Shown here: positions 1 through 64,000 of the stretch, piece by piece
How positions within the stretch are numbered: position 1 is the first letter of the stretch
How the letters are laid out: each line of letters begins with the position of its first letter
Assembly: GCF_030813715.1 (NCBI RefSeq)
Contig: NZ_JAUSUZ010000001.1
Location: forward strand, 7,440,001-7,504,000
Direction of reading: 5' to 3'
From: Catenuloplanes indicus
GTDB lineage: Bacteria; Actinomycetota; Actinomycetes; Mycobacteriales; Micromonosporaceae
DNA length: 64,000 nucleotides
Notes under the pieces: generated by a model
What the model saw: only the letters and a program-made list of their open reading frames with translations
Databases searched by the model: none
What the model was told of the DNA's origin: nothing
Made by a program: the position numbers and the translations under genes

Positions 1-3000
1 CAGTTCCTGCTGCCGTCCCGGCATGTCGAGCTTCTGATGCACGAGTTCTTCGGCGACGTGCCGCTGGAGCTGTTGCGCGTGCAGTGGTCGTTGCTGCTGC
101 CGGAGGCCCCGGCGCCGAGTGCCGAGCTGATGAGCGGACTGCCCCGGAGGGACTACTCGGCCGCGGAGATGGCCGAATGGCGGTACCGGCTCGGCGACGT
201 GGGGGAGGAGGCGTTCACCGATTTCCTCGCCATGCCGTGGGGCGACCCGGAGAATCTGATGGCCGCGGCGACCCGGGCCGGCCTCGACCGTTCCCACCTG
301 CCCTCGCTGCTCCGGTTGTCAGCCGAGATCGGCTGGATCCCCACCGAACTGGGCCGTATCGCGTTTTGGTCGGGTACCACCGGCGCGCAGTTCCTCCGGG
401 TGGCGGAGGGTGGACGCGTCGCGCTCGACCCGGCAGACCTCACCGCGTTCGGTAACCTGATCAGGGATTCCGTCGCGGCGGACACCGAAGCCGGGCCGGT
501 CCGCATCCGGGACAACGCGGTCACCCGGCAACTGATCGACACCGCGCAGGCGTACTCACCGGTTCGGGAAGGCCGTCTCCGGGAGGCCTGGCTGCTCCGT
601 CAGACGGCCCGGTGGAGTTCGCCCGAGTCGGACCGGCGGATCGACGTGCACCGGCTCGGCCTTCGGCTCAGCCGGCTCACGGTGGCGCCGATCCGAGAAC
701 TCGCGCTGTTCGGCGCGGACCTGGAGGAGACGCTCGCACTGCTCAAGGCCGCCGCGGCCAACGGCGGGACGGTGCACGGCGACGGCCCGGTGCGGGACCT
801 GATCTCCCGAGTGGAGGCGTGGGCCCAGAAGCTGCGGCAGACGATCGGCGACGATCTGGATTCGGTCCTGCAGGCCGAGTTCCCGATGCAGTGGAGCCTG
901 ACGGAGCCGCTCGACCGGCTGCGGTCCCTGGATGCACCGGCCACGGCGTTGCGTGAGTCCGCCGCACGGGCCACCGAAGCGGAGACCACGCTCGCCGGGC
1001 CACTGGTCGAGCAGCTCGACGAGGCCGCCTCGCGGCGCAGCACGGCGGTGAACGCGCTCAGCAGGGTCACCGGCCGGCGGGGCGGGCCGCCGTTGAGCGA
1101 TGGCCCGGCGGTGTACTCGGCCGCGCTGAACCACAACCTCGCGCACGTGCGCGCACTGGCCGCGTACGCCGGGGCCGCCCTCCGCGCCGCCGATTCCGTC
1201 GCGTCCGGGCCACTGCACGCGCTGGCCGACCGGCTGGACGACATGACCGCGCTGTACGCGCGCGGCGTCCGGTTCTACCCGGTGCAGCGGGCCGCGGACA
1301 CGCTGACCGATGCGGAGATCGGCCAGTATCTCGCCGACCTCGACGACGACCGTACGCTGCGGCTGACCGACGACCAGATCAACCGTGCCGGTGAACTGTG
1401 GGCGCCCGAGCGGTGGGCGACGAGTCTCGGGATCCCGGCATCCACGCTGCGCACCGACTACCTGAAACGCCCCTGGCTCGAAGCCCGGCGCCTGATGGAC
1501 CTCTCCGAGCTGCTCAAGCGCGGGACGCAGAAGATCCCCGATCTGGCGGTGCCGATCCACGACCTGGCGGTGGCGATCCACCGGCTCCCCGACGGCATCA
1601 GCGAGGTGGCGCGGCGGGCCGGGCAGGACCCGGAGACGATCCTCGACGTGGCGCGGCTGCGGAAGACGGATCCGGCCGCGCTGCACGTGCTCGACATGGA
1701 CGTGCAGGAGCTGCCGCTCGGTGAGCGCGTCCCGGCCGTCCTCAAGGCGATCAACCAGGCGGCGGCGGCCGACCGGACGACCGGCCCGCTCTACCTCTCC
1801 GCGCTGGCGACAGCCGGTTTCACCCACGAGACGAAGCCCGACGGGCCGCTCTGGAACCGCACCGTGGTGCTGTCCCGGCTGCTGGGCGTCGACCTCGATC
1901 TGATCCGGCCGGACGCCGCTAGGCTGACCAGCAGTCAGGTCGAGCGCTGGCACGCCATGGTGGACGATCTGGTCACCGAGCTCCGCCTCGACCGGCACGA
2001 GATCGCCACGGTGGCGGCCCGGCTCCTGGTCCCCGCGTCCTGGGTGCGAGCGTCCAGCGTCCGGCTCGGCCGCGTTCCGGTCGAGCTGCCCGATCTCGCC
2101 CAGCAGCTGGGAATCCATGACGGTGCCAAACTGCTCGCACTCGCCGAGCGGGCCGGGGTCCATCCGTCGGCGTTCGTCACCGAGGACGGACTCAGCGCAC
2201 TCAACGACGTCCGGTCCACCGACCAGAGCCGCTTCGACGTGGTCGGCCGGGTCTACCGGGAGCACGTCGTCAACCGGCTCGACGAGATCCGCAGCCGTCC
2301 GGGTGCCCGGCCGGGGCGGACCTGGGACGGCTCGGGCATCGTGCTTCCAGCGGTCACCGACGCCCTCTGGACGATCTTCAAGTCCGCCGGCTTCCGGCCG
2401 AGCGCACTGCCGCGCAACTTGGCCGCGCTGTCCGGCCGGTCCGGACTGGACGTGCGGGATCTGGCCTTCATCGGATCCGAGCTGGGCCTGACGCTCGACC
2501 GGACGGCCTTCGCCGCCCAGTACCTCACCGCCGACAGCAAGGTGTCCACCGACCCGCGCGAGCGACTGCTCGAGGGCTACCGGCCGTGGCGCGACCGTCT
2601 GCGCGCCCACGCCCACGTCCGCGAGGAGGAACTGGCCTGGGCCAACGACCTGGTCAAGGTCGCGTTCCGGGCCGTGGGGCTGCAACGGCTGACCGAGATG
2701 CCCGCGCGTGCGGCCCGCGAGTTCGTGCTCGGCCGCCGCCTGCGGGACGGCCGGCTCACATCCGGCGCGATCGCCGACCTCGTCCGGGACCACCCCGGCG
2801 ACGCGTTCGAGCTGGTCCGCACGGCGGCCGACGGCATCGACTTCCCGGCCCAGCGGGTACCGGTGCTGCTGGACCTGCCGCTACCCGCGAACGCCGACAT
2901 CGTGCTGACCCGGCCGGGCGGCGCCACCGGGCTCCCGGACGGCGTCGACCAGGCGGCGGGGTCCGTCCGGCTGGACCGGGAGACCGGCAGCATGGTGCTG

Positions 3001-6000
3001 CCGGTCCAGGGCCTGAGAAATGGCTGGCGGTCGCTCGGTGCGCTCACCGAGCTCGTCTTCGGAGGGCCGCACGCGCAGGTGCCCGCGCCGGGCCTCGCCG
3101 CGCTCCGGATCACCACCGGGTTCGGCACGGACACCGCGGCGTACCTGCGGCTGGCCCGGCTTTTCCACGCCCACCTGCCGGTGCTGCACCGCCTCGGCGT
3201 GATCGCCCCGGGCGGCCCGGCCGTGCCGTCGAACGGCTGGGCGTCCTTCGCCGAGCTGCGCGCCGCGCACGACGCGACGGACGGGCCGATGCGCCTGGAC
3301 CTGGCGTCACCGGCCACCGGGGCGGCCGTGTTCCGCCTGGGTGCGGTCGGCACCGGCCAGTTCCAGGCGGCGATCACGCTGTTCGGTGCGATGGTGGACG
3401 CGGCCCGCGAACCCGGACGGTTCCCCGGTCTGACGGACCTCCCGTTCCCCGGTGCCGGCGAACCGGCCGACGACGAGGCCGCACGACGGCTGTTGTCACT
3501 GGTGGACGACGTGTCGGCCCGGGTGCAGCTGGCGATCCTGTTCCAGCGCGACGGCGCTGCCCGGGCACAGCGGACCGGCGGCCCGGAGACGATCTCGGTC
3601 CCGGCGGGTGCCGGTCCGGCCGCGTTCACGCGGAACGACATCGTCGTGGAGGCGCCCGAGACCACGACGCCCGGCCGTGCCGCGGACGCGGTCCGTTCGC
3701 CTGCGACAACCGTGCGCGAAAGGGTCGTCGCCCTGCGTGATGAGGTGCGAGCCGTGGAATCGCGCGTGACGGAGATCCTCGAGCGCAACCCGGCGGCCAC
3801 CGACGTGGCGATGGTCTGGCGGACCGCGGTAGGAAGCCTGACGAGCTTTGCCGAGCAGCGGATGAACACGATCGACGATGCGCTGATCGCGGCCGAACTG
3901 GGCGATATCCGGCTGTTGGTGGACCAGGCGGCCACCGGAATTCTGGAGCTCGACGAGTCCGCGCGGAGCATGCTCGCACCGTTGCTGACCGGAACCCCGG
4001 TACCGGAGACCACGGTCGAACTCTATCCCGTTCAAGTCGACTACGGCGCAAACCAAGCTGTTGCCTCGACCGTGGACAACCCACACACCACGTCGTTCCC
4101 GCCAAGGCTGTCCGACATGCCGTCGTGGATATATGACCGCATCACCCGCGGGCAGATGCCGATTCCGTACTACATCGACGACGCCATGGACGAGGCCGCA
4201 TCGAAGGTCGGCTTCGGCTTGGAGATCGAGTTCGTAATACCGGCCGATGACCGGTTCGTCGACGAGGACGGCTTCGTCGAGTCGGACTCGGTCGCCGAGC
4301 GGCTGGAGACCATCGGGCGGAGGCTGTACGAGCTCGGGCTGACCTACTCCGAGGAGCAGCAGCCGCAGCATTCCGATCCAGTACCCGGGAAGTGGGCCTT
4401 CGAGCGGGACAACACCGTCGACGGAGAGATAATCTCGCCGATCCTGACCAGCTCGCCGGAGACGTGGCGGACCCTGCTGGAGATCGAGAGGATTCTCGCT
4501 GAGGCCGGCGCGACCGTGGAGGTCCGCGACCCGATCTACTACGAGCCTGACGACGCGGGGAACTGGGTGCCGACCGGGCAGCACCACGTTCTGAGGGCGT
4601 CCAGCCACGTTCACGTCAGCTCGGGATTCCTCAGCCGGTATGCCGGCGCGGACGGTTACGCACGTCTGGCCGGCCTGTTCCACCAGCACCGCGAGGTGCT
4701 GTACCGGCTCGGTGGCAACGCCAGAACCGGCGTCGATCACGGCTACGAGTACCGCGCCGTCGGCTGGGACGCGGATTACCCTTACCTTCCCGACGGGCAG
4801 ACCGTCATCGATGCGCACCGGGAGAAGAAGCTCGGTCTCTCCTTCTTCAGGGTGCAACTCCTTCCGGACGATCATCCCGAGTGGCGCCTGTGGCAGGGCT
4901 CGGAGCTGGCCGCCATGATCCAGGCCCAGGTGAAGCTCAGCATCGGTACGCAGCTGGCCTCGCTGAATCCGGCGAATGAGGTGGCGCTGCCGGCCGGCCC
5001 GCCGGATCTGGGACGCTTCCACACGCCGGGCACGCCGTACGTATCCCACGGCGGCTGGCGGATCTTCACACCGCAGAGCCACGCGGAGTACGAGGCGCTC
5101 ACCGCCCTGCTGTCGACCGTCTTCGCACGCCCTGCCGACATTGCGCAGGCGGCCGCGCTGTTCTACCTCAACGACTGGGCACCCGACCCGAACGGTGCCC
5201 GGATCCAGGCGCCGCCGGCGCAGGCCGGGCAACAACTGCAGGTCGACTGGCCGGTCGGAATGCTGGACACCACGGCGCTGATGCCGTTTCTCGGCGACCC
5301 GCTGCCCGTGCCGTCCATGGCCCTGCACGACATCGATCCCGGTGAGGAACTGGAAGACCCGTGGCGTGTCGGAGCGCTTCCGGTGGGAATGGCTCAGCTG
5401 GGCGACAGCGGCATCTGGGCGGTGGAGTACAACGTGACGCCCACCGGCCAGCTGGTGCAGAGCGACTCCCCGGTCCTGTTCGGGGTCACGGTCGAGGGAG
5501 GAACGATCCGCCTCGGGTCGTACGCCAGTGGGCAGGCGTACTCCTTCCCGCCGTCGCTTCCGCTTCTGAGCGGTCTCGTCCGGCAGTACATCGACGTCCG
5601 GTCGCCCCTCCAGCTCGTCCCGCAGGGCTCCGGCCGGTTGCCGCAGGCATACGTCAAGCGCCTGCTCGCGGAGCGTCCCGGCCACCAGCTCCGCGAGAGG
5701 GGAGTGCGGCCGGGCGACGTGCTCATCCCGGCGAACTTCCTCCTCGACCCGCCCCCGGGGGTAGATCCCCACTCGCAGTCCCTGGTGAGGTTCTCCGAGT
5801 TCCAGGGGCAGGTGCACGTATCGGTAGCGTCGTCCGCGGGCGACACGACGGTGTACATCCTGAACGACATCGCCGGGGAGCCGACGCCGCTGGTCCCGGA
5901 GACCGCCGACGGTGTACGCGCCGTCGCGGCCGCCGCCCGGTCGCGCTGGGATGCGTTCCGCAGCCGGGCCGACGCGGCCCTGGACGCGGCGCTGACCGGC

Positions 6001-6558
6001 ACCGCGACGGACGTGCAGCGGACCGCGGCCCGGTCCGCACGCTCCTCGCTCGGCATGATCCGTAGCGGCCTGGACCGGCTGACCGGTTCCTTGCCCGCGG
6101 GTGCGGCGGAGGGCATCCTGCAGAGTCTGATCCTGACGTACGAGACCGCCGAGCGGCTGATGTCGGAGGTGCTGCGCGGTGCGACACCGATCCCGCCTGC
6201 GGCCACCATGTTCAGCCGGGACGGTGGCCTGCCGTCGGAGACGGTGGGCATAGCGCCGGACGGCTCGTACGTCGTGGCCACGCCGGAGGACGATTTCCGG
6301 GTGTACGGCCCGGACGGCCGTGCGCGCGGCACGATGGAGGTGTGGGCCGCCGAGGGCGCGGACTGGTCCGGCGCGGAGGAACTGAAGAACCACTCGGACG
6401 TACCCGCTGACGACGTTCTACATCACCGCGAGGAGCAGCCGGCCGTTCTTCCGGTCGGTCGACGTCACCAACCCGCGGGTCCAGCAGATTCGCCGGGCCG
6501 AGTACGGGATGACCGAGCTCTCCGCCCCGGGAGAGGAGTACCAGGCGTTCGTCCTTGA
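1..6558 (+). CDS. G1a: giant mosaic protein with amidoligase-like domain (5' partial, frameshifted near 6406)
   Basis: Open from the left edge; the true start lies upstream, because the first codons (LLPSRHVELL...) match the middle of G5 and G6. Visible order: helical repeat region (about nt 1-2830), an alpha/beta segment with LPVLHRLGVIAP (about 2840-3560), a linker, and an amidoligase-like domain (about 4130-5000). That domain has GLEIEF at 4216-4233, GEIISP near 4423-4440 and SHVHVS at 4603-4620, the expected Glu and His ligand positions of the glutamine synthetase-like COOH-NH2 ligase fold. A beta-rich part follows, then a helical part, then the first copy of a GVAPDGSYVVA/SRGWTL module. 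Comparison with the second copy (7381 onward) shows that after SDVP the reading should move to the frame of 6509-9997. About 11 nt (coding GALD-like residues) are missing at 6406/6407, so the residues from 6407 to the stop at 6558 are out-of-frame sequence. Together with 6407-9997 this was one gene; it may now be a pseudogene, or this may be a sequencing error. Confidence 0.85.
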   Translation, partial: QFLLPSRHVELLMHEFFGDVPLELLRVQWSLLLPEAPAPSAELMSGLPRRDYSAAEMAEWRYRLGDVGEEAFTDFLAMPWGDPENLMAAATRAGLDRSHLPSLLRLSAEIGWIPTELGRIAFWSGTTGAQFLRVAEGGRVALDPADLTAFGNLIRDSVAADTEAGPVRIRDNAVTRQLIDTAQAYSPVREGRLREAWLLRQTARWSSPESDRRIDVHRLGLRLSRLTVAPIRELALFGADLEETLALLKAAAANGGTVHGDGPVRDLISRVEAWAQKLRQTIGDDLDSVLQAEFPMQWSLTEPLDRLRSLDAPATALRESAARATEAETTLAGPLVEQLDEAASRRSTAVNALSRVTGRRGGPPLSDGPAVYSAALNHNLAHVRALAAYAGAALRAADSVASGPLHALADRLDDMTALYARGVRFYPVQRAADTLTDAEIGQYLADLDDDRTLRLTDDQINRAGELWAPERWATSLGIPASTLRTDYLKRPWLEARRLMDLSELLKRGTQKIPDLAVPIHDLAVAIHRLPDGISEVARRAGQDPETILDVARLRKTDPAALHVLDMDVQELPLGERVPAVLKAINQAAAADRTTGPLYLSALATAGFTHETKPDGPLWNRTVVLSRLLGVDLDLIRPDAARLTSSQVERWHAMVDDLVTELRLDRHEIATVAARLLVPASWVRASSVRLGRVPVELPDLAQQLGIHDGAKLLALAERAGVHPSAFVTEDGLSALNDVRSTDQSRFDVVGRVYREHVVNRLDEIRSRPGARPGRTWDGSGIVLPAVTDALWTIFKSAGFRPSALPRNLAALSGRSGLDVRDLAFIGSELGLTLDRTAFAAQYLTADSKVSTDPRERLLEGYRPWRDRLRAHAHVREEELAWANDLVKVAFRAVGLQRLTEMPARAAREFVLGRRLRDGRLTSGAIADLVRDHPGDAFELVRTAADGIDFPAQRVPVLLDLPLPANADIVLTRPGGATGLPDGVDQAAGSVRLDRETGSMVLPVQGLRNGWRSLGALTELVFGGPHAQVPAPGLAALRITTGFGTDTAAYLRLARLFHAHLPVLHRLGVIAPGGPAVPSNGWASFAELRAAHDATDGPMRLDLASPATGAAVFRLGAVGTGQFQAAITLFGAMVDAAREPGRFPGLTDLPFPGAGEPADDEAARRLLSLVDDVSARVQLAILFQRDGAARAQRTGGPETISVPAGAGPAAFTRNDIVVEAPETTTPGRAADAVRSPATTVRERVVALRDEVRAVESRVTEILERNPAATDVAMVWRTAVGSLTSFAEQRMNTIDDALIAAELGDIRLLVDQAATGILELDESARSMLAPLLTGTPVPETTVELYPVQVDYGANQAVASTVDNPHTTSFPPRLSDMPSWIYDRITRGQMPIPYYIDDAMDEAASKVGFGLEIEFVIPADDRFVDEDGFVESDSVAERLETIGRRLYELGLTYSEEQQPQHSDPVPGKWAFERDNTVDGEIISPILTSSPETWRTLLEIERILAEAGATVEVRDPIYYEPDDAGNWVPTGQHHVLRASSHVHVSSGFLSRYAGADGYARLAGLFHQHREVLYRLGGNARTGVDHGYEYRAVGWDADYPYLPDGQTVIDAHREKKLGLSFFRVQLLPDDHPEWRLWQGSELAAMIQAQVKLSIGTQLASLNPANEVALPAGPPDLGRFHTPGTPYVSHGGWRIFTPQSHAEYEALTALLSTVFARPADIAQAAALFYLNDWAPDPNGARIQAPPAQAGQQLQVDWPVGMLDTTALMPFLGDPLPVPSMALHDIDPGEELEDPWRVGALPVGMAQLGDSGIWAVEYNVTPTGQLVQSDSPVLFGVTVEGGTIRLGSYASGQAYSFPPSLPLLSGLVRQYIDVRSPLQLVPQGSGRLPQAYVKRLLAERPGHQLRERGVRPGDVLIPANFLLDPPPGVDPHSQSLVRFSEFQGQVHVSVASSAGDTTVYILNDIAGEPTPLVPETADGVRAVAAAARSRWDAFRSRADAALDAALTGTATDVQRTAARSARSSLGMIRSGLDRLTGSLPAGAAEGILQSLILTYETAERLMSEVLRGATPIPPAATMFSRDGGLPSETVGIAPDGSYVVATPEDDFRVYGPDGRARGTMEVWAAEGADWSGAEELKNHSDVPADDVLHHREEQPAVLPVGRRHQPAGPADSPGRVRDDRALRPGRGVPGVRP

Positions 6559-9500
6559 CCGCACCCGGACGAACGCGATCGCTCGTGCCCGGCTGGAGAG
6601 CCGCGGCTGGACGCTGCCGGCCGACGGCGCCGCCGGCCGGGGCGTGAGCCATCCGGCGTGGACGAGCGAGGAGCCCGGCTGGGCGCCCGTCGCCGCCGAC
6701 GGCACGCGGCTGACAGTGATCACGGAGACGCTGGACGGCGGGATGACGCGGCGGGTGGCCGGCCGCCACGCCGAGGGCGGCACGTTCGACGTCGTGCACC
6801 CGGCTACCGGTGCCGTGGTGCGCCGGCTGTACCCGTGGACCGGCGCGGGCGGTGACGCACGGTGGACCGTCGCGCCACTGTCCGACGCGGATGCCCGCTA
6901 CTACCGGGCTTTCGGTGACCCGGACAGTGAGATGACCGCCGAGGAGATGGTGCAGATCATCGTCGACCGGGGCGAGCGCGTGCGCGCGGACCTGGTGCTG
7001 CCCGGGTTCGCCCTCTACCGCATGACGGTGGACGGGGACTCGCTGCAGGTGCGCGCGATGCTCGACGCCGACGGCCGGGTGGTCCGGGCCCAGCGCCCGC
7101 TGCCGATTGACGAGGACCAGCTGGCGAGCGGCAATGACCGGCTGATCACCGAGCTGTACGACGCCGGCTGGATGATCCGCGCCGGCTACGACCACCAGGT
7201 CGACGCCGCCACGAGGATCGTGACGGTCAACCCGTACAAGGAGTCCACCGCCTGGCGGCGGCTCACCGAGGCGCACCGGGTCCGTCGCCACCAGCCCGGT
7301 GGGCCGGCACAGTCCGGACCGGGCGACGTCACGGTTCTCATGCAGCACGGGACGATGCCGCCGGCCCCGGCCGCCGGGACAATGCCGCCGTACACCGTGG
7401 GTGTGGCGCCGGACGGCTCTTACGTCGTGGCCAAAGCGCCGCGGCATGGCGACACCCGGCCGTACGGCTTCTCGGGCTTCGACGTCTTCGGCCCTGATGG
7501 CTCGCCGCGCGGCACGCTAGAGGCGTCGACAAAGCTGGAGAGCAACTTTGCCGGGACCTACCAGCTGAACAACCGTTCGGACGTGCCGGGCGCGTTGGAC
7601 CTGGTGACTTACTACGTGGCCTCGGTAGCCACCACCTCCCGGTTCCAATTCATGTCCGTGGTCAACGAGAAGTTGCAGCGAACCCTGCAAACCGTCTACG
7701 GCATGGAGATGCTGAGCAGCTCCAGCCCGGACAAGCACGACTACCGTCTGAGCCGGGAGAAAGCCCGCGACATCGCCCGGGAGCGCCTGAAGAGTCGTGG
7801 GTGGACGCTCGGCGGCGGCGATTTCGCCACCCCGCAGATGCTTCGGCCCGCCTGGACCAGCACGGATCCGAACTGGGTGCCGGCCCGGCAGCTCCGGGTG
7901 GTCACGGAGACGATGGACGGTGGCATGTCGCGCAGGGTTTCCGGCCGGCCCGCCGAGCCGAACCGATTTCAGATCATCGATCCGGGCAGCGGCGCCGAGA
8001 TTTACGAGCTGTGGCGCTCGACCGGCCCGGGTGGCCGCGACCGCTGGACGGCTGCGCCGCTCTCACCCACCGACACCCGCTTCTACGCGGAGATCGCGGA
8101 GGAAATCGGCGCGGAGTCGGCAATGGCCGTTGTCCAGTCGGTTGTCACGGACGGCGAGCGCCTTCGCGACGATCTCACGTTGCCCGGGTTCGCCCTCTAC
8201 CGCAAGTCGTTCGGTGACGACGGTGACCTGCTGATTCGCGTCATGGTCGACGCGAAGGGCCAGGTCGTCCGCGCGCGGAGGCCGCTGGAACTCGACATCG
8301 ATCAGTTCCTCCTGGTGGATCGCGACCCGGACCTGCACGACGGGCGTGACCTGATGGCGGAGTTGCGGGGCGCCGGCTGGACGATCCGCCTCGGCCACGT
8401 CAGTCAGGTGAACCAGGAGGCCAAGACGCTGACGCTGGACCCGTACCATGGCCTCGCCTGGCCGAGGCTGACCGCGGCGTACCGGCGGCGGTTCGAGGCA
8501 ACCGCCACCGGGTCCCGATTCTCGCTCGAGGAACCAGGCGGGCCCGGGTCCTCCTGGGACCACCACCAGGTCTGGCGTATGAAGGTCGAGCAGAGACCCC
8601 CGGACGAGCTGCGGATGCTGGACGGGGGCAGCACCCAGGAGCGGATCGACAGCCTGACCGAGCAAGTGTTCCAGGCTGAGCCACGGATCAGTGAGGTGCT
8701 GGAGAAGTTCCCCAGCTCGCCCGCGGCCAAGAGCTGGCGGGACGCCCTGCAAGGGCTGGACCGGCTGACCGGCACACCGGGGCCCGGGGATGTCACCGAG
8801 GTCGTGCGTGGATTCGTCCGGGCGGCGGCGGACGTGATCCGGCTCGACCGGACCGCGGCGGGCGCGCTGTCGAAGCTCTCGCTGGGCCTGCCCGCGCCGG
8901 CCCGTGAGGTGCCCCCGCCGCGCGGATTCGGCGACTGGACCGTGGGTGATCTGCCGGCGCTGGCCGCCGGCCTGAAACGGCCGGTGCTCACCTCCGATCT
9001 GAGCGGCACCACCTCGCACGCGCTCGACCAGCTGGAGTCGGCGCTGCGCGAGCACGAGTGGTGGGGCGAGGTGCCGATCGTCGTCACCTCGATGGGTACC
9101 CAGCCGAACGCCGAGCGCCTCGACGCGCTGCGCGAGCAGTACCGGCCGGTCATCATCCAGCAGTCGATGACCTCGGACTTACAGATCTCCTGGAAGCTGC
9201 TCGATCAGGACGGCAGCACCGTGGCCGAGACGAAGCTGACCAGGAAGCTGTTCGAGGCCGCGTCCGCGTTGCCCGCGACGCCGCACGGCACCGCGCTGCC
9301 ACCGGTGCTGGCCGGGCTGCTCACCGCGGGCCCCGGCGCGGCCGAGTTCCATCGGGACAACGCGCAACAGCTGACGGACCCGGGGGTACGGGACGCGCTC
9401 GACCACCTGATCGCCACCGCGCCCGACGGCGAGCGGCTGGCCGGTTTCCGAGTCGCTCTCGGCCTGGACGCGGCCGGCACGGAGAAGCTGGTCCCGGCCG

Positions 9501-9997
9501 CGACGAGCCTGCTCGGCGTCGAGCCGCCGTACACCGGCGGGCCGGTGCCGGCGTCGTTCGCGTACGACTTCCTGGCGCAGACCGGGGGCCGGAACGAGCG
9601 GTTCCCCATGGACGGGCTGCTGTTCCAGATCGTGCTGGCCGGGCGGATGTCGCCGGACGCGGCGCTGGAGCTGCTGCGGGCCACCGCGCGGACCGCGGTC
9701 GACCGGGCCGTGATCGACGTGTTCCAGTCGGTGGCGGACGTGATGACGCTGACCGAGGAGCAAGCGGCCGCGAATCCGCACACCGACGCGCGGCTCGTCC
9801 AGATCCTGCGCCGGGTCAAGAAGGTGTCCAGCACCGCGCGGAAGCCGGGCACGCCGCCGCCGGACTGTGTCGACCCGGTCGACCGGACCGTGTTCGTCGG
9901 CCGGCTGGACGCGCTGCGATACATGCTGCGCGACTCCGGCCAGGCGGCGCGGGCCTCGCTGATCGAGACACTGACGTACATCCTCGCCAACTGCTGA
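6509..9997 (+). CDS. G1b: C-terminal part of G1 in the shifted frame, ending in Asn-Cys
   Basis: Frame +2 continuation of G1. The first ATG in this frame is at 6509, but no ribosome binding site precedes it, and homology in this frame begins at 6407 (LTTFYITA), so it is probably not an independent gene. It contains the rest of module copy 1 (SRGWTL, PAWTSEEPGW, DGGM-RRVAGR, LPGFALYR, DAGW) and a complete copy 2 (about 7381-8490: VGVAPDGSYVVA, SDVPGALDL, SKGW-like and PAWTSTDPNW motifs). After a short helical part comes a terminal module of about 350 aa (about 8920-9997) shared with G2, G5 and G6. That module has PVLTSDLSG, EWWGEVPIVV (Rossmann-like strand), GERLAGFRVALGL, MDGLLFQIVLAG, PPDCVDPVDR and a C-terminal LANC-stop. 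The two cysteines in the final 60 residues are the only ones I see in this part. Confidence 0.8.
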   Translation: MTELSAPGEEYQAFVLDRTRTNAIARARLESRGWTLPADGAAGRGVSHPAWTSEEPGWAPVAADGTRLTVITETLDGGMTRRVAGRHAEGGTFDVVHPATGAVVRRLYPWTGAGGDARWTVAPLSDADARYYRAFGDPDSEMTAEEMVQIIVDRGERVRADLVLPGFALYRMTVDGDSLQVRAMLDADGRVVRAQRPLPIDEDQLASGNDRLITELYDAGWMIRAGYDHQVDAATRIVTVNPYKESTAWRRLTEAHRVRRHQPGGPAQSGPGDVTVLMQHGTMPPAPAAGTMPPYTVGVAPDGSYVVAKAPRHGDTRPYGFSGFDVFGPDGSPRGTLEASTKLESNFAGTYQLNNRSDVPGALDLVTYYVASVATTSRFQFMSVVNEKLQRTLQTVYGMEMLSSSSPDKHDYRLSREKARDIARERLKSRGWTLGGGDFATPQMLRPAWTSTDPNWVPARQLRVVTETMDGGMSRRVSGRPAEPNRFQIIDPGSGAEIYELWRSTGPGGRDRWTAAPLSPTDTRFYAEIAEEIGAESAMAVVQSVVTDGERLRDDLTLPGFALYRKSFGDDGDLLIRVMVDAKGQVVRARRPLELDIDQFLLVDRDPDLHDGRDLMAELRGAGWTIRLGHVSQVNQEAKTLTLDPYHGLAWPRLTAAYRRRFEATATGSRFSLEEPGGPGSSWDHHQVWRMKVEQRPPDELRMLDGGSTQERIDSLTEQVFQAEPRISEVLEKFPSSPAAKSWRDALQGLDRLTGTPGPGDVTEVVRGFVRAAADVIRLDRTAAGALSKLSLGLPAPAREVPPPRGFGDWTVGDLPALAAGLKRPVLTSDLSGTTSHALDQLESALREHEWWGEVPIVVTSMGTQPNAERLDALREQYRPVIIQQSMTSDLQISWKLLDQDGSTVAETKLTRKLFEAASALPATPHGTALPPVLAGLLTAGPGAAEFHRDNAQQLTDPGVRDALDHLIATAPDGERLAGFRVALGLDAAGTEKLVPAATSLLGVEPPYTGGPVPASFAYDFLAQTGGRNERFPMDGLLFQIVLAGRMSPDAALELLRATARTAVDRAVIDVFQSVADVMTLTEEQAAANPHTDARLVQILRRVKKVSSTARKPGTPPPDCVDPVDRTVFVGRLDALRYMLRDSGQAARASLIETLTYILANC

Positions 9998-10013
9998 TCG
10001 CGATTCACCCCGC

Positions 10014-10025
10014 GTTCACGTGAAC
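10014..10025. promoter_or_regulatory. 12-bp perfect palindrome at the G2 -35 element
   Basis: GTTCACGTGAAC is self-complementary and overlaps five bases of the -35 hexamer TGAACC at 10021-10026. It could be an operator for a repressor of G2. The other three family promoters do not share it, so it may be chance. Confidence 0.3.
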
Positions 10026-10047
10026 CGTGCGGGCGGGCGCGACGTCA
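10021..10047 (+). promoter_or_regulatory. ECF-sigma-type promoter of G2 (TGAACC-N16-CGTCA)
   Basis: TGAACC at 10021-10026 and CGTCA at 10043-10047 are separated by 16 nt. The same hexamer, spacer length and -10 pentamer occur upstream of G5, G6 and G7. This fits group IV (ECF) promoters, for example the TGAACC-N16/17-CGT type described for mycobacterial SigL. Transcription would start near 10054, about 48 nt before the G2 ATG. Confidence 0.75.
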
Positions 10048-10101
10048 AGTGGTGATCGGCGCCGTCGAAGATCCGGCGGCGCCGGGGGTGAGGAGCAGAG
10101 C

Positions 10102-13100
10102 ATGGCGAATGCCGGGGATTTCCGTCTGATCTGCGCGGACGGCCGTTTCATCGCGGTGCCCGGCGGCGTCTTCTTCCACGACGGGCCGATGGCCGAGCCG
10201 GTCGATCCGGCCGCGCTGACCGGCGCGCTGCGGGCGCCCCGGGCCGGTGGCACGGTCACGGTCTTCGTGCCGGAGCGCGCCCGGACCAGGATCGGCGCGA
10301 CCGACCGGGTCCGCCGCGCGCTGGCCGACCTGCCCGCGCCGGTCCGGGAGCGGCTGGTGCTCGGCACGCTGCCCGGCGACACCGCGGACCCGGCGGTCTG
10401 GCTCGGCCTGACCGACGATTTCGGCCTGGCCACGCACGCGGCGTACCGGCCGGGTCTGACGCCCTCGCCGCGCGTCGTCCCGCTGGACGCCGCCGGCCTG
10501 GAGAGCAAGGACAATCCCGCGGCGGTACGGGTGCTGGCCCGCGACCAGGCCGCCGCGCGGGAGACGCTGCGCGCGGTCCTGGACGGTGCGCCGCCGTCCT
10601 GGGAGAGCCTGGAGCGGCTGGCCGTCCGGTCCGCCGAGATCCGCCGCGAGCTGGACGTGACGCCGGAGCACCGGGGCTCGTCCGGCGCCGGGTACGCGTA
10701 CGCCGCCGGTGTCGCGCTCTTCGGTGTGCCGGACGGCACCGACCCGGCCGTGCTGCGGCGCCGGGTGCGGCCGATCCGGGCGGACGAGGGGTTCCGCGCC
10801 TGGGGCACGCCCGCGGCCCCGGCCGACGCCGACGCTCTGGTGGCGTCGCTGGCCGCCACGCCGGGCTCGGCCCTGCTGGTCGCGGCGCCCGGCCGTCCCG
10901 GCCCGATCTGGCTGGTGTCCCGGCCGGCCGGGCTGTTCACCGTGGACCTGGCCGCGGACGGTGACGCGGCGATCACGGCCGTGACGCCGGAGGGCGCGAC
11001 GTCGCTGCTCGGCACGGCCTCGCTCGCGACCCGGGTCGGCCCCGCCGCGGCCCACGCCCCCGGCCCGGCCCGGCCGTTCGACGCGGAAGCCCCGGCCCAG
11101 CCGGGGCCGGCGCGGCTGGGTGGCCCGGACACCCCGGTCGACTTCTCCGCCGCCGGCATGCGCGCGCTGACCGGCCGGATCGTGACCCGGCTCGGTTCCG
11201 GCAGCGGCGACGTGTACTGCGCCGCCGCCATCGGCGTGGCCCGCGACGAGCTGTTCGGCCGGCTCGGCGTCGCACTGACCCCGCCGGACGGTCGCGCCCA
11301 CGACGACCTCGGCCTGCACGACGGCCTGTGGGCCGGCTGGGGCGTGCCCGGCACCTGGCCGCGCGCGTCCGGCTGGGCGGAGATCGGCCGGATCGTCGGC
11401 GCGGAGCCCGGCCGGGTCGCGTTCGTCCTGTCCGGACGGCCGGGCGCGATCGGCCACGCGTTCCTGGTGGTCAACACGGCCGACGGTGTGCTCTGGGTGG
11501 ATCCGTCCGCGACCCGCGACGCGGACCGGGTCCGCACGCACGCGGAGATGACCGCACCCGGCCCCGGCGGGCTCCCGAAGGCCGCCGCCGCGACCGACCT
11601 GCGCACCCGGATCTTTCGCCGGGACGGCACCGCGGTCACCGTCCCGGCCGCGCCGCCGGAGTCCGCGGGACCGGACGCGACCGCGCTGGCCATGGTGGAC
11701 CGCGCCGAGCGGCGCTACCGCGGCTCCGGCGTCGAGGACGAGGAGTCGGTGATGCTCTTCTTCCCACCGGGCGTCGAGCCGCAGCGTGTCCGGAGCCAGG
11801 TGCTGGCGTGGGGGCCCGATCACACGTACCGGATCGAGGTGGAGACCAAGGCGTTCTACCGGGGCGGGGACGGCCTGCTGTACGCCTCGCCGGTGGACGC
11901 GCGGGCGGCCGGTGGCGACGGCCGGGGGACGCTCGTGGGCATCATCGAGCGGGTCAGCGCGATCCTGCGGTCGCACCCGCACGAGGTGAACGGCTCGGAC
12001 CCGGGACCGGTGTTCGAGGCGTTCGGGAAGATGGCGGCGAGGACCGCGACGCTGACCGGCCCGGACGGCGCCGGCCCGGTCATGCCGCTCACCGAGTTCC
12101 TGGCCGGACTCGATCTCGGCCTCGAGTTCACCGACCTGGGCCTGCGCACCGCCGTCGGGCGCCCACCGGTCCGCGACGAGCCCGGCTCGCACTACCACTA
12201 CACGCACGGCGTCGTGCTCTCCGGCATGCGCGGCTTCCTCGAGCACGTCCGCGACAACACCTGGCGTGACCTGGACCGGGGTTACCTGACCCGGGAGCAC
12301 CTGACCGACGGTCTGCGGTTCGGCGACGAGCTGGCCGAGCGGTTCCTGGCGAGCAACCCGGAGTCGACCGAGACCGCGAACCTGATCGCCGGGTACGCGG
12401 CGCTGTTCTACGACAGCTTCGCCGGGGCCGCCACCTGGCCGATCGACGCCGGCCTGAACAAGGTCGAGATCGCGGTGCTGTCCCGGGTCGACGCGTTCGC
12501 CGACCTGCTGGACCGGATGCCGCTGGACGCGGTCGAGTTCTTCGGCGAGAACTGGGAGGACATCTGGGACGAGCTGGAGTTCAGCATCGGCACCCGGATC
12601 CCGGACTACGCCACGCGCTATCGGGCCAAGAACAACGACGAGCCGTTCTTCTTCCGGGACGACTTCCGGCACGCGCTCACCCACGGGCGGCTGCACACGC
12701 TCCAGGAGTACGCGAAGAGCGCGTTCGTGGCGGACGCCGAGCGGGTCACGCAGTGGGAGGCGATCGGCTTCACCACCGCGGCCCCGCTGGACATGGCCGG
12801 CGGCGCGCTGCTGATCGACCACATTCCGGTCGAGGTGCGCTCGTACGTCGCCCGCCGGGTCACCGCCCGCCGGGCCGAGCAGCTGAACGCGGAACTCGCC
12901 CGGCGTGCCTCGGCCGCGTACGACGCGGCGCTGGACATCGGCCCGGCGAAGCGCGCCGCCGGTGCCCGGGCCTGGCTGAGCCCGGTCGCGGAGACCGACC
13001 TGCGCTGGGTCAGCCGCCAGGAGCACCCGTCCGACGGGGTCCGCCTCCTCGGGTCGGCCGCGGCCGCGCAGGGACGCCAGCTGGTGGTGCTGGACGGCAC

Positions 13101-16100
13101 CGGTGAGGAGGCCGCGGGCGTGCTGGGCTTCGTGCTCGAGGACGCGCCGGAGCTGGCCGGCAGCGCGCTGTTCTGGGTACCGGTGCTCGACCGGCCGCTC
13201 AACGACGTCCGCCAGGCGCACCGGCTGAACATGATCTATCCGGTGCTCACCCGGGTGCCGGGGACGCTGGGCGCGGCGGCTCCGGTGGCCGCGCGCCACT
13301 GGCGGGTGGTGACGTTCGACAACCGGGTGATCGAGCTGGGCGAGGGCGACCTCACCCCGGACCGCCTCGAGGCCGCGCTCGGCCGGATGGACGCGGCCGC
13401 CCGCGCGGTGCCGCAGCCGGAGCGGGTGCCCCCGCCGGCGCTGACCGCCGCGGAGCTGACCACGCTGTTCCGGGACGTGGTCGCGTCCGGCCGGCGCCTG
13501 GCCCGGCACCGCGGCGACCGTACCGTGGCGGAATGTCTGGCCCTGGTCAAGGGCCTGGTCGGCCGGCTGCACCGGGGCGGCGTCCGGGTGCCGCGAACCC
13601 GGGAGGAACCGCTGCCGGGCACGTGGCTCGGCGACCGGCGGGACTGGGAGCGGTTCGGCGGCTGGGCGGCGCTGGACACCGACCCGCGGCTGGTCCCGGG
13701 CGCGACGGCCGTGGTGCTGACCGAGCGGACCGGCGCCGCGCACGGGCACGTCTACGCCGCCTACCGCACCGCGGACCAGGGCATCCGGTGGGTGAACCTG
13801 ACCGAGCGCGACGCGAGGCCGCGGGCCGGCGGGCCGGGGGAGACCCCGGCCGCGTTCGACGCGGACACGTACACCCGGATGATCGTGATCGGCCCGGACG
13901 GGGTGGTGGTCCCGGCCCGGGAACGGCCGGAGCCGGAGTCGCGGTCGCGGACCGCGCCGCTGCTGGACCCGCCGGTGAGCCGGGGGTACCGCGGTTCCGT
14001 CGTCGAGGACGAAGAGACCGTGATGCTCTTCCTCGACGACGGGCAGGACGCGAGCGTGCTGCGCGGCGGTCTGCTGGCGTACGGCACGCACGGCGGCTTC
14101 CGGATCGAGGTGGACACCAAGGCGGTCTACCGGGGCGCGGACGGCCGGTACTTCATCGACCGGGACGCCGCGATCGCAGCCGGTGGCGACGGGAAAGAGG
14201 TCACCGTCGCGATGATCGAGCGGGTCAGCGGGATCATGCGCTCGCACCCGCACGAGTTCCAGCGCGACGACCCGGACGACGTCTTCGACGCGTTCGCGCG
14301 GATGGCGGCGCAGACGCGGAACCTGCCCGGCCCGGACGGCGCCGGCCCGGTCATGTCGCTGCCCGACTTCCTCGCCCGGTCCGGCGTGGACGTCACGCTC
14401 ACCTCGATCGGCGCGCGCGTCTCGGTCGGCCGCCCGCCGGTCGGCGAGGCGCCCGGTTCGCACTACCACTTCACGCACGGCGTCGTGCTCTCCGGCATGC
14501 GGGACTTCCTCGAGCACGTCCGCGACCACACCTGGCGGGACCGGGACCGCGGCTACCTGACCCGGGACCACCTGACCGACGGCCTGGCGTTCGGCGACCG
14601 GCTCGCCGCGGACTTCCTCGCCACCGGCGACGGGCCGGACGCGGCCGCGACCGCGAAACTGATCGCCGGGTACGCGGCCCTGTTCTACGAAAACTTCGCC
14701 GGCGTCGCCACCTGGCCGGTCAGCCCGGAGCACCTGAACAAGGTGCACATCGCGGTGCTGTCCCGGGTGGACGCGTTCGCCGACCTGCTCGCCCGGCTGC
14801 CGGCCGACGCCGTCGACTTCCTCGGCGCGCGGTGGGCGACCATCTGGCAGCGGCTGGAGGAGAGCGTCCGGGCGCGCATCCCCGACTACGACGAGCGTCT
14901 GCGCGAGACAGGGCGCGCTCCGGAGTGGACGATCGGACGCTTCGACCTGGTACCGACGCACCGCGGTGCCACGCTCCGGCAGTACGCGGAGAGCGCGTTC
15001 GTGCTCGGCGCCGAGCGGGTCACCCAGTCCCAGGCGATCGACGTCACCACCGAGGCGCCGCTGGACCTGGCCGACGGCGCGCTGCTGGTCGCGCACGTGC
15101 CGGTCGAGGTGCTCTCGTACGGCGCGCGCCGGCTGACCGCACGCGAGGCCAGGGGCTGGAACCGGCGGCTGGCCCGCCGGGCGAACCGGGCGTACGAGGC
15201 GGAACTGGCGCTTGCCCCGGCCGTGCGCTCCGAACGCGGCCTGGGCTGGCTGGGCCGGCCACCGGAGCCCGGCGTCCGCTGGATCAGCGCGGTACCGGAC
15301 ACCCCGGACTGGGCCGGCGAACTCGGCCGGACCGCGGCCGCGATGGGCCACCCGCTGGTGGTGCTGGACGTCGAGGACGGCACCGGCGCGGCCGCCGAGC
15401 GCCTGTCCGCGCTGCTCACCGCGGAACCCGAGCTGATCCGCACCGCGCTGTTCGTGGCACCGTCCTGGGACGGCGGGCTCAACGACCTGCGCCGCGCGCA
15501 CGGGCTCAACATCGCGTACCCGATCGAGGTGTCGCGGCCGGGGACCGGGACCACCGACGCGTACTGGCGGCTGGTGACGTTCGACAACCAGGTCACCTAC
15601 CTGGGCACCGGTACGTTCACCTCCGGCACCGTGCTGAACGCGATGCTCGCGGTGAACAACGCGGCCTACGGTGCCCTGGCGACGTCCACCCAGCCCGAGG
15701 TGTGGCGGGCCGAGGTGGCCTACACGGCCCCGCCGGTGCCACCGCCGCTGCGGGAACCCGAGAACCCGGTCGCGGAGCTGCGCAAGCACGTCGACGCGGC
15801 CACCGAGCGGGTCACCGCGGTGCTGGACCGGTTCCCGCACTCGGTCGCGGCCGAACTGGTCCGCGCCGCGCTGGAGCGGCTGGCGGCCGCGGAGCTGCGG
15901 ACGCCCGGCGACGACGACGTGACGGAGCTGCTACACCTGCTGGACCAGGCCGCGGCCGAGGTGCTCCGGCTCGACCCGGGCGCCGAACCGGTGCTGCGGC
16001 CGCTGTGGTCCGGACGGTCGATCCCGGCCCGCCCGCTGCCGGCGCCGCGCAGCATCGGCCCGTGGACGGCCGGTGACCTCGGCGCGCTGACCGCCGGCCT

Positions 16101-17139
16101 GCGGCGCCCGGTGCTGACCGTGGACCTGACCGGCCGCACACCGGACGCGCTCGGCGACCTGGAACGCGCGCTGCGCGACCACGAGTGGTGGGGCGAGGTG
16201 CCGATCGTCATGGTCACGCTCGGCACCCGGGCCACCGACGACGCGTTCGCCGCGCTTCGCGAACGCTTCCGGCCGATCGTGGTGCGGGCCGCGGTGATCA
16301 GCGACGTCACGGACGTCCGGATGGTCTGGCGACTGTCCGGACCGGACGGTACCCAGGTGGCGCAGCAGGCCCGGCTGACCGCGGAGCTGGTCGCGACCGC
16401 GGCCCGGTTGCCCGCCGGACCGCGCGCCGCCGCACTGCCACCGGTCCTCGCCGGCCTGCTCACGGCCGGGCCGGACGCGGCCGGACACCACCGGCGGCAC
16501 GCGCGGGAACTCACCGACCCGGGCGTACGGGACGCGCTCGACCGGCTGATCACCACCGCGCCGGACGGGGAGCGCCTCGCCGGTTTCCGGGTCGCGCTCG
16601 GCCTGGACGCCACCGCCACGCACCGGCTCATCCCGGGCGTGCGCAGCCTGCTCGACGTCGAGCCGCCGTACACCGGCGGCCCGGTACCGGCGTCGTTCGC
16701 GTACGACGTGCTGGCGCTGGCCGGTGCCGGCCGCCGCGAGCGCTACGCCATGGACGGCCTGCTCTTCCAGATCGTGCTGGCCGGCCGGATGACGCCGGAC
16801 GCGGCGCTGACGCTGCTGCGGGCCGCCGCGCGGACCGCGGTCGACCGGGCCGTGATCGACGTGTTCGAGGCGGTGACCGAGGCGATGGCGCTGACCGACG
16901 AGCGGGCGGCCGGGGACCCGGCCGGCGACCCGGCGCTACGGGCCATCCTCACCAAGGTCCGGAAGGTGTCCAGCACCGCCCGCGCGCCGGGCGCACCGCC
17001 GCCGGACTGCCTGGACCCGGTGGACCGCACCGCGTTCGTCGGCCGCCTGGACGCGCTGCGCGACCTGTTGCGCGGCACCGGCCGGCCGGCCCGCGCCGCC
17101 CTGATCGAGACCCTGACCCACACCCTCTCCAACTGCTGA
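10102..17139 (+). CDS. G2: giant protein (2345 aa) with two papain-like domains and an internal duplication
   Basis: Start is ATG 10102, preceded by GAGGAG at 10090-10095 with 6-nt spacing. An in-frame ATG at 10027 lies inside the promoter, and the homologous G7 starts at the matching point. The N-terminal domain (about 1-120; LICADGRF, VPGG, LVLGTLPGD) is shared with G7 and, more weakly, G5 and G6. A papain-like domain follows: VYCAAAIG (C373), GHAFLVV (H452), LWVDPS (D467). Next is module A (about 538-1104), then a second papain-like domain: AECLALV (C1145), HGHVYAAY (H1216), WVNL (N1232). Module B (about 1295-1860) repeats A, with FRIEVDTK, RSHPHE, GSHYHFTHG and LNKVHIAVLSRVD. The terminal module (about 1975-2345) ends LSNC-stop. 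I see only five cysteines: C11, the two papain-like nucleophiles, one in DCLDPVDR and the last residue. No signal peptide or membrane segment is seen. Function unknown; the domains resemble toxin deamidase or peptidase folds. Confidence 0.93.
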   Translation: MANAGDFRLICADGRFIAVPGGVFFHDGPMAEPVDPAALTGALRAPRAGGTVTVFVPERARTRIGATDRVRRALADLPAPVRERLVLGTLPGDTADPAVWLGLTDDFGLATHAAYRPGLTPSPRVVPLDAAGLESKDNPAAVRVLARDQAAARETLRAVLDGAPPSWESLERLAVRSAEIRRELDVTPEHRGSSGAGYAYAAGVALFGVPDGTDPAVLRRRVRPIRADEGFRAWGTPAAPADADALVASLAATPGSALLVAAPGRPGPIWLVSRPAGLFTVDLAADGDAAITAVTPEGATSLLGTASLATRVGPAAAHAPGPARPFDAEAPAQPGPARLGGPDTPVDFSAAGMRALTGRIVTRLGSGSGDVYCAAAIGVARDELFGRLGVALTPPDGRAHDDLGLHDGLWAGWGVPGTWPRASGWAEIGRIVGAEPGRVAFVLSGRPGAIGHAFLVVNTADGVLWVDPSATRDADRVRTHAEMTAPGPGGLPKAAAATDLRTRIFRRDGTAVTVPAAPPESAGPDATALAMVDRAERRYRGSGVEDEESVMLFFPPGVEPQRVRSQVLAWGPDHTYRIEVETKAFYRGGDGLLYASPVDARAAGGDGRGTLVGIIERVSAILRSHPHEVNGSDPGPVFEAFGKMAARTATLTGPDGAGPVMPLTEFLAGLDLGLEFTDLGLRTAVGRPPVRDEPGSHYHYTHGVVLSGMRGFLEHVRDNTWRDLDRGYLTREHLTDGLRFGDELAERFLASNPESTETANLIAGYAALFYDSFAGAATWPIDAGLNKVEIAVLSRVDAFADLLDRMPLDAVEFFGENWEDIWDELEFSIGTRIPDYATRYRAKNNDEPFFFRDDFRHALTHGRLHTLQEYAKSAFVADAERVTQWEAIGFTTAAPLDMAGGALLIDHIPVEVRSYVARRVTARRAEQLNAELARRASAAYDAALDIGPAKRAAGARAWLSPVAETDLRWVSRQEHPSDGVRLLGSAAAAQGRQLVVLDGTGEEAAGVLGFVLEDAPELAGSALFWVPVLDRPLNDVRQAHRLNMIYPVLTRVPGTLGAAAPVAARHWRVVTFDNRVIELGEGDLTPDRLEAALGRMDAAARAVPQPERVPPPALTAAELTTLFRDVVASGRRLARHRGDRTVAECLALVKGLVGRLHRGGVRVPRTREEPLPGTWLGDRRDWERFGGWAALDTDPRLVPGATAVVLTERTGAAHGHVYAAYRTADQGIRWVNLTERDARPRAGGPGETPAAFDADTYTRMIVIGPDGVVVPARERPEPESRSRTAPLLDPPVSRGYRGSVVEDEETVMLFLDDGQDASVLRGGLLAYGTHGGFRIEVDTKAVYRGADGRYFIDRDAAIAAGGDGKEVTVAMIERVSGIMRSHPHEFQRDDPDDVFDAFARMAAQTRNLPGPDGAGPVMSLPDFLARSGVDVTLTSIGARVSVGRPPVGEAPGSHYHFTHGVVLSGMRDFLEHVRDHTWRDRDRGYLTRDHLTDGLAFGDRLAADFLATGDGPDAAATAKLIAGYAALFYENFAGVATWPVSPEHLNKVHIAVLSRVDAFADLLARLPADAVDFLGARWATIWQRLEESVRARIPDYDERLRETGRAPEWTIGRFDLVPTHRGATLRQYAESAFVLGAERVTQSQAIDVTTEAPLDLADGALLVAHVPVEVLSYGARRLTAREARGWNRRLARRANRAYEAELALAPAVRSERGLGWLGRPPEPGVRWISAVPDTPDWAGELGRTAAAMGHPLVVLDVEDGTGAAAERLSALLTAEPELIRTALFVAPSWDGGLNDLRRAHGLNIAYPIEVSRPGTGTTDAYWRLVTFDNQVTYLGTGTFTSGTVLNAMLAVNNAAYGALATSTQPEVWRAEVAYTAPPVPPPLREPENPVAELRKHVDAATERVTAVLDRFPHSVAAELVRAALERLAAAELRTPGDDDVTELLHLLDQAAAEVLRLDPGAEPVLRPLWSGRSIPARPLPAPRSIGPWTAGDLGALTAGLRRPVLTVDLTGRTPDALGDLERALRDHEWWGEVPIVMVTLGTRATDDAFAALRERFRPIVVRAAVISDVTDVRMVWRLSGPDGTQVAQQARLTAELVATAARLPAGPRAAALPPVLAGLLTAGPDAAGHHRRHARELTDPGVRDALDRLITTAPDGERLAGFRVALGLDATATHRLIPGVRSLLDVEPPYTGGPVPASFAYDVLALAGAGRRERYAMDGLLFQIVLAGRMTPDAALTLLRAAARTAVDRAVIDVFEAVTEAMALTDERAAGDPAGDPALRAILTKVRKVSSTARAPGAPPPDCLDPVDRTAFVGRLDALRDLLRGTGRPARAALIETLTHTLSNC

Positions 17140-17153
17140 CCCGGGAGCCTGCC

Positions 17154-19184
17154 GTGACCCTTCCGCTGACCCAGCGCGTCATGGACGCGATCTGCCTCGA
17201 CCACATCATCCCGACCGGCTCCGGCCTGCACCTGCGCCGGGACGGGATGGCCGCGCTGACCGACGACCCGCTGATGCTGGCCGCGTTCGACGTGATCGCG
17301 CCGGACGGCAACACGTACATCACGCTCGGCAAGGGCATGACGGAGGCGTTCGACGACCTCGCGCCGGACAGCGCCCGGGTCGGCGACGACGGCGTGCGCG
17401 CGCCCGGCGGCGCCGGCACGCACGCCCAGCGGGTCGCCCGCGGCCTGCTCTACCAGTTCCTGAACGGGCACCCGGACTACGCGCTGGACCGGATGGTAGA
17501 ACGCCCGCTCGGCGACCACGACCTGAACCTGACGGCTGCGGCGGCCCGAGCGGACGTGGCCGGGCTGCCGGTGGACATCCTCGCGACCGCGGACCTGAGC
17601 GGCGTGGACCGGAACCGGCTGATCGGCTTCTCCCGGGACCTGCGGATCGTGCCGATCGACCAGGCCCAGATCATCCGGGTCGTGCCGCTGCGGCACTGGG
17701 CCCCGGACCCGTACGCGGGCCAGGGCAAGGAGCTGCTGGACAGCGTGCTCTCCACGCCGTACCCGTCGGCCCGGATCACCTTCGACGGCCAGGGCGGCGT
17801 GCGGCTCGGCCTGCCCCCGGCGCTCGTCGCGCACGCCTACGGCGAGGTGCTGCGCCGCACCGGCACGCCGCTGGACGCCCGCGACTTCCCGAAGACCTCC
17901 CAGCTGATCCAGGGGTACGGCGACCTGCTCGCCGCGATCGCGGACAGCCCGGTGGGCGCGCACACGATGATCCAGGTCGGCGACCAGGTCACGCTGGCAC
18001 TGCACGACGCGCACGGCATGTCGTTCGTGGACCCGGCCACCGGGCAGGAAACGGTCTTCGCCGCCGACCCGGCCGACCCGATCCGGATCGCACCGCTCGG
18101 CGGCGAGATGGACCTGGAGACCCGGCTGCTCGACCTGGCGGCGGGCCGGCCCGGCGGGGACGGCCCACGGCTGCCGGTGCGGGTCTCCGGCGCCGCGGAC
18201 GTGTACCGCGACTTCGGCGGCTCCCGGACGCTGGACGTGATCGGCGGCGTGCCGTCCCGGTTCATGGACCGGATCGCCGAGGCCGCTTCCCGGCTCGACC
18301 AGTCCGTCGTGGTGATCGGCTCGGAACGGCTCTCCGACGCGCCGACCCCGGCCGAGCTGGCCGCGCTCGACTGGCAGCTGTTCCAGCACACCAACAACCG
18401 TGGCGTACCCGTGGTGATCACCCGTGGCACGGTCAGCGACGGGCTGCGCCGGATCGTCGAGCACTACCGGGTGCCGCTGCTGCACCAGACCGCCGGCACC
18501 GGCACCGGGTTCAGCCTGGACAACCTGTGGGCCGGCGTCGGCGGCGCGACCACGGTGCCGCCGGCCAAGGAGATCACCGCCGACCTGCTGGCCGCCTACG
18601 CCGGTCGCCGTCGCGTGTCCACGCTGGACAAGGCGCCGGCCGCGCTGTCGTCGTTCCTGACCACACCGCTGGAGAACGCGGATGCCATCCGCGCGGCGCT
18701 GGCCGAGCACGGGTCCGCGCTGCGCGACCTGCGGCCCGAGATCACGAAGTTCGGAGCGACCGCGGGCGTGTTCGCCGCGCACGCCGCGTTCCTGAACGTG
18801 CTCGACCGAGACCCGGTCTTCGCCGACACGCTGCTCACCTACCGGGCCGGCGGCGACGACCGGGCCGACGGCCTGTTCGCCGCGGTCCCGGCCGTGGCAA
18901 CCCAGGAGCCGGCGGTCCGGGACGCCGCGTTCGCCGAGATCGACGCGATCACGCTCGGCACGCTCGACGACGGCGCCAGCCGCGCCATCCTCAAGGCGCT
19001 GCACCTGCACCTGCAGGGCGCGCCCGAGGGCACGGTCCGGGACATGATCTACAGCCACAGCACGTACCTGCCGCGGGACGGTCGCACCCAGTGGATCCGC
19101 CGCCTCCAGGACCTGCAGAGGCAGATGCCCCAGCACGCCGACGGCCTCAACCAGGTCGCGCTGTTCGTCACCACGTGTCCATAG
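17154..19184 (+). CDS. G3: 676-aa family protein with only two cysteines, ending TTCP
   Basis: GTG 17154 is chosen because GGGAG (17143-17147) lies 6 nt upstream, the gene starts 14 bp after the G2 stop, and the N-terminus matches G4 (MDAICLDH versus MDAICLEH). The frame is open further upstream inside G2, but only as a shadow. No known enzyme domain is recognised. Visible elements are an N-terminal region with PLRHWAPDPYA and PSARITFDGQGGVRLGLPPALV (both echoed in G4), a Rossmann-like strand (SVVVIGSE, PVVITRGT), and a helical C-terminal region with ITLGTLDDGASRAILKAL and YLPRDGRTQW. The protein ends VTTCP-stop. By eye the only cysteines are C14 and C675. Almost certainly co-transcribed with G2. 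Paralogue of G4 and of the remnant around the transposon. Confidence 0.9.
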   Translation: MTLPLTQRVMDAICLDHIIPTGSGLHLRRDGMAALTDDPLMLAAFDVIAPDGNTYITLGKGMTEAFDDLAPDSARVGDDGVRAPGGAGTHAQRVARGLLYQFLNGHPDYALDRMVERPLGDHDLNLTAAAARADVAGLPVDILATADLSGVDRNRLIGFSRDLRIVPIDQAQIIRVVPLRHWAPDPYAGQGKELLDSVLSTPYPSARITFDGQGGVRLGLPPALVAHAYGEVLRRTGTPLDARDFPKTSQLIQGYGDLLAAIADSPVGAHTMIQVGDQVTLALHDAHGMSFVDPATGQETVFAADPADPIRIAPLGGEMDLETRLLDLAAGRPGGDGPRLPVRVSGAADVYRDFGGSRTLDVIGGVPSRFMDRIAEAASRLDQSVVVIGSERLSDAPTPAELAALDWQLFQHTNNRGVPVVITRGTVSDGLRRIVEHYRVPLLHQTAGTGTGFSLDNLWAGVGGATTVPPAKEITADLLAAYAGRRRVSTLDKAPAALSSFLTTPLENADAIRAALAEHGSALRDLRPEITKFGATAGVFAAHAAFLNVLDRDPVFADTLLTYRAGGDDRADGLFAAVPAVATQEPAVRDAAFAEIDAITLGTLDDGASRAILKALHLHLQGAPEGTVRDMIYSHSTYLPRDGRTQWIRRLQDLQRQMPQHADGLNQVALFVTTCP

Positions 19185-19329
19185 CGGACGACTGGCCCAC
19201 CGCCCGGGTGATCCGCGAGCATGTCGCGGACAGGCGGGAGGGGGCCGGTGGAACCACTGCAGCCGGGCGACCCGGAGCGGATCGGGCGGTACGACGTGGA
19301 AGGGCCGGTTCCGTGCGGACCGCACCGAC
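19185..19329 (+). pseudogene. Possible Ser/Thr protein kinase N-terminal remnant
   Basis: After a purine-rich GGGAGGGGG stretch, GTG 19248 begins VEPLQPGDPERIGRYDVEG. This resembles the usual opening of actinobacterial serine/threonine kinases (xPLxPGDPxxIGxYxLxGxLGxGG). The match stops before a glycine-rich loop and no kinase body follows. It appears to be a scrap left by recombination between G3 and G4. Confidence 0.4.
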
Positions 19330-19396
19330 CAGGTCGACACACGGCGGCTCGCCGCGCACGCTCGAGGCCGCCATCTACATCTTGATCAACTGCTGA
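19330..19396 (+). pseudogene. Remnant of a giant-protein C-terminus (...ILINC-stop)
   Basis: The last codons read RTLEAAIYILINC-stop, closely matching the ends of G1 (LIETLTYILANC) and G2 (LIETLTHTLSNC). Only about 15 residues are recognisable, so a former family gene has been deleted down to its 3' tip. Confidence 0.55.
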
Positions 19397-19409
19397 CCGG
19401 AGAGCCACC

Positions 19410-21512
19410 GTGAACCTGCCGATATCGCCGCGCACCATGGACGCGATCTGCCTCGAGCACGTCCTGCCGACCACGGGCGGCACATACCTCTTCAACGCGC
19501 CGTCGTCGAGCCTGGCCGGCGACGAGAAGCTTAGGGACATGAAAGACATTCCGGTCATCCGCGGGTACGGGAGCCTGACCTTCGGGATCGGCCTGGGTGA
19601 TCCGATCCTGAGCAGCCCGGTGACTGTGATGGGCGACGACGGTGTCCCGCGGCCGGCCCGGGAGCTGAGCCCGCAGGAGGCCCAGGCACTCGACCTGGCC
19701 CGTCAATATCTTCGAAGCCTCCCGCCCGAGGCGCTGGACATCCTGAGCAACCGGCCCGCCGACTCGCAAATGACCCTGGATCAACTCGCCGAGTACGCCG
19801 ACAAGCTGCACTTCCAGGCGGAGACCGCGCTCCGGCGACTGATCGACGCGGCCCTCACGATCAATCCGAACCGGCTCCTGTATCTCGACGGCGACGGCCG
19901 GCCCGTCATTCGCGAGCGCGCGGCGGTCGTCAAGGTGGCACCGATCGAGCATCGTGCCCCGAACCCGTTCGCTGACGTCGACCCGTCGCTTCGGGAGCTG
20001 GCACTGTCGCGTGCGGGCGGATATCCCAGCGCCCGGATCGTCTTCGACGCCGGCGGCCGGGTGCAGCTCGGCATGCCACCGGCACTGGTCCGGCACCTGG
20101 AGAGCCGGACCAGCGAGCCGGCGCCGTCCCCCCGTGTCCCGGACGGCATCACCGGCCCGGAGCGGTTCGGCATGTACAACGACCTGATGGCCCGGATCGC
20201 GGAACACCACCAGGAGGTCAGGATCGAGGTGCGGGCGCGCGGCGGGCAGCACGTCGAGACGTTCAAGGCCGTGCACGACGAGCACGGGATCCGGTTCACC
20301 GATCCGCGCACCGGCGAACCCGCGCTGTTCCCGGCCGAGACGGAGATGATCCAGGCCACCGCGTGGGACCCGGCGGATCTCGCCGCCGTCGACACCGGCA
20401 CCGCCGTGACCCCGCTGCCGATCGTGCGGCCCAAGGGCTTGACGGTGCACCGCACGTACGGTCCGGACGACCGCCTCTCGGTCGACGTGCTGGGCGCGCG
20501 GGACTCCGTACCGGCGAACTTCCTGGACCAGGTCGCCGGTCTCGGTGCCGACGCCGGCCGGTCGGTGGTGGTGGTCGGCCACCCGGCTGGAAAGGCGGAG
20601 GCCGCGCGCGATCTGGCCCGGGCGCAGTCGCTGCTGTTCCAGCGGGCCTGGAACCTTCAGCACGGCCGGGACACCGAGCCGATGCCGATGGTCATCGACT
20701 ACGGCGGCGTCGGCCCGGAGCTGAGCGGCCCGGCCGCGGCGCTGGGCGCGCCGGTGCTGCGCCGCGAGCTGGGCACCGGTCTCGACATCGGGGTCTCGTG
20801 GCGGATCGTCGGCGCGGACGGCGTCGTGGCCGGAACGGCGCAGAAGGGCGTCCCGCAGGACACCTCCGTCTGGTCCGGCACACCGGTCCGGGCGAACCCG
20901 GCGCTCGACATCGACCGGACGATGGCGTCGTACCTGTCGATGAGCATGGACGACGTGCCGGCGCTGGTCGCCGCGCTCACCGTGGACGGCAGCACGCTCA
21001 AGAGTCTCCGCCCGGCCGTCGACGCCCTGCCGGTGGACCCGCGGGTGTTCGCCCCGCAGATGAAGCTGCTCGACCTGCTCGACACGGCGGACGGCCGATT
21101 CGAGGCCGGCATCGACTACCTGAGGCGGGTCGAGGGCGGCACGGTCCAGGCACTGCCGGACATCACGAAGGTCCTGCACCTCGGCACGGACGCGCTCGAC
21201 GACCTCGCCGCCCTCACCCTGGGCACGATGGACGACGGCGCGTCCCGGAGCATCCTCGCGGCGATCCGCAAGGGCATCGAGGGCGTCGCGGGCATCACCG
21301 CCGTGTCCACCGGGGACCAGGCGGCGGACGGCGCGGCGCGCGAGCAGGTCTACCGGCAGATGCGTGACGAGATCTTCGCGCACAAGGACTACCTGCCGGG
21401 CAAGGGCAGCCGCACCGATTACGTCCGGGCGCTGCAGGGCTGGGCGCAACAGCTGGAGGAGCACCGCGACGTGCTCAGCCAAGCCGCGCTCTATGTCACC
21501 ACCTGTCCCTGA
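19410..21512 (+). CDS. G4: 700-aa family protein with only two cysteines, ending TTCP
   Basis: Start GTG 19410 with GGAGAG at 19399-19404, 5 nt upstream. Paralogue of G3: the same opening (MNLPISPRTMDAICLEH), IEHRAPNPF versus LRHWAPDPY, SARIVFDAGGRVQLGMPPALV, a Rossmann-like core (SVVVVGHPAG, PMVIDYGG), ALTLGTMDDGASRSIL, DYLPGKGSRTDYV and the ending YVTTCP-stop. The region near 360-520 also parallels the terminal modules of the giant proteins (beta strand, helical stretch, terminal cysteine). C14 and C699 are the only cysteines I find. No catalytic motif, signal peptide or membrane segment is recognised. No ECF-type promoter lies in front, so it is probably read from the G2 promoter. Confidence 0.9.
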   Translation: MNLPISPRTMDAICLEHVLPTTGGTYLFNAPSSSLAGDEKLRDMKDIPVIRGYGSLTFGIGLGDPILSSPVTVMGDDGVPRPARELSPQEAQALDLARQYLRSLPPEALDILSNRPADSQMTLDQLAEYADKLHFQAETALRRLIDAALTINPNRLLYLDGDGRPVIRERAAVVKVAPIEHRAPNPFADVDPSLRELALSRAGGYPSARIVFDAGGRVQLGMPPALVRHLESRTSEPAPSPRVPDGITGPERFGMYNDLMARIAEHHQEVRIEVRARGGQHVETFKAVHDEHGIRFTDPRTGEPALFPAETEMIQATAWDPADLAAVDTGTAVTPLPIVRPKGLTVHRTYGPDDRLSVDVLGARDSVPANFLDQVAGLGADAGRSVVVVGHPAGKAEAARDLARAQSLLFQRAWNLQHGRDTEPMPMVIDYGGVGPELSGPAAALGAPVLRRELGTGLDIGVSWRIVGADGVVAGTAQKGVPQDTSVWSGTPVRANPALDIDRTMASYLSMSMDDVPALVAALTVDGSTLKSLRPAVDALPVDPRVFAPQMKLLDLLDTADGRFEAGIDYLRRVEGGTVQALPDITKVLHLGTDALDDLAALTLGTMDDGASRSILAAIRKGIEGVAGITAVSTGDQAADGAAREQVYRQMRDEIFAHKDYLPGKGSRTDYVRALQGWAQQLEEHRDVLSQAALYVTTCP

Positions 21513-21525
21513 TTGTCGAGAGAAA

Positions 21526-21552
21526 TGAACCAGGCGGACGGTCCCGACGTCA
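21526..21552 (+). promoter_or_regulatory. ECF-sigma-type promoter of G5 (TGAACC-N16-CGTCA)
   Basis: TGAACC 21526-21531, 16-nt spacer, CGTCA 21548-21552. Identical elements and spacing to the G2, G6 and G7 promoters. It begins only 14 nt after the G4 stop, so G5 can be transcribed independently of G4. The predicted leader is about 24 nt. Confidence 0.75.
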
Positions 21553-21570
21553 GGATTACACCGTCCGCCT
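21532..21570. promoter_or_regulatory. 11-bp perfect inverted repeat spanning the G5 promoter and leader
   Basis: AGGCGGACGGT (21532-21542) and ACCGTCCGCCT (21560-21570) are exact reverse complements, 17 nt apart. The left arm fills the promoter spacer. The right arm lies in the leader and abuts the AGGAG (21571-21575) of G5. An operator, or a terminator for read-through from G4, are both possible. A purely RNA-level switch is less likely, because the left arm would be upstream of the start point of the G5 transcript. Confidence 0.5.
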
Positions 21571-21582
21571 AGGAGTCGTCTC

Positions 21583-24500
21583 TTGCCCAGCTCATCCCTG
21601 TTCGACATCGTCTGCCGCGACGGCGTTCTCATGCCGCTGCCCGGGGCACGGGTGTATTACCACCCCGGGAAGACGCCGGCCAGCCTCGACCTCGCCGCCT
21701 ACCTGCGCGCGTGGGACGCGGTCGTGCTGGACGACCGGACCTCGGTCGTCGTGCCGGAGGCCGCGCTGGACCGCACGACCACGCGGCAGGCGCTGGGCCG
21801 CACGCTGGGCCTGCTGGACCGGCCGGACGAGCTGGCGTTCGTGCCGGTGCCCGGCGATCCGATCGATCCGGTGCTCTGGCACGACCTGGCCGGCCTGGCC
21901 GGCATCGAGGCCGTACTGCCGGAGTCGCCGGAGCCGGAGCACCCGTGGACCGTCCCGCGGAGCCGCGCGGCTACCATCAGCGAGCTGGACACCCTGTTCC
22001 GTGGGGTGCTGTCAGACGGCGTCCGCCGGGCGGAGAGCACCGGTGACCGCACGCTCGCCGAGTGCCTCGCCCTGGTTCGTGACCTGACCGGGCGACTCTT
22101 CCCGGACAGCAGGTTCCCCCACGGGGTGCGGGTGCCACGTACCCGCGAGGAAGGCGCTCTGGGGTCGGTCGCGGAGCGCTGGCTCGGCGACCGGGAGGAC
22201 TTCACTCGGATCGGCGGCTGGCAGGACCTCAACGACCGGCTGTCCGCGGCCGGCCCGAGGTCGGCCGCGGTGGTGCTGGTCGACCGGCCGCACACCGCGT
22301 TCGGCCACGTCTATCTCGCCTATCACGCCTTCGGTGGGCAGATCGCGTGGACCAACCTGGTCGATCCGGACGGGATGATCCGGACCGGAGCCGCGCCGTT
22401 CGGACATGATTCGGCAACGTACGCGCGAGCTGTCGTGATCGACCCGAACGGCGTGGTGCTGCGCCCGGCAGGCGTGCCGCCGGAGTCCACATCGGACGTG
22501 GCCGCACTACTGGACAAGCCGGTCAGCCGCGGCTACCGCGGCGGCACCCAGCAGGCCGGCCGGGAGCGGCAGGTCTCGCCCGAGGTCCTGGTCGGCCTGC
22601 GGCCGGTCGGAGCTCCGCAGGACACCAGCGTCCGGGCCGCCGCCATCGCCGTCACCGGACTGCCCGGCGCCGACATGCGCCTGCACCTCGTGCACCAGGA
22701 CGGCTCGGTGGAGCACTCCGGCCGGATCGGCGCCCCGGACGTCTTCGTCGGCGTCTCCACGGTGCAGACGGAGGCCGGCCCGCGGGCCGGCTATCAGCCG
22801 TTGACCCCGACCGGCCGGACGCCCACGACCGGCATCGCGGCCGACCGGCTGGAGGAGACCGGTGCCGAGACCGTCGCGACCCGCCCGATCGCGGCCGCGC
22901 CCGGTCACCACGGCCGCGGCGTGCTGGCCGATGCCGTGACCGAGAGGCTCGGGACCCTGCTCAGCCCGGACGAGGTGGCCTGGGAGGGCTGGCGGCCCGA
23001 GGGCGGCACGAACAGTGCTTCGCTCGCCACCTGGCTCGACACGGGTGAACTAGCCGGATACGTGCAGGACCTGCTCGACGACGACCTGCGGTTCGTGCCG
23101 GGCGGGGAGGACGTGCCGGAAGCCCTCGCCGACGTCTCGATCGTGGTGCAGGCCCGGCGTGTCGGCACCTACCGGCCCGAGCTGGTCACCGCCCGCAACG
23201 TCGGCTATGGCGGCCGGCTCGAGCTCGGCGTGCGGATCGAGGGCCTCGGCGAGCCGGTGTGGATCGGCCCGCTCGGTGTGTGGGAGCAGGTGATGCTCCA
23301 GAACCCGCCGGCGCTACTGCCCACGCTGGAGGGGGCGTCCGGCACGGACGGTGACACGGCCGTGCTCGATCCGGCGGTGTGGACGAGCGGACAGGCCGTC
23401 GTCGGCGCACTCTCGCAGACGGTCCTCACGCGGATGGGCGTCCGGCGGCAGCGGGAGGCCCAGCGATTCCTCACCGGACGATTGGCCGATGCCGAGTCCC
23501 GGCCGGCGTTCCGGCTGCGCGTCGGGTCTGCGTTCGTCATGGTCCGGATCGGTGGGCAGTATCGGGCGGTGGTCCGTGGTGACCTTGAGGTCACGCTGAC
23601 CGACGGTACGGTGATGAAGACGGACGGCGCGGTCGAGGTGCTGCTCGACGTGGCCACGGCGGTGCGTGTGCTCGTCCCGCTCCGGTCCGTCCCGACCGCC
23701 CCGCCCGGCTACGACCACCGCGAGTCCGCGCCCGCACCGGACGGCGTCGACCCGGGTCGCTGGCAGCGGTTGCGGGACGATGCGGAGATCGCGCTTACCC
23801 CGGCCCGGCTGTCCGCGTTGCAGCATCAGCCCGGAGCCGAAGATTTGAGTGCGGCGGCTCTGGTCGACTGGATCCAGGTCATCGACCGGGTGCCGGACGA
23901 CGTCGCGGTCGCCGCGGCCCGGATCGGGTTGGCCGTGTCCGGTCCGCTCCTGCGGATCGCCTTTGACCTGAAGCTCGATCCCGGCTTACTCGTGGTCTTC
24001 GGCCCGCACCTGCGGGCGCTCGCTGTCTCGGGCACGTTGCGGGCGGCCGATCTGCTGGAGCGTCTGCGACCGTCCGGCGTGCGGACCTACTCGGACATCG
24101 CCTGGCTGGCCGAGGTGGCCGGCCGGCTGCGCCTGACCGAGACGGATCTGGCGGCGCTGCTGACGTTCACCGCCGAGCAGGTGGCACCGGAGCTGCTGGC
24201 CACGCTGCGTGACGCCGACCTGAGGGCCGCGATGGACGCCGCGCGGCTGCGGGTGCGCATGTCGTCCAGCGCGGATCTCGGCGCGTCGGAGCTGGGGTTG
24301 CGGAGCGCGGCGGAGGTGACCGCGCTCGCCACCGGCCTGGGTGTGGCTCCGGCATACCTGGCCGGCGTCGCGGCATGGGTGCGGCTTGCCGTCGGGGAAC
24401 TCGGCAGCCCGTACGAGGGCGCCGAGGCGGACGAGTACGAGGAACGGATCGGTCAGGAACATCGGTGGCGCCGGTACGTGGCCGGCGTTCCTGGACCGTG

Positions 24501-27500
24501 GCAGGCATGGCCCGAGCCCGCCGAAGGGGCCACGGAGACGGAGGCCGAGCAGATGCGCGCCGCGGCGCAGCTGCTCAGCGACGAGCTGGCCGCACAGTAT
24601 CGGCGCTGGTCCACGAGGATCGTGGACCAGCTCGTCACGATAATGCGCAGGGCCGGTGTCCTCGCTCCGGCGTTGGCCGGCCCGGACGCTGCCGAGCAGT
24701 CGCGACGGGACGTGGGAGCCGCCCGCCGCATCGTGCGGCTGGCCGGGCGGCTCGGCGTCGAGCCGGGCGCGCTGGCCGGGCTGCTGCCGTCCCGGCACGC
24801 CGAACTGCTGCTGCACGAGTTCTTCGGCGACGTCGCGCTGATGATGACCGCCGACCACACGCGGAAGCTGGCCGGCTTTTCCCCGCCGGCGCCGTCGGAC
24901 CGCGTGATCAGCGCCGCGGACCGCGCATGGTGGCTGGCCGAGCTGGGGGTCGACGAGGCGACGTTCGACCGGCTGCTGGACACGCCATGGGGTGACCCGT
25001 TCGCGATCCGGAGTACCGCGATCCGGGCCGGGCTGCACCGGTCCGACCTTCGGACGCTGACCGAGCTGTCGCTGCGGATCGGCTGCGTGCCGGTCCACCT
25101 GCCCTGGGCGGCCCTGTTGCGGGGACTCGACCCGGCGAAGATGCTCCGGGTGGCGACGCGGATCCAGGGCGGGGTGGACCCCGTTCACCTGTTGCCGTTC
25201 GCCGCCCTGCTCGGCGACGTGCAGGACGATCCGGACGCGCTGGCCGCGGCGCTGACCGAGACGGCGACGCGCATCTCGCTCGTGCTCGACGACCGGATGC
25301 GGCTGCCCTGGACGTTCCGGCAGGTGTTCCGGTGGATGCACGGCCATGGTGGCGCCTGGATCGACACCGCGCACATGACCGAGTGGCTGCCCCGGATAGC
25401 GATCCCGTCCGCGGACCGGTACTCGGAGCTTCTTGAGGGCCTGGATCAGCAGCGGAACAACCTGCGACTGGCCCTCAGGTCCGCAGCCGCGCAGTCGTCG
25501 TCCGGACCGGACCTGAGGATGCTCAAAGAGCTGTCGGACTGGTCGGCCGACGTATTCGATCTCGTCTTCGTGGGAGAATTCTACCCGCTGATCAGCCACC
25601 TGGGGAGCTGGAAGGGGGATGGCCCGGACAGGTTGTTGAAGCGCTCCGCCCGGATCCTGCGAGCGTTGGATGACGTCCATCCGCGGCCGGAGGCTCGCAA
25701 GAGGGTGGATGCCGCCAGGGAGTTGCACCTCAAGGCGGGCTCGGCACTTCAGTCGGCAAGGGCACGGCTTGCCTCCGTCGGTAAAGACGCCGCTGTTGCC
25801 CGGCAAGGCGTTCTGATACGCGTCACAGTCGACTACACGCTGGAGGTCGTCGGGTACGCCAACGAGTATCTCCGCTCGGACCAGGTTCCACCATCGGTAC
25901 GCGGTTTGTACCGGTCAGCCGCGGATCGGCTCTCCGACTTCGCCGTCGAATTCCGGGCGGCGATGGCGGAACACCCGGCGCACCGCGTGGTGGATCGCCT
26001 TTCGGACAGCGACATCCTGGTCGCTCTCGGCAACGCGGCCACGGCCTCGGGCCGAGCCGCACTCAGCCCCGCCGGCATCGATGTGCTCGCTGACTCCTGG
26101 ATCGCCGAGCAGTGGGCCGAGAGACTCTCCGTCCGGGCCGATGACCTGCGGGCGGACTTCCGTGAACGGCCCTGGTTCAGCCCTCGCCTGCTGGCCGGGT
26201 TGAAGGACGAGAACGGTCAGCCGATCCCGGGTCTACATGCCCTCGCGATCCGGATACACCGTGTCCCTACCGACCTGCCGGCCCTGAGCGAAGCATCCGG
26301 CATGCCGATCAACCTGATCGCCGGATTGGCGGGTCGGCGGAGCGTCGATCCGTCGGTCGTCTCGATCGTGTTCGGGTACGACTCGGACGAGAACGTGCCG
26401 ACGATGGACCAGCTGACGCGGGAAATCGACGATGCGGCTGCGGCGGACGGCACCGACGCGACCACCTACCTGGAAGGTCTCGCCCTGGCCGGATTCCGCT
26501 GGCGGGACCGGAGCGTGGCACCGCCGTGGGATTCGGCCGAGGTCCTGCCGCTGTGGATGGGCATTGATCCGGCCTCTCTCCCCGCGCGGATGCCGAAGCG
26601 GTGGCCCGAATTCTGGCGGACGGCGCTGGAGGAGCTGGCGGACGTGTTCCAGCTGGACCGCCATCAGATCGCCGACCTTGCTGCCCGCCTGCGAGTGCCC
26701 GCCATCTGGGTGATGTCCTACGCGGTGCGCATCGGCGACGTCCCGTCCGGCCTGCTGAAGGACGCTGAGCGGCTGGGTGTGCATGCCGACCTGCTCTTCG
26801 CGTTCGCCGCGAGGCTGTCCGTCGATACCGCCGTCCTGACCCGGGACGATCACTTCCTTGCCGGGCTCGCCCCCCAGGACGGCGACGGGCTCTCCCGTTT
26901 CGGCTCGGTGCAGCGCGTCATCGCACATCTGCCGGCCGGTACCGCGGACACGCTGCGACAGCGACCGAGGCCGGGCCGGGCGGCAGCGGATCTGCTCGAT
27001 CCTATGCCGCTGCCGGTGCCGACCGAGGCGCTGTGGACGGTCACCCTGGTTCGTGGCGCCGTTCCCGAGGCGCTGACGCAGCGCTTCGCGGAGACCAGCA
27101 TTCCACCGCGACTGCTGCTCTCCACCGCGGCCGCTCACAGAACGTCGATGAGCAACGTCGTGCTGGCCCATCAGTACATGCCGTTCGAGGACAAGGGACA
27201 CGACGTCATCGCCCGCGGGCGCTTCGACGGGTACCCGGGCTGGGTCCGCAGGCTGGCCGAGCACGCGCACCTGACCGAAGCGGAACTGGCCTGGGCGAAC
27301 CAGGTGCTCCTGGAGCACCGCGACCGCGGCGACCTGAGAAAGCTGCTCGCGATGGAGCCGCGGGCGGCCAGGCAGCTGATGCTCGGGGTACGCCTGGCGC
27401 GCGGGAGGCTCACCACCGACGCGCTGACCGCGCTGGCGAAGAGCTACCCGGACGACGCGACGGACATGCTGCGCACCGCGCTCGACGGTACGTTCCTTAC

Positions 27501-30500
27501 GCATGAGTACGTGCCGCTCCTCACCGACGTGCCGATACCGGCCGGGGACGTGCTGTTGTTGAAGGCGTCCGGTGACCCCGACAAGGTGCGAGCGCGGCTC
27601 GATGTCGAGGCACCGGCAGCCGGGCTGGACGGGACGGACGTCTCCATTCCGCTGACCGGGCTCACCGACGGCTGGGCGTCGCTCAACCGCATCGTGTGGG
27701 AATCCCACCAGGATGGCAAGGTTTCCCGGCCCCGTACCGCCCTCGTCGCGCTGAAAACCGGCTTTGGCCAGGATCGGCAGGCGTACTTCAGGCTCGCGCA
27801 GATCTTCTACGCCACCCTGCCGGTGCTGCGCCGGATGGGCCTGCTCGCTCCGTCCGGCCCGTCCCTGACCTGGCCCGGAACGGGCTGGACCACCCCTGGA
27901 GAGTTCTTCGATTTCCATAGCAACCCCCAGCGGGTCCTGCAGCTGATCGAGGGCACCGGTATGGCGGTCCTGTACCTGGACGCGGTGACTGTGCCCCAGA
28001 TACAGGCGGCGGTCACGATTTTCGACGTCTTCGTGACGGCGGCGCGGACCCGCGCCGGGATCTCGGACCTCGACCGGTGGGCACTCCAAGCGGCGGATGC
28101 CGGCCGGGACGAGTCGGTCCCGCTGCGGCGACGGAACGAGAAGGACATCCAGTGGATCCTGCCGTTGATCGCCGATCCGGTGGCGCGCTGGCAGGTGGCA
28201 GCCCTCTTCCAGGTCGTCGACTGGCCGTGGGGAAGAACGACCGGCGGCCAGCCGGGCAACGTGGAGTTCATCGAGGTGCAGCCCCCGACCGGCATGGGGC
28301 CGATCCTCGATCAGACTGAGCCACCGTCCTATGCGTGGCAGGACCCCGAGCTCGGTGCGCCGGCCGGCTCGACGCCCCAGCAGCTCGTCGAGTGGCTGTC
28401 GGCACGTGTGCGGAGCGGCCTGCATCCGGTGCCGCACACCGGTGACCGGCAGACCCCGCTCGGCCGGCCGCTCATGCTGTCCATGAAGGTCGAGTTCCCG
28501 GTCCTGCGGACGGCGAACTCGTGGACCGCGGTCTCGGCGGCAGCACGGGCCAGGCAGATCAACGAGCGGCTCCGCGAGCTCGGTGCGACCGGCTCGCTCC
28601 ACTCGCTGACCGGGACGTGGCGGCTGACGTCGGCCGATCTGGGCCGGTCGCGTCATCCCTGGCGGGAGCTCGCCGAACTGCTCCACCTGGTAAAGCGGTT
28701 CGGCGCGCAGCCGGTCGACGGCTCGATGACCGTCCAGATCGGAAACGTGACCGCGCAGACCGCGAGCGCCGTGCGGGCCCTGATGGAGATGCACCGAGAC
28801 GTCATCGATCGCCTGCTGACCGACCCCGCCGATGGCTGGGTACGGTCGCGGGCCGGCCGCCTGGCGGCCCTGAGTCATCGCGGTCTCGGAATCTCCGGCC
28901 TCGACCCGGTTCTCGACCTGCCGGTGCTGCAGGTACAGATCAAGACGCTGCTGGGCCTGGTCGCAGCGGCTGAGCGTGACTTCACCGGAATTGCCGAGGC
29001 GACGGCCGTCCGGCACCCGTCCGAGGCCGGGCAGCCGCTCGACAACCGGTGGCGAGGGTATGCCTTTCCCGGCGACCGGGAGAACCGGCTCTTGAACATC
29101 TTGTTCAAGACCCCGGAGGATCGCTGGCAGGCGGGCGCGCTGTGGGTCCTCGCGCCGTGGCACCCCGGTGATGACCACGCGGGCCTGCCGTACGGCCTGT
29201 CCGTCGCCGAGGCGACGCTGCTGGGCCTGTCCCGATGGGGGCAGGAGCCCGCCGGCGTCCTGCGCTGGGAGCACCCGGCTTTCGCGATGACCGCGCTGCC
29301 CGCCGGAGTGTTCGGGTTGCCGGTCAGCGAGCTTCCGGCGCGCTTCCCGCGTGAGGTGGTGGAGCGGGCACGTGCCACCTACCTGCTGGCTTATCCGGGT
29401 GACGGCGAGCTGGCGGTGCGTCACCGGGCATCGGTGGCGCGGGCCGCGTGGGCCGACGTCACGGGAAGCAGGCGGCCGGCTGGCTGGTGGCAGGCGTGGT
29501 ACTCGGAGCTGGGCATGTTCCCCGGGACCGGCGAGGAACGACATCTTCCGGTGGTACGGGCCCAGGACCGGGCCGTGGCCGGGTGGGTGTCTCGCCTGCT
29601 GGACGCGGATCCGGGTGCCGAGGTACTGCGTGACCTTGATCGGTGGCTGGCCGCGCACGGTGGTGACGAGGCTGCACGGCAGCAGCGGCGCGAGGTTCGC
29701 GAGCGGCTCAGACCGGCGGTGCAGCCCGCGGGCCCGCCTGCCGGTCTGCGGTCGATCCGGGTCGATACCAGGCGCGATCCGCTGCTGGTGTCCGTGTTCC
29801 GGTCCGGCCTCGCCCAGGGTGTTCTGCCCCCGGACGTGGGGCGTAGCGGCGCGAAGACGTTCGACGTGGTGAAGAGCTATGTGATCGAGGCTCTTCGAGG
29901 CAGTCCTGGCCGGTTCGAGCGGATGGCCGGTCGTACCCTCGGTGAGCTGCTCGCCGAGGCGCTGCCGGTGGGTGTGCTGACGGCCCTGGACCCGGGGTTC
30001 CGGCTGTCCGTCCCGGAACGGGCCGATGACGGTGGTGCGGCGCTGGAGCTCGCGCTGGCGAACGAGCGCCTGCGGCTGCGCAGTGAGGTCGCAGCCGCTT
30101 TCGACCGGGGTAATCCGGTGTTGATCGATCTGCTGCACCGGGTGCTCGGTGACGACGACGAGTTGCTCACCGACGGGCTGATCAGAGCGGTGAAGGAGCT
30201 GCTCGATGGTGAGCCCGCCGGGTTGCCCACCCGTACTGCGGTGCTGACCACATTGATCGACCACTACAGCCCGGACGGCAGCGTCGCCGTACCGGAGCTG
30301 CTGTGGACGGTGAGTCTGGCGCTGAACACTACCGTTGTGGTCGCCGAGGACGGCCTGCGGACGGCGTACGGGCCGGGCGGCGGATCGACGCTGCACGTCG
30401 AGCGTGACCCGGTGGACGGCTTCCGTATGCTGGCCGATCCGCGCCGGCTTCTGGCCGAGGCGGCCGCCGTCCCGGCGCTGTGGGACGGGACGGCCACGGA

Positions 30501-33500
30501 CTGCGTCGATCGGGTCGAGCTGCTGCTCATCCTGTTGGACGTTCCGCTGTTGCACGTGGCCACGACGGACACGATCAGCCTCGACCTGCTGGGCGCGCGC
30601 CTGGGCGGACGGTTCCAGAAGCCGACCAGAGGGGCCGCGTTGATCGCTTTGCCGATCGGCACGGTCACTCCGGTGTGGATCGTCGAGCGCGCGCACATGG
30701 TGCTGGTCCACCGCTACGACGAGACGAATTACACACTGATCGAGACGCAGGCGAACGGCGCTGACCGGGTGCAGCCGTTCACGCTCAGCAGGCGCGGTGA
30801 CGGACTGCCGGCCGCGCTGGCCGGCACCGTCCGGCTCCTCGGCAACGAGGACGCGGCCGTGCTGGGCGTGGACTTCGTCGACAAGCGGATCATCGCCGGG
30901 CCCTCCGGCTCGGCGGCCCCGCCCGCGGACCGCACGGTGGAGGCGCTGCTCGACGGTGGCGGCCGGCCGGGCATGATGCGGCGGCCGTCGCCCCCGTCGC
31001 CCCGGCAGCAGGCCGACGATGTGACGCTGCCGTCCGGCCGTACTCCCACCGGTGTGCTACCGGCCGCCGAGCTCACCGGCCCCGGTGTGCGGACCGTCGA
31101 GCTGCACCCGATCGCGATCGAACCCGGGCGGGACGGCCGCGATGCGGTCTCGGACGCGGTGACCGCGTGGCGCCGCATGCTGCCGGATGCCGACGCGGCC
31201 TCCTGGGACGGCTGGCGCATCGAGGGCCGGGCCGGCGCCGGTGTCCCGATCTCGGAGCTGCTCGGCACGGACACACTGCGCGAGAACGTGTCCGCGCTGC
31301 TCGATGGCGGCCTGCGGATCGTGCCGGCCGGGGACGCGTCCCGGCCGGTGCCGCCGATGCTCCGCGACGTCTCACTCACGGTGACCGCCAGCCGCGCCGG
31401 CGAGTACCGGCCGGAGTCGTTGGACGGTCGGCAGATCCGCTACGAGGGGCGGCTCGCGGTCGTCGTACGGGTCGACGGCCTCGCCACGCCCGCTCAGGTC
31501 GGACCGATCGGACTGTGGGAACGGGCGATCGTGCCGGCCCCGTCCGCGATGCTCCCCGGCATACCCGCTCTGCCCGGGCAATCGGGCCTGGCCCAGCCGG
31601 TCGACGCCGGGGCGTGGGCCGACGGCCGCGCGATGATCGGCCAGGTGACCGCCGCAGCGCGGCGGTGGCTGGCCGACCTCGGGGTACAGGGAAATGCCCG
31701 GGAATTCATCGCGCGCGGCCTCACCGACAGTGCACGTTTTAGGATCGGGCTCAGTGGCGTGGCACCGGTCGGCACGGTGCGCATCGGCAATCAGTCCCGG
31801 GTGGTGGTCCGCGGCGACCTTGTGATCCAGCCTCAGCCGAGGGGTCCGATCAGCACCTACCCGAATGCGGTGGAGGTGCTGCTCGATCCGGTCACCGCCG
31901 GACAGGTGCCGGGCTGGCTCCCGCCCGCCCCGCCGGCTTACGCGCCCGCCACCGCGGACGATGCCCGTCGACGCCGGCTGCAGGACGACGTCGCGATCGC
32001 CCTCACCCCGGCACGCCTGGAGTCGCTCATCCATCTGCTCGGGGCCGGCGTGCCGAGCCCGGAGAGGGTGGTCCGCTGGATCGAGGTGATCGGCCGGGTC
32101 CCGGACGACGCCGCCGCGGCCCGGATCGGGCTCGTCGTTCCCGGCCCGCTTCTCCGGCTGGCCGCCGAGCTCCTCGTCGATCCGGAGTGGCTGGTCGTCT
32201 TCGGTTCGCACCTTCGGGCACTCGCCTCGGCCGGCACGACGCGGCCGCTCGACCTGCTCGGTCGTCTGCGGTCCTCCGGCGTCCGTACCGTGGGGGACAT
32301 CGTCTGGCTGGCCGAGGTGGCCGGTCGGCTGGAGCTCGGCGAGACCGACCTGCCGGCGCTGTTGACCTTCCCCGGTCAGCGCGTGGCGCCGGAGCTGCTG
32401 GCCACGTTGCGTGACGACGATCTCGTCACGGCGATGGACACCGCCCGGATGCGGGTGGTCATCATGTCCAGCCCCGATCTCGGTGCACACGGGCTGGGTC
32501 TGCGGCATCGGGACGAGGTGACGGCGCTCGCCACCGCGCTGGGCGTAAAACCGGTACACCTGGCCGGGATCGCACCTCGCATCCGGCAGGCGTTCGCGGC
32601 GCTCGGCAGCTCGTACTCGGGCGGGCAACCGGACCGGGCTACGCGGATTGCGGCCGAGATCACCGCGTCACTCCTGGCCGACGGACTGGTCGTCCCGGTG
32701 TACCCCGGGATCGCCGACCGGACCGACGCGGAGGCCGTGCGGGAGGTGATGGAGGTGACCGGGCGGCTCGGCGTGCATCCCGGTGCCCTGGCCGCGCTCC
32801 TGCCGTCCCGGCGCATGGAGCTGCTGCTGCACGAGTTTCTCGCGGACATCCCGCTGGCAGCGATCGCCGGCTACGTGCGGAAGCTGATCGACTCGGCCCC
32901 ACCGGCGTACCGCCCCGCGACCACCGAGGCGGAACGCGCCCGGTGGAGCGACGAGCTGGGTGTAGCCGCCACGACGATCGAGGAGCTGCTGAGCGTTCCG
33001 TGGGGCGATCCGGAGCGAATACTGACGGCCGCGTCCCGGGCGGGGCTGGACCGGCTCGACCGCGCGACGCTGACCCGGCTGTCGCTGCAGATCGGCTGGA
33101 TTCCCGTCGATCTCGGCCGTACGTCCGTCCGGCGGGGGGTCGAGCCGGCGACGGTGTTGCAGGTCGCGGCCCAGATCGAGGGCGGGGTGGAGCCGAACCA
33201 CCTGATGCCGTTCCAGAATCTGATGAACCGCTTCGTGGCGCCGGCCGGGCGTGGGACACGGACGATGACGGCGGCCGTGCTGGCGAGGCAGCTGGCGCAT
33301 ACGGCACGGTTCCACGTACCACTCCTCGACGAACGGATGCAGCTGCCGTGGGTGTTCCGGCAGATGTTCCGGTGGATGCACGCCCAGGGTGGCGACTGGA
33401 TCGACACCGGCATTCTGCCTCGGCAGCTGGCTGACCTTCCGGGGCTGACTGTCGAGCGGTACACCCAGCTCCGCTCCGGACTGGAGGAGCGGGAACGGCT

Positions 33501-36500
33501 TGTGCGCGAGGCTACCGAGCTCGCGCTGAGTTCATCGATCGAGCCCCCGGGGCTACGGCCCCTGATGGAGGAAACCACCGCCTGGCTCGCCCGCATCCGG
33601 ACCGATTTCGAGGCCGATCTCGGATCCCGGGCCGGTGATGCGGGCCCGCGGGATTACGACCGGAGCGCCGAACTCGGCCGCCAGCGGAGCCGGGTGGACC
33701 TGGAGGAGAGGGTGACCCGGGCCGCCGGTGCGGCCGGAGCGCCGGTGCCACTGGCGGCGGTCGAACGACTGCACGCCGCAGAAGAGAAGCGGCAGCAGGC
33801 GATCGACACGTTCGCCTCGGCCTACGGAGGACCCGAGTCCTCGCACGGTCTCCACACCTGGGGGCTCCAGGCGTCGATGATCCAGCGGGACCTGGCGTTC
33901 GCCGAGGCGCTCGCCGCGTACACCGGCCAGGTTCTCCGGTCACTGTCGGCGTCGCCGGAAGTGGCGGCGGTCGCCGACGCCGTGATCGGCCTGGTCGCGG
34001 ATTACCGGGCGGCGAAGGCGTTCCATCCGGCGAACCGGACCGTGGACAACCTGACCGACGGTGAGATCGGCGAGATGCTCGGCAGCGCCTCGCCGGCACC
34101 CGGCCGGGAGCTGCTCAGCGACCGCGAAGTCGGTCTGCTCGCCGATTCCTGGCGAGCCGGTGCATGGTCGGAGATGCTGAAGGACGTCACGCTCGAGGAC
34201 ATCATGAACGATGTCCGGGAGCGGCCGTGGCTGAGCCCGAGCTCCCTGATGTGGTTGACGACGACGACCGGCCTGCCGGCCGCCAGGATGCGCGCGTTCG
34301 CGATCCGGCACGACCGGATCCCGGAGGACCTGCCGCTCATCGCCCGCGATATCCGGATCGAGGGGAGCGCGGGCCCCGTGCCACCGGCCATGGTCGTCGG
34401 ACTCGCGACGCGGCTGGGGATCGATCCGCAGCTAGTCAGAGTGCTCGATCTCGTTCCCGGAGCGGGGACGGTTGTGGACGTGGCGGCGGTCGAGCGTATG
34501 GTCGGCGAAGCGGCCGGCGCCGCCGGTACCGACGTGGCGACGTATCTGGAGAGCCTCGCGGTGTCCGGATATCGCTGGAGCACCCGAAACCTGGCACCAC
34601 GCTGGAATTCGGCGGGTGTGCTGCTGTCCACCTGGACGGGGGTCGGGCCGGAGATTCTCGCGGCCGGGCATTCCCTGCGGCTGGAGCACTGGCGGAGGCT
34701 GCTCGACGACCTGGCGGAGCTGTTCCGGCTGGACCGGCACGCCATCTCCGTTCTCGCCGCCCGCCTCCGGGTGCCGACATCGTGGATGCTGTCGCTCAGT
34801 GTCCGGATCGGTCGTGTGCCCGTCGAGCTCCCGCAGATCGCCGATCGACTCAACGTGCGCGCCGACCTGCTGTTCGCGTTCGCGGCCGGCCTCCCCGTCG
34901 ACCCGCTCGTCCTGACGCCGGCCGACGGGATCGCCGCGCTCAGGCGGCGGGTCCCCGGGCCCCGATTCGCCTCGGCGACCAGCGCGATCGAGGCCCTGTC
35001 CGAGGAGCACCGCGAGGCCCTTCGCCGGCGCCCGTCACCGGGCCGGCTGTCGGCCTGGGACAAGCTCGTTCCGGCCGGTGGAGCCGAGCCGGCCAGCCCG
35101 CGATCGCTGCCGCCGATCACCGAGTCGCTCTGGCGCATCGCCGTGGCCACCGAGGCGGTGCCGGCCGACCTGGACACCATCTTCACGTCCAGCAATGCCG
35201 ATCCGAGGGATCTGATCCAGATCGCGGAGCAGCTGCGCATGCCGGTCGGGGTGGTGGCCCTGGCCGAGCAGTTCATGTCCACCGCGGACGCCGGATCACG
35301 CGGTGACGCCCGGGAACGGCTGATCGCCGGATACCAGCCCTGGGTCGATCGGATGCACGCGCACGCGCACATCACCGAGAAGGAGTTCGTCTGGGCTAAC
35401 GATCAGCTGCGGGCACACAACCGGGGCAACCTGGGAACCCTCGGGAGACAGACGCCACGGGCGGCCCGGCAGCTCATGCTCCAGGTGCGCCTGGAGTCCG
35501 GCCGGCTCACCGGGAGCGCACTCTGGGCGCTGGCCCGTGACCATCCCGGCGAGGCGACGGAGATGCTTCGGACCGCGGTCGGCGACCGGACCTTCACCCA
35601 CCGGCTCACGCCGTCGATGTCGGCCGGTCTACCGATCCCGGTCGGCGTCGAGGTGCTCCTGCCCGCGCGGCCAGACCTGACGACACTGATCGAGGCCGAG
35701 GCGCCGGGTGCCCGGTCCTGGGCAGAATTCACGGTGCTTCCGCTCCGCAAGAACTGGACGTCGTTCCGGCGCATCCTGCGGCAGATGATCGACAAGGAGA
35801 CGCGATCCGTTCCCAGCGCCGCGATCCGAGTGCATACCAGCTTCGGCCGGGACACCGGTGCGTACCTGCGGCTCGCCCAGCTCTTCTATGCCAGCCTGCC
35901 GGTGCTGCACCGGATGGGCCTGCTGGCCCCGGCCGGCCCCGGCGAGGCGACCGTTACGCCCGGCTGGACGACCTTCGCCGACTTCGCCGCGGACCACGCG
36001 GACCGTGACCGGATGATGCAGGTGGAGAACGCCGGCCGGCGCAGCGGTGGCACGGTGATCTTCCATCTGGGCGCGGTGACCCCCGCTCAGCTGCAGGTCG
36101 GCGCCACCGTCTTCGCCGGGTTCGTCGAGGCGGCCCGGGAGCCCGGCACGGTCGAGGACCTTGACTCGTGGGAGTTCGCGGAGGCCGGATCCTACGCGGC
36201 CGGTTCAGTCGCGCTGCATCGTCGGTACGAGGACACCGGCCTGCGCGTGTTCGACCTGATCACCGATCCGGTGGCACGCCTGCAGGCTTTCACCCTCTTC
36301 CAGGTCGCCGACTGGGCACCCGGCACCAGTGCCACGGGCCTCGTGGAGGTCCGGCCGCCGGTCGGCATGGGACCGGTCGCCGGGCAGGACTCGGCGCAGG
36401 CCGGAGGATGGCAGACACCGCGGCGGAACCGGCCCTCCGCCGACACGGCCGGAGCCGTCGAGGAGTGGTTGCGCGAACGCGTCGAAAGCGGTCTGCACCC

Positions 36501-39500
36501 GGTGCCGCACACCGGTGACGAAACGGACCGCCTCAACAGGCCGCTGACGGTGTCGGCGGAGTTGACGTTCCCGATCCGCAGGACGGCCAATCCCTGGACG
36601 GCAGTGCCGGCCAGGGAGCGGGCCGCTCGCATCGTCGCGGACGTCGGCGCGCTGTTCCCCGGTGTGCTGCACGAATCCAGCGACGGCCGCTGGTGGCTGA
36701 CGCTGCAGGACCTGAACGGTGCGGAAAAGCCCTGGCAGCAGCTCGCCGCCGTCCTGGACGCGCTGGCGTACGCCGGCGCGGAGCCGGTGCGCGGCTCGAT
36801 GTCCGTCCGCGTCGGCGCGGTCGGTGAGCGGACCTTCGACGTCCTGCGGAGCTTGATGACCGGGTACGAGGACGTCCTGCACCGCCTCAGCACCGACCCC
36901 GCCGAGGACCGGGTGCGGTCGCGTGCCGCCCGCACCGTCGATCGACGGCCGGACGGCGAGCTGCGTTTCGAGGGCCTCGACCTGGCCCGGGACCTGCCGG
37001 TGCTGCAGACGCAGCTCAAGACCCTGCTCGGTCTGGTCCGGGCAGCCGGGCGGGACTTCACCGTGGAGCCGGCCGACGCTCACCAGCCCGGCTCGGGCAG
37101 GGAACTCGGCGGCCGGTGGCGGACCTTCGACCCGCCGGACGAGCGGACGAAGCGGTTCCTGGACCAGCTGTTCCAGGGAGCCGACGACCTATGGCAGGCG
37201 CGCGCGTTGTTCGTCACCACGCCCTGGCATGCGGGCGATGATCACGCGGGTCTGCCGTACGGGCTGTCCGCCGCCGAGGCGGAGACACTCGTCCGGTCCG
37301 CGCCCTGGCCGGATGACATCCGCAAGTTGATCATGGGTGAGCACCCGGCATTCGCGATGGCCGCGCTGCGCGACGGGCCGGCCGGGCCGGCCTCCGACGC
37401 CGCAACCCTGCTGCCGGCCCGCTTCCTGGACGGCCTCGTGGCGCGGGCGCGGCTCGTCCATCAGCTGGCCTACCCGGGTGGTGGTGGGCGGGAACTGGAA
37501 TCTCGTGCGTGGATCGCGGAACACGCCTGGGCGGAACCGGCGCGGAGCCACCGGTCAGCCGCCTGGTGGGCCACGTGGTACGCCGAGCGCGGTGACACGC
37601 CGAGCACCGAGGGCATCTCGCGCACGATCCCGGTCAGCGGGGACGGCGATCCGGACATCACCGGGTGGGTCGCGGACCTGCTGTCCACCGATCCGGGACT
37701 CGACGTGCTGCGCGACCTGGAGAGGCAGCTCGCCGGCCAGGATCAGGACGAGCCGGTCCGGCGACAGCGGGCGGCGGTGCGGCATCGGATCGCCGAAGTC
37801 ACCGGCAGCCTGACGCCGTCGGCCGTACCCCCGCCGGATCTGATGCCGGTCGACGCGCGGCCAGACGACGAAATGCTGGAGTCCGTCGTGCGGGCCGCTC
37901 GGACCCTGAACCTGTTGCCTGCGGCGATGACGGACGAGGACCGGGCGAGTACCCGTGCTGCCACCCAGTATGTGATTCGCATCATGCGGGAGGAGCCCCG
38001 GAGATTCCGGGACATGCCCGGTCGCACCGTCGGCGCGCTGCTCGCCCAGGCGTTGCCGGTCGGCGCGCTACTGGCACTGCAACCCGGATTCCGGCCGATG
38101 GAGCCGAACCCGGCCGAGTTCGCCCGATGGGCCGGCACGGCCGGGGATGCCGCGGCGAGCGAGCGATGGGCGGAGGAGGAGCGTGTCCGGCTGCGTCGCG
38201 ACGTCGCGGCCCGTCTCGATCAGGGTGACCCGTTCCTGATCGATCTCCTGGGCCGTGCGGTCGCCGTACGTATCCGGGACGACACCGACGCGGTGCCCGA
38301 CGACACCGACGCGGTGCTCGACGAGATCGACGCGGTGCTCGACGAGATCGACGCGGTGCTCGACGAGATCGACGCGGTGCTCGACGAGATCGACGCGGTG
38401 CTCGACGACACCGTCGCGGTGCTCGACGACACCGTCGCGGTGCCCGACGACACCGTCGCGGTGCCCGACGACACCGTCGCGGTGCCCGACGACACCGACG
38501 CGGTGCTCGCGGCCCTCACCGACCATCTGGAGGCCAATCCGGCCACCCTGCCCAGCCTGCCCGAGCTGATGGCCGACGTTCTGGAGACGTGGGTCCCGGA
38601 CAACAGCGTCGCCGAGCCGGAGCTGCTCTGGGCGATCGCCGCCGCGCTGAACATCCGGATTGTGCTGTCCGAGGAGGGTCTCCGGACGGCATACGGGCCG
38701 GAGACCGGCCGGACGTTGCACCTGGAGCGCGGCCCAGCCGGCAACGTCCGCGTGATGCTGCCCGGCATGTCCGAGTCGGGCTCGGACCAGGACGTGACCG
38801 CGGACCCCGACGACCCGCCGGCTGACGAAACCGGCGACCTGTGGGTCTCTCCGGTGCTGGAGACGCCGCAGCCCGCGATGGATTCGATCCTGGCGCCCGG
38901 TCCGGCGTCGTTGAGCGATGTGCTGTTCGCGGCGAAGATGGCGGGTCCTGGTGTGGCCGAGCTGAGCCGGATCGACCCGGTCGCGGGCCGGATGTGGGCG
39001 GAGGCGATGGAGTCGCTGCGCCAACTGGCCGAGCTGCCCGAGCGGGAGGCCTCGGTGCTGTTGCTTGACCCGGGGTTCGGTGAGGCGATCCGGCGGGTGG
39101 CGCGGTTGGTGCCGGATGAGACGCATGCTGTGGTGCGGCCGTTGCTGGCGTTGGACGGCGCGTTACGGGCGGGTGTGTTTCCGGGTGGTTGGTGGCCGGC
39201 TCCGATGCCGGTCTTGGTGCTTGGTTCTTGGAGTTCGCAGCAGCAGCCGGGGGACGTTCTCGGCAAGGTTCGTGCGCGTGCGGTTCTTGCTGATCGGCCG
39301 GTGATTGTGGTTGATCTGGCTGGTGCGCAGGGGGTGGTCGATGCGGTGCTCGGGGAGTTGTCGGAGGCGTTGGTGTGGTATCGCCGGATTGGTCCGGTGC
39401 CGCTGGTGGTGGTGGGTCGAGCGACGGGTTATGGTCAGCGGCTTTTCGGTGAGCTGCGAGCGCGGCATGGTCTGGTGTCGCTGGCTGTTGAGGCGGCCGG

Positions 39501-40353
39501 ATCTGGTGATGCGTGGCGGTTGCGGGACGTGAATGGCGGCACCGTTGGCGATCTTGAGGGTGAGCCGTCCGTTGGTGTGTTCGAGCGGGCTCGGATGCTT
39601 TCTCGTGGTGCGGCGGCGAGGTTGCCGGTGGCATTGGTGGAGTGGTTGCGGACGTGGGATCCGGATTCGGCTGAGGCGTATCACCGGCGGAATGTGGAGC
39701 GGTTGCGTGATCCGGCCGTGTTGACTGCGTTGCGTGAGTTGGCTGGTGCGAGTTCGGGTGATGCGCGGTTGGCGGTTTTCCGGACGGCGTTGGAGCTGGC
39801 GCGTGAGTTCGGTGGGGTGGGTCCGGAGGAGGGTCCGCGGCCGGTGGCGCTCACGATGTTGGATGTGGAGCCTGCGTGGTCTGAGGCGCGTGGGCGGGTG
39901 CCGGCGGTATTTGTGTATGACTTTGTGCGGGTGACGGGTGACCGGCAGGTGCGATTCCCGTGGGATGGTCTGTTGTTTCAGATGATGGTGGCTGGTGTGC
40001 TGTCTGGTGTGCAGGTCGTGTCGTTGTTGCGGGCTACGGCGGTGACCGGTAAGGATCGGGCGAGTGTCACGATGATGGAGGCGGTCGTGGAGTTGTTGTC
40101 GCTTCCGCGTGATCGGGGTGTGTTGGATGCGGATCCGCTGGTTGATCCACGGTTGAAGCCGATTTTTGATCGGATCGGTAAGATCACCAAGGGTGTGGAT
40201 GGTTCCTATGAGGGCTGTCTGGATCCGTATGATCGGGTGGCTTGGACCGGTCGGCTCACCGCGTTGAAGGATGGTTTGGCGCGTGGTGACGAGGCCGCGC
40301 AGATGCACGCGAAGCTGATCGACACGGTGACGTACGCGGTGTCGAATTGTTGA
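21583..40353 (+). CDS. G5: 6256-aa giant mosaic protein with a duplicated block of about 8 kb
   Basis: TTG 21583 is chosen because AGGAG lies 7 nt upstream and the opening (MPSSSLFDIVCRDG) matches G6. Order: N-terminal family domain (1-120); papain-like domain with AECLALV (C161), GHVYLAY (H242), WTNL (N258); then block A (about 410-3110) of beta-rich domain, helical repeats (about 726-1970), degenerate amidoligase-like domain (about 2255-2490; KVEF kept, HxH replaced by MTV), OTU-like region without its usual final His, and a second papain-like domain (DCVDRVE C2974, AHMVLV H3038, IETQ E3054). Block B (about 3150-5733) repeats A, but its OTU-like region carries eleven 7-aa repeats (5566-5642) and no papain-like domain follows. 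The terminal module (about 5826-6256) ends AVSNC-stop and has distinctly lower third-position GC. About six cysteines in total by eye. No signal peptide or membrane segment. Function unknown. Confidence 0.95.
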   Translation: MPSSSLFDIVCRDGVLMPLPGARVYYHPGKTPASLDLAAYLRAWDAVVLDDRTSVVVPEAALDRTTTRQALGRTLGLLDRPDELAFVPVPGDPIDPVLWHDLAGLAGIEAVLPESPEPEHPWTVPRSRAATISELDTLFRGVLSDGVRRAESTGDRTLAECLALVRDLTGRLFPDSRFPHGVRVPRTREEGALGSVAERWLGDREDFTRIGGWQDLNDRLSAAGPRSAAVVLVDRPHTAFGHVYLAYHAFGGQIAWTNLVDPDGMIRTGAAPFGHDSATYARAVVIDPNGVVLRPAGVPPESTSDVAALLDKPVSRGYRGGTQQAGRERQVSPEVLVGLRPVGAPQDTSVRAAAIAVTGLPGADMRLHLVHQDGSVEHSGRIGAPDVFVGVSTVQTEAGPRAGYQPLTPTGRTPTTGIAADRLEETGAETVATRPIAAAPGHHGRGVLADAVTERLGTLLSPDEVAWEGWRPEGGTNSASLATWLDTGELAGYVQDLLDDDLRFVPGGEDVPEALADVSIVVQARRVGTYRPELVTARNVGYGGRLELGVRIEGLGEPVWIGPLGVWEQVMLQNPPALLPTLEGASGTDGDTAVLDPAVWTSGQAVVGALSQTVLTRMGVRRQREAQRFLTGRLADAESRPAFRLRVGSAFVMVRIGGQYRAVVRGDLEVTLTDGTVMKTDGAVEVLLDVATAVRVLVPLRSVPTAPPGYDHRESAPAPDGVDPGRWQRLRDDAEIALTPARLSALQHQPGAEDLSAAALVDWIQVIDRVPDDVAVAAARIGLAVSGPLLRIAFDLKLDPGLLVVFGPHLRALAVSGTLRAADLLERLRPSGVRTYSDIAWLAEVAGRLRLTETDLAALLTFTAEQVAPELLATLRDADLRAAMDAARLRVRMSSSADLGASELGLRSAAEVTALATGLGVAPAYLAGVAAWVRLAVGELGSPYEGAEADEYEERIGQEHRWRRYVAGVPGPWQAWPEPAEGATETEAEQMRAAAQLLSDELAAQYRRWSTRIVDQLVTIMRRAGVLAPALAGPDAAEQSRRDVGAARRIVRLAGRLGVEPGALAGLLPSRHAELLLHEFFGDVALMMTADHTRKLAGFSPPAPSDRVISAADRAWWLAELGVDEATFDRLLDTPWGDPFAIRSTAIRAGLHRSDLRTLTELSLRIGCVPVHLPWAALLRGLDPAKMLRVATRIQGGVDPVHLLPFAALLGDVQDDPDALAAALTETATRISLVLDDRMRLPWTFRQVFRWMHGHGGAWIDTAHMTEWLPRIAIPSADRYSELLEGLDQQRNNLRLALRSAAAQSSSGPDLRMLKELSDWSADVFDLVFVGEFYPLISHLGSWKGDGPDRLLKRSARILRALDDVHPRPEARKRVDAARELHLKAGSALQSARARLASVGKDAAVARQGVLIRVTVDYTLEVVGYANEYLRSDQVPPSVRGLYRSAADRLSDFAVEFRAAMAEHPAHRVVDRLSDSDILVALGNAATASGRAALSPAGIDVLADSWIAEQWAERLSVRADDLRADFRERPWFSPRLLAGLKDENGQPIPGLHALAIRIHRVPTDLPALSEASGMPINLIAGLAGRRSVDPSVVSIVFGYDSDENVPTMDQLTREIDDAAAADGTDATTYLEGLALAGFRWRDRSVAPPWDSAEVLPLWMGIDPASLPARMPKRWPEFWRTALEELADVFQLDRHQIADLAARLRVPAIWVMSYAVRIGDVPSGLLKDAERLGVHADLLFAFAARLSVDTAVLTRDDHFLAGLAPQDGDGLSRFGSVQRVIAHLPAGTADTLRQRPRPGRAAADLLDPMPLPVPTEALWTVTLVRGAVPEALTQRFAETSIPPRLLLSTAAAHRTSMSNVVLAHQYMPFEDKGHDVIARGRFDGYPGWVRRLAEHAHLTEAELAWANQVLLEHRDRGDLRKLLAMEPRAARQLMLGVRLARGRLTTDALTALAKSYPDDATDMLRTALDGTFLTHEYVPLLTDVPIPAGDVLLLKASGDPDKVRARLDVEAPAAGLDGTDVSIPLTGLTDGWASLNRIVWESHQDGKVSRPRTALVALKTGFGQDRQAYFRLAQIFYATLPVLRRMGLLAPSGPSLTWPGTGWTTPGEFFDFHSNPQRVLQLIEGTGMAVLYLDAVTVPQIQAAVTIFDVFVTAARTRAGISDLDRWALQAADAGRDESVPLRRRNEKDIQWILPLIADPVARWQVAALFQVVDWPWGRTTGGQPGNVEFIEVQPPTGMGPILDQTEPPSYAWQDPELGAPAGSTPQQLVEWLSARVRSGLHPVPHTGDRQTPLGRPLMLSMKVEFPVLRTANSWTAVSAAARARQINERLRELGATGSLHSLTGTWRLTSADLGRSRHPWRELAELLHLVKRFGAQPVDGSMTVQIGNVTAQTASAVRALMEMHRDVIDRLLTDPADGWVRSRAGRLAALSHRGLGISGLDPVLDLPVLQVQIKTLLGLVAAAERDFTGIAEATAVRHPSEAGQPLDNRWRGYAFPGDRENRLLNILFKTPEDRWQAGALWVLAPWHPGDDHAGLPYGLSVAEATLLGLSRWGQEPAGVLRWEHPAFAMTALPAGVFGLPVSELPARFPREVVERARATYLLAYPGDGELAVRHRASVARAAWADVTGSRRPAGWWQAWYSELGMFPGTGEERHLPVVRAQDRAVAGWVSRLLDADPGAEVLRDLDRWLAAHGGDEAARQQRREVRERLRPAVQPAGPPAGLRSIRVDTRRDPLLVSVFRSGLAQGVLPPDVGRSGAKTFDVVKSYVIEALRGSPGRFERMAGRTLGELLAEALPVGVLTALDPGFRLSVPERADDGGAALELALANERLRLRSEVAAAFDRGNPVLIDLLHRVLGDDDELLTDGLIRAVKELLDGEPAGLPTRTAVLTTLIDHYSPDGSVAVPELLWTVSLALNTTVVVAEDGLRTAYGPGGGSTLHVERDPVDGFRMLADPRRLLAEAAAVPALWDGTATDCVDRVELLLILLDVPLLHVATTDTISLDLLGARLGGRFQKPTRGAALIALPIGTVTPVWIVERAHMVLVHRYDETNYTLIETQANGADRVQPFTLSRRGDGLPAALAGTVRLLGNEDAAVLGVDFVDKRIIAGPSGSAAPPADRTVEALLDGGGRPGMMRRPSPPSPRQQADDVTLPSGRTPTGVLPAAELTGPGVRTVELHPIAIEPGRDGRDAVSDAVTAWRRMLPDADAASWDGWRIEGRAGAGVPISELLGTDTLRENVSALLDGGLRIVPAGDASRPVPPMLRDVSLTVTASRAGEYRPESLDGRQIRYEGRLAVVVRVDGLATPAQVGPIGLWERAIVPAPSAMLPGIPALPGQSGLAQPVDAGAWADGRAMIGQVTAAARRWLADLGVQGNAREFIARGLTDSARFRIGLSGVAPVGTVRIGNQSRVVVRGDLVIQPQPRGPISTYPNAVEVLLDPVTAGQVPGWLPPAPPAYAPATADDARRRRLQDDVAIALTPARLESLIHLLGAGVPSPERVVRWIEVIGRVPDDAAAARIGLVVPGPLLRLAAELLVDPEWLVVFGSHLRALASAGTTRPLDLLGRLRSSGVRTVGDIVWLAEVAGRLELGETDLPALLTFPGQRVAPELLATLRDDDLVTAMDTARMRVVIMSSPDLGAHGLGLRHRDEVTALATALGVKPVHLAGIAPRIRQAFAALGSSYSGGQPDRATRIAAEITASLLADGLVVPVYPGIADRTDAEAVREVMEVTGRLGVHPGALAALLPSRRMELLLHEFLADIPLAAIAGYVRKLIDSAPPAYRPATTEAERARWSDELGVAATTIEELLSVPWGDPERILTAASRAGLDRLDRATLTRLSLQIGWIPVDLGRTSVRRGVEPATVLQVAAQIEGGVEPNHLMPFQNLMNRFVAPAGRGTRTMTAAVLARQLAHTARFHVPLLDERMQLPWVFRQMFRWMHAQGGDWIDTGILPRQLADLPGLTVERYTQLRSGLEERERLVREATELALSSSIEPPGLRPLMEETTAWLARIRTDFEADLGSRAGDAGPRDYDRSAELGRQRSRVDLEERVTRAAGAAGAPVPLAAVERLHAAEEKRQQAIDTFASAYGGPESSHGLHTWGLQASMIQRDLAFAEALAAYTGQVLRSLSASPEVAAVADAVIGLVADYRAAKAFHPANRTVDNLTDGEIGEMLGSASPAPGRELLSDREVGLLADSWRAGAWSEMLKDVTLEDIMNDVRERPWLSPSSLMWLTTTTGLPAARMRAFAIRHDRIPEDLPLIARDIRIEGSAGPVPPAMVVGLATRLGIDPQLVRVLDLVPGAGTVVDVAAVERMVGEAAGAAGTDVATYLESLAVSGYRWSTRNLAPRWNSAGVLLSTWTGVGPEILAAGHSLRLEHWRRLLDDLAELFRLDRHAISVLAARLRVPTSWMLSLSVRIGRVPVELPQIADRLNVRADLLFAFAAGLPVDPLVLTPADGIAALRRRVPGPRFASATSAIEALSEEHREALRRRPSPGRLSAWDKLVPAGGAEPASPRSLPPITESLWRIAVATEAVPADLDTIFTSSNADPRDLIQIAEQLRMPVGVVALAEQFMSTADAGSRGDARERLIAGYQPWVDRMHAHAHITEKEFVWANDQLRAHNRGNLGTLGRQTPRAARQLMLQVRLESGRLTGSALWALARDHPGEATEMLRTAVGDRTFTHRLTPSMSAGLPIPVGVEVLLPARPDLTTLIEAEAPGARSWAEFTVLPLRKNWTSFRRILRQMIDKETRSVPSAAIRVHTSFGRDTGAYLRLAQLFYASLPVLHRMGLLAPAGPGEATVTPGWTTFADFAADHADRDRMMQVENAGRRSGGTVIFHLGAVTPAQLQVGATVFAGFVEAAREPGTVEDLDSWEFAEAGSYAAGSVALHRRYEDTGLRVFDLITDPVARLQAFTLFQVADWAPGTSATGLVEVRPPVGMGPVAGQDSAQAGGWQTPRRNRPSADTAGAVEEWLRERVESGLHPVPHTGDETDRLNRPLTVSAELTFPIRRTANPWTAVPARERAARIVADVGALFPGVLHESSDGRWWLTLQDLNGAEKPWQQLAAVLDALAYAGAEPVRGSMSVRVGAVGERTFDVLRSLMTGYEDVLHRLSTDPAEDRVRSRAARTVDRRPDGELRFEGLDLARDLPVLQTQLKTLLGLVRAAGRDFTVEPADAHQPGSGRELGGRWRTFDPPDERTKRFLDQLFQGADDLWQARALFVTTPWHAGDDHAGLPYGLSAAEAETLVRSAPWPDDIRKLIMGEHPAFAMAALRDGPAGPASDAATLLPARFLDGLVARARLVHQLAYPGGGGRELESRAWIAEHAWAEPARSHRSAAWWATWYAERGDTPSTEGISRTIPVSGDGDPDITGWVADLLSTDPGLDVLRDLERQLAGQDQDEPVRRQRAAVRHRIAEVTGSLTPSAVPPPDLMPVDARPDDEMLESVVRAARTLNLLPAAMTDEDRASTRAATQYVIRIMREEPRRFRDMPGRTVGALLAQALPVGALLALQPGFRPMEPNPAEFARWAGTAGDAAASERWAEEERVRLRRDVAARLDQGDPFLIDLLGRAVAVRIRDDTDAVPDDTDAVLDEIDAVLDEIDAVLDEIDAVLDEIDAVLDDTVAVLDDTVAVPDDTVAVPDDTVAVPDDTDAVLAALTDHLEANPATLPSLPELMADVLETWVPDNSVAEPELLWAIAAALNIRIVLSEEGLRTAYGPETGRTLHLERGPAGNVRVMLPGMSESGSDQDVTADPDDPPADETGDLWVSPVLETPQPAMDSILAPGPASLSDVLFAAKMAGPGVAELSRIDPVAGRMWAEAMESLRQLAELPEREASVLLLDPGFGEAIRRVARLVPDETHAVVRPLLALDGALRAGVFPGGWWPAPMPVLVLGSWSSQQQPGDVLGKVRARAVLADRPVIVVDLAGAQGVVDAVLGELSEALVWYRRIGPVPLVVVGRATGYGQRLFGELRARHGLVSLAVEAAGSGDAWRLRDVNGGTVGDLEGEPSVGVFERARMLSRGAAARLPVALVEWLRTWDPDSAEAYHRRNVERLRDPAVLTALRELAGASSGDARLAVFRTALELAREFGGVGPEEGPRPVALTMLDVEPAWSEARGRVPAVFVYDFVRVTGDRQVRFPWDGLLFQMMVAGVLSGVQVVSLLRATAVTGKDRASVTMMEAVVELLSLPRDRGVLDADPLVDPRLKPIFDRIGKITKGVDGSYEGCLDPYDRVAWTGRLTALKDGLARGDEAAQMHAKLIDTVTYAVSNC
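38278..38508 (+). repeat. Eleven tandem 21-bp in-frame repeats (D-D/E-T/I-D/V-A-V-L/P)
   Basis: Exactly 11 x 21 bp inside G5, encoding acidic heptads such as DDTDAVP, DEIDAVL and DDTVAVP. Four central units are identical at DNA level, so expansion is recent. Copy number is likely to vary between isolates by slippage or unequal crossing-over without breaking the frame. Confidence 0.95.
39061..40353 (+). other. Segment of atypical codon usage forming the G5 terminal module
   Basis: From about 39061 the codons switch abruptly to many T-ending and TTG/GTG-type codons (for example GGTGTGTTTCCGGGTGGTTGG), unlike the rest of G5 and unlike the equivalent module of G6 (53640-54893), although the protein sequences remain clearly homologous. 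This suggests the module was imported from a different genomic background. The boundary is judged by eye. Confidence 0.65.
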
Positions 40354-40360
40354 CGGGTTG

Positions 40361-40394
40361 TCGGGCTGGTGATCTGACGTGGTCACCGGCCCGA
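40361..40394. terminator. Stem-loop after G5
   Basis: Arms TCGGGCTGGTGA (40361-40372) and TCACCGGCCCGA (40383-40394) pair over 12 bp with one G-U wobble around a 10-nt loop, starting 7 nt after the G5 stop. No U tract, as is common in actinomycete terminators. Confidence 0.6.
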
Positions 40395-40700
40395 GGGTGG
40401 GCCGGGGACTGGTCGGGGACGACCTTGATTCGGCGTGCCGAGCAGATCCGCGGTCTCCTCCACGGAACGCCCCATCAGATAGACCTCGACCAGCGTGAGG
40501 CGCATCGGGGCGGGTAGCTGTTCGATCGCTTCCGCACCTGCGCCCGGGTGAGCACGGCCTCGAGGTCATCGCGCGGATCCGGCCGGTCCGACCCGGTCAT
40601 CACCGCTATCGCTGCGCGCTGAGCGGAGCGGATGTGGCCGACCGCGAGGTTGCGCGCGACGGTGTAGAGCCACGGTAGCCGCCAGGCGCCATCCGGTCCT
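40383..40700 (-). pseudogene. Decayed ECF (sigma-70 family) sigma factor fragment
   Basis: On the minus strand the segment reads WRLPWLYTVARNLAVGHIRS (region 2.4-like), then DPRDDLEAVLTRAQV. After a one-base loss near 40540, the adjacent frame reads EAIEQLPAPMRLTLVEVYL and GRSVEETADLLG (region 4-like). The earlier part of region 2 is missing and is replaced by the LuxR-type fragment. The end of region 4 degenerates before a stop at 40383. Not functional as it stands. It is of interest because neighbouring family genes have ECF-type promoters. Confidence 0.8.
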
Positions 40701-41070
40701 CAACCCGGCGAGCGGTCACCCAGAGTAGCTCGGCGTCGCCGGTCGGATCGACACTGGCGGCCGTCTGCAGCAGGGGGCCTGCGCGGGAGGCCGGTCGGCC
40801 GGGCCTGGGAGGCCTGCTCGATGCGGGACGGCACCGAATCTCGGGTCCGGCAGCCCGAAGCCGTCAGCGGGCGAAAGCTCGAGCAGCGCCAGGGGTTGCC
40901 GTGTGCCTCGGCGATCAACCGGTCCCGGACCTTCTCGTCGAACGGGCTGCGGCCCGTCAGCAGAATCCGGGCCTCCCCGTCGCTGAGCCCGCCGACGGCG
41001 AGGCCCGGCAGCGCGTCCAGCTCGTTCGGTGGGCAGGGGGTCCGCTCGCCGTTCGGCCGCAGCCGACCCT
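40690..41070 (-). pseudogene. Decayed LuxR-type ATPase regulator fragment
   Basis: The minus strand encodes, over at least three frames, ELDALPGLAVGGLSDGEARI, DEKVRDRLIAEAHGNP, LALLELSPADGFGLPDP, PSRIEQASQAR and LLQTAASVDPTGDAELLWVT. These blocks are typical of the ATPase region of large LuxR-family (MalT/LAL-like) regulators of actinomycetes. Frame changes fall after GNP and around the GLPDP and RIEQ blocks. The P-loop and the C-terminal HTH are absent. It directly abuts the sigma factor fragment, so this intergenic stretch is a recombination scar. Confidence 0.75.
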
Positions 41071-41114
41071 GACGCCGGCACCGTCACCATCGGCCCGTAA
41101 CCCGACAAGGGGAG

Positions 41115-41141
41115 TGAACCGGGCGGGTGCCCGCTACGTCA
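41115..41141 (+). promoter_or_regulatory. ECF-sigma-type promoter of G6 (TGAACC-N16-CGTCA)
   Basis: TGAACC 41115-41120, 16-nt spacer, CGTCA 41137-41141, about 33 nt before the G6 start codon. Same elements and spacing as the G2, G5 and G7 promoters. Confidence 0.75.
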
Positions 41142-41174
41142 GAGAATCAATAGATCTTTCGCTAGGAGCCTTTT

Positions 41175-44100
41175 GTGGCCAGCTCGTCCCTGCTCGACAT
41201 CTTCTGCCGCCACGGCATGCTGTTTCCGCTGTCCGGCGGGGGCTCGTATTACCACCCCGGGCAGTCGCCGGCCACCGTCGACCTGAAGGCGATGATGCTG
41301 GCGGAGCTCACGCCCCGCCCGGCCGGTCGTGGCGTGATCATCGTTCCGGAGGCCGCGCTGGCCAGCGAGACCATGCGGGGGGCGCTGGGCCACACGCTGA
41401 GCCTGCTGGACCGGCATGAGCTGGTGCTCATGCCGGTCCTGGGCGAGGATATCGACCCGGCGGCCTGGTCGGGCCTGGTCACGCAGTCCGGCGTGGAGGC
41501 GCGGCTGCCGGTGCTGCCCGGCAACCGGATGCCCGCCTCCGCCGTCCCGCTCGGCCCGGACGGCGTGGAGACCGACGGCACCGCGGTGGCGATCGGCTTA
41601 CTGCCGCCCGCCGGCATCGCCGCCCGCGAGCTGCTCCGGCAGGCCGCCCGGCTCGCCACGGACACCACCAAGACCCCGATCCAGCGGGTACGTGAACTGG
41701 CCTTTCAGCCCTCGGCGGCGTACCCGCTGGCGGTGGGCATGGTGCTGACCGGCGCCGCGGACGACCTGGACCCGGCGCGGCTGGCACCGCCGGCCATCGG
41801 CGAGGTCTGGGACCGGTTCGGCAGTGGTGCGCCGGCTCCGGACGACCTGGCCGGCGCGCTCTTGTCCGCGCCCGGCTCAGCCGCCCTGATCCGCACCTTC
41901 GGTCCGGCCGGTGACCGGCTGACCTGGCTGCTGTCCGACGGCGAGACCATTCGGACTCCGGGACCCGAGCTGAAGCCGGCACCCGCGCACCTGCTGACCC
42001 AGGCGGCGGCACCGGGCACGTCCGTCGCCTTCATGCCCGACCCGGTCGGCGACGGCCGGCTGCGCGACGCCGCGCAGCGCCTCGCCCCGTGGGACCGCAC
42101 CGACCCGGACTGTGTCGACCGGGTCGAGACTCTGCTGCGCGAGCTGGGAATCCCGCTGGCCGGTACGGTGCACGACGGCCTTCGCTCCTGGGATCGGCTG
42201 GCCGGTGCGGTGCACGACGGCCTTCGCTCCTGGGATCGGCTGGCCGTGCGCTTCGGCGGCGACTTCTACCCGCCCTCCACCGCAACCCGGCTGACCGACC
42301 TGGCGATCGGCGCGGTCACCCCGGTGTGGGCCGTCGAGCGGGCGCACATGGTCCTGGTGTACCGGCACGACGCGACCCACTTCACGATGGTCGAGACGCA
42401 GGCGAACGGCGCGGAACGGCTGCAGCCGTTCACGCTCGGTGAGAGCGGCCTGCTCCCTGAGCCGCTGCGCGGCCTGCTCCCTGAGCCGCTGCGCGGCCTG
42501 CTCCCTGAGCCGCTGCGCGGCCTGCTCCCTGAGCCGCTGCGCGGCCTGGTCCGGCTGCTCGGTGACCGGAACGGCGGGCTGCTCCAGGCGGACCTGCGCA
42601 CTCGGTCGATCGCGTCCGGCCCGGCCGCCCCGGAGCCGGACCGGACGGCTGATGCGCTCCTCGACCCCGGCGTGCGCCGCAGGGCACCGGGCATGATGCG
42701 GCAGCCGGCGCAGCCCGCGGCCGGCCGGAGCGACTCGGTTCCGCGCGAGGCACTGGTCGGCCTGCAACCGGTCGGTCCACCGCAGGCGTCGAAGGACCGC
42801 GCCGTCATCATCGCCGCGGCCGGCCGACCGGACCCGCCGGAGGACGAGGGCCTGCCGTCGGAAGTGGACGTGCACGTGCTGCACGCGGACGGCAGGGTGG
42901 AGCGCACGGGGGAGTTCGGCGATCCCGAGGTCTTCGTCCGGGCCGCCGTCGTGGCGGGCGAAGAGCGGTACGTGCCGCTGGCCCCGTCCGGCCGGGCGCC
43001 CGCGACCGGGATCCCGTCCGGCGAGCTCACCCGGAGAGGTGTCGAGACCATCGAATTGCGGCCGATCGCGGCCGAGCCCGGAACGGACGGCCGCGACGTG
43101 CTCACCGACGCCGTGACCGAGCAGCTCGCACGGACGCTGACCCCCGGCGACGTGGCCTGGGCGGGCTGGACGACGACGGACAGCATCGGCGGCGTCGAGC
43201 TCGCCGCGCTGCTTCACACGGACGTGCTGTTCGTGGACATGGCCGCGCTGCTCGGCGACGGCCTGCGGATCGTGCCGGACCAGGACGACGAGACCGGGGT
43301 ACCGGAAACACTTAGTGACGTTTCGATAACGGTGCGCGCTCGGCGCTCCGGTACGTACCGGCCGGAGTCCGTGTCCACCCGGGACGTGGGCTACGGCGGC
43401 CGACTCGAGATCGGCGTGTTGATCGAGGGTCTCGGTGCGCCGCTGCGCGTCGGCCCGATCGGCGTGTGGGAGCGGGTCCTGATGAAGGACCCGCCCGCGT
43501 TGCTGACCGGTTCGGACGTGCGGCCGGACGCGGGGGGTGAGACGGTCCGGCTGGACGCCGAGATGTGGTCCGACGGCCGGGCGGTCCTCGGTGGGATCGA
43601 CCCGGCAGTGCTACAGCGGATCGGCCCAGGCCGTGAGCAGGACGTCCGGCGGGTCGTCCGGGATCGGCTCGCCGAGAACGAGCCGCAGCCGTTGGTCGGG
43701 CTCCGGGTCGGTGTGCCGTTCGTTCTGCTCCGGATCGGTGGTCAGTACCGGGCGGTGTCCCGCGGCGACCTCGGTGTCGTGATCGACGGTCGGCGGCAGG
43801 TGTTCCGGGGCGCGATCGAGATATTGCTCGACGTGGTCACCGCCATGCGGGTGCTCGTCCCGCGCCCGTCCGTTCCGGCCGACCCGCCCGACTACTCCGA
43901 GGCCCGGCCCGCGCCCGTGCCACCGGGCGCCGACCCGGACCGTTGGGTGCGGTTGCAGAACGACGCGTCGATCGGGTTCACTCCGGCTCGGCTGGAGGCG
44001 CTGCGACGTGTGCCCGGCCACGAGGACCTCGGTGCGGACGCGCTGACCCGGTGGATCGAGGTGATCGATCAGGTCCCGGACGACATCGCCGGCATCGCGA

Positions 44101-47100
44101 GCCGGATCGGCTTGGCCGTTCCCGGCCCGTTCCTGATGCTGGCTGCCCGCCTCGGGGTCAAGCCGCGGCCGCTGGCGGTGTTCGGACCGCACCTGCGTGC
44201 GCTCGCGGTGACCGGCGGTACGCGTCCGCTCGACCTGCTCGACCGGCTGCGGCCTGCGGGTGTGCGGACCGTGTCGGACATCGTCGGGCTGACCGAGGTA
44301 GCCGACCGGCTGGATCTGGACGAGACCGACCTGCCGGCGCTGCTGTCCTTCGCCGCCGAGCAGGTGGCACCGGAGCTGCTGGTCGCGCTGCGCGACGCCG
44401 ACCTCGCCACCGCGATGGACACGGCGCGGATGCGGATGCGGATGCGTTCCGGGACGGATCTCGGCGCGTCCGTACTCCGGCTGCGCGGCCGGGCGGAACT
44501 GACCGCGCTCGCCAGCCATCTGGGGGTGAAACCGGAGCATCTGGCCGGGATCGCGGCTCGGGTGTGGGCGGCCGTGTCCCGGCTCGGCAGCCCGTACGGA
44601 GGACCGGAACCGGACGTCTATGAGGAGCGGGTGGGCGAGCGGCGCGAATGGCGCGAGTGGCATGCCGGGCAGCCCGGCCCGTGGCAGGCCTGGCCGACGG
44701 CTGCTGCGGAGTCCGATGAGACGGCAATCGGCCGCGAGCGGGCGATTCGGGACGCGCTGGTGCGGCAGTATCAGCGCCGGGCCGAGCGGATCACGGACGA
44801 GATCGGCGCGTCGATGCGTACCGACGGGCTGCTCGATCCGATTCCGGCCGGCGCCGGGCGGCCGGGGACGGACCTGACGATGGTCCGCAACGTCGTGGGT
44901 GTTATCGGGCGGCTCGGTGCCCCGCCCAGCGCCCTGGCCGCGCTGCTGCCGTCGCGGCACGTGGAGTTCCTGCTGCCCGAGTTCTTCGGCGACGTGCCGC
45001 TGGCGCTGGTCGCCGACCACGTGCGGACGCTGGCCGGACCCGTGCCACCGCCGGATGGCTATGGAATCGGTGCCGCGGAACGATCCTCGTGGATCGACCG
45101 GCTGGGCGTGACCGAGGAGACGATCGACCGGCTGATGAGCGTGTCGTGGGCAGATCCGCTGAAGATCGTGCTGGCGGCGACCCGGGCCGGTCTGCCGCAG
45201 AGTGCCCTGCCCGCGCTGACCGAGCTGACACTGAAGGCCGGCGTCGTCCCTGAGCTGGGCCGAATCGGGCTCCAGCACGGGCTGGACACGATGAAGGTGC
45301 TCGAGACCGCGACGCGGACCGCGGGCGGCGTGGACCCCGCACACCTGATGCCGTTCGCAACCCTGATCGCCGACCCGGAGATCCGGCCCGATGAGCTGGC
45401 CGCGGCCCTGACGGGGACGGCGGACCGCATCTCGCCCGTGCTCGACGACAAGATGCGGCTGCCCTGGGTGTTCCGCCAGGCGTTCCGGTGGATGCACGGC
45501 ACGGGCGGCGATTGGTTCGACACCGCGCACCTGATCGAGCTGCTGGTCGACGTCCCGCGCCTGACCCGCGAGCGGTACGTCGACCTGTTCGACGACATGT
45601 CGGAGCTGCACGATCTCCTTCAATCGGCGGTCAGAATCGCGCTGCAGTCCTCGCTCGGGTCCGGGCCGCTCCGGCCACTGCTGGAGAAGATCGGAGTCTG
45701 GGCATCCAGCCTGTTCAAGACCGGGTTCGTGGATGATCTCGAACCGCTGAGCCGGCCCCTCGAGGTCCCGCCGTCCGAGAGCCCGGCGCTCGGCTACGAC
45801 CGGGACGGCGAACTGCGCCGCCAGCAGAACTGGCGGCGAGTGTTCGATCCACTTACCACGCTGATCGTCACGCGTCAGGCGTCGGTCCCCCGGGAAGTCA
45901 CGGCCCGGCTGTACGACGCGGTAACACAGCGCCCCCAGGCGATCGCCGCGTTCGCGGCAGCATACGAGCCACCCGCTTCGGGCCGCAGCCACGCCACCTG
46001 GGCCCTGCAGAGCGCAATGATCCGCTGGGACGTGGAGTACGCGGAGGCGCTCGCCGCGAACGCCGCCACGGTACTCCGCGTGGCGCAGGTTCCGGCGGAG
46101 GTCGAGAACATGATCACGACCGTGGCGGACCGGCTGGTGGCGCTGGCCTCGGCGTACCGGCTCGCCAAGGCGGAACATCCCGTCAACCGCACCCCGGATC
46201 ACCTCACCGACGTGGACATCGTCAGCATTCTCGGCAGCGCGCCCCCGGCCGTCGGCCGGGAGGCACTCGACAGTGACGGTGTGGGCCGGCTCGCCGTCGC
46301 CTGGTTCCGCTCCAGGTGGTCGGGCAAGCTGCCCCGGATCGCCCTGAAGGAACTCGAGGAAGACCTTCGGGTACGCCCGTGGTTGAACCCTCAGCAGCTC
46401 CATGCACTGATGGGGGAGACCGAGCAGTTACCCGACCGGCTGCGCGACCTCGCCATCAAGATCCATCGGCTCCCCGTCGAGCTGCCGCGGCTCGCCCGGT
46501 CCGCCGGCGTGTCGCCCAGCTCGTTCGCCGAGCTGGCGGTTGGCTGGGAGATCGACCCGGCGCTTCTGGCGGCCGTGTTCGGGGACGATCCAGCGCCGAA
46601 GGACGAGTCGGCCGTCATCGCCATCGTCGAGCGGATCACCGCGGTGGCTGCGCGGGTCGGCGCCAGCCCGGCCGTCCTGCTGGAGAGCCTTGCGCTGTCC
46701 GGATATCACTGGCACCAACGGCACGATGCCCCCGACTGGAACGCGCACCGGGTGCTGTCCATGTGGATGGGGGTGACGCTGGCACCGTCCGATCCCACCC
46801 CGTCGTCGGCGGTGCTGCAGGGCTGGCGGAGACTGCTCGAAGAGCTGGCAACCCTCTTCGGGCTGGACCGTCACTCGATAGCCGACCTCGCCGCGCAACT
46901 GCGGGTGCCTTCGGTCTGGGTGCTGTCGCACAGCGTCCGGATCGGCCGTGTTCCGACCGACCTGCCGGAGATCGCCGACCGTCTGGGCGTGGCTCCCGAC
47001 GCGCTGTTCGCCTTCACCGCGATGCTGTCCATCGACCCCGCGGTCCTCACCGCCGACGACGAGGTGCTGGCCGCTCTCGCGCGCCGGAGTAATGACAGCC

Positions 47101-50100
47101 CGTCCCGCTTCAACCCGGTTCGGCGTGCGATCGCGGGAATGTCCGACGGGGCCATCGAGGCCATCCGCCGGCGCACCCGAACGGCCACCTCGAGGACTCC
47201 GGATCCGTCCGACCCGGGAACACTGCCGGTGGTGACCGAGTCGCTGTGGCGGATCCTCCGTGCGACCGGTGATGTCCCGGCCGGCCTCAGGAAAATTTTC
47301 GCGCACACCAGGGCATCCCCGCGCCTGCTGATCGCGGCGGCGGGACAGCTCGGCCGGTCGCTCGATCTGATCGCACTGGCCGAGCGGTTCATGCCGCTCG
47401 GCCAGGACAAGGGATCCGGCGACACCCTGAGCTGGCTGACCGGCGGGTTCGAGGCCTGGGTCACCCGGCTCGGCGAGCACGCGCACCTGACCGAGGCCGA
47501 GCTGCTGTGGGCGGACGAGGCGCTCGAGGACGGCCGGCGCGACAGTCTGCGCAGGCTGCAGGCGATGGAGCCGCAGAATGCCCGGATGCTCATGCTCCGG
47601 CTCCGTCTGCAACACGGGCGGTTGACCCAGGAGGCGCTGGCCGCACTGGTACGGGACCACCCGCACGACGCGGCGGACATGGTGCGCGATGCAGTCAGCG
47701 GCCGGAGCTTCTCGCACCAGGACGTACCGGTGCTGCCCGGACAGCCGGTGGAGCATGGCGTCGACGTGCTGCTGACCGCGCCGAACGGGTTCACGCAGGT
47801 GCAGTGGCACGAGTTCACCGAAACGCCGGATATCACGGTCGAAGGGCAGCGCGTCCGCGCGTCCCCTGCCGAGACCGCCGGTGGATGGGAGGCAATCGGC
47901 CGGTTACTGCGGATTCTGTATGGCGGGGACGGCCGGATCCGCACGCCCTCCGCCACGATCCGGCTGACGACCCGCTTCGGGGATGAACGGGCGTACGTCC
48001 GCCTGGCCCAGCTCTTCTACGGCAGCCTGCCGGTGCTCCGCCGGATGGGTCTGCTGGCCCCGGCGGTCGGCACCGGGGACGAGGAACGAGCCGGGTGGGT
48101 GACGGTCCAGGACTTCCTCAACGACCACCAGGTCCGGGGGCACGTCATGGAGGTCACGCCGGACTGGTGGGTCGACTTCCACCTCGACGCGGTGACCCCG
48201 GCCCAGCTCCAGGCCGCCGCTGCGATCTTCAGCGCGTTCGTCGCCGAGGCCCGCACTCCCCGCCTGATCACCGATCTCGACACCTGGGCGTTCCCGCAGG
48301 CCGATGCGTACATCAACGACTCCGGCCCGCTGCAGCAGCGGCACGAGGAGGATTTCCGGCGGCTGCTTCCGCTGATCTCCGAACCGGTGGCGCGCTTGCA
48401 GGCGGCGATCCTGTTCCAGGTCGTCGGCTGGGCGCCGGCACGACCGTACGACACGATGCCGCACGGCACGGCCATGGTGGACGTGCGGCCACCGCCCGGC
48501 ATCGGACCGCTCCTCGACGGGACCCCCGAATCGGAGCCCTACGTGGTGCCGGAACCCCGACTCGGCGAACCCGTCGCGAGGAGGTCGGCGGACGACCTCA
48601 CGCAGTGGCTGCGCCAGCGGGTCGCGGACGGGCTGCACCCGGTGCCGCACACCGCCGACCGGCCGGGCCCGACGAGGATGAGGCTGCTGCAGGAGCTGTC
48701 CCTCGAGTTCGAGTTGCCGCTCCGCCGGACCGGCAACTCGTGGACCTCGGCACCGCCCACGCGCCGCCTCGAAGCGATCGCGCAGCGGCTCGGGGGGTTC
48801 GGTGCGGTGTCCAAGAACGACAAGATCTGGACACTCTACCTGGGCGACCTGAACGAGCTGCCGAACCTCTGGCAGTACCTGGGCACCGTGCTGGACGCAT
48901 TGGAGCGGTTCGGAGCGACGATTCTCCCCAAGTCGATGTCCGTCGGTGTCCGGGTCACCGGCCAGAGCACCGAGCAGGGCCTGCAGGCGGTCGGCGACGA
49001 GTACCGGGACGTGCTCGATCGCCTGACGACCGACCCGGCCGCCGACCGGGTGCGGTCACGGGCGCAGCGTGCGACGAGCCGCGCGGACGATGTGCTCACC
49101 TTCTCCGGCCTCGACCCGGTTCTGGACCTGCCGGTGCTCCAGGTACACCTCAAGACGCTGATCGGGCTGGTCGCGCTCGCCGAAGCCCGGTCCGTCCAGC
49201 CGAGCGGGGGGATGGACGTCGACCGGCCGTCGCGGGCCGGTGCTCCGCTCGGCGACCGGTGGCGTATGCACGATCTACCGGCCGCGCGGGAGAACCGCTT
49301 CCTGGCCGCGATGTTTCCTGACCGGGCTGACCGCTGGCAGGCGCTCGCGCTGTTCATGGTCACGCCGTGGCACCCGGGGGACGACCACGAGGGCCTGCCG
49401 TACGGTGTGTCCGTCAACGAGGCGGCGGCGCTGGGCCGGCCGGCGCCGTGGCCGGAGGATCTCACGGAGATCCTGCACCTCGAGCACCCGGCGTTCGCGA
49501 TGGCCGCGATGAATGACGGACTGCCCGCCGCCGAGTTCACGGCGCTGCTGCCGGCGCGCTTCCTGGACGATTTCGTCGAGCGGGCCCGCGCCGCGCATCT
49601 GCTGTCCTACCCCGGGACGAGCCACGAGGAGCTGCGGGAACGCGCTTCGGTGACTCGGGTTGCATGGTCCGATCCGGACCAGAGCCTGTTGCCGTCCCGC
49701 TGGTGGACCGACTGGTACGCGGCACTCGGCATGTCCCCGGCACCCGGCGCCACACCGCGGCGCCCACCGGTCGTCGCGTCCGGAGACCGGAACCCGGTCA
49801 CCTGGATCACCGCGCAGCTCGATGCGGACCTCAGCCTCGACGTGCTACGCGACCTGGAGAATCAGCTGGTCCTCCGTGGTCACGACGAGCCGGCACGGCA
49901 GCAGCGTATGGCGGTCCGGCAGCGGATAGCGGCAGCCACCGGTACCCTCGCTCCGCGTGCTGCTCCCGGGGCCGACCTGCGGGCGAGTGAGGTCGCGCAG
50001 AGCGAAACGACGGATCTGATGGTGGTGTCCGTGTTCCGCTCGGCCGTCACCCAGGACGCGCTGCCCACGGAGCTGAGGTCCGGCGAGAGTCAGTGGCCCG

Positions 50101-53100
50101 GCCCGATGATCCAATACGTGATCGACAAGGTCGGGCACGATCGTGCGCGGTTCGAGACCCTCCCCGGGCGTACCGTCGGCGAGCTGGTGGCCCAGGCGCT
50201 GCCGATCGGCGCGGTGCTGGCCCTGCACCCGAGCTTCCGGCTCGCCGTGCCTGACCCGGGCATGGACGGCCCGGCCCGGGAACGTCTCGTGCAGAGCGAA
50301 CGGGTCCGCCTGCGTCGCGAGCTCGCCACCCGCCTGGACACTGCCGATCCGGTCCTGCTCGACCTCCTGCACCGGTCGCTGCAGGAGGAGGACGAGGGGG
50401 ATGCGGACCCGGTGCTCGGGGCGTTGAAGGCTCACCTGGACGGCCATCCCACCACGCTGCCGACCCGCACCGTCATGTTGACCACGCTGCTGGACGACTA
50501 CCTGTCGAACGGCAGTATCGCGATGCCCGAACTGCTCACGCTACTGGGCGTGGCGCTCGACACGGACATCGTGGTGTCCGAGGACGGATTCCGGACCGCG
50601 TACGGACCGCGCAACGGACGAGCCCTGCACATCGCGCGCGGTGGCGTGCACGACGGTTTCCGCGCACTGCTCCAGCCCGAGGGGGTGCTGTCCGCGGCTG
50701 CCAGCATCCCACCGGCCTGGGACGGGACCGCCACCGACTGTGTCGACCGGGCCGAGTCGATCCTCCTGTGGCTGGACGTCGAACTGGTCCAGGCGGTCAC
50801 TGGAATGATGAACAGCCTGGACCGGCTGGGCGCACGGATGGGCGGGCGGTTCCAGCCGGCGTCCGACGCCAGGCGGCTGCGCCATCTCAAAATCGGCTCG
50901 ATCACTCCGGTATGGTCGGTAGAACAGGCACATATGGTGCTGGTCTACCGGGTCGACGAGCACAACTTCCGGATGATCGAGACCCAGGCGGAGGGCACGA
51001 ACCGGCTGCAGCCGTTCACCCTGTCAGCGCTGCCCGCCCAGTTGAGCCAGACGATCCGGCTGCTCGGTGATGACAACGAGGCACTGCTCCAAGCCGACCT
51101 GATCGACCACCGGATCAGGGCCAGCGAGCACGGCTCGGCCGCCCCGGCCACGGACCGTACCTTCGGTGCCCTCCTCGACCCCGGCTTCACCGGCGCCAAT
51201 GCGGCCGGCCCGCGCGGCTCGGCGGCACCGGCTGGCGGCCGTACCCTCGAGGCCGCGATGCGTCTGCCGTCCCAGGGCGGGTGGTCCGCGGGCCTCAGGG
51301 CTGATCTCGGCTGGTTGGCGACGGATCTGGCCGAGGCCGGGTGGGTCGTGCGCAGGGGCGCGACGGCGGCCGTGGACGCGGGTGCCCGGACGATCACGGT
51401 GGTCGACGGCGCTCCGACGGACCGGCAGATGTTCCTGGACGCCCGGGAGTCGTTGTTCGGCCGGTCCCGGATCTTCGACGCCGGTGACTACCGGACGGCC
51501 GATCCGGAGCTGGTCCAGCGGGTACGGGAACACGTCACGAGGAACTACGCGGTGCTGGCCGCCCTGTCGGATCCGGCTGCCGAGAAGAGCCGGCGGAAGG
51601 CGGCCAAACAGGCCTGGCTGGCGGTGGTCGACCTGGTGCGGGCCGGAGCAGGACTGCCGGAGTACACCGGGATCGAATGGACCAGCCCGAACACCAGAGA
51701 GGAGGGCGGGTTCGACAGCAGAGCATGGCTGATGAAGCTGAACGGCGGCTCATCGGTCGACGAGCTGATGTCGACCATCCTCCACGAGACCGTGCACGCG
51801 GAGCAGCGTGCCGCCGCCCTCCAGGCCGTGCACCTCACCCCGGGCGGCACTGACCGGTCGGAATGGCTGCTGACCGAGCCCGGCACCGAGGCGGCTCTGC
51901 GCGCCACCGCGGTTCCCGGCGATCGCCGGCACGCGATGGCGTTGTGGGAGGAGGACGAGAACCAGGTCCGCACCCGCGATGGTCAGGGAGAGTATTGGGA
52001 GATCACCGGGCTCGATCCGCTCAGGACACCACCGGCCACCGACGCCGCCGCCGGATCCTGGCTGCGCGAGAGGCTGTCGGCCGGGCACCGGAACTGGGCG
52101 CGGACGAGCACCGAGCAGGGGGCCTACTACTCGGTGAACCCGATCGAGGCGGCGGCGTTCCTGGTCGAGCGGCGCGTGCAGGCCGCGGGATCGGTCAGGG
52201 ACTGGCGGGACACCCCGGTCGGCCGGCTGACCGAACCTCCCGGGCATCGGGTGATGTCGCTGGGACCGGCCGGTGTGCTGATCTACCCGGCCGAGATGCA
52301 ACCGCCGTCCCGGGCGGGACGGCGGGCGTCGGAGGACCAGCCGCTGGTCGTCGTGCACCTGCCGGCGGACGGGCTGTCCACCGATCGGCTCCGCGCGGCC
52401 CTGCCCGTCGGCCTGCCTGCCGACGCGCTGGTGGAACTGAGCACCGACCGGCCGATCCCCGCGGCGCTCGCGGTGGAGTTGGCCGGTGCGCTGGGCGACT
52501 CACAGGCGTTCGCCGTCGGCAGGCGGACGGTGGATCCCACCGGGGACAGCGCGAACCATTTCACCGGGTACGGCCGTAACCACCGTCGTGCGCTGGGCCG
52601 CTGGGTCGACTACTACCGGGTGTCGCGTAACCCGCGGGGTGAGTACCGGCAGGATGCGCATCTGCGGGACGGTGTCCCGAACCTGATCGAGATCGTCGCG
52701 GTCGGGGACCGGATCTGGTTCGGTGATCTCGGCACCACACCGGTGATCGCCCCGGGCGATCCGGCGGTCGTCATCGGCACGCCGCACGCCGGCACCCCGT
52801 GGTACCTGTGGCAGGCCGCGCAGACCATGGCCGGCCTGTACGCCGCTGCCGCCGGGGAGCAGCTCCCATCGAGCCAGATCCGGGTGCACCGCCCGGAGCC
52901 GATTCCCGCCGCACCGCCGGCCGCGCCGACGGAGGAGTCCTTCCACGCGGTCACCGACGAGGACCGGTCTCGGTACACGTGGATGTCCAACGACGCCCTC
53001 GACTACGTCGAGATCATCGAGGAGACGGCGCCGGGCAGGGGATTCACCGCGTACCACGTCATGGACGCGCTGATCGACGCCACGGGCGTGCCGCCGGCGG

Positions 53101-54893
53101 AGCGGGACAGGGTCGCGTCCGGGCTGCGCGACCTCACCCAACGCATCACCGGCGGCAGCGGTGCGGAGAATCGGGCCAGGGTGCTGGCGCTCGGTTGGGT
53201 CGCCGCGCTGGCGTACGGCATCACCGGCGTCACCGAGGCCCGGGTGCATACGCTGCATCGGTTGCTCGGAACGGCCCAGCCGGAGCATCTGCTCGTCCTC
53301 GGCGGCCGGGACTGGGTGGCAACCCAGGTCGGCGCCGACGATCCTGACGCAGCGGATCTCGGCTCCCAGCTCCTGAGGCACCTCGGTCTCGCCGAACCCG
53401 CCCTGGACGCTGTCGTCCGGGCCTTCCCGGTGCTGGCGGTACCCCGGCCGGCCCTCGACACGATTCTGCAGCCCGGCCCGGCCCTGCCGGATGATGTGCT
53501 GGTCGTAGCGCGGACGGCCCGGACACGGGTGGCCGGACTGGTGCGGGCCGATCCGGTCGTGGGCCGGGTGTGGGCGGAGGCGATGCGCGACCTCGACCGG
53601 CTGACCGACCTGTCCGAGCCGGGGGTACGGTCGCGGCTGGGTGAGGCGATCCGGCAGGTCGCGCGGCTGGTGCCGGACGAGACGCATGCGGCGGCCGAGC
53701 CTCTGCTGGCACTGGACGCGGTGTTGCGGACGCGGGTGTTCCCGGGCGCCTGGTGGCCGGCGCCGATGCCGTTCCTGTCGCTCGGTGAGTGGTCGCCCGC
53801 GCGGCAGGGGAACATTCTCGGCGCGGTCCGGGCACACGCGGCACGGGCCGGTAGACCGGTGATCGCGGTCGACCTGTCCGGGACGCCGGACGCGACCGTG
53901 GCGGTGATCGGGGAGTTGACGGAGGCGGTCCGCTGGTACGACCGGATCGGGCCGGCGCCGCTGGTGGTGGGGGCGCGGTCGACCCGCCAGGGCCGGGAGC
54001 TCTTCGACCAGGTGCGTGCGGTGACTCTGGCCGTCGAGCTGGCCGGGTCGCGGGACAGGTGGAGGTTGCGGGACGTGCACGGCGACACCGTCGGTGATCT
54101 CACGGATGACCTGACCGCTGCGGTGTTCGACAGGGCCGGATCGTTGTCGCGGGGTGAGCCCGGCTTGCCGGTGGCGCTGGCGGAGTGGCTGCGGACGCGT
54201 GATCCGGACCCGGCCGAGGCGTACCACCGGAAGAACTGGCAGCGGCTGCACGAGCCAAGGGTCTTCGCCGCGCTGGATACGCTGATCGCGGCGAGTCCGG
54301 ATGATGCGCGTCTGGCCGCGTTCCGGGCCGCGCTGGAGATCGGCCGTGGCTATGGCGGTGCGTTGCCGGAGACCGGCCCACGCCCCGCGGCGGTGAGAAC
54401 CCTGGACGTCGAACCCGTCTGGGCCAAGGATCGGCGGGTGCCGGCCACGTTCGTCTACGACTTCGCGCGGGTGACCGGTGACCGGCTGGCCCGATTCCCG
54501 TGGGACGGCCTGCTGTTCCAGATGCTGATAGCCGGAGCGCTGACCGATTCCCAGGTCATGTCGCTGCTGCGGGCCACGGCGGTCACCAGCAAGGACCGGG
54601 CGAACGTCGCCATGACGCAGGTGGTCATCGACGTGCTGGCACTTCCGAACGACGAGGACCTGCTGGACGCGGATCCGCTGACCCACCCGCGACTGAGGCC
54701 GATCTTCGATCGGATCGCCGAGATCACCCGGGGCGTCGACGGCTCCTACGAGGACTGTTTGGATCCGTCCGACCGGGTGGTCTGGACCGGCCGGCTGACC
54801 CCGATCAGGGACGGTCTGCGAACCGGCGACGAGTTCGAGCGGATGCGCGCCGAGCTGATCGACACGGTCACCTACGCGGTGTCGAATTGCTGA
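41175..54893 (+). CDS. G6: 4572-aa giant mosaic protein with papain-like and HExxH metallopeptidase-like domains
   Basis: GTG 41175 with AGGAG at 41164-41168; opening MASSSLLDIFCRHG as in G5. Order: N-terminal family domain; papain-like domain (DCVDRVE C313, AHMVLV H391, VETQ E407) interrupted by a 42-bp duplication and followed by 24-bp repeats; beta-rich domain (about 606-900); helical repeats (about 915-2175); degenerate amidoligase-like domain (about 2496-2675, SLEFEL kept, HxH lost); OTU-like region (about 2940-3172); second papain-like domain (C3189, H3253, E3269). Then a zincin-like domain (about 3360-3710) with HETVH at 3537-3541 and a downstream NPIEAAAF-VE motif that could supply the third zinc ligand. 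An unknown domain and the terminal module (about 4090-4572) end AVSNC-stop. Five cysteines by eye. Single-block relative of G5. No signal peptide or membrane segment. Confidence 0.95.
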   Translation: MASSSLLDIFCRHGMLFPLSGGGSYYHPGQSPATVDLKAMMLAELTPRPAGRGVIIVPEAALASETMRGALGHTLSLLDRHELVLMPVLGEDIDPAAWSGLVTQSGVEARLPVLPGNRMPASAVPLGPDGVETDGTAVAIGLLPPAGIAARELLRQAARLATDTTKTPIQRVRELAFQPSAAYPLAVGMVLTGAADDLDPARLAPPAIGEVWDRFGSGAPAPDDLAGALLSAPGSAALIRTFGPAGDRLTWLLSDGETIRTPGPELKPAPAHLLTQAAAPGTSVAFMPDPVGDGRLRDAAQRLAPWDRTDPDCVDRVETLLRELGIPLAGTVHDGLRSWDRLAGAVHDGLRSWDRLAVRFGGDFYPPSTATRLTDLAIGAVTPVWAVERAHMVLVYRHDATHFTMVETQANGAERLQPFTLGESGLLPEPLRGLLPEPLRGLLPEPLRGLLPEPLRGLVRLLGDRNGGLLQADLRTRSIASGPAAPEPDRTADALLDPGVRRRAPGMMRQPAQPAAGRSDSVPREALVGLQPVGPPQASKDRAVIIAAAGRPDPPEDEGLPSEVDVHVLHADGRVERTGEFGDPEVFVRAAVVAGEERYVPLAPSGRAPATGIPSGELTRRGVETIELRPIAAEPGTDGRDVLTDAVTEQLARTLTPGDVAWAGWTTTDSIGGVELAALLHTDVLFVDMAALLGDGLRIVPDQDDETGVPETLSDVSITVRARRSGTYRPESVSTRDVGYGGRLEIGVLIEGLGAPLRVGPIGVWERVLMKDPPALLTGSDVRPDAGGETVRLDAEMWSDGRAVLGGIDPAVLQRIGPGREQDVRRVVRDRLAENEPQPLVGLRVGVPFVLLRIGGQYRAVSRGDLGVVIDGRRQVFRGAIEILLDVVTAMRVLVPRPSVPADPPDYSEARPAPVPPGADPDRWVRLQNDASIGFTPARLEALRRVPGHEDLGADALTRWIEVIDQVPDDIAGIASRIGLAVPGPFLMLAARLGVKPRPLAVFGPHLRALAVTGGTRPLDLLDRLRPAGVRTVSDIVGLTEVADRLDLDETDLPALLSFAAEQVAPELLVALRDADLATAMDTARMRMRMRSGTDLGASVLRLRGRAELTALASHLGVKPEHLAGIAARVWAAVSRLGSPYGGPEPDVYEERVGERREWREWHAGQPGPWQAWPTAAAESDETAIGRERAIRDALVRQYQRRAERITDEIGASMRTDGLLDPIPAGAGRPGTDLTMVRNVVGVIGRLGAPPSALAALLPSRHVEFLLPEFFGDVPLALVADHVRTLAGPVPPPDGYGIGAAERSSWIDRLGVTEETIDRLMSVSWADPLKIVLAATRAGLPQSALPALTELTLKAGVVPELGRIGLQHGLDTMKVLETATRTAGGVDPAHLMPFATLIADPEIRPDELAAALTGTADRISPVLDDKMRLPWVFRQAFRWMHGTGGDWFDTAHLIELLVDVPRLTRERYVDLFDDMSELHDLLQSAVRIALQSSLGSGPLRPLLEKIGVWASSLFKTGFVDDLEPLSRPLEVPPSESPALGYDRDGELRRQQNWRRVFDPLTTLIVTRQASVPREVTARLYDAVTQRPQAIAAFAAAYEPPASGRSHATWALQSAMIRWDVEYAEALAANAATVLRVAQVPAEVENMITTVADRLVALASAYRLAKAEHPVNRTPDHLTDVDIVSILGSAPPAVGREALDSDGVGRLAVAWFRSRWSGKLPRIALKELEEDLRVRPWLNPQQLHALMGETEQLPDRLRDLAIKIHRLPVELPRLARSAGVSPSSFAELAVGWEIDPALLAAVFGDDPAPKDESAVIAIVERITAVAARVGASPAVLLESLALSGYHWHQRHDAPDWNAHRVLSMWMGVTLAPSDPTPSSAVLQGWRRLLEELATLFGLDRHSIADLAAQLRVPSVWVLSHSVRIGRVPTDLPEIADRLGVAPDALFAFTAMLSIDPAVLTADDEVLAALARRSNDSPSRFNPVRRAIAGMSDGAIEAIRRRTRTATSRTPDPSDPGTLPVVTESLWRILRATGDVPAGLRKIFAHTRASPRLLIAAAGQLGRSLDLIALAERFMPLGQDKGSGDTLSWLTGGFEAWVTRLGEHAHLTEAELLWADEALEDGRRDSLRRLQAMEPQNARMLMLRLRLQHGRLTQEALAALVRDHPHDAADMVRDAVSGRSFSHQDVPVLPGQPVEHGVDVLLTAPNGFTQVQWHEFTETPDITVEGQRVRASPAETAGGWEAIGRLLRILYGGDGRIRTPSATIRLTTRFGDERAYVRLAQLFYGSLPVLRRMGLLAPAVGTGDEERAGWVTVQDFLNDHQVRGHVMEVTPDWWVDFHLDAVTPAQLQAAAAIFSAFVAEARTPRLITDLDTWAFPQADAYINDSGPLQQRHEEDFRRLLPLISEPVARLQAAILFQVVGWAPARPYDTMPHGTAMVDVRPPPGIGPLLDGTPESEPYVVPEPRLGEPVARRSADDLTQWLRQRVADGLHPVPHTADRPGPTRMRLLQELSLEFELPLRRTGNSWTSAPPTRRLEAIAQRLGGFGAVSKNDKIWTLYLGDLNELPNLWQYLGTVLDALERFGATILPKSMSVGVRVTGQSTEQGLQAVGDEYRDVLDRLTTDPAADRVRSRAQRATSRADDVLTFSGLDPVLDLPVLQVHLKTLIGLVALAEARSVQPSGGMDVDRPSRAGAPLGDRWRMHDLPAARENRFLAAMFPDRADRWQALALFMVTPWHPGDDHEGLPYGVSVNEAAALGRPAPWPEDLTEILHLEHPAFAMAAMNDGLPAAEFTALLPARFLDDFVERARAAHLLSYPGTSHEELRERASVTRVAWSDPDQSLLPSRWWTDWYAALGMSPAPGATPRRPPVVASGDRNPVTWITAQLDADLSLDVLRDLENQLVLRGHDEPARQQRMAVRQRIAAATGTLAPRAAPGADLRASEVAQSETTDLMVVSVFRSAVTQDALPTELRSGESQWPGPMIQYVIDKVGHDRARFETLPGRTVGELVAQALPIGAVLALHPSFRLAVPDPGMDGPARERLVQSERVRLRRELATRLDTADPVLLDLLHRSLQEEDEGDADPVLGALKAHLDGHPTTLPTRTVMLTTLLDDYLSNGSIAMPELLTLLGVALDTDIVVSEDGFRTAYGPRNGRALHIARGGVHDGFRALLQPEGVLSAAASIPPAWDGTATDCVDRAESILLWLDVELVQAVTGMMNSLDRLGARMGGRFQPASDARRLRHLKIGSITPVWSVEQAHMVLVYRVDEHNFRMIETQAEGTNRLQPFTLSALPAQLSQTIRLLGDDNEALLQADLIDHRIRASEHGSAAPATDRTFGALLDPGFTGANAAGPRGSAAPAGGRTLEAAMRLPSQGGWSAGLRADLGWLATDLAEAGWVVRRGATAAVDAGARTITVVDGAPTDRQMFLDARESLFGRSRIFDAGDYRTADPELVQRVREHVTRNYAVLAALSDPAAEKSRRKAAKQAWLAVVDLVRAGAGLPEYTGIEWTSPNTREEGGFDSRAWLMKLNGGSSVDELMSTILHETVHAEQRAAALQAVHLTPGGTDRSEWLLTEPGTEAALRATAVPGDRRHAMALWEEDENQVRTRDGQGEYWEITGLDPLRTPPATDAAAGSWLRERLSAGHRNWARTSTEQGAYYSVNPIEAAAFLVERRVQAAGSVRDWRDTPVGRLTEPPGHRVMSLGPAGVLIYPAEMQPPSRAGRRASEDQPLVVVHLPADGLSTDRLRAALPVGLPADALVELSTDRPIPAALAVELAGALGDSQAFAVGRRTVDPTGDSANHFTGYGRNHRRALGRWVDYYRVSRNPRGEYRQDAHLRDGVPNLIEIVAVGDRIWFGDLGTTPVIAPGDPAVVIGTPHAGTPWYLWQAAQTMAGLYAAAAGEQLPSSQIRVHRPEPIPAAPPAAPTEESFHAVTDEDRSRYTWMSNDALDYVEIIEETAPGRGFTAYHVMDALIDATGVPPAERDRVASGLRDLTQRITGGSGAENRARVLALGWVAALAYGITGVTEARVHTLHRLLGTAQPEHLLVLGGRDWVATQVGADDPDAADLGSQLLRHLGLAEPALDAVVRAFPVLAVPRPALDTILQPGPALPDDVLVVARTARTRVAGLVRADPVVGRVWAEAMRDLDRLTDLSEPGVRSRLGEAIRQVARLVPDETHAAAEPLLALDAVLRTRVFPGAWWPAPMPFLSLGEWSPARQGNILGAVRAHAARAGRPVIAVDLSGTPDATVAVIGELTEAVRWYDRIGPAPLVVGARSTRQGRELFDQVRAVTLAVELAGSRDRWRLRDVHGDTVGDLTDDLTAAVFDRAGSLSRGEPGLPVALAEWLRTRDPDPAEAYHRKNWQRLHEPRVFAALDTLIAASPDDARLAAFRAALEIGRGYGGALPETGPRPAAVRTLDVEPVWAKDRRVPATFVYDFARVTGDRLARFPWDGLLFQMLIAGALTDSQVMSLLRATAVTSKDRANVAMTQVVIDVLALPNDEDLLDADPLTHPRLRPIFDRIAEITRGVDGSYEDCLDPSDRVVWTGRLTPIRDGLRTGDEFERMRAELIDTVTYAVSNC
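42162..42245 (+). repeat. Tandem 42-bp duplication (14 aa x 2) in G6
   Basis: Units 42162-42203 and 42204-42245 differ at one base and encode G(T/A)VHDGLRSWDRLA. The duplication falls between the Cys and His of the first papain-like domain, where G5 and the second G6 copy have only one unit. Confidence 0.95.
42447..42542 (+). repeat. Four perfect 24-bp tandem repeats (GLLPEPLR)
   Basis: Four identical units of 24 bp in frame within G6, just after the Glu of the first papain-like domain. The equivalent place in G5 has a single related segment. Their perfect identity implies very recent expansion. Confidence 0.97.
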
Positions 54894-54906
54894 GCGAGCC
54901 GACGAC

Positions 54907-54936
54907 GACCATGAGCTGTAGTGGCAGCTCATGGTC
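54907..54936. terminator. Stem-loop after G6
   Basis: GACCATGAGCT (54907-54917) and AGCTCATGGTC (54926-54936) form a perfect 11-bp stem with an 8-nt loop, 13 nt after the G6 stop. No U tract. Confidence 0.6.
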
Positions 54937-55076
54937 ATCGTGCCCGACCTCCAGGGCACGGCCCGGGACATGATCTACAGCCACCGCACGTACCTGCCGC
55001 GGGACGGCCGCACCCAGTGGATCCGCCGCCTCCGGGACGTGCAGAAGCAGATGCCCCAGCACGCCGACGGCCTCAA
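54931..55076 (+). pseudogene. G3/G4-like gene remnant, left half (split by transposon)
   Basis: From ATG 54931 the frame reads DLQGTARDMIYSHRTYLPRD, then GRTQWIRRL, QMPQHADGLN. This is nearly identical to codons of the G3 3' end (19005-19155) at protein and DNA level. The match stops at GCCTCAA (55070-55076), where the transposon begins; the frame then hits a stop at 55081. The remaining 3' codons (LNQVALYVTTCP-stop) lie 4.4 kb away at 59494-59534. The 5' part of the gene is missing, so this was already a fragment or was deleted later. Confidence 0.85.
55070..55076. repeat. 7-bp target-site duplication, left copy (GCCTCAA)
   Basis: GCCTCAA at 55070-55076 is repeated at 59494-59500. Joining the two flanks through one copy restores the G3-like reading frame (ADGLN + QVALYVTTCP), which shows that it is a target duplication. 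Confidence 0.85.
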
Positions 55077-55428
55077 TGATTAGACCCGCGAGAAACGACA
55101 CCAGAGGTTCGTGAGTTTTGACTCCCCTGACCGGCTCGGCCGGAGATCAATCTCCGCGAGTTTTGACCGCACTCTGGTCCTCTGCCGTGGGCTGTTCAGG
55201 GTCGTTGGCGGTTTGCAGGCGGAGCCGGGTGAGCGCGAGCATGTCGATCAGCCAGCCCGGGCCGCCGCTGATGTGGCGGGCGCGGAGGACGGTGTCGAGT
55301 TCGCGGTGAACGGCTGGGTCGGCGTGGGCGAAGAAGTCTTCGCAGATGCCGAGGATCGTCGGTAGCAGGTCGTCGTCGAGTTCGCCCGGATCCATCGGGT
55401 TCTCCGCAGCAGCGCAGGCGGCGGGTGG

Positions 55429-55844
55429 TTAGGCCGGGGTCCGGGTGGTCTTGTCGGTGCGGGCGCGAGTTTGGGCGAGACGGTAGGAGTCGGTGCCGGT
55501 CTCGATGATGTTGCCGCCGAAGGTGAGCCGGTCGACGATCGCGGCGCAGAGTCGCGGGTCGGTGAAGGTCTTCGTCCAACCCGAAAAGGCCTCGTTGGAC
55601 GCGATCGCAACGGAGGCCTTTTCCTCGCGCTCGGTCAACACCTGGAAGAGCAGCTCGGCGCCGCGCCGGTCGAGTTCCATATATCCCAGCTCGTCGATGC
55701 AGAGCAGGTCGACTCGGCCGTAGCGGGCGATGGTTTTGGCGAGCGTCTTCTCGTCGGCGGCCTCGACGAGTTCGTTGACGAGTTTGGTGGCCAGGACGTA
55801 GCGGACGCGGTGGCTTCGGTCAGTCCTCGATGGCGGCTGGTCAT
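55429..55844 (-). pseudogene. istB: istB ATPase remnant with internal deletion
   Basis: Starts ATG 55844-55842, overlapping the istA stop as ATGA, the usual translational coupling in IS21 elements. It begins MTSRHRGLTEA as in intact IstB, then jumps to RVRYVLATKLVNELVEAADE in another frame. That frame continues VDLLCIDELGYMELDRRGAE (Walker B-like), IASNEAF, DRLTFGGNIIETGTDSYRL. The Walker A (GxxGTGKS/T) segment and over 100 residues are missing. The intact C-terminal part runs to the stop at 55429. IstB is the AAA+ helper of the IstA transposase; this copy cannot bind ATP normally. Confidence 0.85.
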
Positions 55845-57454
55845 GATCCGGTTCCTTCCGCGCGGAGTCGCAGGAGTTGGTCGTAGGCGGTGACTGACGG
55901 CAGTGGCCGGGTGTCGGCAGGCAGCTGGGTCAGCCGTCGCTCGGTCAGGGAGATCACGTTGGCCGGCAGGGTGCGCCGGCTGGTCGTCGTGGGCGGGCGG
56001 TCGTCGGTCTCGGCGAACTTGCGGGCCTCGAGCGCGACCGCGTCCGAGGTCAGTGCCCCGGCGCGGACGGCGGTGGCCAGCCCGGCGACGACGTGTTCGT
56101 GGGGCGTGGGGCGGTGAAGCAGGAGCACCTCGATCAGGGCGCGGGTGCCGGCCGCGTCGCCGTGGGCTTTGCGTGCGGCGGCCCACCAGGCGTCGTGGAC
56201 CGGGGTGAACTTTCCGGCCGCGCGGGCCTGTTCCAGCGCGGTAGCGCCGGGCAGCGCCCCCGGTTTGCGGACCAGTGCCTCCAGGTAGTGGTCGAGGTCG
56301 AGACGCGAGCCGCCCTTGGCCATCAGCCGCTCGTGCCGGGCCACCTGGTCCCGGCCGTCATAGACGACCAGGTGTGAGGCGTGCAGCTCAACACGGACCT
56401 TCCGGCCGACCGGCCGGACCGGCACTGAATAGCGGTTCGTGCGGACGGTGACCTGGCTGAATCGGTCGACGCGGGGCGTCAGCCAGATACCAGTCTCGAA
56501 ATCGTCGTCCGGCAACCGCACCAGCAACGGCTGCTCGACCGCGAAGTCCTCACCGATGGTGCGTTCGCGGGTGCCGATGCGCCGGCCGTCGTCCTGCGTG
56601 TCCCACTCGTCAACCATGGCGTTGAGCTGCTCAAACGAGTCGACGTGCGGCACTGGGACAAGGTGATTTCGGCGGAACCAGCCGATATCGCCCTCGACGC
56701 CGCCCTTCTCGTGCGCGCCCTCGATGCCGGGCCGGCAATAGAAGACGTCCAGGCCGTAGTGGGAACGGAACGCGGTCCAGCGTTGGGTCTCGATCCGCTG
56801 CCGGCTGAAACCGAGGACCTTGGCGACCGCCGCGCGCAGATTGTCGTAGCGGACCTTGCCCGTTGGCACCCGCCGAGGGTTTTCAGGGCGTGGACGTGGC
56901 CTTCGAAGAACGCTTCCTGCCCGCCGGAGGCGAAGATTCGGTGGACGGCTTTGCCGGAGAATGACATCCGGAACGAGAACAAGGTGCAGGTCACCTGCTC
57001 GCCGCGCAGGTTGATCGCGACTTCCCCGAAATCGACCTCTGCCTCGGCGCCCGGGCGGTGGGTCTGCGGGAAGAACACTTTGACCGGGACGCGGCCGACC
57101 TCCGCTCGAATCTTCGGTTTGCGGTCCGCGACGTAGGTGCGCAGGACCTGGTAAGAGACGTTGTCCATGCCGTGCTCGTCAAGGAGCCGGTGGAAGATCC
57201 GCCTCACCGTGTGCCGCTGCTTGCGGGGCGCGTCGAGATCGGCCCGCAGGCTCATCGATCACGGGTTTGAACGGATCCAGCTTCGAGCCCCGCGGCGGCA
57301 TGTCCTTGCGCGGCGGAGGCAACGCCGAGGCCATGGCCGCGCTGACCGTGCGCCGGCCGACCCGGTACTTCTCCTCGATTGCCCGGCCCGACATTCCCGC
57401 AGCGAGATCACGGCGGATCGCCGCGAACTTCTCGATTTTCGACATCCGCGGCAT
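55841..57454 (-). pseudogene. istA: istA transposase, broken by two frameshifts
   Basis: IS21-family DDE transposase in three frames. Frame 1 from 57454 has an HTH-like start (MSKIEKFAAIRRDLAAG, GRRTVSAAM) to FKPVIDE near 57255. Frame 2 has LRADLDAPRKQRHTVRRIF, VDFGEV (first catalytic Asp) and HVHALKTLGG to about 56885. Frame 3 has PTGKVRYDNLRAAV (second Asp), KGGVEGDIGWFRRNHLVP (catalytic Glu), then the C-terminal domain to TGA 55843-55841. The second shift is explained by loss of one G (GGCGGG-TG instead of GGCGGGGTG). The catalytic residues persist, so decay is recent. The stop overlaps istB. Confidence 0.85.
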
Positions 57455-57713
57455 CGGCCGGCCTCCGTCTCGGGTCAGCCGATGCTCCCACCACCATCCG
57501 TGGTGTTGAAACTCGCGGACATCGAATCCACCCGATCAAGCGTCCACCAACCGTGGTGTCAAAACCGACGGATAAACGCCATGCCAGAGCAGTTCCGACT
57601 CAGAAACGGTCAGCTCTGGCAGCGGTCCCGTTCGGTCGGGAGTTGGTCCCGGTGTCTGCTCGGGCCCTGGCCGCGGGTGGTTGCAGTGCATGGACTCGCG
57701 GCAGTCTGAGATG
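57455..57713. other. Gap between istA and the passenger genes: inner right-end repeats
   Basis: No gene is seen here. The sequence holds inverted CGAGTTT(T/C)(A/G)AC-type repeats at 57505-57516 and 57558-57566, matching those at the outer right end, and an 8-bp inverted repeat GCCAGAGC/GCTCTGGC (57583-57590, 57613-57620). It looks like an ancestral IS right end, now internal. Confidence 0.55.
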
Positions 57714-57748
57714 TGCCCGGCCGGCTTCTGGCGTCAGCCGGCCGGGCA
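57714..57748. terminator. Strong stem-loop terminator of the oxidoreductase gene
   Basis: TGCCCGGCCGGCT (57714-57726) and AGCCGGCCGGGCA (57736-57748) form a perfect 13-bp stem with a 9-nt loop, 4 nt beyond the stop codon of the minus-strand oxidoreductase. Confidence 0.8.
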
Positions 57749-57752
57749 TGGC

Positions 57753-58676
57753 TCATCCGATCTTGATAACAACCTTGCCCACACTGTGGCCGTTCTCGAC
57801 AGCAGCGAGGGCGGCCGGAGCGTCGGAAAGCGGATGGACCGCAGTGATCACGGGTGTGAGACCTCCGTCGAGGGCGAGCCGGGCGGCCCGCTCCAGATTC
57901 TCCCGGTCGAAACGACGCTCGACGAAACGCCCGCCGATTTCGGTCACCGACATATCATTCACGGCGACGATGTTGCGTGAATCCTTGACCAGAGGAGCGA
58001 CCGTCCGCAGTGAGGCGCCTCCGACCAGGTCGACGATCCCATCGAAGCCGTCCGGCACCAGCTCGCGTGCCGCAGCGACAACGTCCCCGGCGGTGTAGTC
58101 GATGAACTGCACCCCGATGGCCTCGGCGGGCTCGCGCTTGGTGCTGCTCCCCGTGCCGATCACCCGCAGCTCGCGCTCGACGGCCAGCCGGGCAACGAGG
58201 AGTCCGACACCGCCCCCGACCCCGTTGACCAAGACCGTAGCGCCGGCCGAGAGGCCGATCTGGTCGAGCGCATCTACTGCGGACGTCCCGGCCACGGGCA
58301 GCGTTGCCGCCACGGTTGCGGACAGGCCCACCGGGATGCGAGCAGTGTGCGGGGCCGACAGCACCGTCGTCTCGGCGTAGGTGCCACCACCGGTGAGTGC
58401 CATGCCGAAGACCGCGTCGCCCACCTCGAGCCCGTCGACGCCCTCGCCCAGGGCCAGAACGGTTCCCGCTGCCTCCATCCCCAGGACAAGGGGAAACGGA
58501 CGTCCGCCGTCGGCCCCGGGAAACGGACCCGAGCGCACGACGTAGTCGAGGGGGTTCACGCCGGCCACGTCGACCCGGATCAGCACCTCGCCGCGACCCG
58601 GGACAGGATCGGGACGATCGAAAAGCTCCTGCACCTCAGGCCCGCCATAACTGCCGAAACCCCACGCCTGTCCCAT
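57753..58676 (-). CDS. NADP-dependent quinone-reductase-like oxidoreductase (MDR family, 307 aa)
   Basis: Zeta-crystallin/QOR-type medium-chain reductase without structural zinc. It has an N-terminal catalytic domain (QAWGFGSYGGPEVQEL, EVLIRVDVAGVNPLDYVVRS, PLVLGMEAAGTV) and a Rossmann domain with the NADPH-binding motif VNGVGGGVGL (about 150-160). VFGMALTGGGTYAE and the C-terminal HSVGKVVIKIG are typical. Full family length. ATG 58676 has GGAGG about 9 nt upstream. It probably reduces quinones or other activated carbonyl compounds in the cytosol, using NADPH. It lies just downstream of a MerR gene on the same strand and inside a transposon, so it is likely a stress-responsive passenger gene controlled by that regulator. 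Confidence 0.93.
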   Translation of the reverse strand: MGQAWGFGSYGGPEVQELFDRPDPVPGRGEVLIRVDVAGVNPLDYVVRSGPFPGADGGRPFPLVLGMEAAGTVLALGEGVDGLEVGDAVFGMALTGGGTYAETTVLSAPHTARIPVGLSATVAATLPVAGTSAVDALDQIGLSAGATVLVNGVGGGVGLLVARLAVERELRVIGTGSSTKREPAEAIGVQFIDYTAGDVVAAARELVPDGFDGIVDLVGGASLRTVAPLVKDSRNIVAVNDMSVTEIGGRFVERRFDRENLERAARLALDGGLTPVITAVHPLSDAPAALAAVENGHSVGKVVIKIG

Positions 58677-58727
58677 CTTCTGCCACCTCCGGTGCGACCG
58701 GCCCGGTCGTTCCGGGCGCCGCAGCCA

Positions 58728-58758
58728 TCCTCACCGCTCACACTGATGTGAAGGGCAA
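58728..58758 (-). promoter_or_regulatory. Candidate MerR-type operator/promoter of the oxidoreductase
   Basis: On the minus strand TTGCCC (58758-58753) is followed by a 19-nt spacer and TGAGGA (58733-58728). The spacer holds the dyad TCACA-N4-TGTGA (58738-58751). A dyad in an over-long 19-nt spacer is the hallmark of MerR-activated promoters. The -10 match is weak. Confidence 0.45.
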
Positions 58759-58782
58759 CCGGCTGAGGTGCGGGTCACAGCG

Positions 58783-59178
58783 TCAGGCCGACGCCGTCAC
58801 CGGGACCGAGGCCGTCGGCGGCTCCACCCAATGCTCGCGGTTGATCTTGATCAGCACGTCGAGTGCGTCACGGGTTTCGACCAGGTGGGCGATATCCGCG
58901 TTGATCCGATCGCGCTCGCGCGTCATCGCCACAAACGCCGACTGGATGCCGGCAGGGTCACTCGGGGTGTCCACACACGGCAGCACAGACGCGATCACCC
59001 GGCTGGACATACCCGCGGCGAACAGTTGCTGGATCAGCAACACCCGCTGGACCTCGGCATCGGAATAGTGACGCTGCCCAGCATCGGAGCGTGCACTGGT
59101 CAGCAGGCCCTGCTCCTCGTAGTACCGCAACGAGCGTGGACTCACGCCCGTACGCTTGGACAGCTCGCCGATCCGCAT
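58783..59178 (-). CDS. MerR family transcriptional regulator (131 aa)
   Basis: N-terminal winged-HTH of the MerR family: MRIGELSKRTGVSPRSLRYY, EEQGLL, GQRHYSDAEVQRVLLIQQLF; then a coiled dimerisation helix (TRERDRINADIAHLVETRDAL). Length is typical of the short MerR regulators that sit next to oxidoreductase genes. There is one Cys (PCVDTP, about residue 68) and no metal-binding Cys cluster. The start is chosen from the conserved MRIGEL. GAAGG touches the ATG directly, so initiation may be leaderless. Likely activates the downstream reductase gene, 106 bp away on the same strand, through the dyad at 58738-58751. The inducer is unknown. Confidence 0.93.
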   Translation of the reverse strand: MRIGELSKRTGVSPRSLRYYEEQGLLTSARSDAGQRHYSDAEVQRVLLIQQLFAAGMSSRVIASVLPCVDTPSDPAGIQSAFVAMTRERDRINADIAHLVETRDALDVLIKINREHWVEPPTASVPVTASA

Positions 59179-59493
59179 TCCTTCAAGCCTACGCCCGCGT
59201 GCTCCAGCGCTCAGGCCACCGGCAGATCACAGATGCAGGGGTGGGACCCAACCCCACGCACATCAACCACGGCGAAACGCTCAATCCCGGGTCGAGAAAC
59301 GCCCATCCGGGTACTATCGCCACGTTTCCACCCGGTGATCGTAACGGGACACGAGCTTGCCACGCGGCACCAAGACGAGTCGTACCGAGCTCACAAAGCT
59401 GTGGTGTCGAAACTCGTGAACATGAAATCCAGCATCGATCTTGCGGTGTCAAAAGTGGTGTTCATCCGGTGTCCGGATGCGCGGAGACAATCA
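59179..59493. other. Right end region of the transposon, no gene
   Basis: Noncoding as far as I can see. It contains the upstream region of merR, the inverted terminal repeats at 59406-59418 and 59448-59457, and the outer inverted repeat ending at 59493. Confidence 0.6.
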
Positions 59494-59534
59494 GCCTCAA
59501 CCAGGTCGCGCTGTACGTCACCACCTGTCCCTGA
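59494..59534 (+). pseudogene. G3/G4-like gene remnant, right half (LNQVALYVTTCP-stop)
   Basis: Begins with the second target duplication GCCTCAA (59494-59500) and supplies the codons missing from the left half at 54931-55076. The ending VTTCP-stop is that of G3 and G4. Followed directly by a terminator. Confidence 0.85.
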
Positions 59535-59544
59535 TCGGAAGCCG

Positions 59545-59570
59545 GGCCCGTCTCCCCGCGGAGGCGGGCC
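59545..59570. terminator. Stem-loop after the split remnant gene
   Basis: GGCCCGTCTCC (59545-59555), loop CCGC, GGAGGCGGGCC (59560-59570): 11-bp stem with one G-U pair, 10 nt after the stop, then a T-rich stretch (GTTTCTATTAATT) near 59601. Confidence 0.7.
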
Positions 59571-59618
59571 ATACTCCACCTCGAAGCCCGAGAAGGGGAG
59601 GTTTCTATTAATTGATGG

Positions 59619-59645
59619 TGAACCGATGAGACGGCCGCCGCGTCA
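59619..59645 (+). promoter_or_regulatory. ECF-sigma-type promoter of G7 (TGAACC-N16-CGTCA)
   Basis: TGAACC 59619-59624, 16-nt spacer, CGTCA 59641-59645. Same elements and spacing as for G2, G5 and G6. The leader resembles that of G2 (TCA..TGGT.ATC..CGCCG, then CGGCGGCGCCGGG before the ribosome binding site). Confidence 0.78.
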
Positions 59646-59695
59646 GTTGGTCATCAGCGCCGCCACGTCCGGCGGCGCCGGGTGAGGAGAGCGGC

Positions 59696-62600
59696 GTGGC
59701 GAGTGCCGGGGACTTTCATCTGATCTGCGCGGACGGCCGTTTCATCGCGGTACCGGGCGGCGTCTTCTACCACGACGGGCCGATGACCGACCCGATCGAC
59801 CCGATCGCCCTGACCGGCGCGTTCCGGGCCTCCCGCGCCTCCGGCGCCACCATGGTCTACATCCAGGAGCGGACCCGGCTCAAGCCGGGTGCGCTGGAAC
59901 GGCTGCGCCGCGCGCTCGCCGACCTGCCCGCGCCGATCCGTGACCGCCTCGTCCTCGGCACCCTCCCCGGCGAGAGCATCGACCAGGCGAACTGGCGAGA
60001 GCTCGCGGAGGTGTTCGGCCTCGCCAAGCACGCGCCGTACCAGCCCGGCATGGAACGCTCCGCCCGTGTCGTACCGCTGGATGAATCGGGTCTGGAAAAC
60101 CCGGCCGACCCCTCGGCGGTACGCGTGCTGTCCCGCGCTCAGGCCGCCGCCCGGGAGACGCTGCACGCCGCGTTGACCGGCGCGCCCCCGTCCTGGGACC
60201 GGCTCGTCGCGCTGGCCGGCCGCGCGTCCGCCATCCGCGACGACCTGCTGGTCCCCTCGAGGCTGAGCGGCGACGAGCAAGACAGCCCGCTGAGCGCCAC
60301 GTACGCGCTCGCGGCCGGCATCACGCTGTTCGGACTCCCGGCCGACATCGACGGGGCCACGCTGAAGCGGTCCGTGCAGCCGGTCAGCGCCGACGAGGTG
60401 CTGCGCGCCTGGGGCGGATCCGCGATCCCCACCGACCCGGCCGACATCGTCGCCACGCTGCTCGCCACGCCGGGCTCCGGCGCCCTGATCCGGACGGACA
60501 TCACCGGCAGGGGCCCGGTCCTCGGCTGGCTGGTCTCCCGGCCGGAGGGCCTGGCCTGGATCAACCCGGCACTGGACGGCGGCGCCGCCATCCGCCTGAT
60601 GCCCGCGCAGGACGCGGTGTCCCTGCTGCGCACTCTGCCCGGCACCGACCTGAAATCGCTCCTGGTCGGCCCGGACCGACCGGTGGATCTGGCCCGGACG
60701 AATTCGTTCGACTCGGTGACGTCGACGGACTCGTCCGACTCGATGCGGTCCACGGGCACCGACCTCACCACACCGGACGACACGCGTCCGTCCGGTACCG
60801 CACCCGGCCGCGACGCGCGGCTGGGTGGTCTTGGCCTCGTCACCCTGGCGCTGGAGTACGCCGACATACCATTCACCGCGGAACCCGTGGCCCGGCCGAA
60901 TCTGACCGATGCGGACCAGCGCGCCGCCGCGCTGGACCGGGTGAAGCGGTGGACGATGGGAGTGGAGATCCCGGCGTCCGTGGCCGATCCGGCCGTTCTC
61001 CCACCGGAGGACTGCGTGGAGCGTGCCTGGGGTGCGTTCGTGGCGCTGCATCGACGGACCGGCAATGTCGCGGCCGACGCCGAGCTGCTGGAGACGAAGT
61101 CGGCGGAGGCACTGGCGGCCCGGCTCGGTGGCAGGCTGTCCCTGGCATGGGATCCGGACGGGCTGGAGCAGCTCCTGCTCGACCGGCCGGGCACCATGGT
61201 GCTGGTACGCACGCCCCCGCGCCCGGGCGGGATGTCGCATGTGTTCTGGCTGGCGTCCACCGGCTCCGGCGGCCTGATCCCGCTCGACAGTCAGCGCGTG
61301 AGAAGCTCCGAGCAGATCGACGGCAGGACGCCACCGGCCGTCCTCGCCCGCTATCTCGCCGAGCTCCGGCACGTCGGCACCGACGTGCTGCTGCTGGACG
61401 AGCGGGGTCAGACGGAGGCTCTGCGCGGAACGCCGTCCTCGGCCGCGGCGCTGGTCGACGCACCCGTCGGCCGCCGGAGTGCGGGCATGGCGCCCGGCTA
61501 CGCGCCGCCGCCTCCGCCTCCGCCTCTCTCCCTGGCCCAGCAGGCTCGCAACCTGGACGCGTCGTACGCCCAGTATGCGGCGATGCCGGGATATGCACAG
61601 AATCCTCAGGCGCTGCAAAACCTCTACGACACGTGGTATGTGCCGTCCAACAATGCCATCAAGTCGAATCTGCTTCGGCGGGTGGCAGTGTCGGTGCAGA
61701 CACCATGGGGGCCGGCCTGGGTCGTGGCCAGGGGTCTCAGCGGTAGAACCGAGGACGAGAACCTGCTGCGAAGTCGCTACTACCCACAGACCAATGTGAA
61801 CGAGGACGCCGGAACCGACAACTGCTTCTACTGCTCCATCGCAGTGGAAGCCCACCAGAGCGGTGAGGGCGGATTGAGGACGCTCACCCATGCGAGCGCG
61901 GTGCAGTCTCGCATCGGCCTCGAGTACCGGTTCCGGGAATCATTCAAGCGGTACCGGGACATGAGTGGCCGTCCCATCGCCGGGTCGCTGGGGGTAATCG
62001 CCGACGTCAACGCGCAGGGCGCCGGCTTCCGTGGTCTGATCGCGCAGTACCCGACGCCGTCACCCGATCCCGAGGTGGTGAATGTCGGACACGTATTCAA
62101 CGTCATAAATGATTCGGGATACGTCGTCTTCCTCGATGGACAAGCGGAGCACTTCGGTCAGCTGGCCGATATGCTGCCCAACGGCAACATTGCGATGACG
62201 GCGCTGCTGACCACTGAACCTGGGGTTCGGGCGGGCATTACCGTCGGCGGAAGATCCGCCGCGGAGGACGCCCCGTACGGCGAGGAAAGTGCGCCTGCGG
62301 CGTCGCATGACCGGTTCGTCAACGTGCTGTCGTCCATTCCTCTGCCCGGCGTCGTCTCATCGTTGCCGTCGTCGGTGGGGGATGTTCGGGCTGCGGTTGG
62401 TGCCGCTCGGTCTCGATGGGATGAGATGTACGACCGGGTGGTGTCCGCGATCGACGTGCTGGAGCAATCACCGCATATCTCGACGGCACGGCGGGCGTCG
62501 GCTGCTGCGGTGCGTGAGGTGCTCGACCGGCTGCGCTCGGCGATCGGTGATCTAGCGGAGCGAGTCTTCGGTCTGCCGGACGATGAGGCGCGGGTGCAGG

Positions 62601-64000
62601 CCGGGATGCTCGCGGAGCGGTACGAGCTGGCGAACCAGACGCTGGTGCCGCTGCTGAGCGACCTCCCGGCCACCGCGCTGCTGGCGCCGGTGTCCGAGAT
62701 GGTGCGGGACGGCCGGGTGCTGGCGCCCGCCTCCGAGATGTTCCGGGCGCCCGGCGGTGCGCTGGCGGACGGCCCGGTCGTCGCTCTCCCCGCGGACAAC
62801 GACCTCACCGTTCTCATGCAGGACAGGGCCGGCCCCCCGTGGGCGGTGTCGACCGCATCGGCGCTTCCGCCGTACACGGTGGGGGTGGCGCCGGACGGTT
62901 CCTATGTCGTGGCCAGGGCGCCGGCGCCCGGAGAGAACAAGCCGTACGGATTCTCCGGTTTCGAGGTGTTCGGCCCGGACGGGCTCCCACGCGGGACGAT
63001 CGAGGCATCGATCGACGCGACCGAGCCCGGCCCGACGACCGACGGCTTCGTCGCCACGGACTTCCTGGTCAACCTGTCCGACGTCGCGGATGCTCTGGAC
63101 CTGACCACCTTCTATGCCACCGGGGTGAGCGCCGGCGAGTTCTTCTACTCACTGCGCGTCGGCAACGAGAAGGTCTGGGACATCCGTGAGAACGAATACC
63201 GAATGGAGGTTCTGTCCGGCCCGAACGCCAATCCGCGTGACTATCGGCAGGAACGGACGGTCAGCCACGAGAAGGCCCGCGAGCGGCTGGTGGAGCGCGG
63301 CTGGACGCTTCCCGCCGAGGGGTTCTCCGGAAGTCAGGTGCTGCGCCCGGCGTGGACCAGCGTCGATCCCGGTTGGGCGCCGGTGGTCGTCACGGCGGAC
63401 GGCATCGAGTCGCTGTCCGTGATCATGGAGACGCTGGACGGCGGGTCGGTCCGGCTGGTCTCCGGCCGCTACCTCGACGACGGTGGATTCGCCGTGGTGA
63501 ACCCGGACACCGGTGCCGTCGTCGGGCGGCTGCGGTCCTGGGCCGGGGAGGACCGGGTGCCCCGGTGGTCCGGCGAGGCGCTCTCGCCGTCGGCCGCCCG
63601 GTGGTTCGGCGAGGAGGACCTGACGGCGGACGAATTCGTCCGGGCCGTCGTGCTGGGCGGCACGCGCGTACGGGACGATCTGGCCATCCCCGGCTTCGGC
63701 CTGTACCGGCTGGAGATGGACGACGCGGTCTTCCTGGTCCGGGCGATGGTCGACGCGGATGGCGGCGTGGTGCGAGCGCGCCGGCCGCTGGCACTCGATG
63801 AGGCGATGTACGGCGGCCTCGGTGCGGACGGATCCGATCCGATCGCCGGGCTGCGCGGGGCCGGGTGGACGGTGTCGACCGGTCACCGAAATCGCGTCGA
63901 CGCGCACACCCGGACGCTGACGATCGACCCCTACAGCGGGTTCGCCCGGGACGCGGTGACCACGGCGCAGGCGCATCAGGCGCGTGCGAACGACCTGCAG
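59696..64000 (+). CDS. G7: giant mosaic protein with Tox-PL (papain-fold deamidase-like) domain, 3' partial
   Basis: GTG 59696 with GAGGAGA at 59684-59690; the frame stays open for 1435 codons to the window edge. Opening VASAGDFHLICADGRF matches G2 (C11). After the family N-terminal domain and a segment parallel to G2 comes a papain-like domain (DCVERAW C440, SHVFWLAS H515, IPLDSQ D531), then a proline run (PPPPPPP). Next is a clear Tox-PL-like domain: NCFYCSIA (C710, C713), GHVFNVIND (H799), VVFLDGQ (D814, Q816). Papain-fold toxin-1 domains of this type are known to deamidate glutamine in target proteins. A helical part follows, then the VGVAPDGSYVVA/SDVADALDL/VERGWTL/PAWTSVDPGW module also found twice in G1. 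The continuation presumably leads to a terminal Cys module. No signal peptide is seen. Confidence 0.93.
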   Translation, partial: MASAGDFHLICADGRFIAVPGGVFYHDGPMTDPIDPIALTGAFRASRASGATMVYIQERTRLKPGALERLRRALADLPAPIRDRLVLGTLPGESIDQANWRELAEVFGLAKHAPYQPGMERSARVVPLDESGLENPADPSAVRVLSRAQAAARETLHAALTGAPPSWDRLVALAGRASAIRDDLLVPSRLSGDEQDSPLSATYALAAGITLFGLPADIDGATLKRSVQPVSADEVLRAWGGSAIPTDPADIVATLLATPGSGALIRTDITGRGPVLGWLVSRPEGLAWINPALDGGAAIRLMPAQDAVSLLRTLPGTDLKSLLVGPDRPVDLARTNSFDSVTSTDSSDSMRSTGTDLTTPDDTRPSGTAPGRDARLGGLGLVTLALEYADIPFTAEPVARPNLTDADQRAAALDRVKRWTMGVEIPASVADPAVLPPEDCVERAWGAFVALHRRTGNVAADAELLETKSAEALAARLGGRLSLAWDPDGLEQLLLDRPGTMVLVRTPPRPGGMSHVFWLASTGSGGLIPLDSQRVRSSEQIDGRTPPAVLARYLAELRHVGTDVLLLDERGQTEALRGTPSSAAALVDAPVGRRSAGMAPGYAPPPPPPPLSLAQQARNLDASYAQYAAMPGYAQNPQALQNLYDTWYVPSNNAIKSNLLRRVAVSVQTPWGPAWVVARGLSGRTEDENLLRSRYYPQTNVNEDAGTDNCFYCSIAVEAHQSGEGGLRTLTHASAVQSRIGLEYRFRESFKRYRDMSGRPIAGSLGVIADVNAQGAGFRGLIAQYPTPSPDPEVVNVGHVFNVINDSGYVVFLDGQAEHFGQLADMLPNGNIAMTALLTTEPGVRAGITVGGRSAAEDAPYGEESAPAASHDRFVNVLSSIPLPGVVSSLPSSVGDVRAAVGAARSRWDEMYDRVVSAIDVLEQSPHISTARRASAAAVREVLDRLRSAIGDLAERVFGLPDDEARVQAGMLAERYELANQTLVPLLSDLPATALLAPVSEMVRDGRVLAPASEMFRAPGGALADGPVVALPADNDLTVLMQDRAGPPWAVSTASALPPYTVGVAPDGSYVVARAPAPGENKPYGFSGFEVFGPDGLPRGTIEASIDATEPGPTTDGFVATDFLVNLSDVADALDLTTFYATGVSAGEFFYSLRVGNEKVWDIRENEYRMEVLSGPNANPRDYRQERTVSHEKARERLVERGWTLPAEGFSGSQVLRPAWTSVDPGWAPVVVTADGIESLSVIMETLDGGSVRLVSGRYLDDGGFAVVNPDTGAVVGRLRSWAGEDRVPRWSGEALSPSAARWFGEEDLTADEFVRAVVLGGTRVRDDLAIPGFGLYRLEMDDAVFLVRAMVDADGGVVRARRPLALDEAMYGGLGADGSDPIAGLRGAGWTVSTGHRNRVDAHTRTLTIDPYSGFARDAVTTAQAHQARANDLQ

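Follow-up and report, generated by a model that had tools for sequence, protein, structure and literature searches.

A family of giant proteins surrounds an ESX (type VII secretion) locus of the soil bacterium Catenuloplanes indicus, with a conserved N-terminal domain that carries one conserved Cys and a conserved C-terminal domain that carries a Cys near its end. Between these end domains, Cys is nearly absent, save in papain-like contexts and at a few isolated positions. The family occurs in Catenuloplanes and in some other genomes of its family. As a tentative explanation, we favour type VII secretion system (T7SS)-linked, giant effector-like proteins whose end thiols would form disulfides after putative export. 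In the window, i.e., the whole analysed stretch of 64,000 nucleotides, the following features were located, with Cys positions given as residues unless stated otherwise:

1..9997, + strand: G1, NC-type giant, present in the window as two overlapping frames, 1-6558 and 6509-9997 (apparent frameshift); the N-terminus, whose Cys is part of LICADG, precedes the window (genome position 7433968); Cys codons by direct codon check at 9866-9868 (CVDPVDR) and 9992-9994 (last residue)
10102..17139, + strand: G2, NC-type giant, 2345 aa, with a Gln_amidase (papain-fold) match; Cys 11, 373, 1145, 2303 (CLDPVDR) and 2345 (last)
17154..19184, + strand: G3, small companion, 676 aa; only Cys14 and Cys675 (...TTCP)
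19410..21512, + strand: G4, small companion, 700 aa; only Cys14 and Cys699 (...TTCP)
21583..40353, + strand: G5, NC-type giant, 6256 aa; Cys 11, 161, 1168, 2974, 6212 (CLDPYDR) and 6256 (last)
41175..54893, + strand: G6, NC-type giant, 4572 aa; Cys 11, 313 and 3189 (papain-like DCVDR, by reading), 4528 (CLDPSDR) and 4572 (last)
54931..55083, + strand: small-companion gene remnant behind G6; C-terminal YLPRDGRTQWIRRL segment, then interrupted
59490..59534, + strand: small-companion end, last 14 codons (...QVALYVTTCP-stop), about 4.4 kb from the preceding remnant and probably the second part of the same split companion gene
59696..64000, + strand, running on past the window to genome position 7508992: G7, NC-type giant, 3098 aa; Cys 11, 440, 710 and 713 (papain-like contexts, by reading), 3056 (CVDPIDR) and 3098 (last)

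Cysteine placement and scarcity

An earlier note on this DNA had described proteins capped by Cys at both termini. Direct codon check confirmed Cys11 in G2, G5, G6 and G7 and Cys14 in G3 and G4, as well as the ...NC-stop ends of G1, G2, G5 and G6 and the ...TCP-stop ends of G3, G4 and the split remnant. The counts given there were two Cys each in G3 and G4, which is exact, and about six in G5, one of them in a CLDPxDR motif near the end; the G5 count is six.

In 23 family proteins comprising 62,081 aa (a count that is one residue too high), 86 Cys were found versus 448 expected at 0.72%, the rate of neighbouring genes, and residues other than Cys were near background frequency. Frames of 11,805 and 12,978 aa among the relatives contain just 3 and 4 Cys, all close to the ends. 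Cys-richer relatives exist, with a maximum of 10 in an 8056-aa frame (58 expected); many of the extra Cys lie, by reading, in papain-like contexts. Frames that reach almost 13,000 residues and have Cys only near both ends are a clean example from nature of a residue being excluded according to its position.

Five other actinobacterial giants served as controls (frames of 4,292-20,955 aa that match Gln_amidase and whose N-termini read as WXG-like). These were also Cys-poor, with 8 vs. 31, 24 vs. 151, 6 vs. 67, 6 vs. 61 and 7 vs. 106 Cys expected, yet Cys was missing from the first 30 residues of all five frames and from the last 30 of the four with the end present. Since the control giants are Cys-poor without having end Cys, we conclude that Cys poverty and end-capping are two separate facts and that Cys poverty by itself is not special to this family.

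Conservation of the end cysteines and predicted structure

NC giants possess three conserved non-catalytic Cys, the third of which is situated in a CxDPxDR motif 42-46 residues before the end and is as invariant as the last Cys. Both C-terminal Cys were kept in 39/39 NC-type C-termini read in open frames (13 NC giants of the genome under study and 26 further NC-type loci), with the stop codon as the landmark for the last Cys; the chance of a Cys in the final two residues is ~1.4% per protein (2 x 0.72%). Homologues without an end Cys were sought as a refutation, and the sole case was a broken fourteenth copy in the same genome (1632.1-1634.1 kb, where the frames disagree), which is devoid of the last Cys and retains the N-terminal Cys and a CLSADDR Cys. 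Even the most remote relatives, which share 19-30% identity with G6, retain the end Cys. The selection on end thiols that had been proposed is supported.

With a profile blind to Cys, 45 of 51 N-termini could be placed, every one of them on Cys, in windows that had been cut around Cys beforehand, which favours this result; the six unplaced rows (L113, L115, L118, L119, L121 and L123) have, by reading, a Cys near the likely start. At the last Cys, the profile had no aligned residue in 37 of 42 rows and C in five, as the local alignments stop short of the end. At the CxDPxDR Cys, it gave C in 31/42, a gap in five and A/T/L in six, the latter being read as one-column shifts.

The C-terminal domains of NC giants and companions are homologous, and a 7102-aa protein beside the ESX locus was included in the companion alignment. 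Because the last Cys of the companion type sits 1-12 residues before the stop, with up to 11 residues after it, a strictly terminal position is not required. In the genome under study, 12 of the 13 N-domain matches begin NC-giant genes, the remaining one being in the broken copy beside C-domain fragments; N-termini in other genomes were reached solely via C-domain matches, and co-occurrence there is no independent test.

Neither end domain had a match in Pfam and PDB searches among the proteins scanned. For the end of G6, AF2 (6 sequences; mean pLDDT 78.6, pTM 0.66) predicted a helical hairpin of helices 359-377 and 381-398, with C356 three residues before the first helix and C400 two past the second. 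The CxDPxDR Cys and the last Cys of NC giants are accordingly predicted at the same end of this hairpin, the model being weak around C356 (blocks 341-360 at pLDDT 65-69, residues 348-352 below 50). With a mean pLDDT of 49.8, and 21-48 in the blocks that cover the first 330 residues, the G4 model was too weak to bear on a Cys14-Cys699 contact. By reading, the final 45 residues of NC giants are Arg/Asp-rich, with the pattern DPxDRxxWxxRLDxLRD. A C-terminal sorting signal of the sortase, PEP-CTERM or MYXO-CTERM type was rejected on the basis of this Arg/Asp-rich predicted hairpin, which by reading has no hydrophobic anchor. Asn-Cys at a C-terminus resembles the intein +1 junction; an intein-like end was likewise rejected by reading, the end being a charged helical hairpin.

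It is possible, if rather unlikely, that the end Cys are two unrelated structural residues, with each end domain needing one or two for its own fold, their terminal position merely following from that of the domains, and Cys poverty being a separate feature of exported giants. The five control giants, Cys-poor without end Cys, are in line with this, as are a Cys-free frame of 3223 aa with an RHS repeat match beside the ESX genes and the last Cys not being necessarily at the very end. The two end domains nevertheless co-occur in the genome under study though everything between them varies, and the last Cys persists where its hairpin partner is missing.

A metal or cofactor site, with the N-terminal, CxDPxDR and last Cys as ligands and assembled as the two ends meet or between partner chains, appears improbable. 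NC giants would provide three conserved Cys, with a conserved D and R adjoining the CxDPxDR Cys, but the companions of the genome under study and of C. japonicus contain two Cys only, with Tyr (YLP) at the CxDPxDR position, and no invariant or nearly invariant His was listed in the C-terminal alignments.

Papain-fold matches and the ESX neighbourhood

Gln_amidase (PF15644) matches above the Pfam cut-off of 24.1 bits were obtained for G2 (27.4) and G7 (28.8). The genome under study has seven matches over the cut-off, of which three fall in the part of G1 that precedes the window and one belongs to a 972-aa frame that is not a family member; none was found in G6 or in the in-window part of G1, and G5, at 15.9 bits, was below the cut-off. 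NCBIfam returned no family for the G1 tail (6509-9997), G2, G4, G6, the in-window part of G7, the C-terminal half of G5 and two pieces of the 7102-aa protein. "Lonely Cys domain-containing protein" is an NCBI product name for very long Streptomyces proteins and would denote very Cys-poor actinobacterial proteins with one conserved Cys; for this likeness, no NCBIfam match was obtained among the scanned proteins, and the phrase was not found in the literature searched.

The extreme-end position of the last Cys in NC giants, and the papain-like domains that many of these chains contain, would suit a reactive thiol; the end Cys would then serve in thioester or thioether crosslinking or in lipidation, or act as a tag for processing or sorting. 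We regard this as the least probable of the roles considered. The thioester and C-terminal-tag ideas lose ground, as relatives carry up to 11 residues beyond the last Cys. Other points against a reactive thiol are that, by reading, this Cys has no hydrophobic anchor ahead of it, and that giants in genomes G248, G274 and G167 keep the end Cys with no other Cys, hence with no papain-like nucleophile.

The ESX genes inside the cluster encode EccC (E 2e-267), WXG100, YukD/EccD, a subtilase and an AAA protein with AAA_lid_6 and a beta-helix, which we label EccA-like. The 7102-aa protein has its C-terminal domain in common with the family; its N-terminus is WXG-like by reading and was not matched by Pfam. 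Of the 10 genomes that have a chromosome-sized contig, nine had YukD ≤50 kb from the C-terminal end of an NC giant, versus 1.2 expected under random rotation. The same distance applied to the drafts G096, G231 and G004; in genome G098, YukD was 64 kb from the NC giant, and in G026 and G290 there was no YukD on the giant's contig. A companion gene lies directly 3' of a giant in 21 of the 31 places compared.

According to Pfam, a WXG/LXG domain was absent from G2, G4, G5, G6, G3 (less its first 8 residues), the in-window parts of G1 and G7 and pieces of three other giants of the same genome. As no WXG/LXG-type targeting domain was found, the NC giants are filed here as T7SS-linked and not as demonstrated T7SS substrates. 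Among the annotated neighbours, no thiol oxidoreductase was identified nearby.

Proposed disulfide formation at the chain ends and known systems

According to the preferred explanation, giants and companions would be export-competent effectors or toxins. With no recognisable T7SS signal of their own, they may travel with the 7102-aa protein, given its WXG-like N-terminus and common C-terminal domain. Once exported, the end thiols would become disulfide-bonded. For NC giants, a bond between the CxDPxDR Cys and the last one could staple the terminal helical hairpin, and the N-terminal Cys, like the end Cys of companions, would remain available for N-to-C bonds in one chain or between chains. Internal Cys may have been purged because of mispairing otherwise. 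Judged from the alignments, the staple cannot be the sole role of the last Cys, since companions and WXG-type giants keep it with the CxDPxDR Cys absent. A pure N-to-C pair would be complicated by the third conserved Cys at the predicted hairpin end of the last Cys.

Distinctly unlikely, in our view, are end-to-end disulfides from the N-terminal to the C-terminal Cys in polypeptides of ~1,700-13,000 residues, which would close a single chain into a ring or link giants and companions extracellularly into a chain or fibre; the purging of internal Cys over the whole length would restrict bonding to the ends. If true, these disulfides would constitute a covalent end-capping system for T7SS-exported giants.

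A precedent for the disulfide chemistry proposed for the giants is the T7SS substrate EspA; the one Cys of this ESX-1 substrate (position 138; monomer at 38 kDa) forms an interchain disulfide after secretion (PMC2891827), and EspA has no known sequence relation to the giants. Actinobacterial multi-toxin giants of up to >10,000 aa with several peptidase or toxin-like domains are described in the accessible part of Zhang et al. 2012 (PMC3482391), and like the giants analysed here they are actinobacterial, very long and equipped with papain-fold domains. No mention of end cysteines was found in that part of the source, whereas the giants here have them; the control giants, which are of the general multi-toxin kind, also differ from the family in being devoid of end Cys. 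Papain-fold Tox-PL1 domains occur, in the same portion of PMC3482391, in toxins that are usually T7SS-linked with WXG-type N-termini, whereas the N- and C-terminal domains of the present family had no Pfam match in the proteins scanned.

The two or three thiols offer a simple testable handle on the maturation, assembly or delivery of giant T7SS-linked proteins, and the pair of conserved end domains, for which neither Pfam nor PDB gave a match, could serve to detect further systems of this kind. A further companion of the same genome, at genome position 7332541, comprises 715 aa with Cys 14 and 715 and ends Cys-stop.

Conserved end cysteines of the NC giants

The window corresponds to G000:C1:7440001-7504000 within the 9.25-Mb genome of Catenuloplanes indicus, and all cysteine positions claimed for its proteins in an earlier note that were checked proved correct, both at the codon level and in the translated proteins. 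The cysteines described there at both ends were present, with the refinement that the giants ending in ...NC (NC giants) possess a third conserved cysteine, located in a CxDPxDR motif 42-46 residues from the end and conserved to the same degree as the last cysteine. Remaining cysteines were mostly in papain-like contexts (DCVDR, ECLAL, NC; by reading), a few being isolated.

A profile search with the C-terminal domain gave matches in 15 of 354 genomes of the host's family, with places undercounted at a maximum of eight candidates scored per genome, in 6/397 genomes of the order sample (overlapping with the family set and including one genome of another family) and in 1/394 genomes of the class sample, which was the own genome. 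The family search yielded at least 42 places, 34 of these outside the own genome. The CxxxxDR cysteine together with a cysteine within the last two residues was found in all 39 NC-type C-termini (13 own giants and 26 of the 34 places elsewhere). For the N-terminus, 51 sequences were used (32 of the 34 places elsewhere, 12 own giants and seven companions); a profile blind to cysteine and trained without close relatives placed the N-terminal position in 45 of them, every one on a cysteine, in test windows pre-cut around that cysteine, while six were not placed. The own giant left out of this set also has the N-terminal cysteine.

A homologue lacking an end cysteine, to which the earlier note had directed attention, was found among the loci read only as a broken fourteenth own NC-type copy (L032, G000:C1:1632100-1634100; genome 1632.1-1634.1 kb), in which the frames disagree. 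Its N-terminal VVCRDG and C-terminal CLSADDR are kept in different frames, and it runs past the place of the last cysteine without having one.

The C-terminal 400 residues of the NC giant G6, modelled with AF2 (6 sequences, mean pLDDT 78.6, pTM 0.66), finish in two helices of near-equal length, 359-377 and 381-398, with a short turn between. Cys356 lies 3 residues ahead of the first helix and Cys400 lies 2 residues past the second; judging from this secondary structure, both would sit together at one end of the hairpin, the model being weak around Cys356 (pLDDT 65-69 for 341-360). Fold comparison gave no convincing match to a known fold.

Several further features of the window giants were observed. 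G1 is present as two overlapping frames at window 6386-6558, which looks like a frameshift, whether through mutation, sequencing error or programming. G5 contains a 21-nt repeat in 11 copies with 95% matches at window 38278-38509, where GC skew is strong (0.195). Near-perfect tandem repeats in G6 at window 42155-42246 (42-nt units) and 42445-42552 (24-nt units), both units being multiples of three, suggest recent expansion. Residues 3503-3550 of G6, lying past its last papain-like domain and ahead of its C-terminal domain, gave a weak metallopeptidase-like match to DUF6782 (12.8 bits versus a cut-off of 27) with an HETVH motif.

Exclusion of cysteine elsewhere in the proteins

Across 23 family proteins, 86 cysteines were counted in 62,081 residues, whereas the local background frequency of 0.72% would give 448, with other amino acids being approximately at background. 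The set comprised 12 of 13 own NC giants (G1 was omitted because it is split), six own companions and one from C. japonicus, a 7102-aa protein and three stand-alone relatives. For the 9.6-kaa giant the counted stretch did not include the N-terminus; at least one of the cysteines in the count precedes a likely start, and the residue total contains one surplus Pro.

Depletion was greater in relatives, as evident from long NC frames. Cysteines were found solely at 15, 12926, 12927 and 12978 in a 12,978-aa frame (G248; 94 expected), at 17, 11752 and 11804 in an 11,805-aa frame (G274; 85 expected) and at 15, 6809, 6810 and 6861 in a 6,861-aa frame (G167; 50 expected). Three more NC frames were richer (G098, 10 versus 58 expected; G198, 7 versus 47; G231, 9 versus 48), with some cysteines in papain-like context, some upstream of the likely start and some isolated.

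As controls, actinobacterial giants with papain-fold domains were selected via PF15644 (42/394 genomes). Five frames were read: the four longest from genomes other than the own one, and a further frame of 4,292 aa, while one of 4,416 aa in G459 was left out. N-termini were WXG-like in all five (by reading), and cysteine counts were 8 versus 31 expected, 24 versus 151, 6 versus 67, 6 versus 61 and 7 versus 106. No cysteine was present in the first 30 residues of any of the five frames, nor in the final 30 residues of those four frames whose end is available, the fifth running off its contig. Since the controls are cysteine-poor without end cysteines, cysteine poverty is common to such giants; end-capping is, as far as sampled, particular to the family of NC giants and companions. 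Among these controls is a 20,955-aa open frame at G459:C82 (L178-L181) with papain-fold domains, a WXG-like N-terminus (by reading) and 24 cysteines.

Gene pairs of NC giants and small companions

Six own companions (673-715 aa) and one from C. japonicus (671 aa) each have exactly two cysteines, Cys14 and either the penultimate (6/7) or the last residue (1/7, genome 7332541). Profile-profile comparison of the C-terminal domains of companions and NC giants (probability 90.1, E 1.6e-6, last cysteine aligned) indicates that these are homologous. Companions have Tyr (YLP) at the position of the CxDPxDR cysteine, and their last cysteine must therefore have another role. The model of the companion G4 was unusable over its N-terminal half. 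The end of the 7102-aa protein, which lies beside ESX genes and whose start was assumed at GTG, was part of the companion alignment; its two cysteines are at 105 and 7100.

The companion profile matched in 11/354 genomes, all within the 15 positive for NC giants; in G290 the match was the NC locus itself. Of 30 loci read, L135 (G290) was excluded because it had already been counted as an NC locus, and the last cysteine was kept in 29/29, at distances of between 1 and 12 residues ahead of the stop, with endings TC, TCP, TCMP, QCPD, DCPDL and longer tails. This varying distance implies that the residue matters and terminal placement does not.

The profile listed 41 places, 31 of which were set against giant positions, leaving out six WXG-type giant ends, three further long-frame ends and the G290 locus. 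An NC giant immediately preceded 21/31, the 3' ends being 2.0-2.2 kb apart in 20 cases and 0.4 kb apart in one; this did not hold for 10/31. A giant-companion pair is also present at L036 in C. japonicus. A degraded companion (...IAIYVMTCP; L024, G000:C1:7509021-7509389) lies directly behind G7, as behind G6. At window 55083-59490, a companion gene end is apparently split by ~4.4 kb, within which were identified by reading:

55841-57255, minus strand, IS21-like transposase fragments
57753-58676, minus strand, quinone-oxidoreductase-like gene
58783-59178, minus strand, MerR-like gene

Linkage to ESX genes

The own cluster at genome 7375-7424 kb contains EccC, an AAA protein, WXG100, YukD/EccD and a subtilase. 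EccC matched a solved FtsK/SpoIIIE-type ATPase (E 2e-267) and also EccC5 of ESX-5; the AAA protein carries a beta-helix, EccA-like being the label given in this analysis. When YukD was searched in the 15 NC-positive genomes, it was found within 50 kb of an NC giant's C-terminal end in 9/10 genomes with a chromosome-sized contig, 1.2 being expected upon random rotation of the YukD set, and at 64 kb in the tenth (G098). In the drafts G096, G231 and G004 it was on the giant's contig within 50 kb; it was absent from that contig in G026 and G290.

We infer that NC giants and companions may be exported and subsequently disulfide-bonded. The ESX-1 substrate EspA is reported to form an interchain disulfide via its sole cysteine after secretion (PMC2891827), a precedent for such a bond in a type VII secretion substrate. 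The closest known kind to the NC giants is the actinobacterial giant multi-toxin proteins described by Zhang et al. 2012, in the passages covered of which no mention of end cysteines was found (PMC3482391); nor was the end-cysteine pattern described in the literature searched, which covers few subscription papers. An open frame of 3223 aa adjoining the ESX genes (G000:C1:7376443-7386114) matches an RHS repeat and contains no cysteine.

What the first reader, a model, noticed from the sequence alone, without database searches (positions are those of the whole stretch)
10102..64000. Giant protein family with cysteines capping both termini and almost nowhere else
Seen directly: G2, G5, G6 and G7 all have Cys at residue 11, and G3 and G4 at residue 14. 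G1, G2, G5 and G6 end ...NC-stop; G3, G4 and the split remnant end ...TCP-stop. G3 and G4 have only these two cysteines in about 700 residues. G5 has about six in 6256, the others being papain-like nucleophiles, one isolated Cys and one in a CLDPxDR motif near the end. Such restriction implies strong selection on terminal thiols. Inference: head-to-tail disulfide or thioether, thioester-type crosslinking, metal binding, polymer assembly or a processing tag.
Basis: partly seen in the sequence, partly recalled or inferred. Interest (0 to 1): 0.88.

Follow-up and report, generated by a model that had tools for sequence, protein, structure and literature searches.

The report
Giant proteins capped by cysteines
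A family of bacterial proteins up to about 12,000 amino acids long keeps cysteines at both ends and very few in between, which suggests, but does not prove, that the two ends are chemically joined after the protein leaves the cell.

Summary
All 18 full-length homologues of G3/G4 (27-49% identical to G4) have exactly two Cys, in the same two columns. They hold about 67 other Cys in about 152,000 residues, many in DC/NC motifs like papain-type nucleophiles. The one copy seen to have lost a cap Cys is broken.

Giants and small proteins share both end domains by profile comparison. In three Catenuloplanes genomes a type VII secretion (T7SS) locus lies among the giants and encodes a 5.2-7.4-kaa relative with a WXG100-like head and exactly two Cys, one in the head and one at the C-terminus. 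A Streptomyces family with no detectable homology at its ends shows the pattern in 11 of 11 genes read on one plasmid.

Best reading: exported, polymorphic-toxin-like giants whose ends are closed by a disulfide. Conservation and homology are shown; export and disulfide are inferred. Linkage to the co-encoded small partner is the main rival.

The parts
1..6558 (+). G1, upstream part of a split giant; begins left of the window (G000:C1:7433914) with an N-terminal ICADG Cys
6509..9997 (+). G1, downstream part in another frame; CVDPVDR Cys at 9866-9868 and ...ANC-stop
10102..17139 (+). G2, giant of 2345 aa; N-cap Cys 10132-10134, CLDPVDR Cys 17008-17010, last Cys 17134-17136; Gln_amidase (papain fold) match at residues 429-468
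17154..19184 (+). G3, small protein of 676 aa with exactly two Cys (17193-17195 and 19176-19178)
19410..21512 (+). G4, small protein of 700 aa with exactly two Cys (19449-19451 and 21504-21506)
21583..40353 (+). G5, giant of 6256 aa, six Cys; caps at 21613-21615, 40216-40218 and 40348-40350
41175..54893 (+). G6, giant of 4572 aa, five Cys; caps at 41205-41207, 54756-54758 and 54888-54890
54958..55080 (+). First recognisable piece of a small-protein remnant (C-terminal region), frame ends here
59496..59531 (+). Second piece of the remnant, ...LNQVALYVTTCP-stop
59696..64000 (+). G7, giant that runs off the window; N-cap Cys 59726-59728; ends ...ANC-stop at G000:C1:7508989

Best explanation
These are giant, modular, polymorphic-toxin-like proteins of Catenuloplanes and some relatives (Micromonosporaceae), found around a type VII secretion locus and often encoded next to a ~700-aa paralogous partner. 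Each is a scaffold of an N-terminal cap domain (~150 aa) and a C-terminal cap domain (~440 aa, ending in a predicted helical hairpin) with long domain arrays, some papain-like, between. After export to the oxidising exterior, the Cys in the N-terminal domain and the Cys at the extreme C-terminus form a disulfide that closes the two ends into one covalent unit. In the giants a third Cys at the base of the C-terminal hairpin gives an alternative or resolving partner. Other Cys are selected away because they would mispair. Shown: the proteins, homology of both ends between giants and small proteins, invariance of the cap Cys in intact copies, depletion elsewhere, adjacent genes, a T7SS locus inside the cluster, and a WXG-headed relative with exactly two Cys. 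Inferred: export of the canonical giants, the disulfide itself, and the toxin role.
For: 18 of 18 full-length small proteins have exactly two Cys in invariant columns. 40 of 40 intact three-Cys members keep all three caps; the N-terminal Cys was not part of the search query. Homology of the C-terminal caps, probability 98.6%, last Cys in register, and of the N-terminal caps, 97.0%. T7SS genes (beta-helix/AAA, FtsK/SpoIIIE, WXG100, YukD/EccD) directly before a WXG-headed giant in G000, with orthologues of the set in G067 and G047; those three giants have exactly two Cys, one in the head and one at the end, so the pair of ends is kept although the N-terminal domain differs. Proteins with two Cys allow only one intramolecular disulfide, end to end. 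Independent family: 11 of 11 Streptomyces plasmid genes read have both end Cys, with no detectable end homology. Loss of the last Cys was seen in a broken copy. Streptomyces giants with related modules lie in annotated ecc loci.
Against: No disulfide was observed; no model coordinates or Cys-Cys distances were available, and the N-terminal residues with the Cys have low pLDDT. Three cap Cys in giants is an odd number. Canonical giants have no recognised export signal here and no family match to a T7SS signal. A search for EccB found none near the cluster. The WXG100 match of the head is below cut-off in G047 and absent in G000. A 19,673-aa giant in a Streptomyces T7SS locus has 3 Cys and none near its ends, so Cys depletion occurs without capping. 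The papain-like nucleophiles would be further free thiols in an oxidising place.
Confidence: 0.42

Rival explanations
1. Intermolecular linkage: the terminal Cys join a giant to its co-encoded small partner or to a WXG100 protein, or join copies head to tail, so the exported unit is a disulfide-linked complex or polymer.
For: Giant and small genes are neighbours in many loci (for example G2-G3, G4-G5 and loci) and share both cap domains. The WXG100 protein of the T7SS locus has one Cys in G000, G067 and G047 that the Streptomyces counterpart lacks. Three Cys in giants leaves one spare.
Against: Some giants were read with no small gene found beside them in the small-family search (for example the 1.6-1.9-kaa ones). 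The 706-758-aa forms keep all caps alone. Exactly-two-Cys proteins with one at each end fit closure as simply.
Confidence: 0.28
2. The cap Cys form a metal, cofactor or redox-sensing site, or the CxxxDR-type Cys is catalytic, with no disulfide closure.
For: Three conserved Cys in the giants; invariant C, D and W in the CxxxxDRxxxW region of A2; the predicted hairpin places two of the Cys near each other (inference).
Against: The small family and the WXG-headed giants have only two Cys. The His near the N-terminal Cys is not kept in G277 or P0004. No known enzyme or metal family matched.
Confidence: 0.14
3. Cys depletion is just a property of very long exported proteins, and the cap Cys are ordinary buried residues of the cap folds without a linking role.
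For: T7SS giants of Streptomyces without the cap rule are also Cys-poor (3 in 19,673 residues; 10 in 11,009).
Against: The cap Cys are invariant where mean column identity is 37-43%, the end-to-end pair persists when the N-terminal domain is a different one, and it recurs in a family with unrelated ends.
Confidence: 0.1
4. The C-terminal Cys is a processing, lipid or thioester attachment tag.
For: It is the last or nearly the last residue in the giants.
Against: It does not explain the matching N-terminal Cys; up to 9 residues follow it in some small proteins and up to 10 in the Streptomyces family; no modifying enzyme was found or searched for specifically.
Confidence: 0.04

Closest known systems
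Giant multi-toxin proteins of actinobacteria (Zhang et al. 2012, PMC3482391; passages read)
   Same: Giant actinobacterial proteins that combine several effector domains; G2 has a papain-fold Gln_amidase domain, a type the paper treats as Tox-PL1 (equating the two is from recall).
   Different: The passages seen do not describe terminal Cys, the cap domains, or the paired small protein; other domains named there (ART, caspase, lethal-factor-like) were not matched in the window proteins scanned.
Type VII secretion (WXG100/ESX) loci and effectors
   Same: A locus with EccC-like, WXG100 and YukD/EccD genes lies in the giant cluster and precedes a WXG-headed giant with the family's C-terminal cap.
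   Different: Canonical giants and small proteins have their own N-terminal cap instead of a WXG or LXG head; no EccB was found near.
Streptomyces linear-plasmid giants annotated 'toxin glutamine deamidase domain-containing protein' or 'hypothetical protein' (NZ_CP109476.1)
   Same: N-terminal (mostly ICF) and C-terminal (NGxxIxxC-like) Cys with 0-2 others; an interior module matches G2 at 26-33% identity over parts of the query in the plasmid search.
   Different: End domains show no detectable homology with the window family (hhalign probability below 1%).

Membership tests
T7SS (WXG/ESX) effectors | Encoded in or beside a T7SS locus | tested here: met
   Locus at G000:C1:7387558-7419129, inside the giant cluster 7286642-7508989; orthologous sets in G067 and G047. 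The window genes themselves lie 21 kb or more away.
T7SS (WXG/ESX) effectors | N-terminal WXG/LXG-type targeting domain | tested here: inconclusive
   Sub-threshold WXG100 and T7SS_signal matches in the G047 relative, none in the G000 relative. No Pfam match to such a domain in G2, G3, G4, G5 or G6 as scanned.
T7SS (WXG/ESX) effectors | Export depends on the T7SS ATPase | not testable with these tools
   Needs a knock-out and secretome.
Polymorphic toxins | Recognised toxin or effector domain | tested here: inconclusive
   Gln_amidase above cut-off in G2 (27.4 bits against 24.1), below cut-off in G5; RIO/kinase-like match below cut-off in one relative; none in G3, G4, G6 or in the parts of the G277, G277b and G036 proteins scanned.
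Polymorphic toxins | Adjacent immunity gene | not tested
   No search for immunity families was made.
Known anti-phage defence proteins | Match to PADLOC models | tested here: not met
   0 matches for G4, G2 and P0002 at E up to 0.01.
Phage proteins | Match to PHROGs models | tested here: not met
   0 matches for G4, G2 and P0002 at E up to 0.01.

The most novel reading that the evidence does not exclude
An undescribed design rule of giant exported actinobacterial proteins: the two ends of chains up to 11.8 kaa are covalently stapled by a disulfide between an N-terminal domain and the last residues, making a disulfide-closed ring. It arose at least twice and shapes the whole protein by purging other cysteines.
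Probability: 0.33. Interest if true: 0.88.

Novelty: new variant of a known kind. Interest (0 to 1): 0.74.

Why it matters
It defines a simple chemical feature shared by very long bacterial proteins. If the ends are joined, these would be extremely large disulfide-closed single chains, which bears on how a chain of 5,000-12,000 residues is exported, folded and protected. The ~700-aa two-Cys members make the idea directly testable by mass spectrometry, and the cap motifs give a way to find further members among unannotated giants.

Tried and rejected

Caveats. Giants were found with the C-terminal domain of G6 or profile A2, so members with another end would be missed. Some further matches were not read to both ends and are not in the 40. 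Relatedness of the sequences was not modelled, so counts are not independent events. In one search one row (G067_7021459) was overwritten by a truncated duplicate, hence 39 of 40 there; its full frame has both C-terminal Cys, and one more internal Cys is added to the 66 counted. P0005 lacks an N-terminal Cys as annotated; its DNA was not read. L151's annotated start omits an in-frame upstream ICFD. Of the 11 Streptomyces plasmid genes, 10 were hits and one was a neighbouring gene. A twelfth, from another plasmid (L095), also has both end Cys; a truncated-looking one (L101) has only the N-terminal Cys.
Full report
What is in the window. Reading frames on the + strand belong to one superfamily: G1 (split), G2, G5, G6 and G7 are giants; G3 and G4 are ~700-aa proteins; a further small gene is a remnant in two pieces at 54.96-55.08 and 59.5 kb. 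The window is G000:C1:7440001-7504000. The named relatives found by scan are Catenuloplanes japonicus, so the host is probably Catenuloplanes (Micromonosporaceae); the genome itself is unnamed.

The observation. Each stated position was confirmed (see observation check). The number of Cys alone is not striking for G3 or G4 (2 seen, 5.4-5.6 expected, P 0.08-0.10) but is for the giants: G5 has 6 where 50 are expected at the local rate of 0.80%.

Homologues of the small proteins. They were found in 7 of 300 genomes of the family, this one included. Nineteen hits were read: 18 full-length, all with exactly two Cys in columns that are invariant in alignment A1; the other is a fragment with a frame break.

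Homologues of the giants. The C-terminal domain of G6 matched in 9 of 300 genomes of the family, this one included. Profile A2 matched in 5 of 5 genomes of the genus with 4-16 matches each, and in 2 of 394 genomes drawn from the class, this one included, the other weakly (E 4e-4). The distribution is narrow and centred on this genus, but the class sample is thin.

Intact three-Cys members. Forty were read to both ends: 29 and 11 (one of them a 706-aa form). All 40 have the N-terminal Cys (mostly in C.DG), a Cys of CLDPxDR type 39-53 residues from the end, and a Cys at the last or next-to-last position (with one overwritten row corrected). About 152,000 residues hold about 67 other Cys. Their contexts in the 30 proteins include many DCVxR, DCAxR and NCVxxx strings that resemble papain-type nucleophiles, and others (such as AECLALV and GCVPVHL) that do not. 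An 11.8-kaa and a 2436-aa member in G277 have three Cys each. Exception: a broken copy in this genome keeps the first two cap Cys but reads SNLLTLGNI where others read SNC.

One superfamily. The C-terminal half of the small proteins aligns with the giants' C-terminal domain (probability 98.6%, E 1e-15), last Cys in register; YLP in the small proteins stands at the place of the giants' CLDP. N-terminal domains of giants align with those of the small proteins (97.0%) and of the Micromonospora proteins (97.1%), but the latter two do not match each other directly (10%). The Micromonospora proteins P0002-P0004 (731-758 aa) have exactly three Cys; the G251 protein shows the same three positions. So a giant looks like a ~700-aa scaffold with large insertions between its caps. 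Giant and small genes are often neighbours, usually giant first, as G2-G3 with 14 bases between, sometimes small first, as G4-G5.

Link to type VII secretion. At 7387558-7419129 of this genome, 21-52 kb left of the window and inside the giant cluster (7286642-7508989), lie a beta-helix/AAA gene, an FtsK/SpoIIIE (EccC-like) gene, a WXG100 gene above cut-off and a second below it, a YukD/EccD gene, and then a 7102-aa protein with a WXG100-like head and a small-type C-terminal cap. That protein has exactly two Cys from its assumed start: residue 105, in the head, and the third residue from the end. The five T7SS genes have orthologues in G067 and G047, with giants of 7397 and 5196 aa that again have exactly two Cys. 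A relative in G006 has the C-terminal Cys, but its head was not in the frame read. The WXG100 assignment of the head is weak: sub-threshold in G047, none in G000. Streptomyces plasmids carry giants with related modules in annotated ecc loci: 11,009 aa with 10 Cys (one at residue 74, one 5 from the end), 9,938 aa with 6, and 19,673 aa with 3, none near its ends. Cys depletion is thus wider than capping. For the canonical giants the T7SS link is proximity plus a shared cap, so it is inference.

A second capped family. On Streptomyces sp. NBC_01455 plasmid NZ_CP109476.1, 11 of 11 genes read (10 hits and one neighbour) have a Cys at residue 6-14, one of them only after reading an in-frame upstream start, and one within 10 residues of the end, with 0-2 others. 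Their ends show no detectable homology with the window family. Either the rule arose twice or the homology is lost.

Mechanism. Proteins with exactly two Cys, one at each end, leave a single intramolecular disulfide, end to end; the alternative is links between chains. In the model of the minimal three-Cys form, Cys707 lies just before helix 710-730 and Cys751 just after helix 735-750. In an antiparallel hairpin these points would be close, so the third Cys of the giants could exchange with the end-to-end bond. That is inference from secondary structure: the N-terminal residues are of low confidence and no coordinates were seen.

Known work and verdict. Giant multi-toxin proteins of actinobacteria and papain-like toxin domains are in print (PMC3482391, passages read). 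Nothing on terminal-Cys capping was found in the searches listed under tried and rejected. I call the proteins a new variant of a known kind; the capping rule is the new part.

Noticed in passing
window 55081-59495: DNA between the two pieces of the small-gene remnant carries a Mu-transposase-like ORF (55841-56869, minus strand) and a zinc-dehydrogenase-like ORF (57753-58676, minus strand), so the remnant was probably split by an insertion.
   Followed up: partly
window 6509-6558 (G1): G1 is broken by a change of frame: an upstream part of 4214 aa and a downstream part of about 1160 aa. Decay or a sequencing error was not distinguished.
   Followed up: no
L103/L104, NZ_CP108601.1:313719-372740: A 19,673-aa protein in a Streptomyces plasmid T7SS locus with only 3 Cys, annotated hypothetical.
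   Followed up: partly
L063/L064, G000:C1:2000643-2029520; L022: A 9.6-kaa paralogue elsewhere in the genome, with a 43-aa remnant of a small protein (84% identical to G4's end) just beyond its start.
   Followed up: no
L057:14736-15053: The WXG100 protein of the Catenuloplanes T7SS locus has one Cys kept in G000, G067 and G047 and absent from the Streptomyces counterpart.
   Followed up: no
G000:C1:7376443 onward: A 3223-aa frame with no Cys and repeat-like sequence lies between the giants and the T7SS locus.
   Followed up: no
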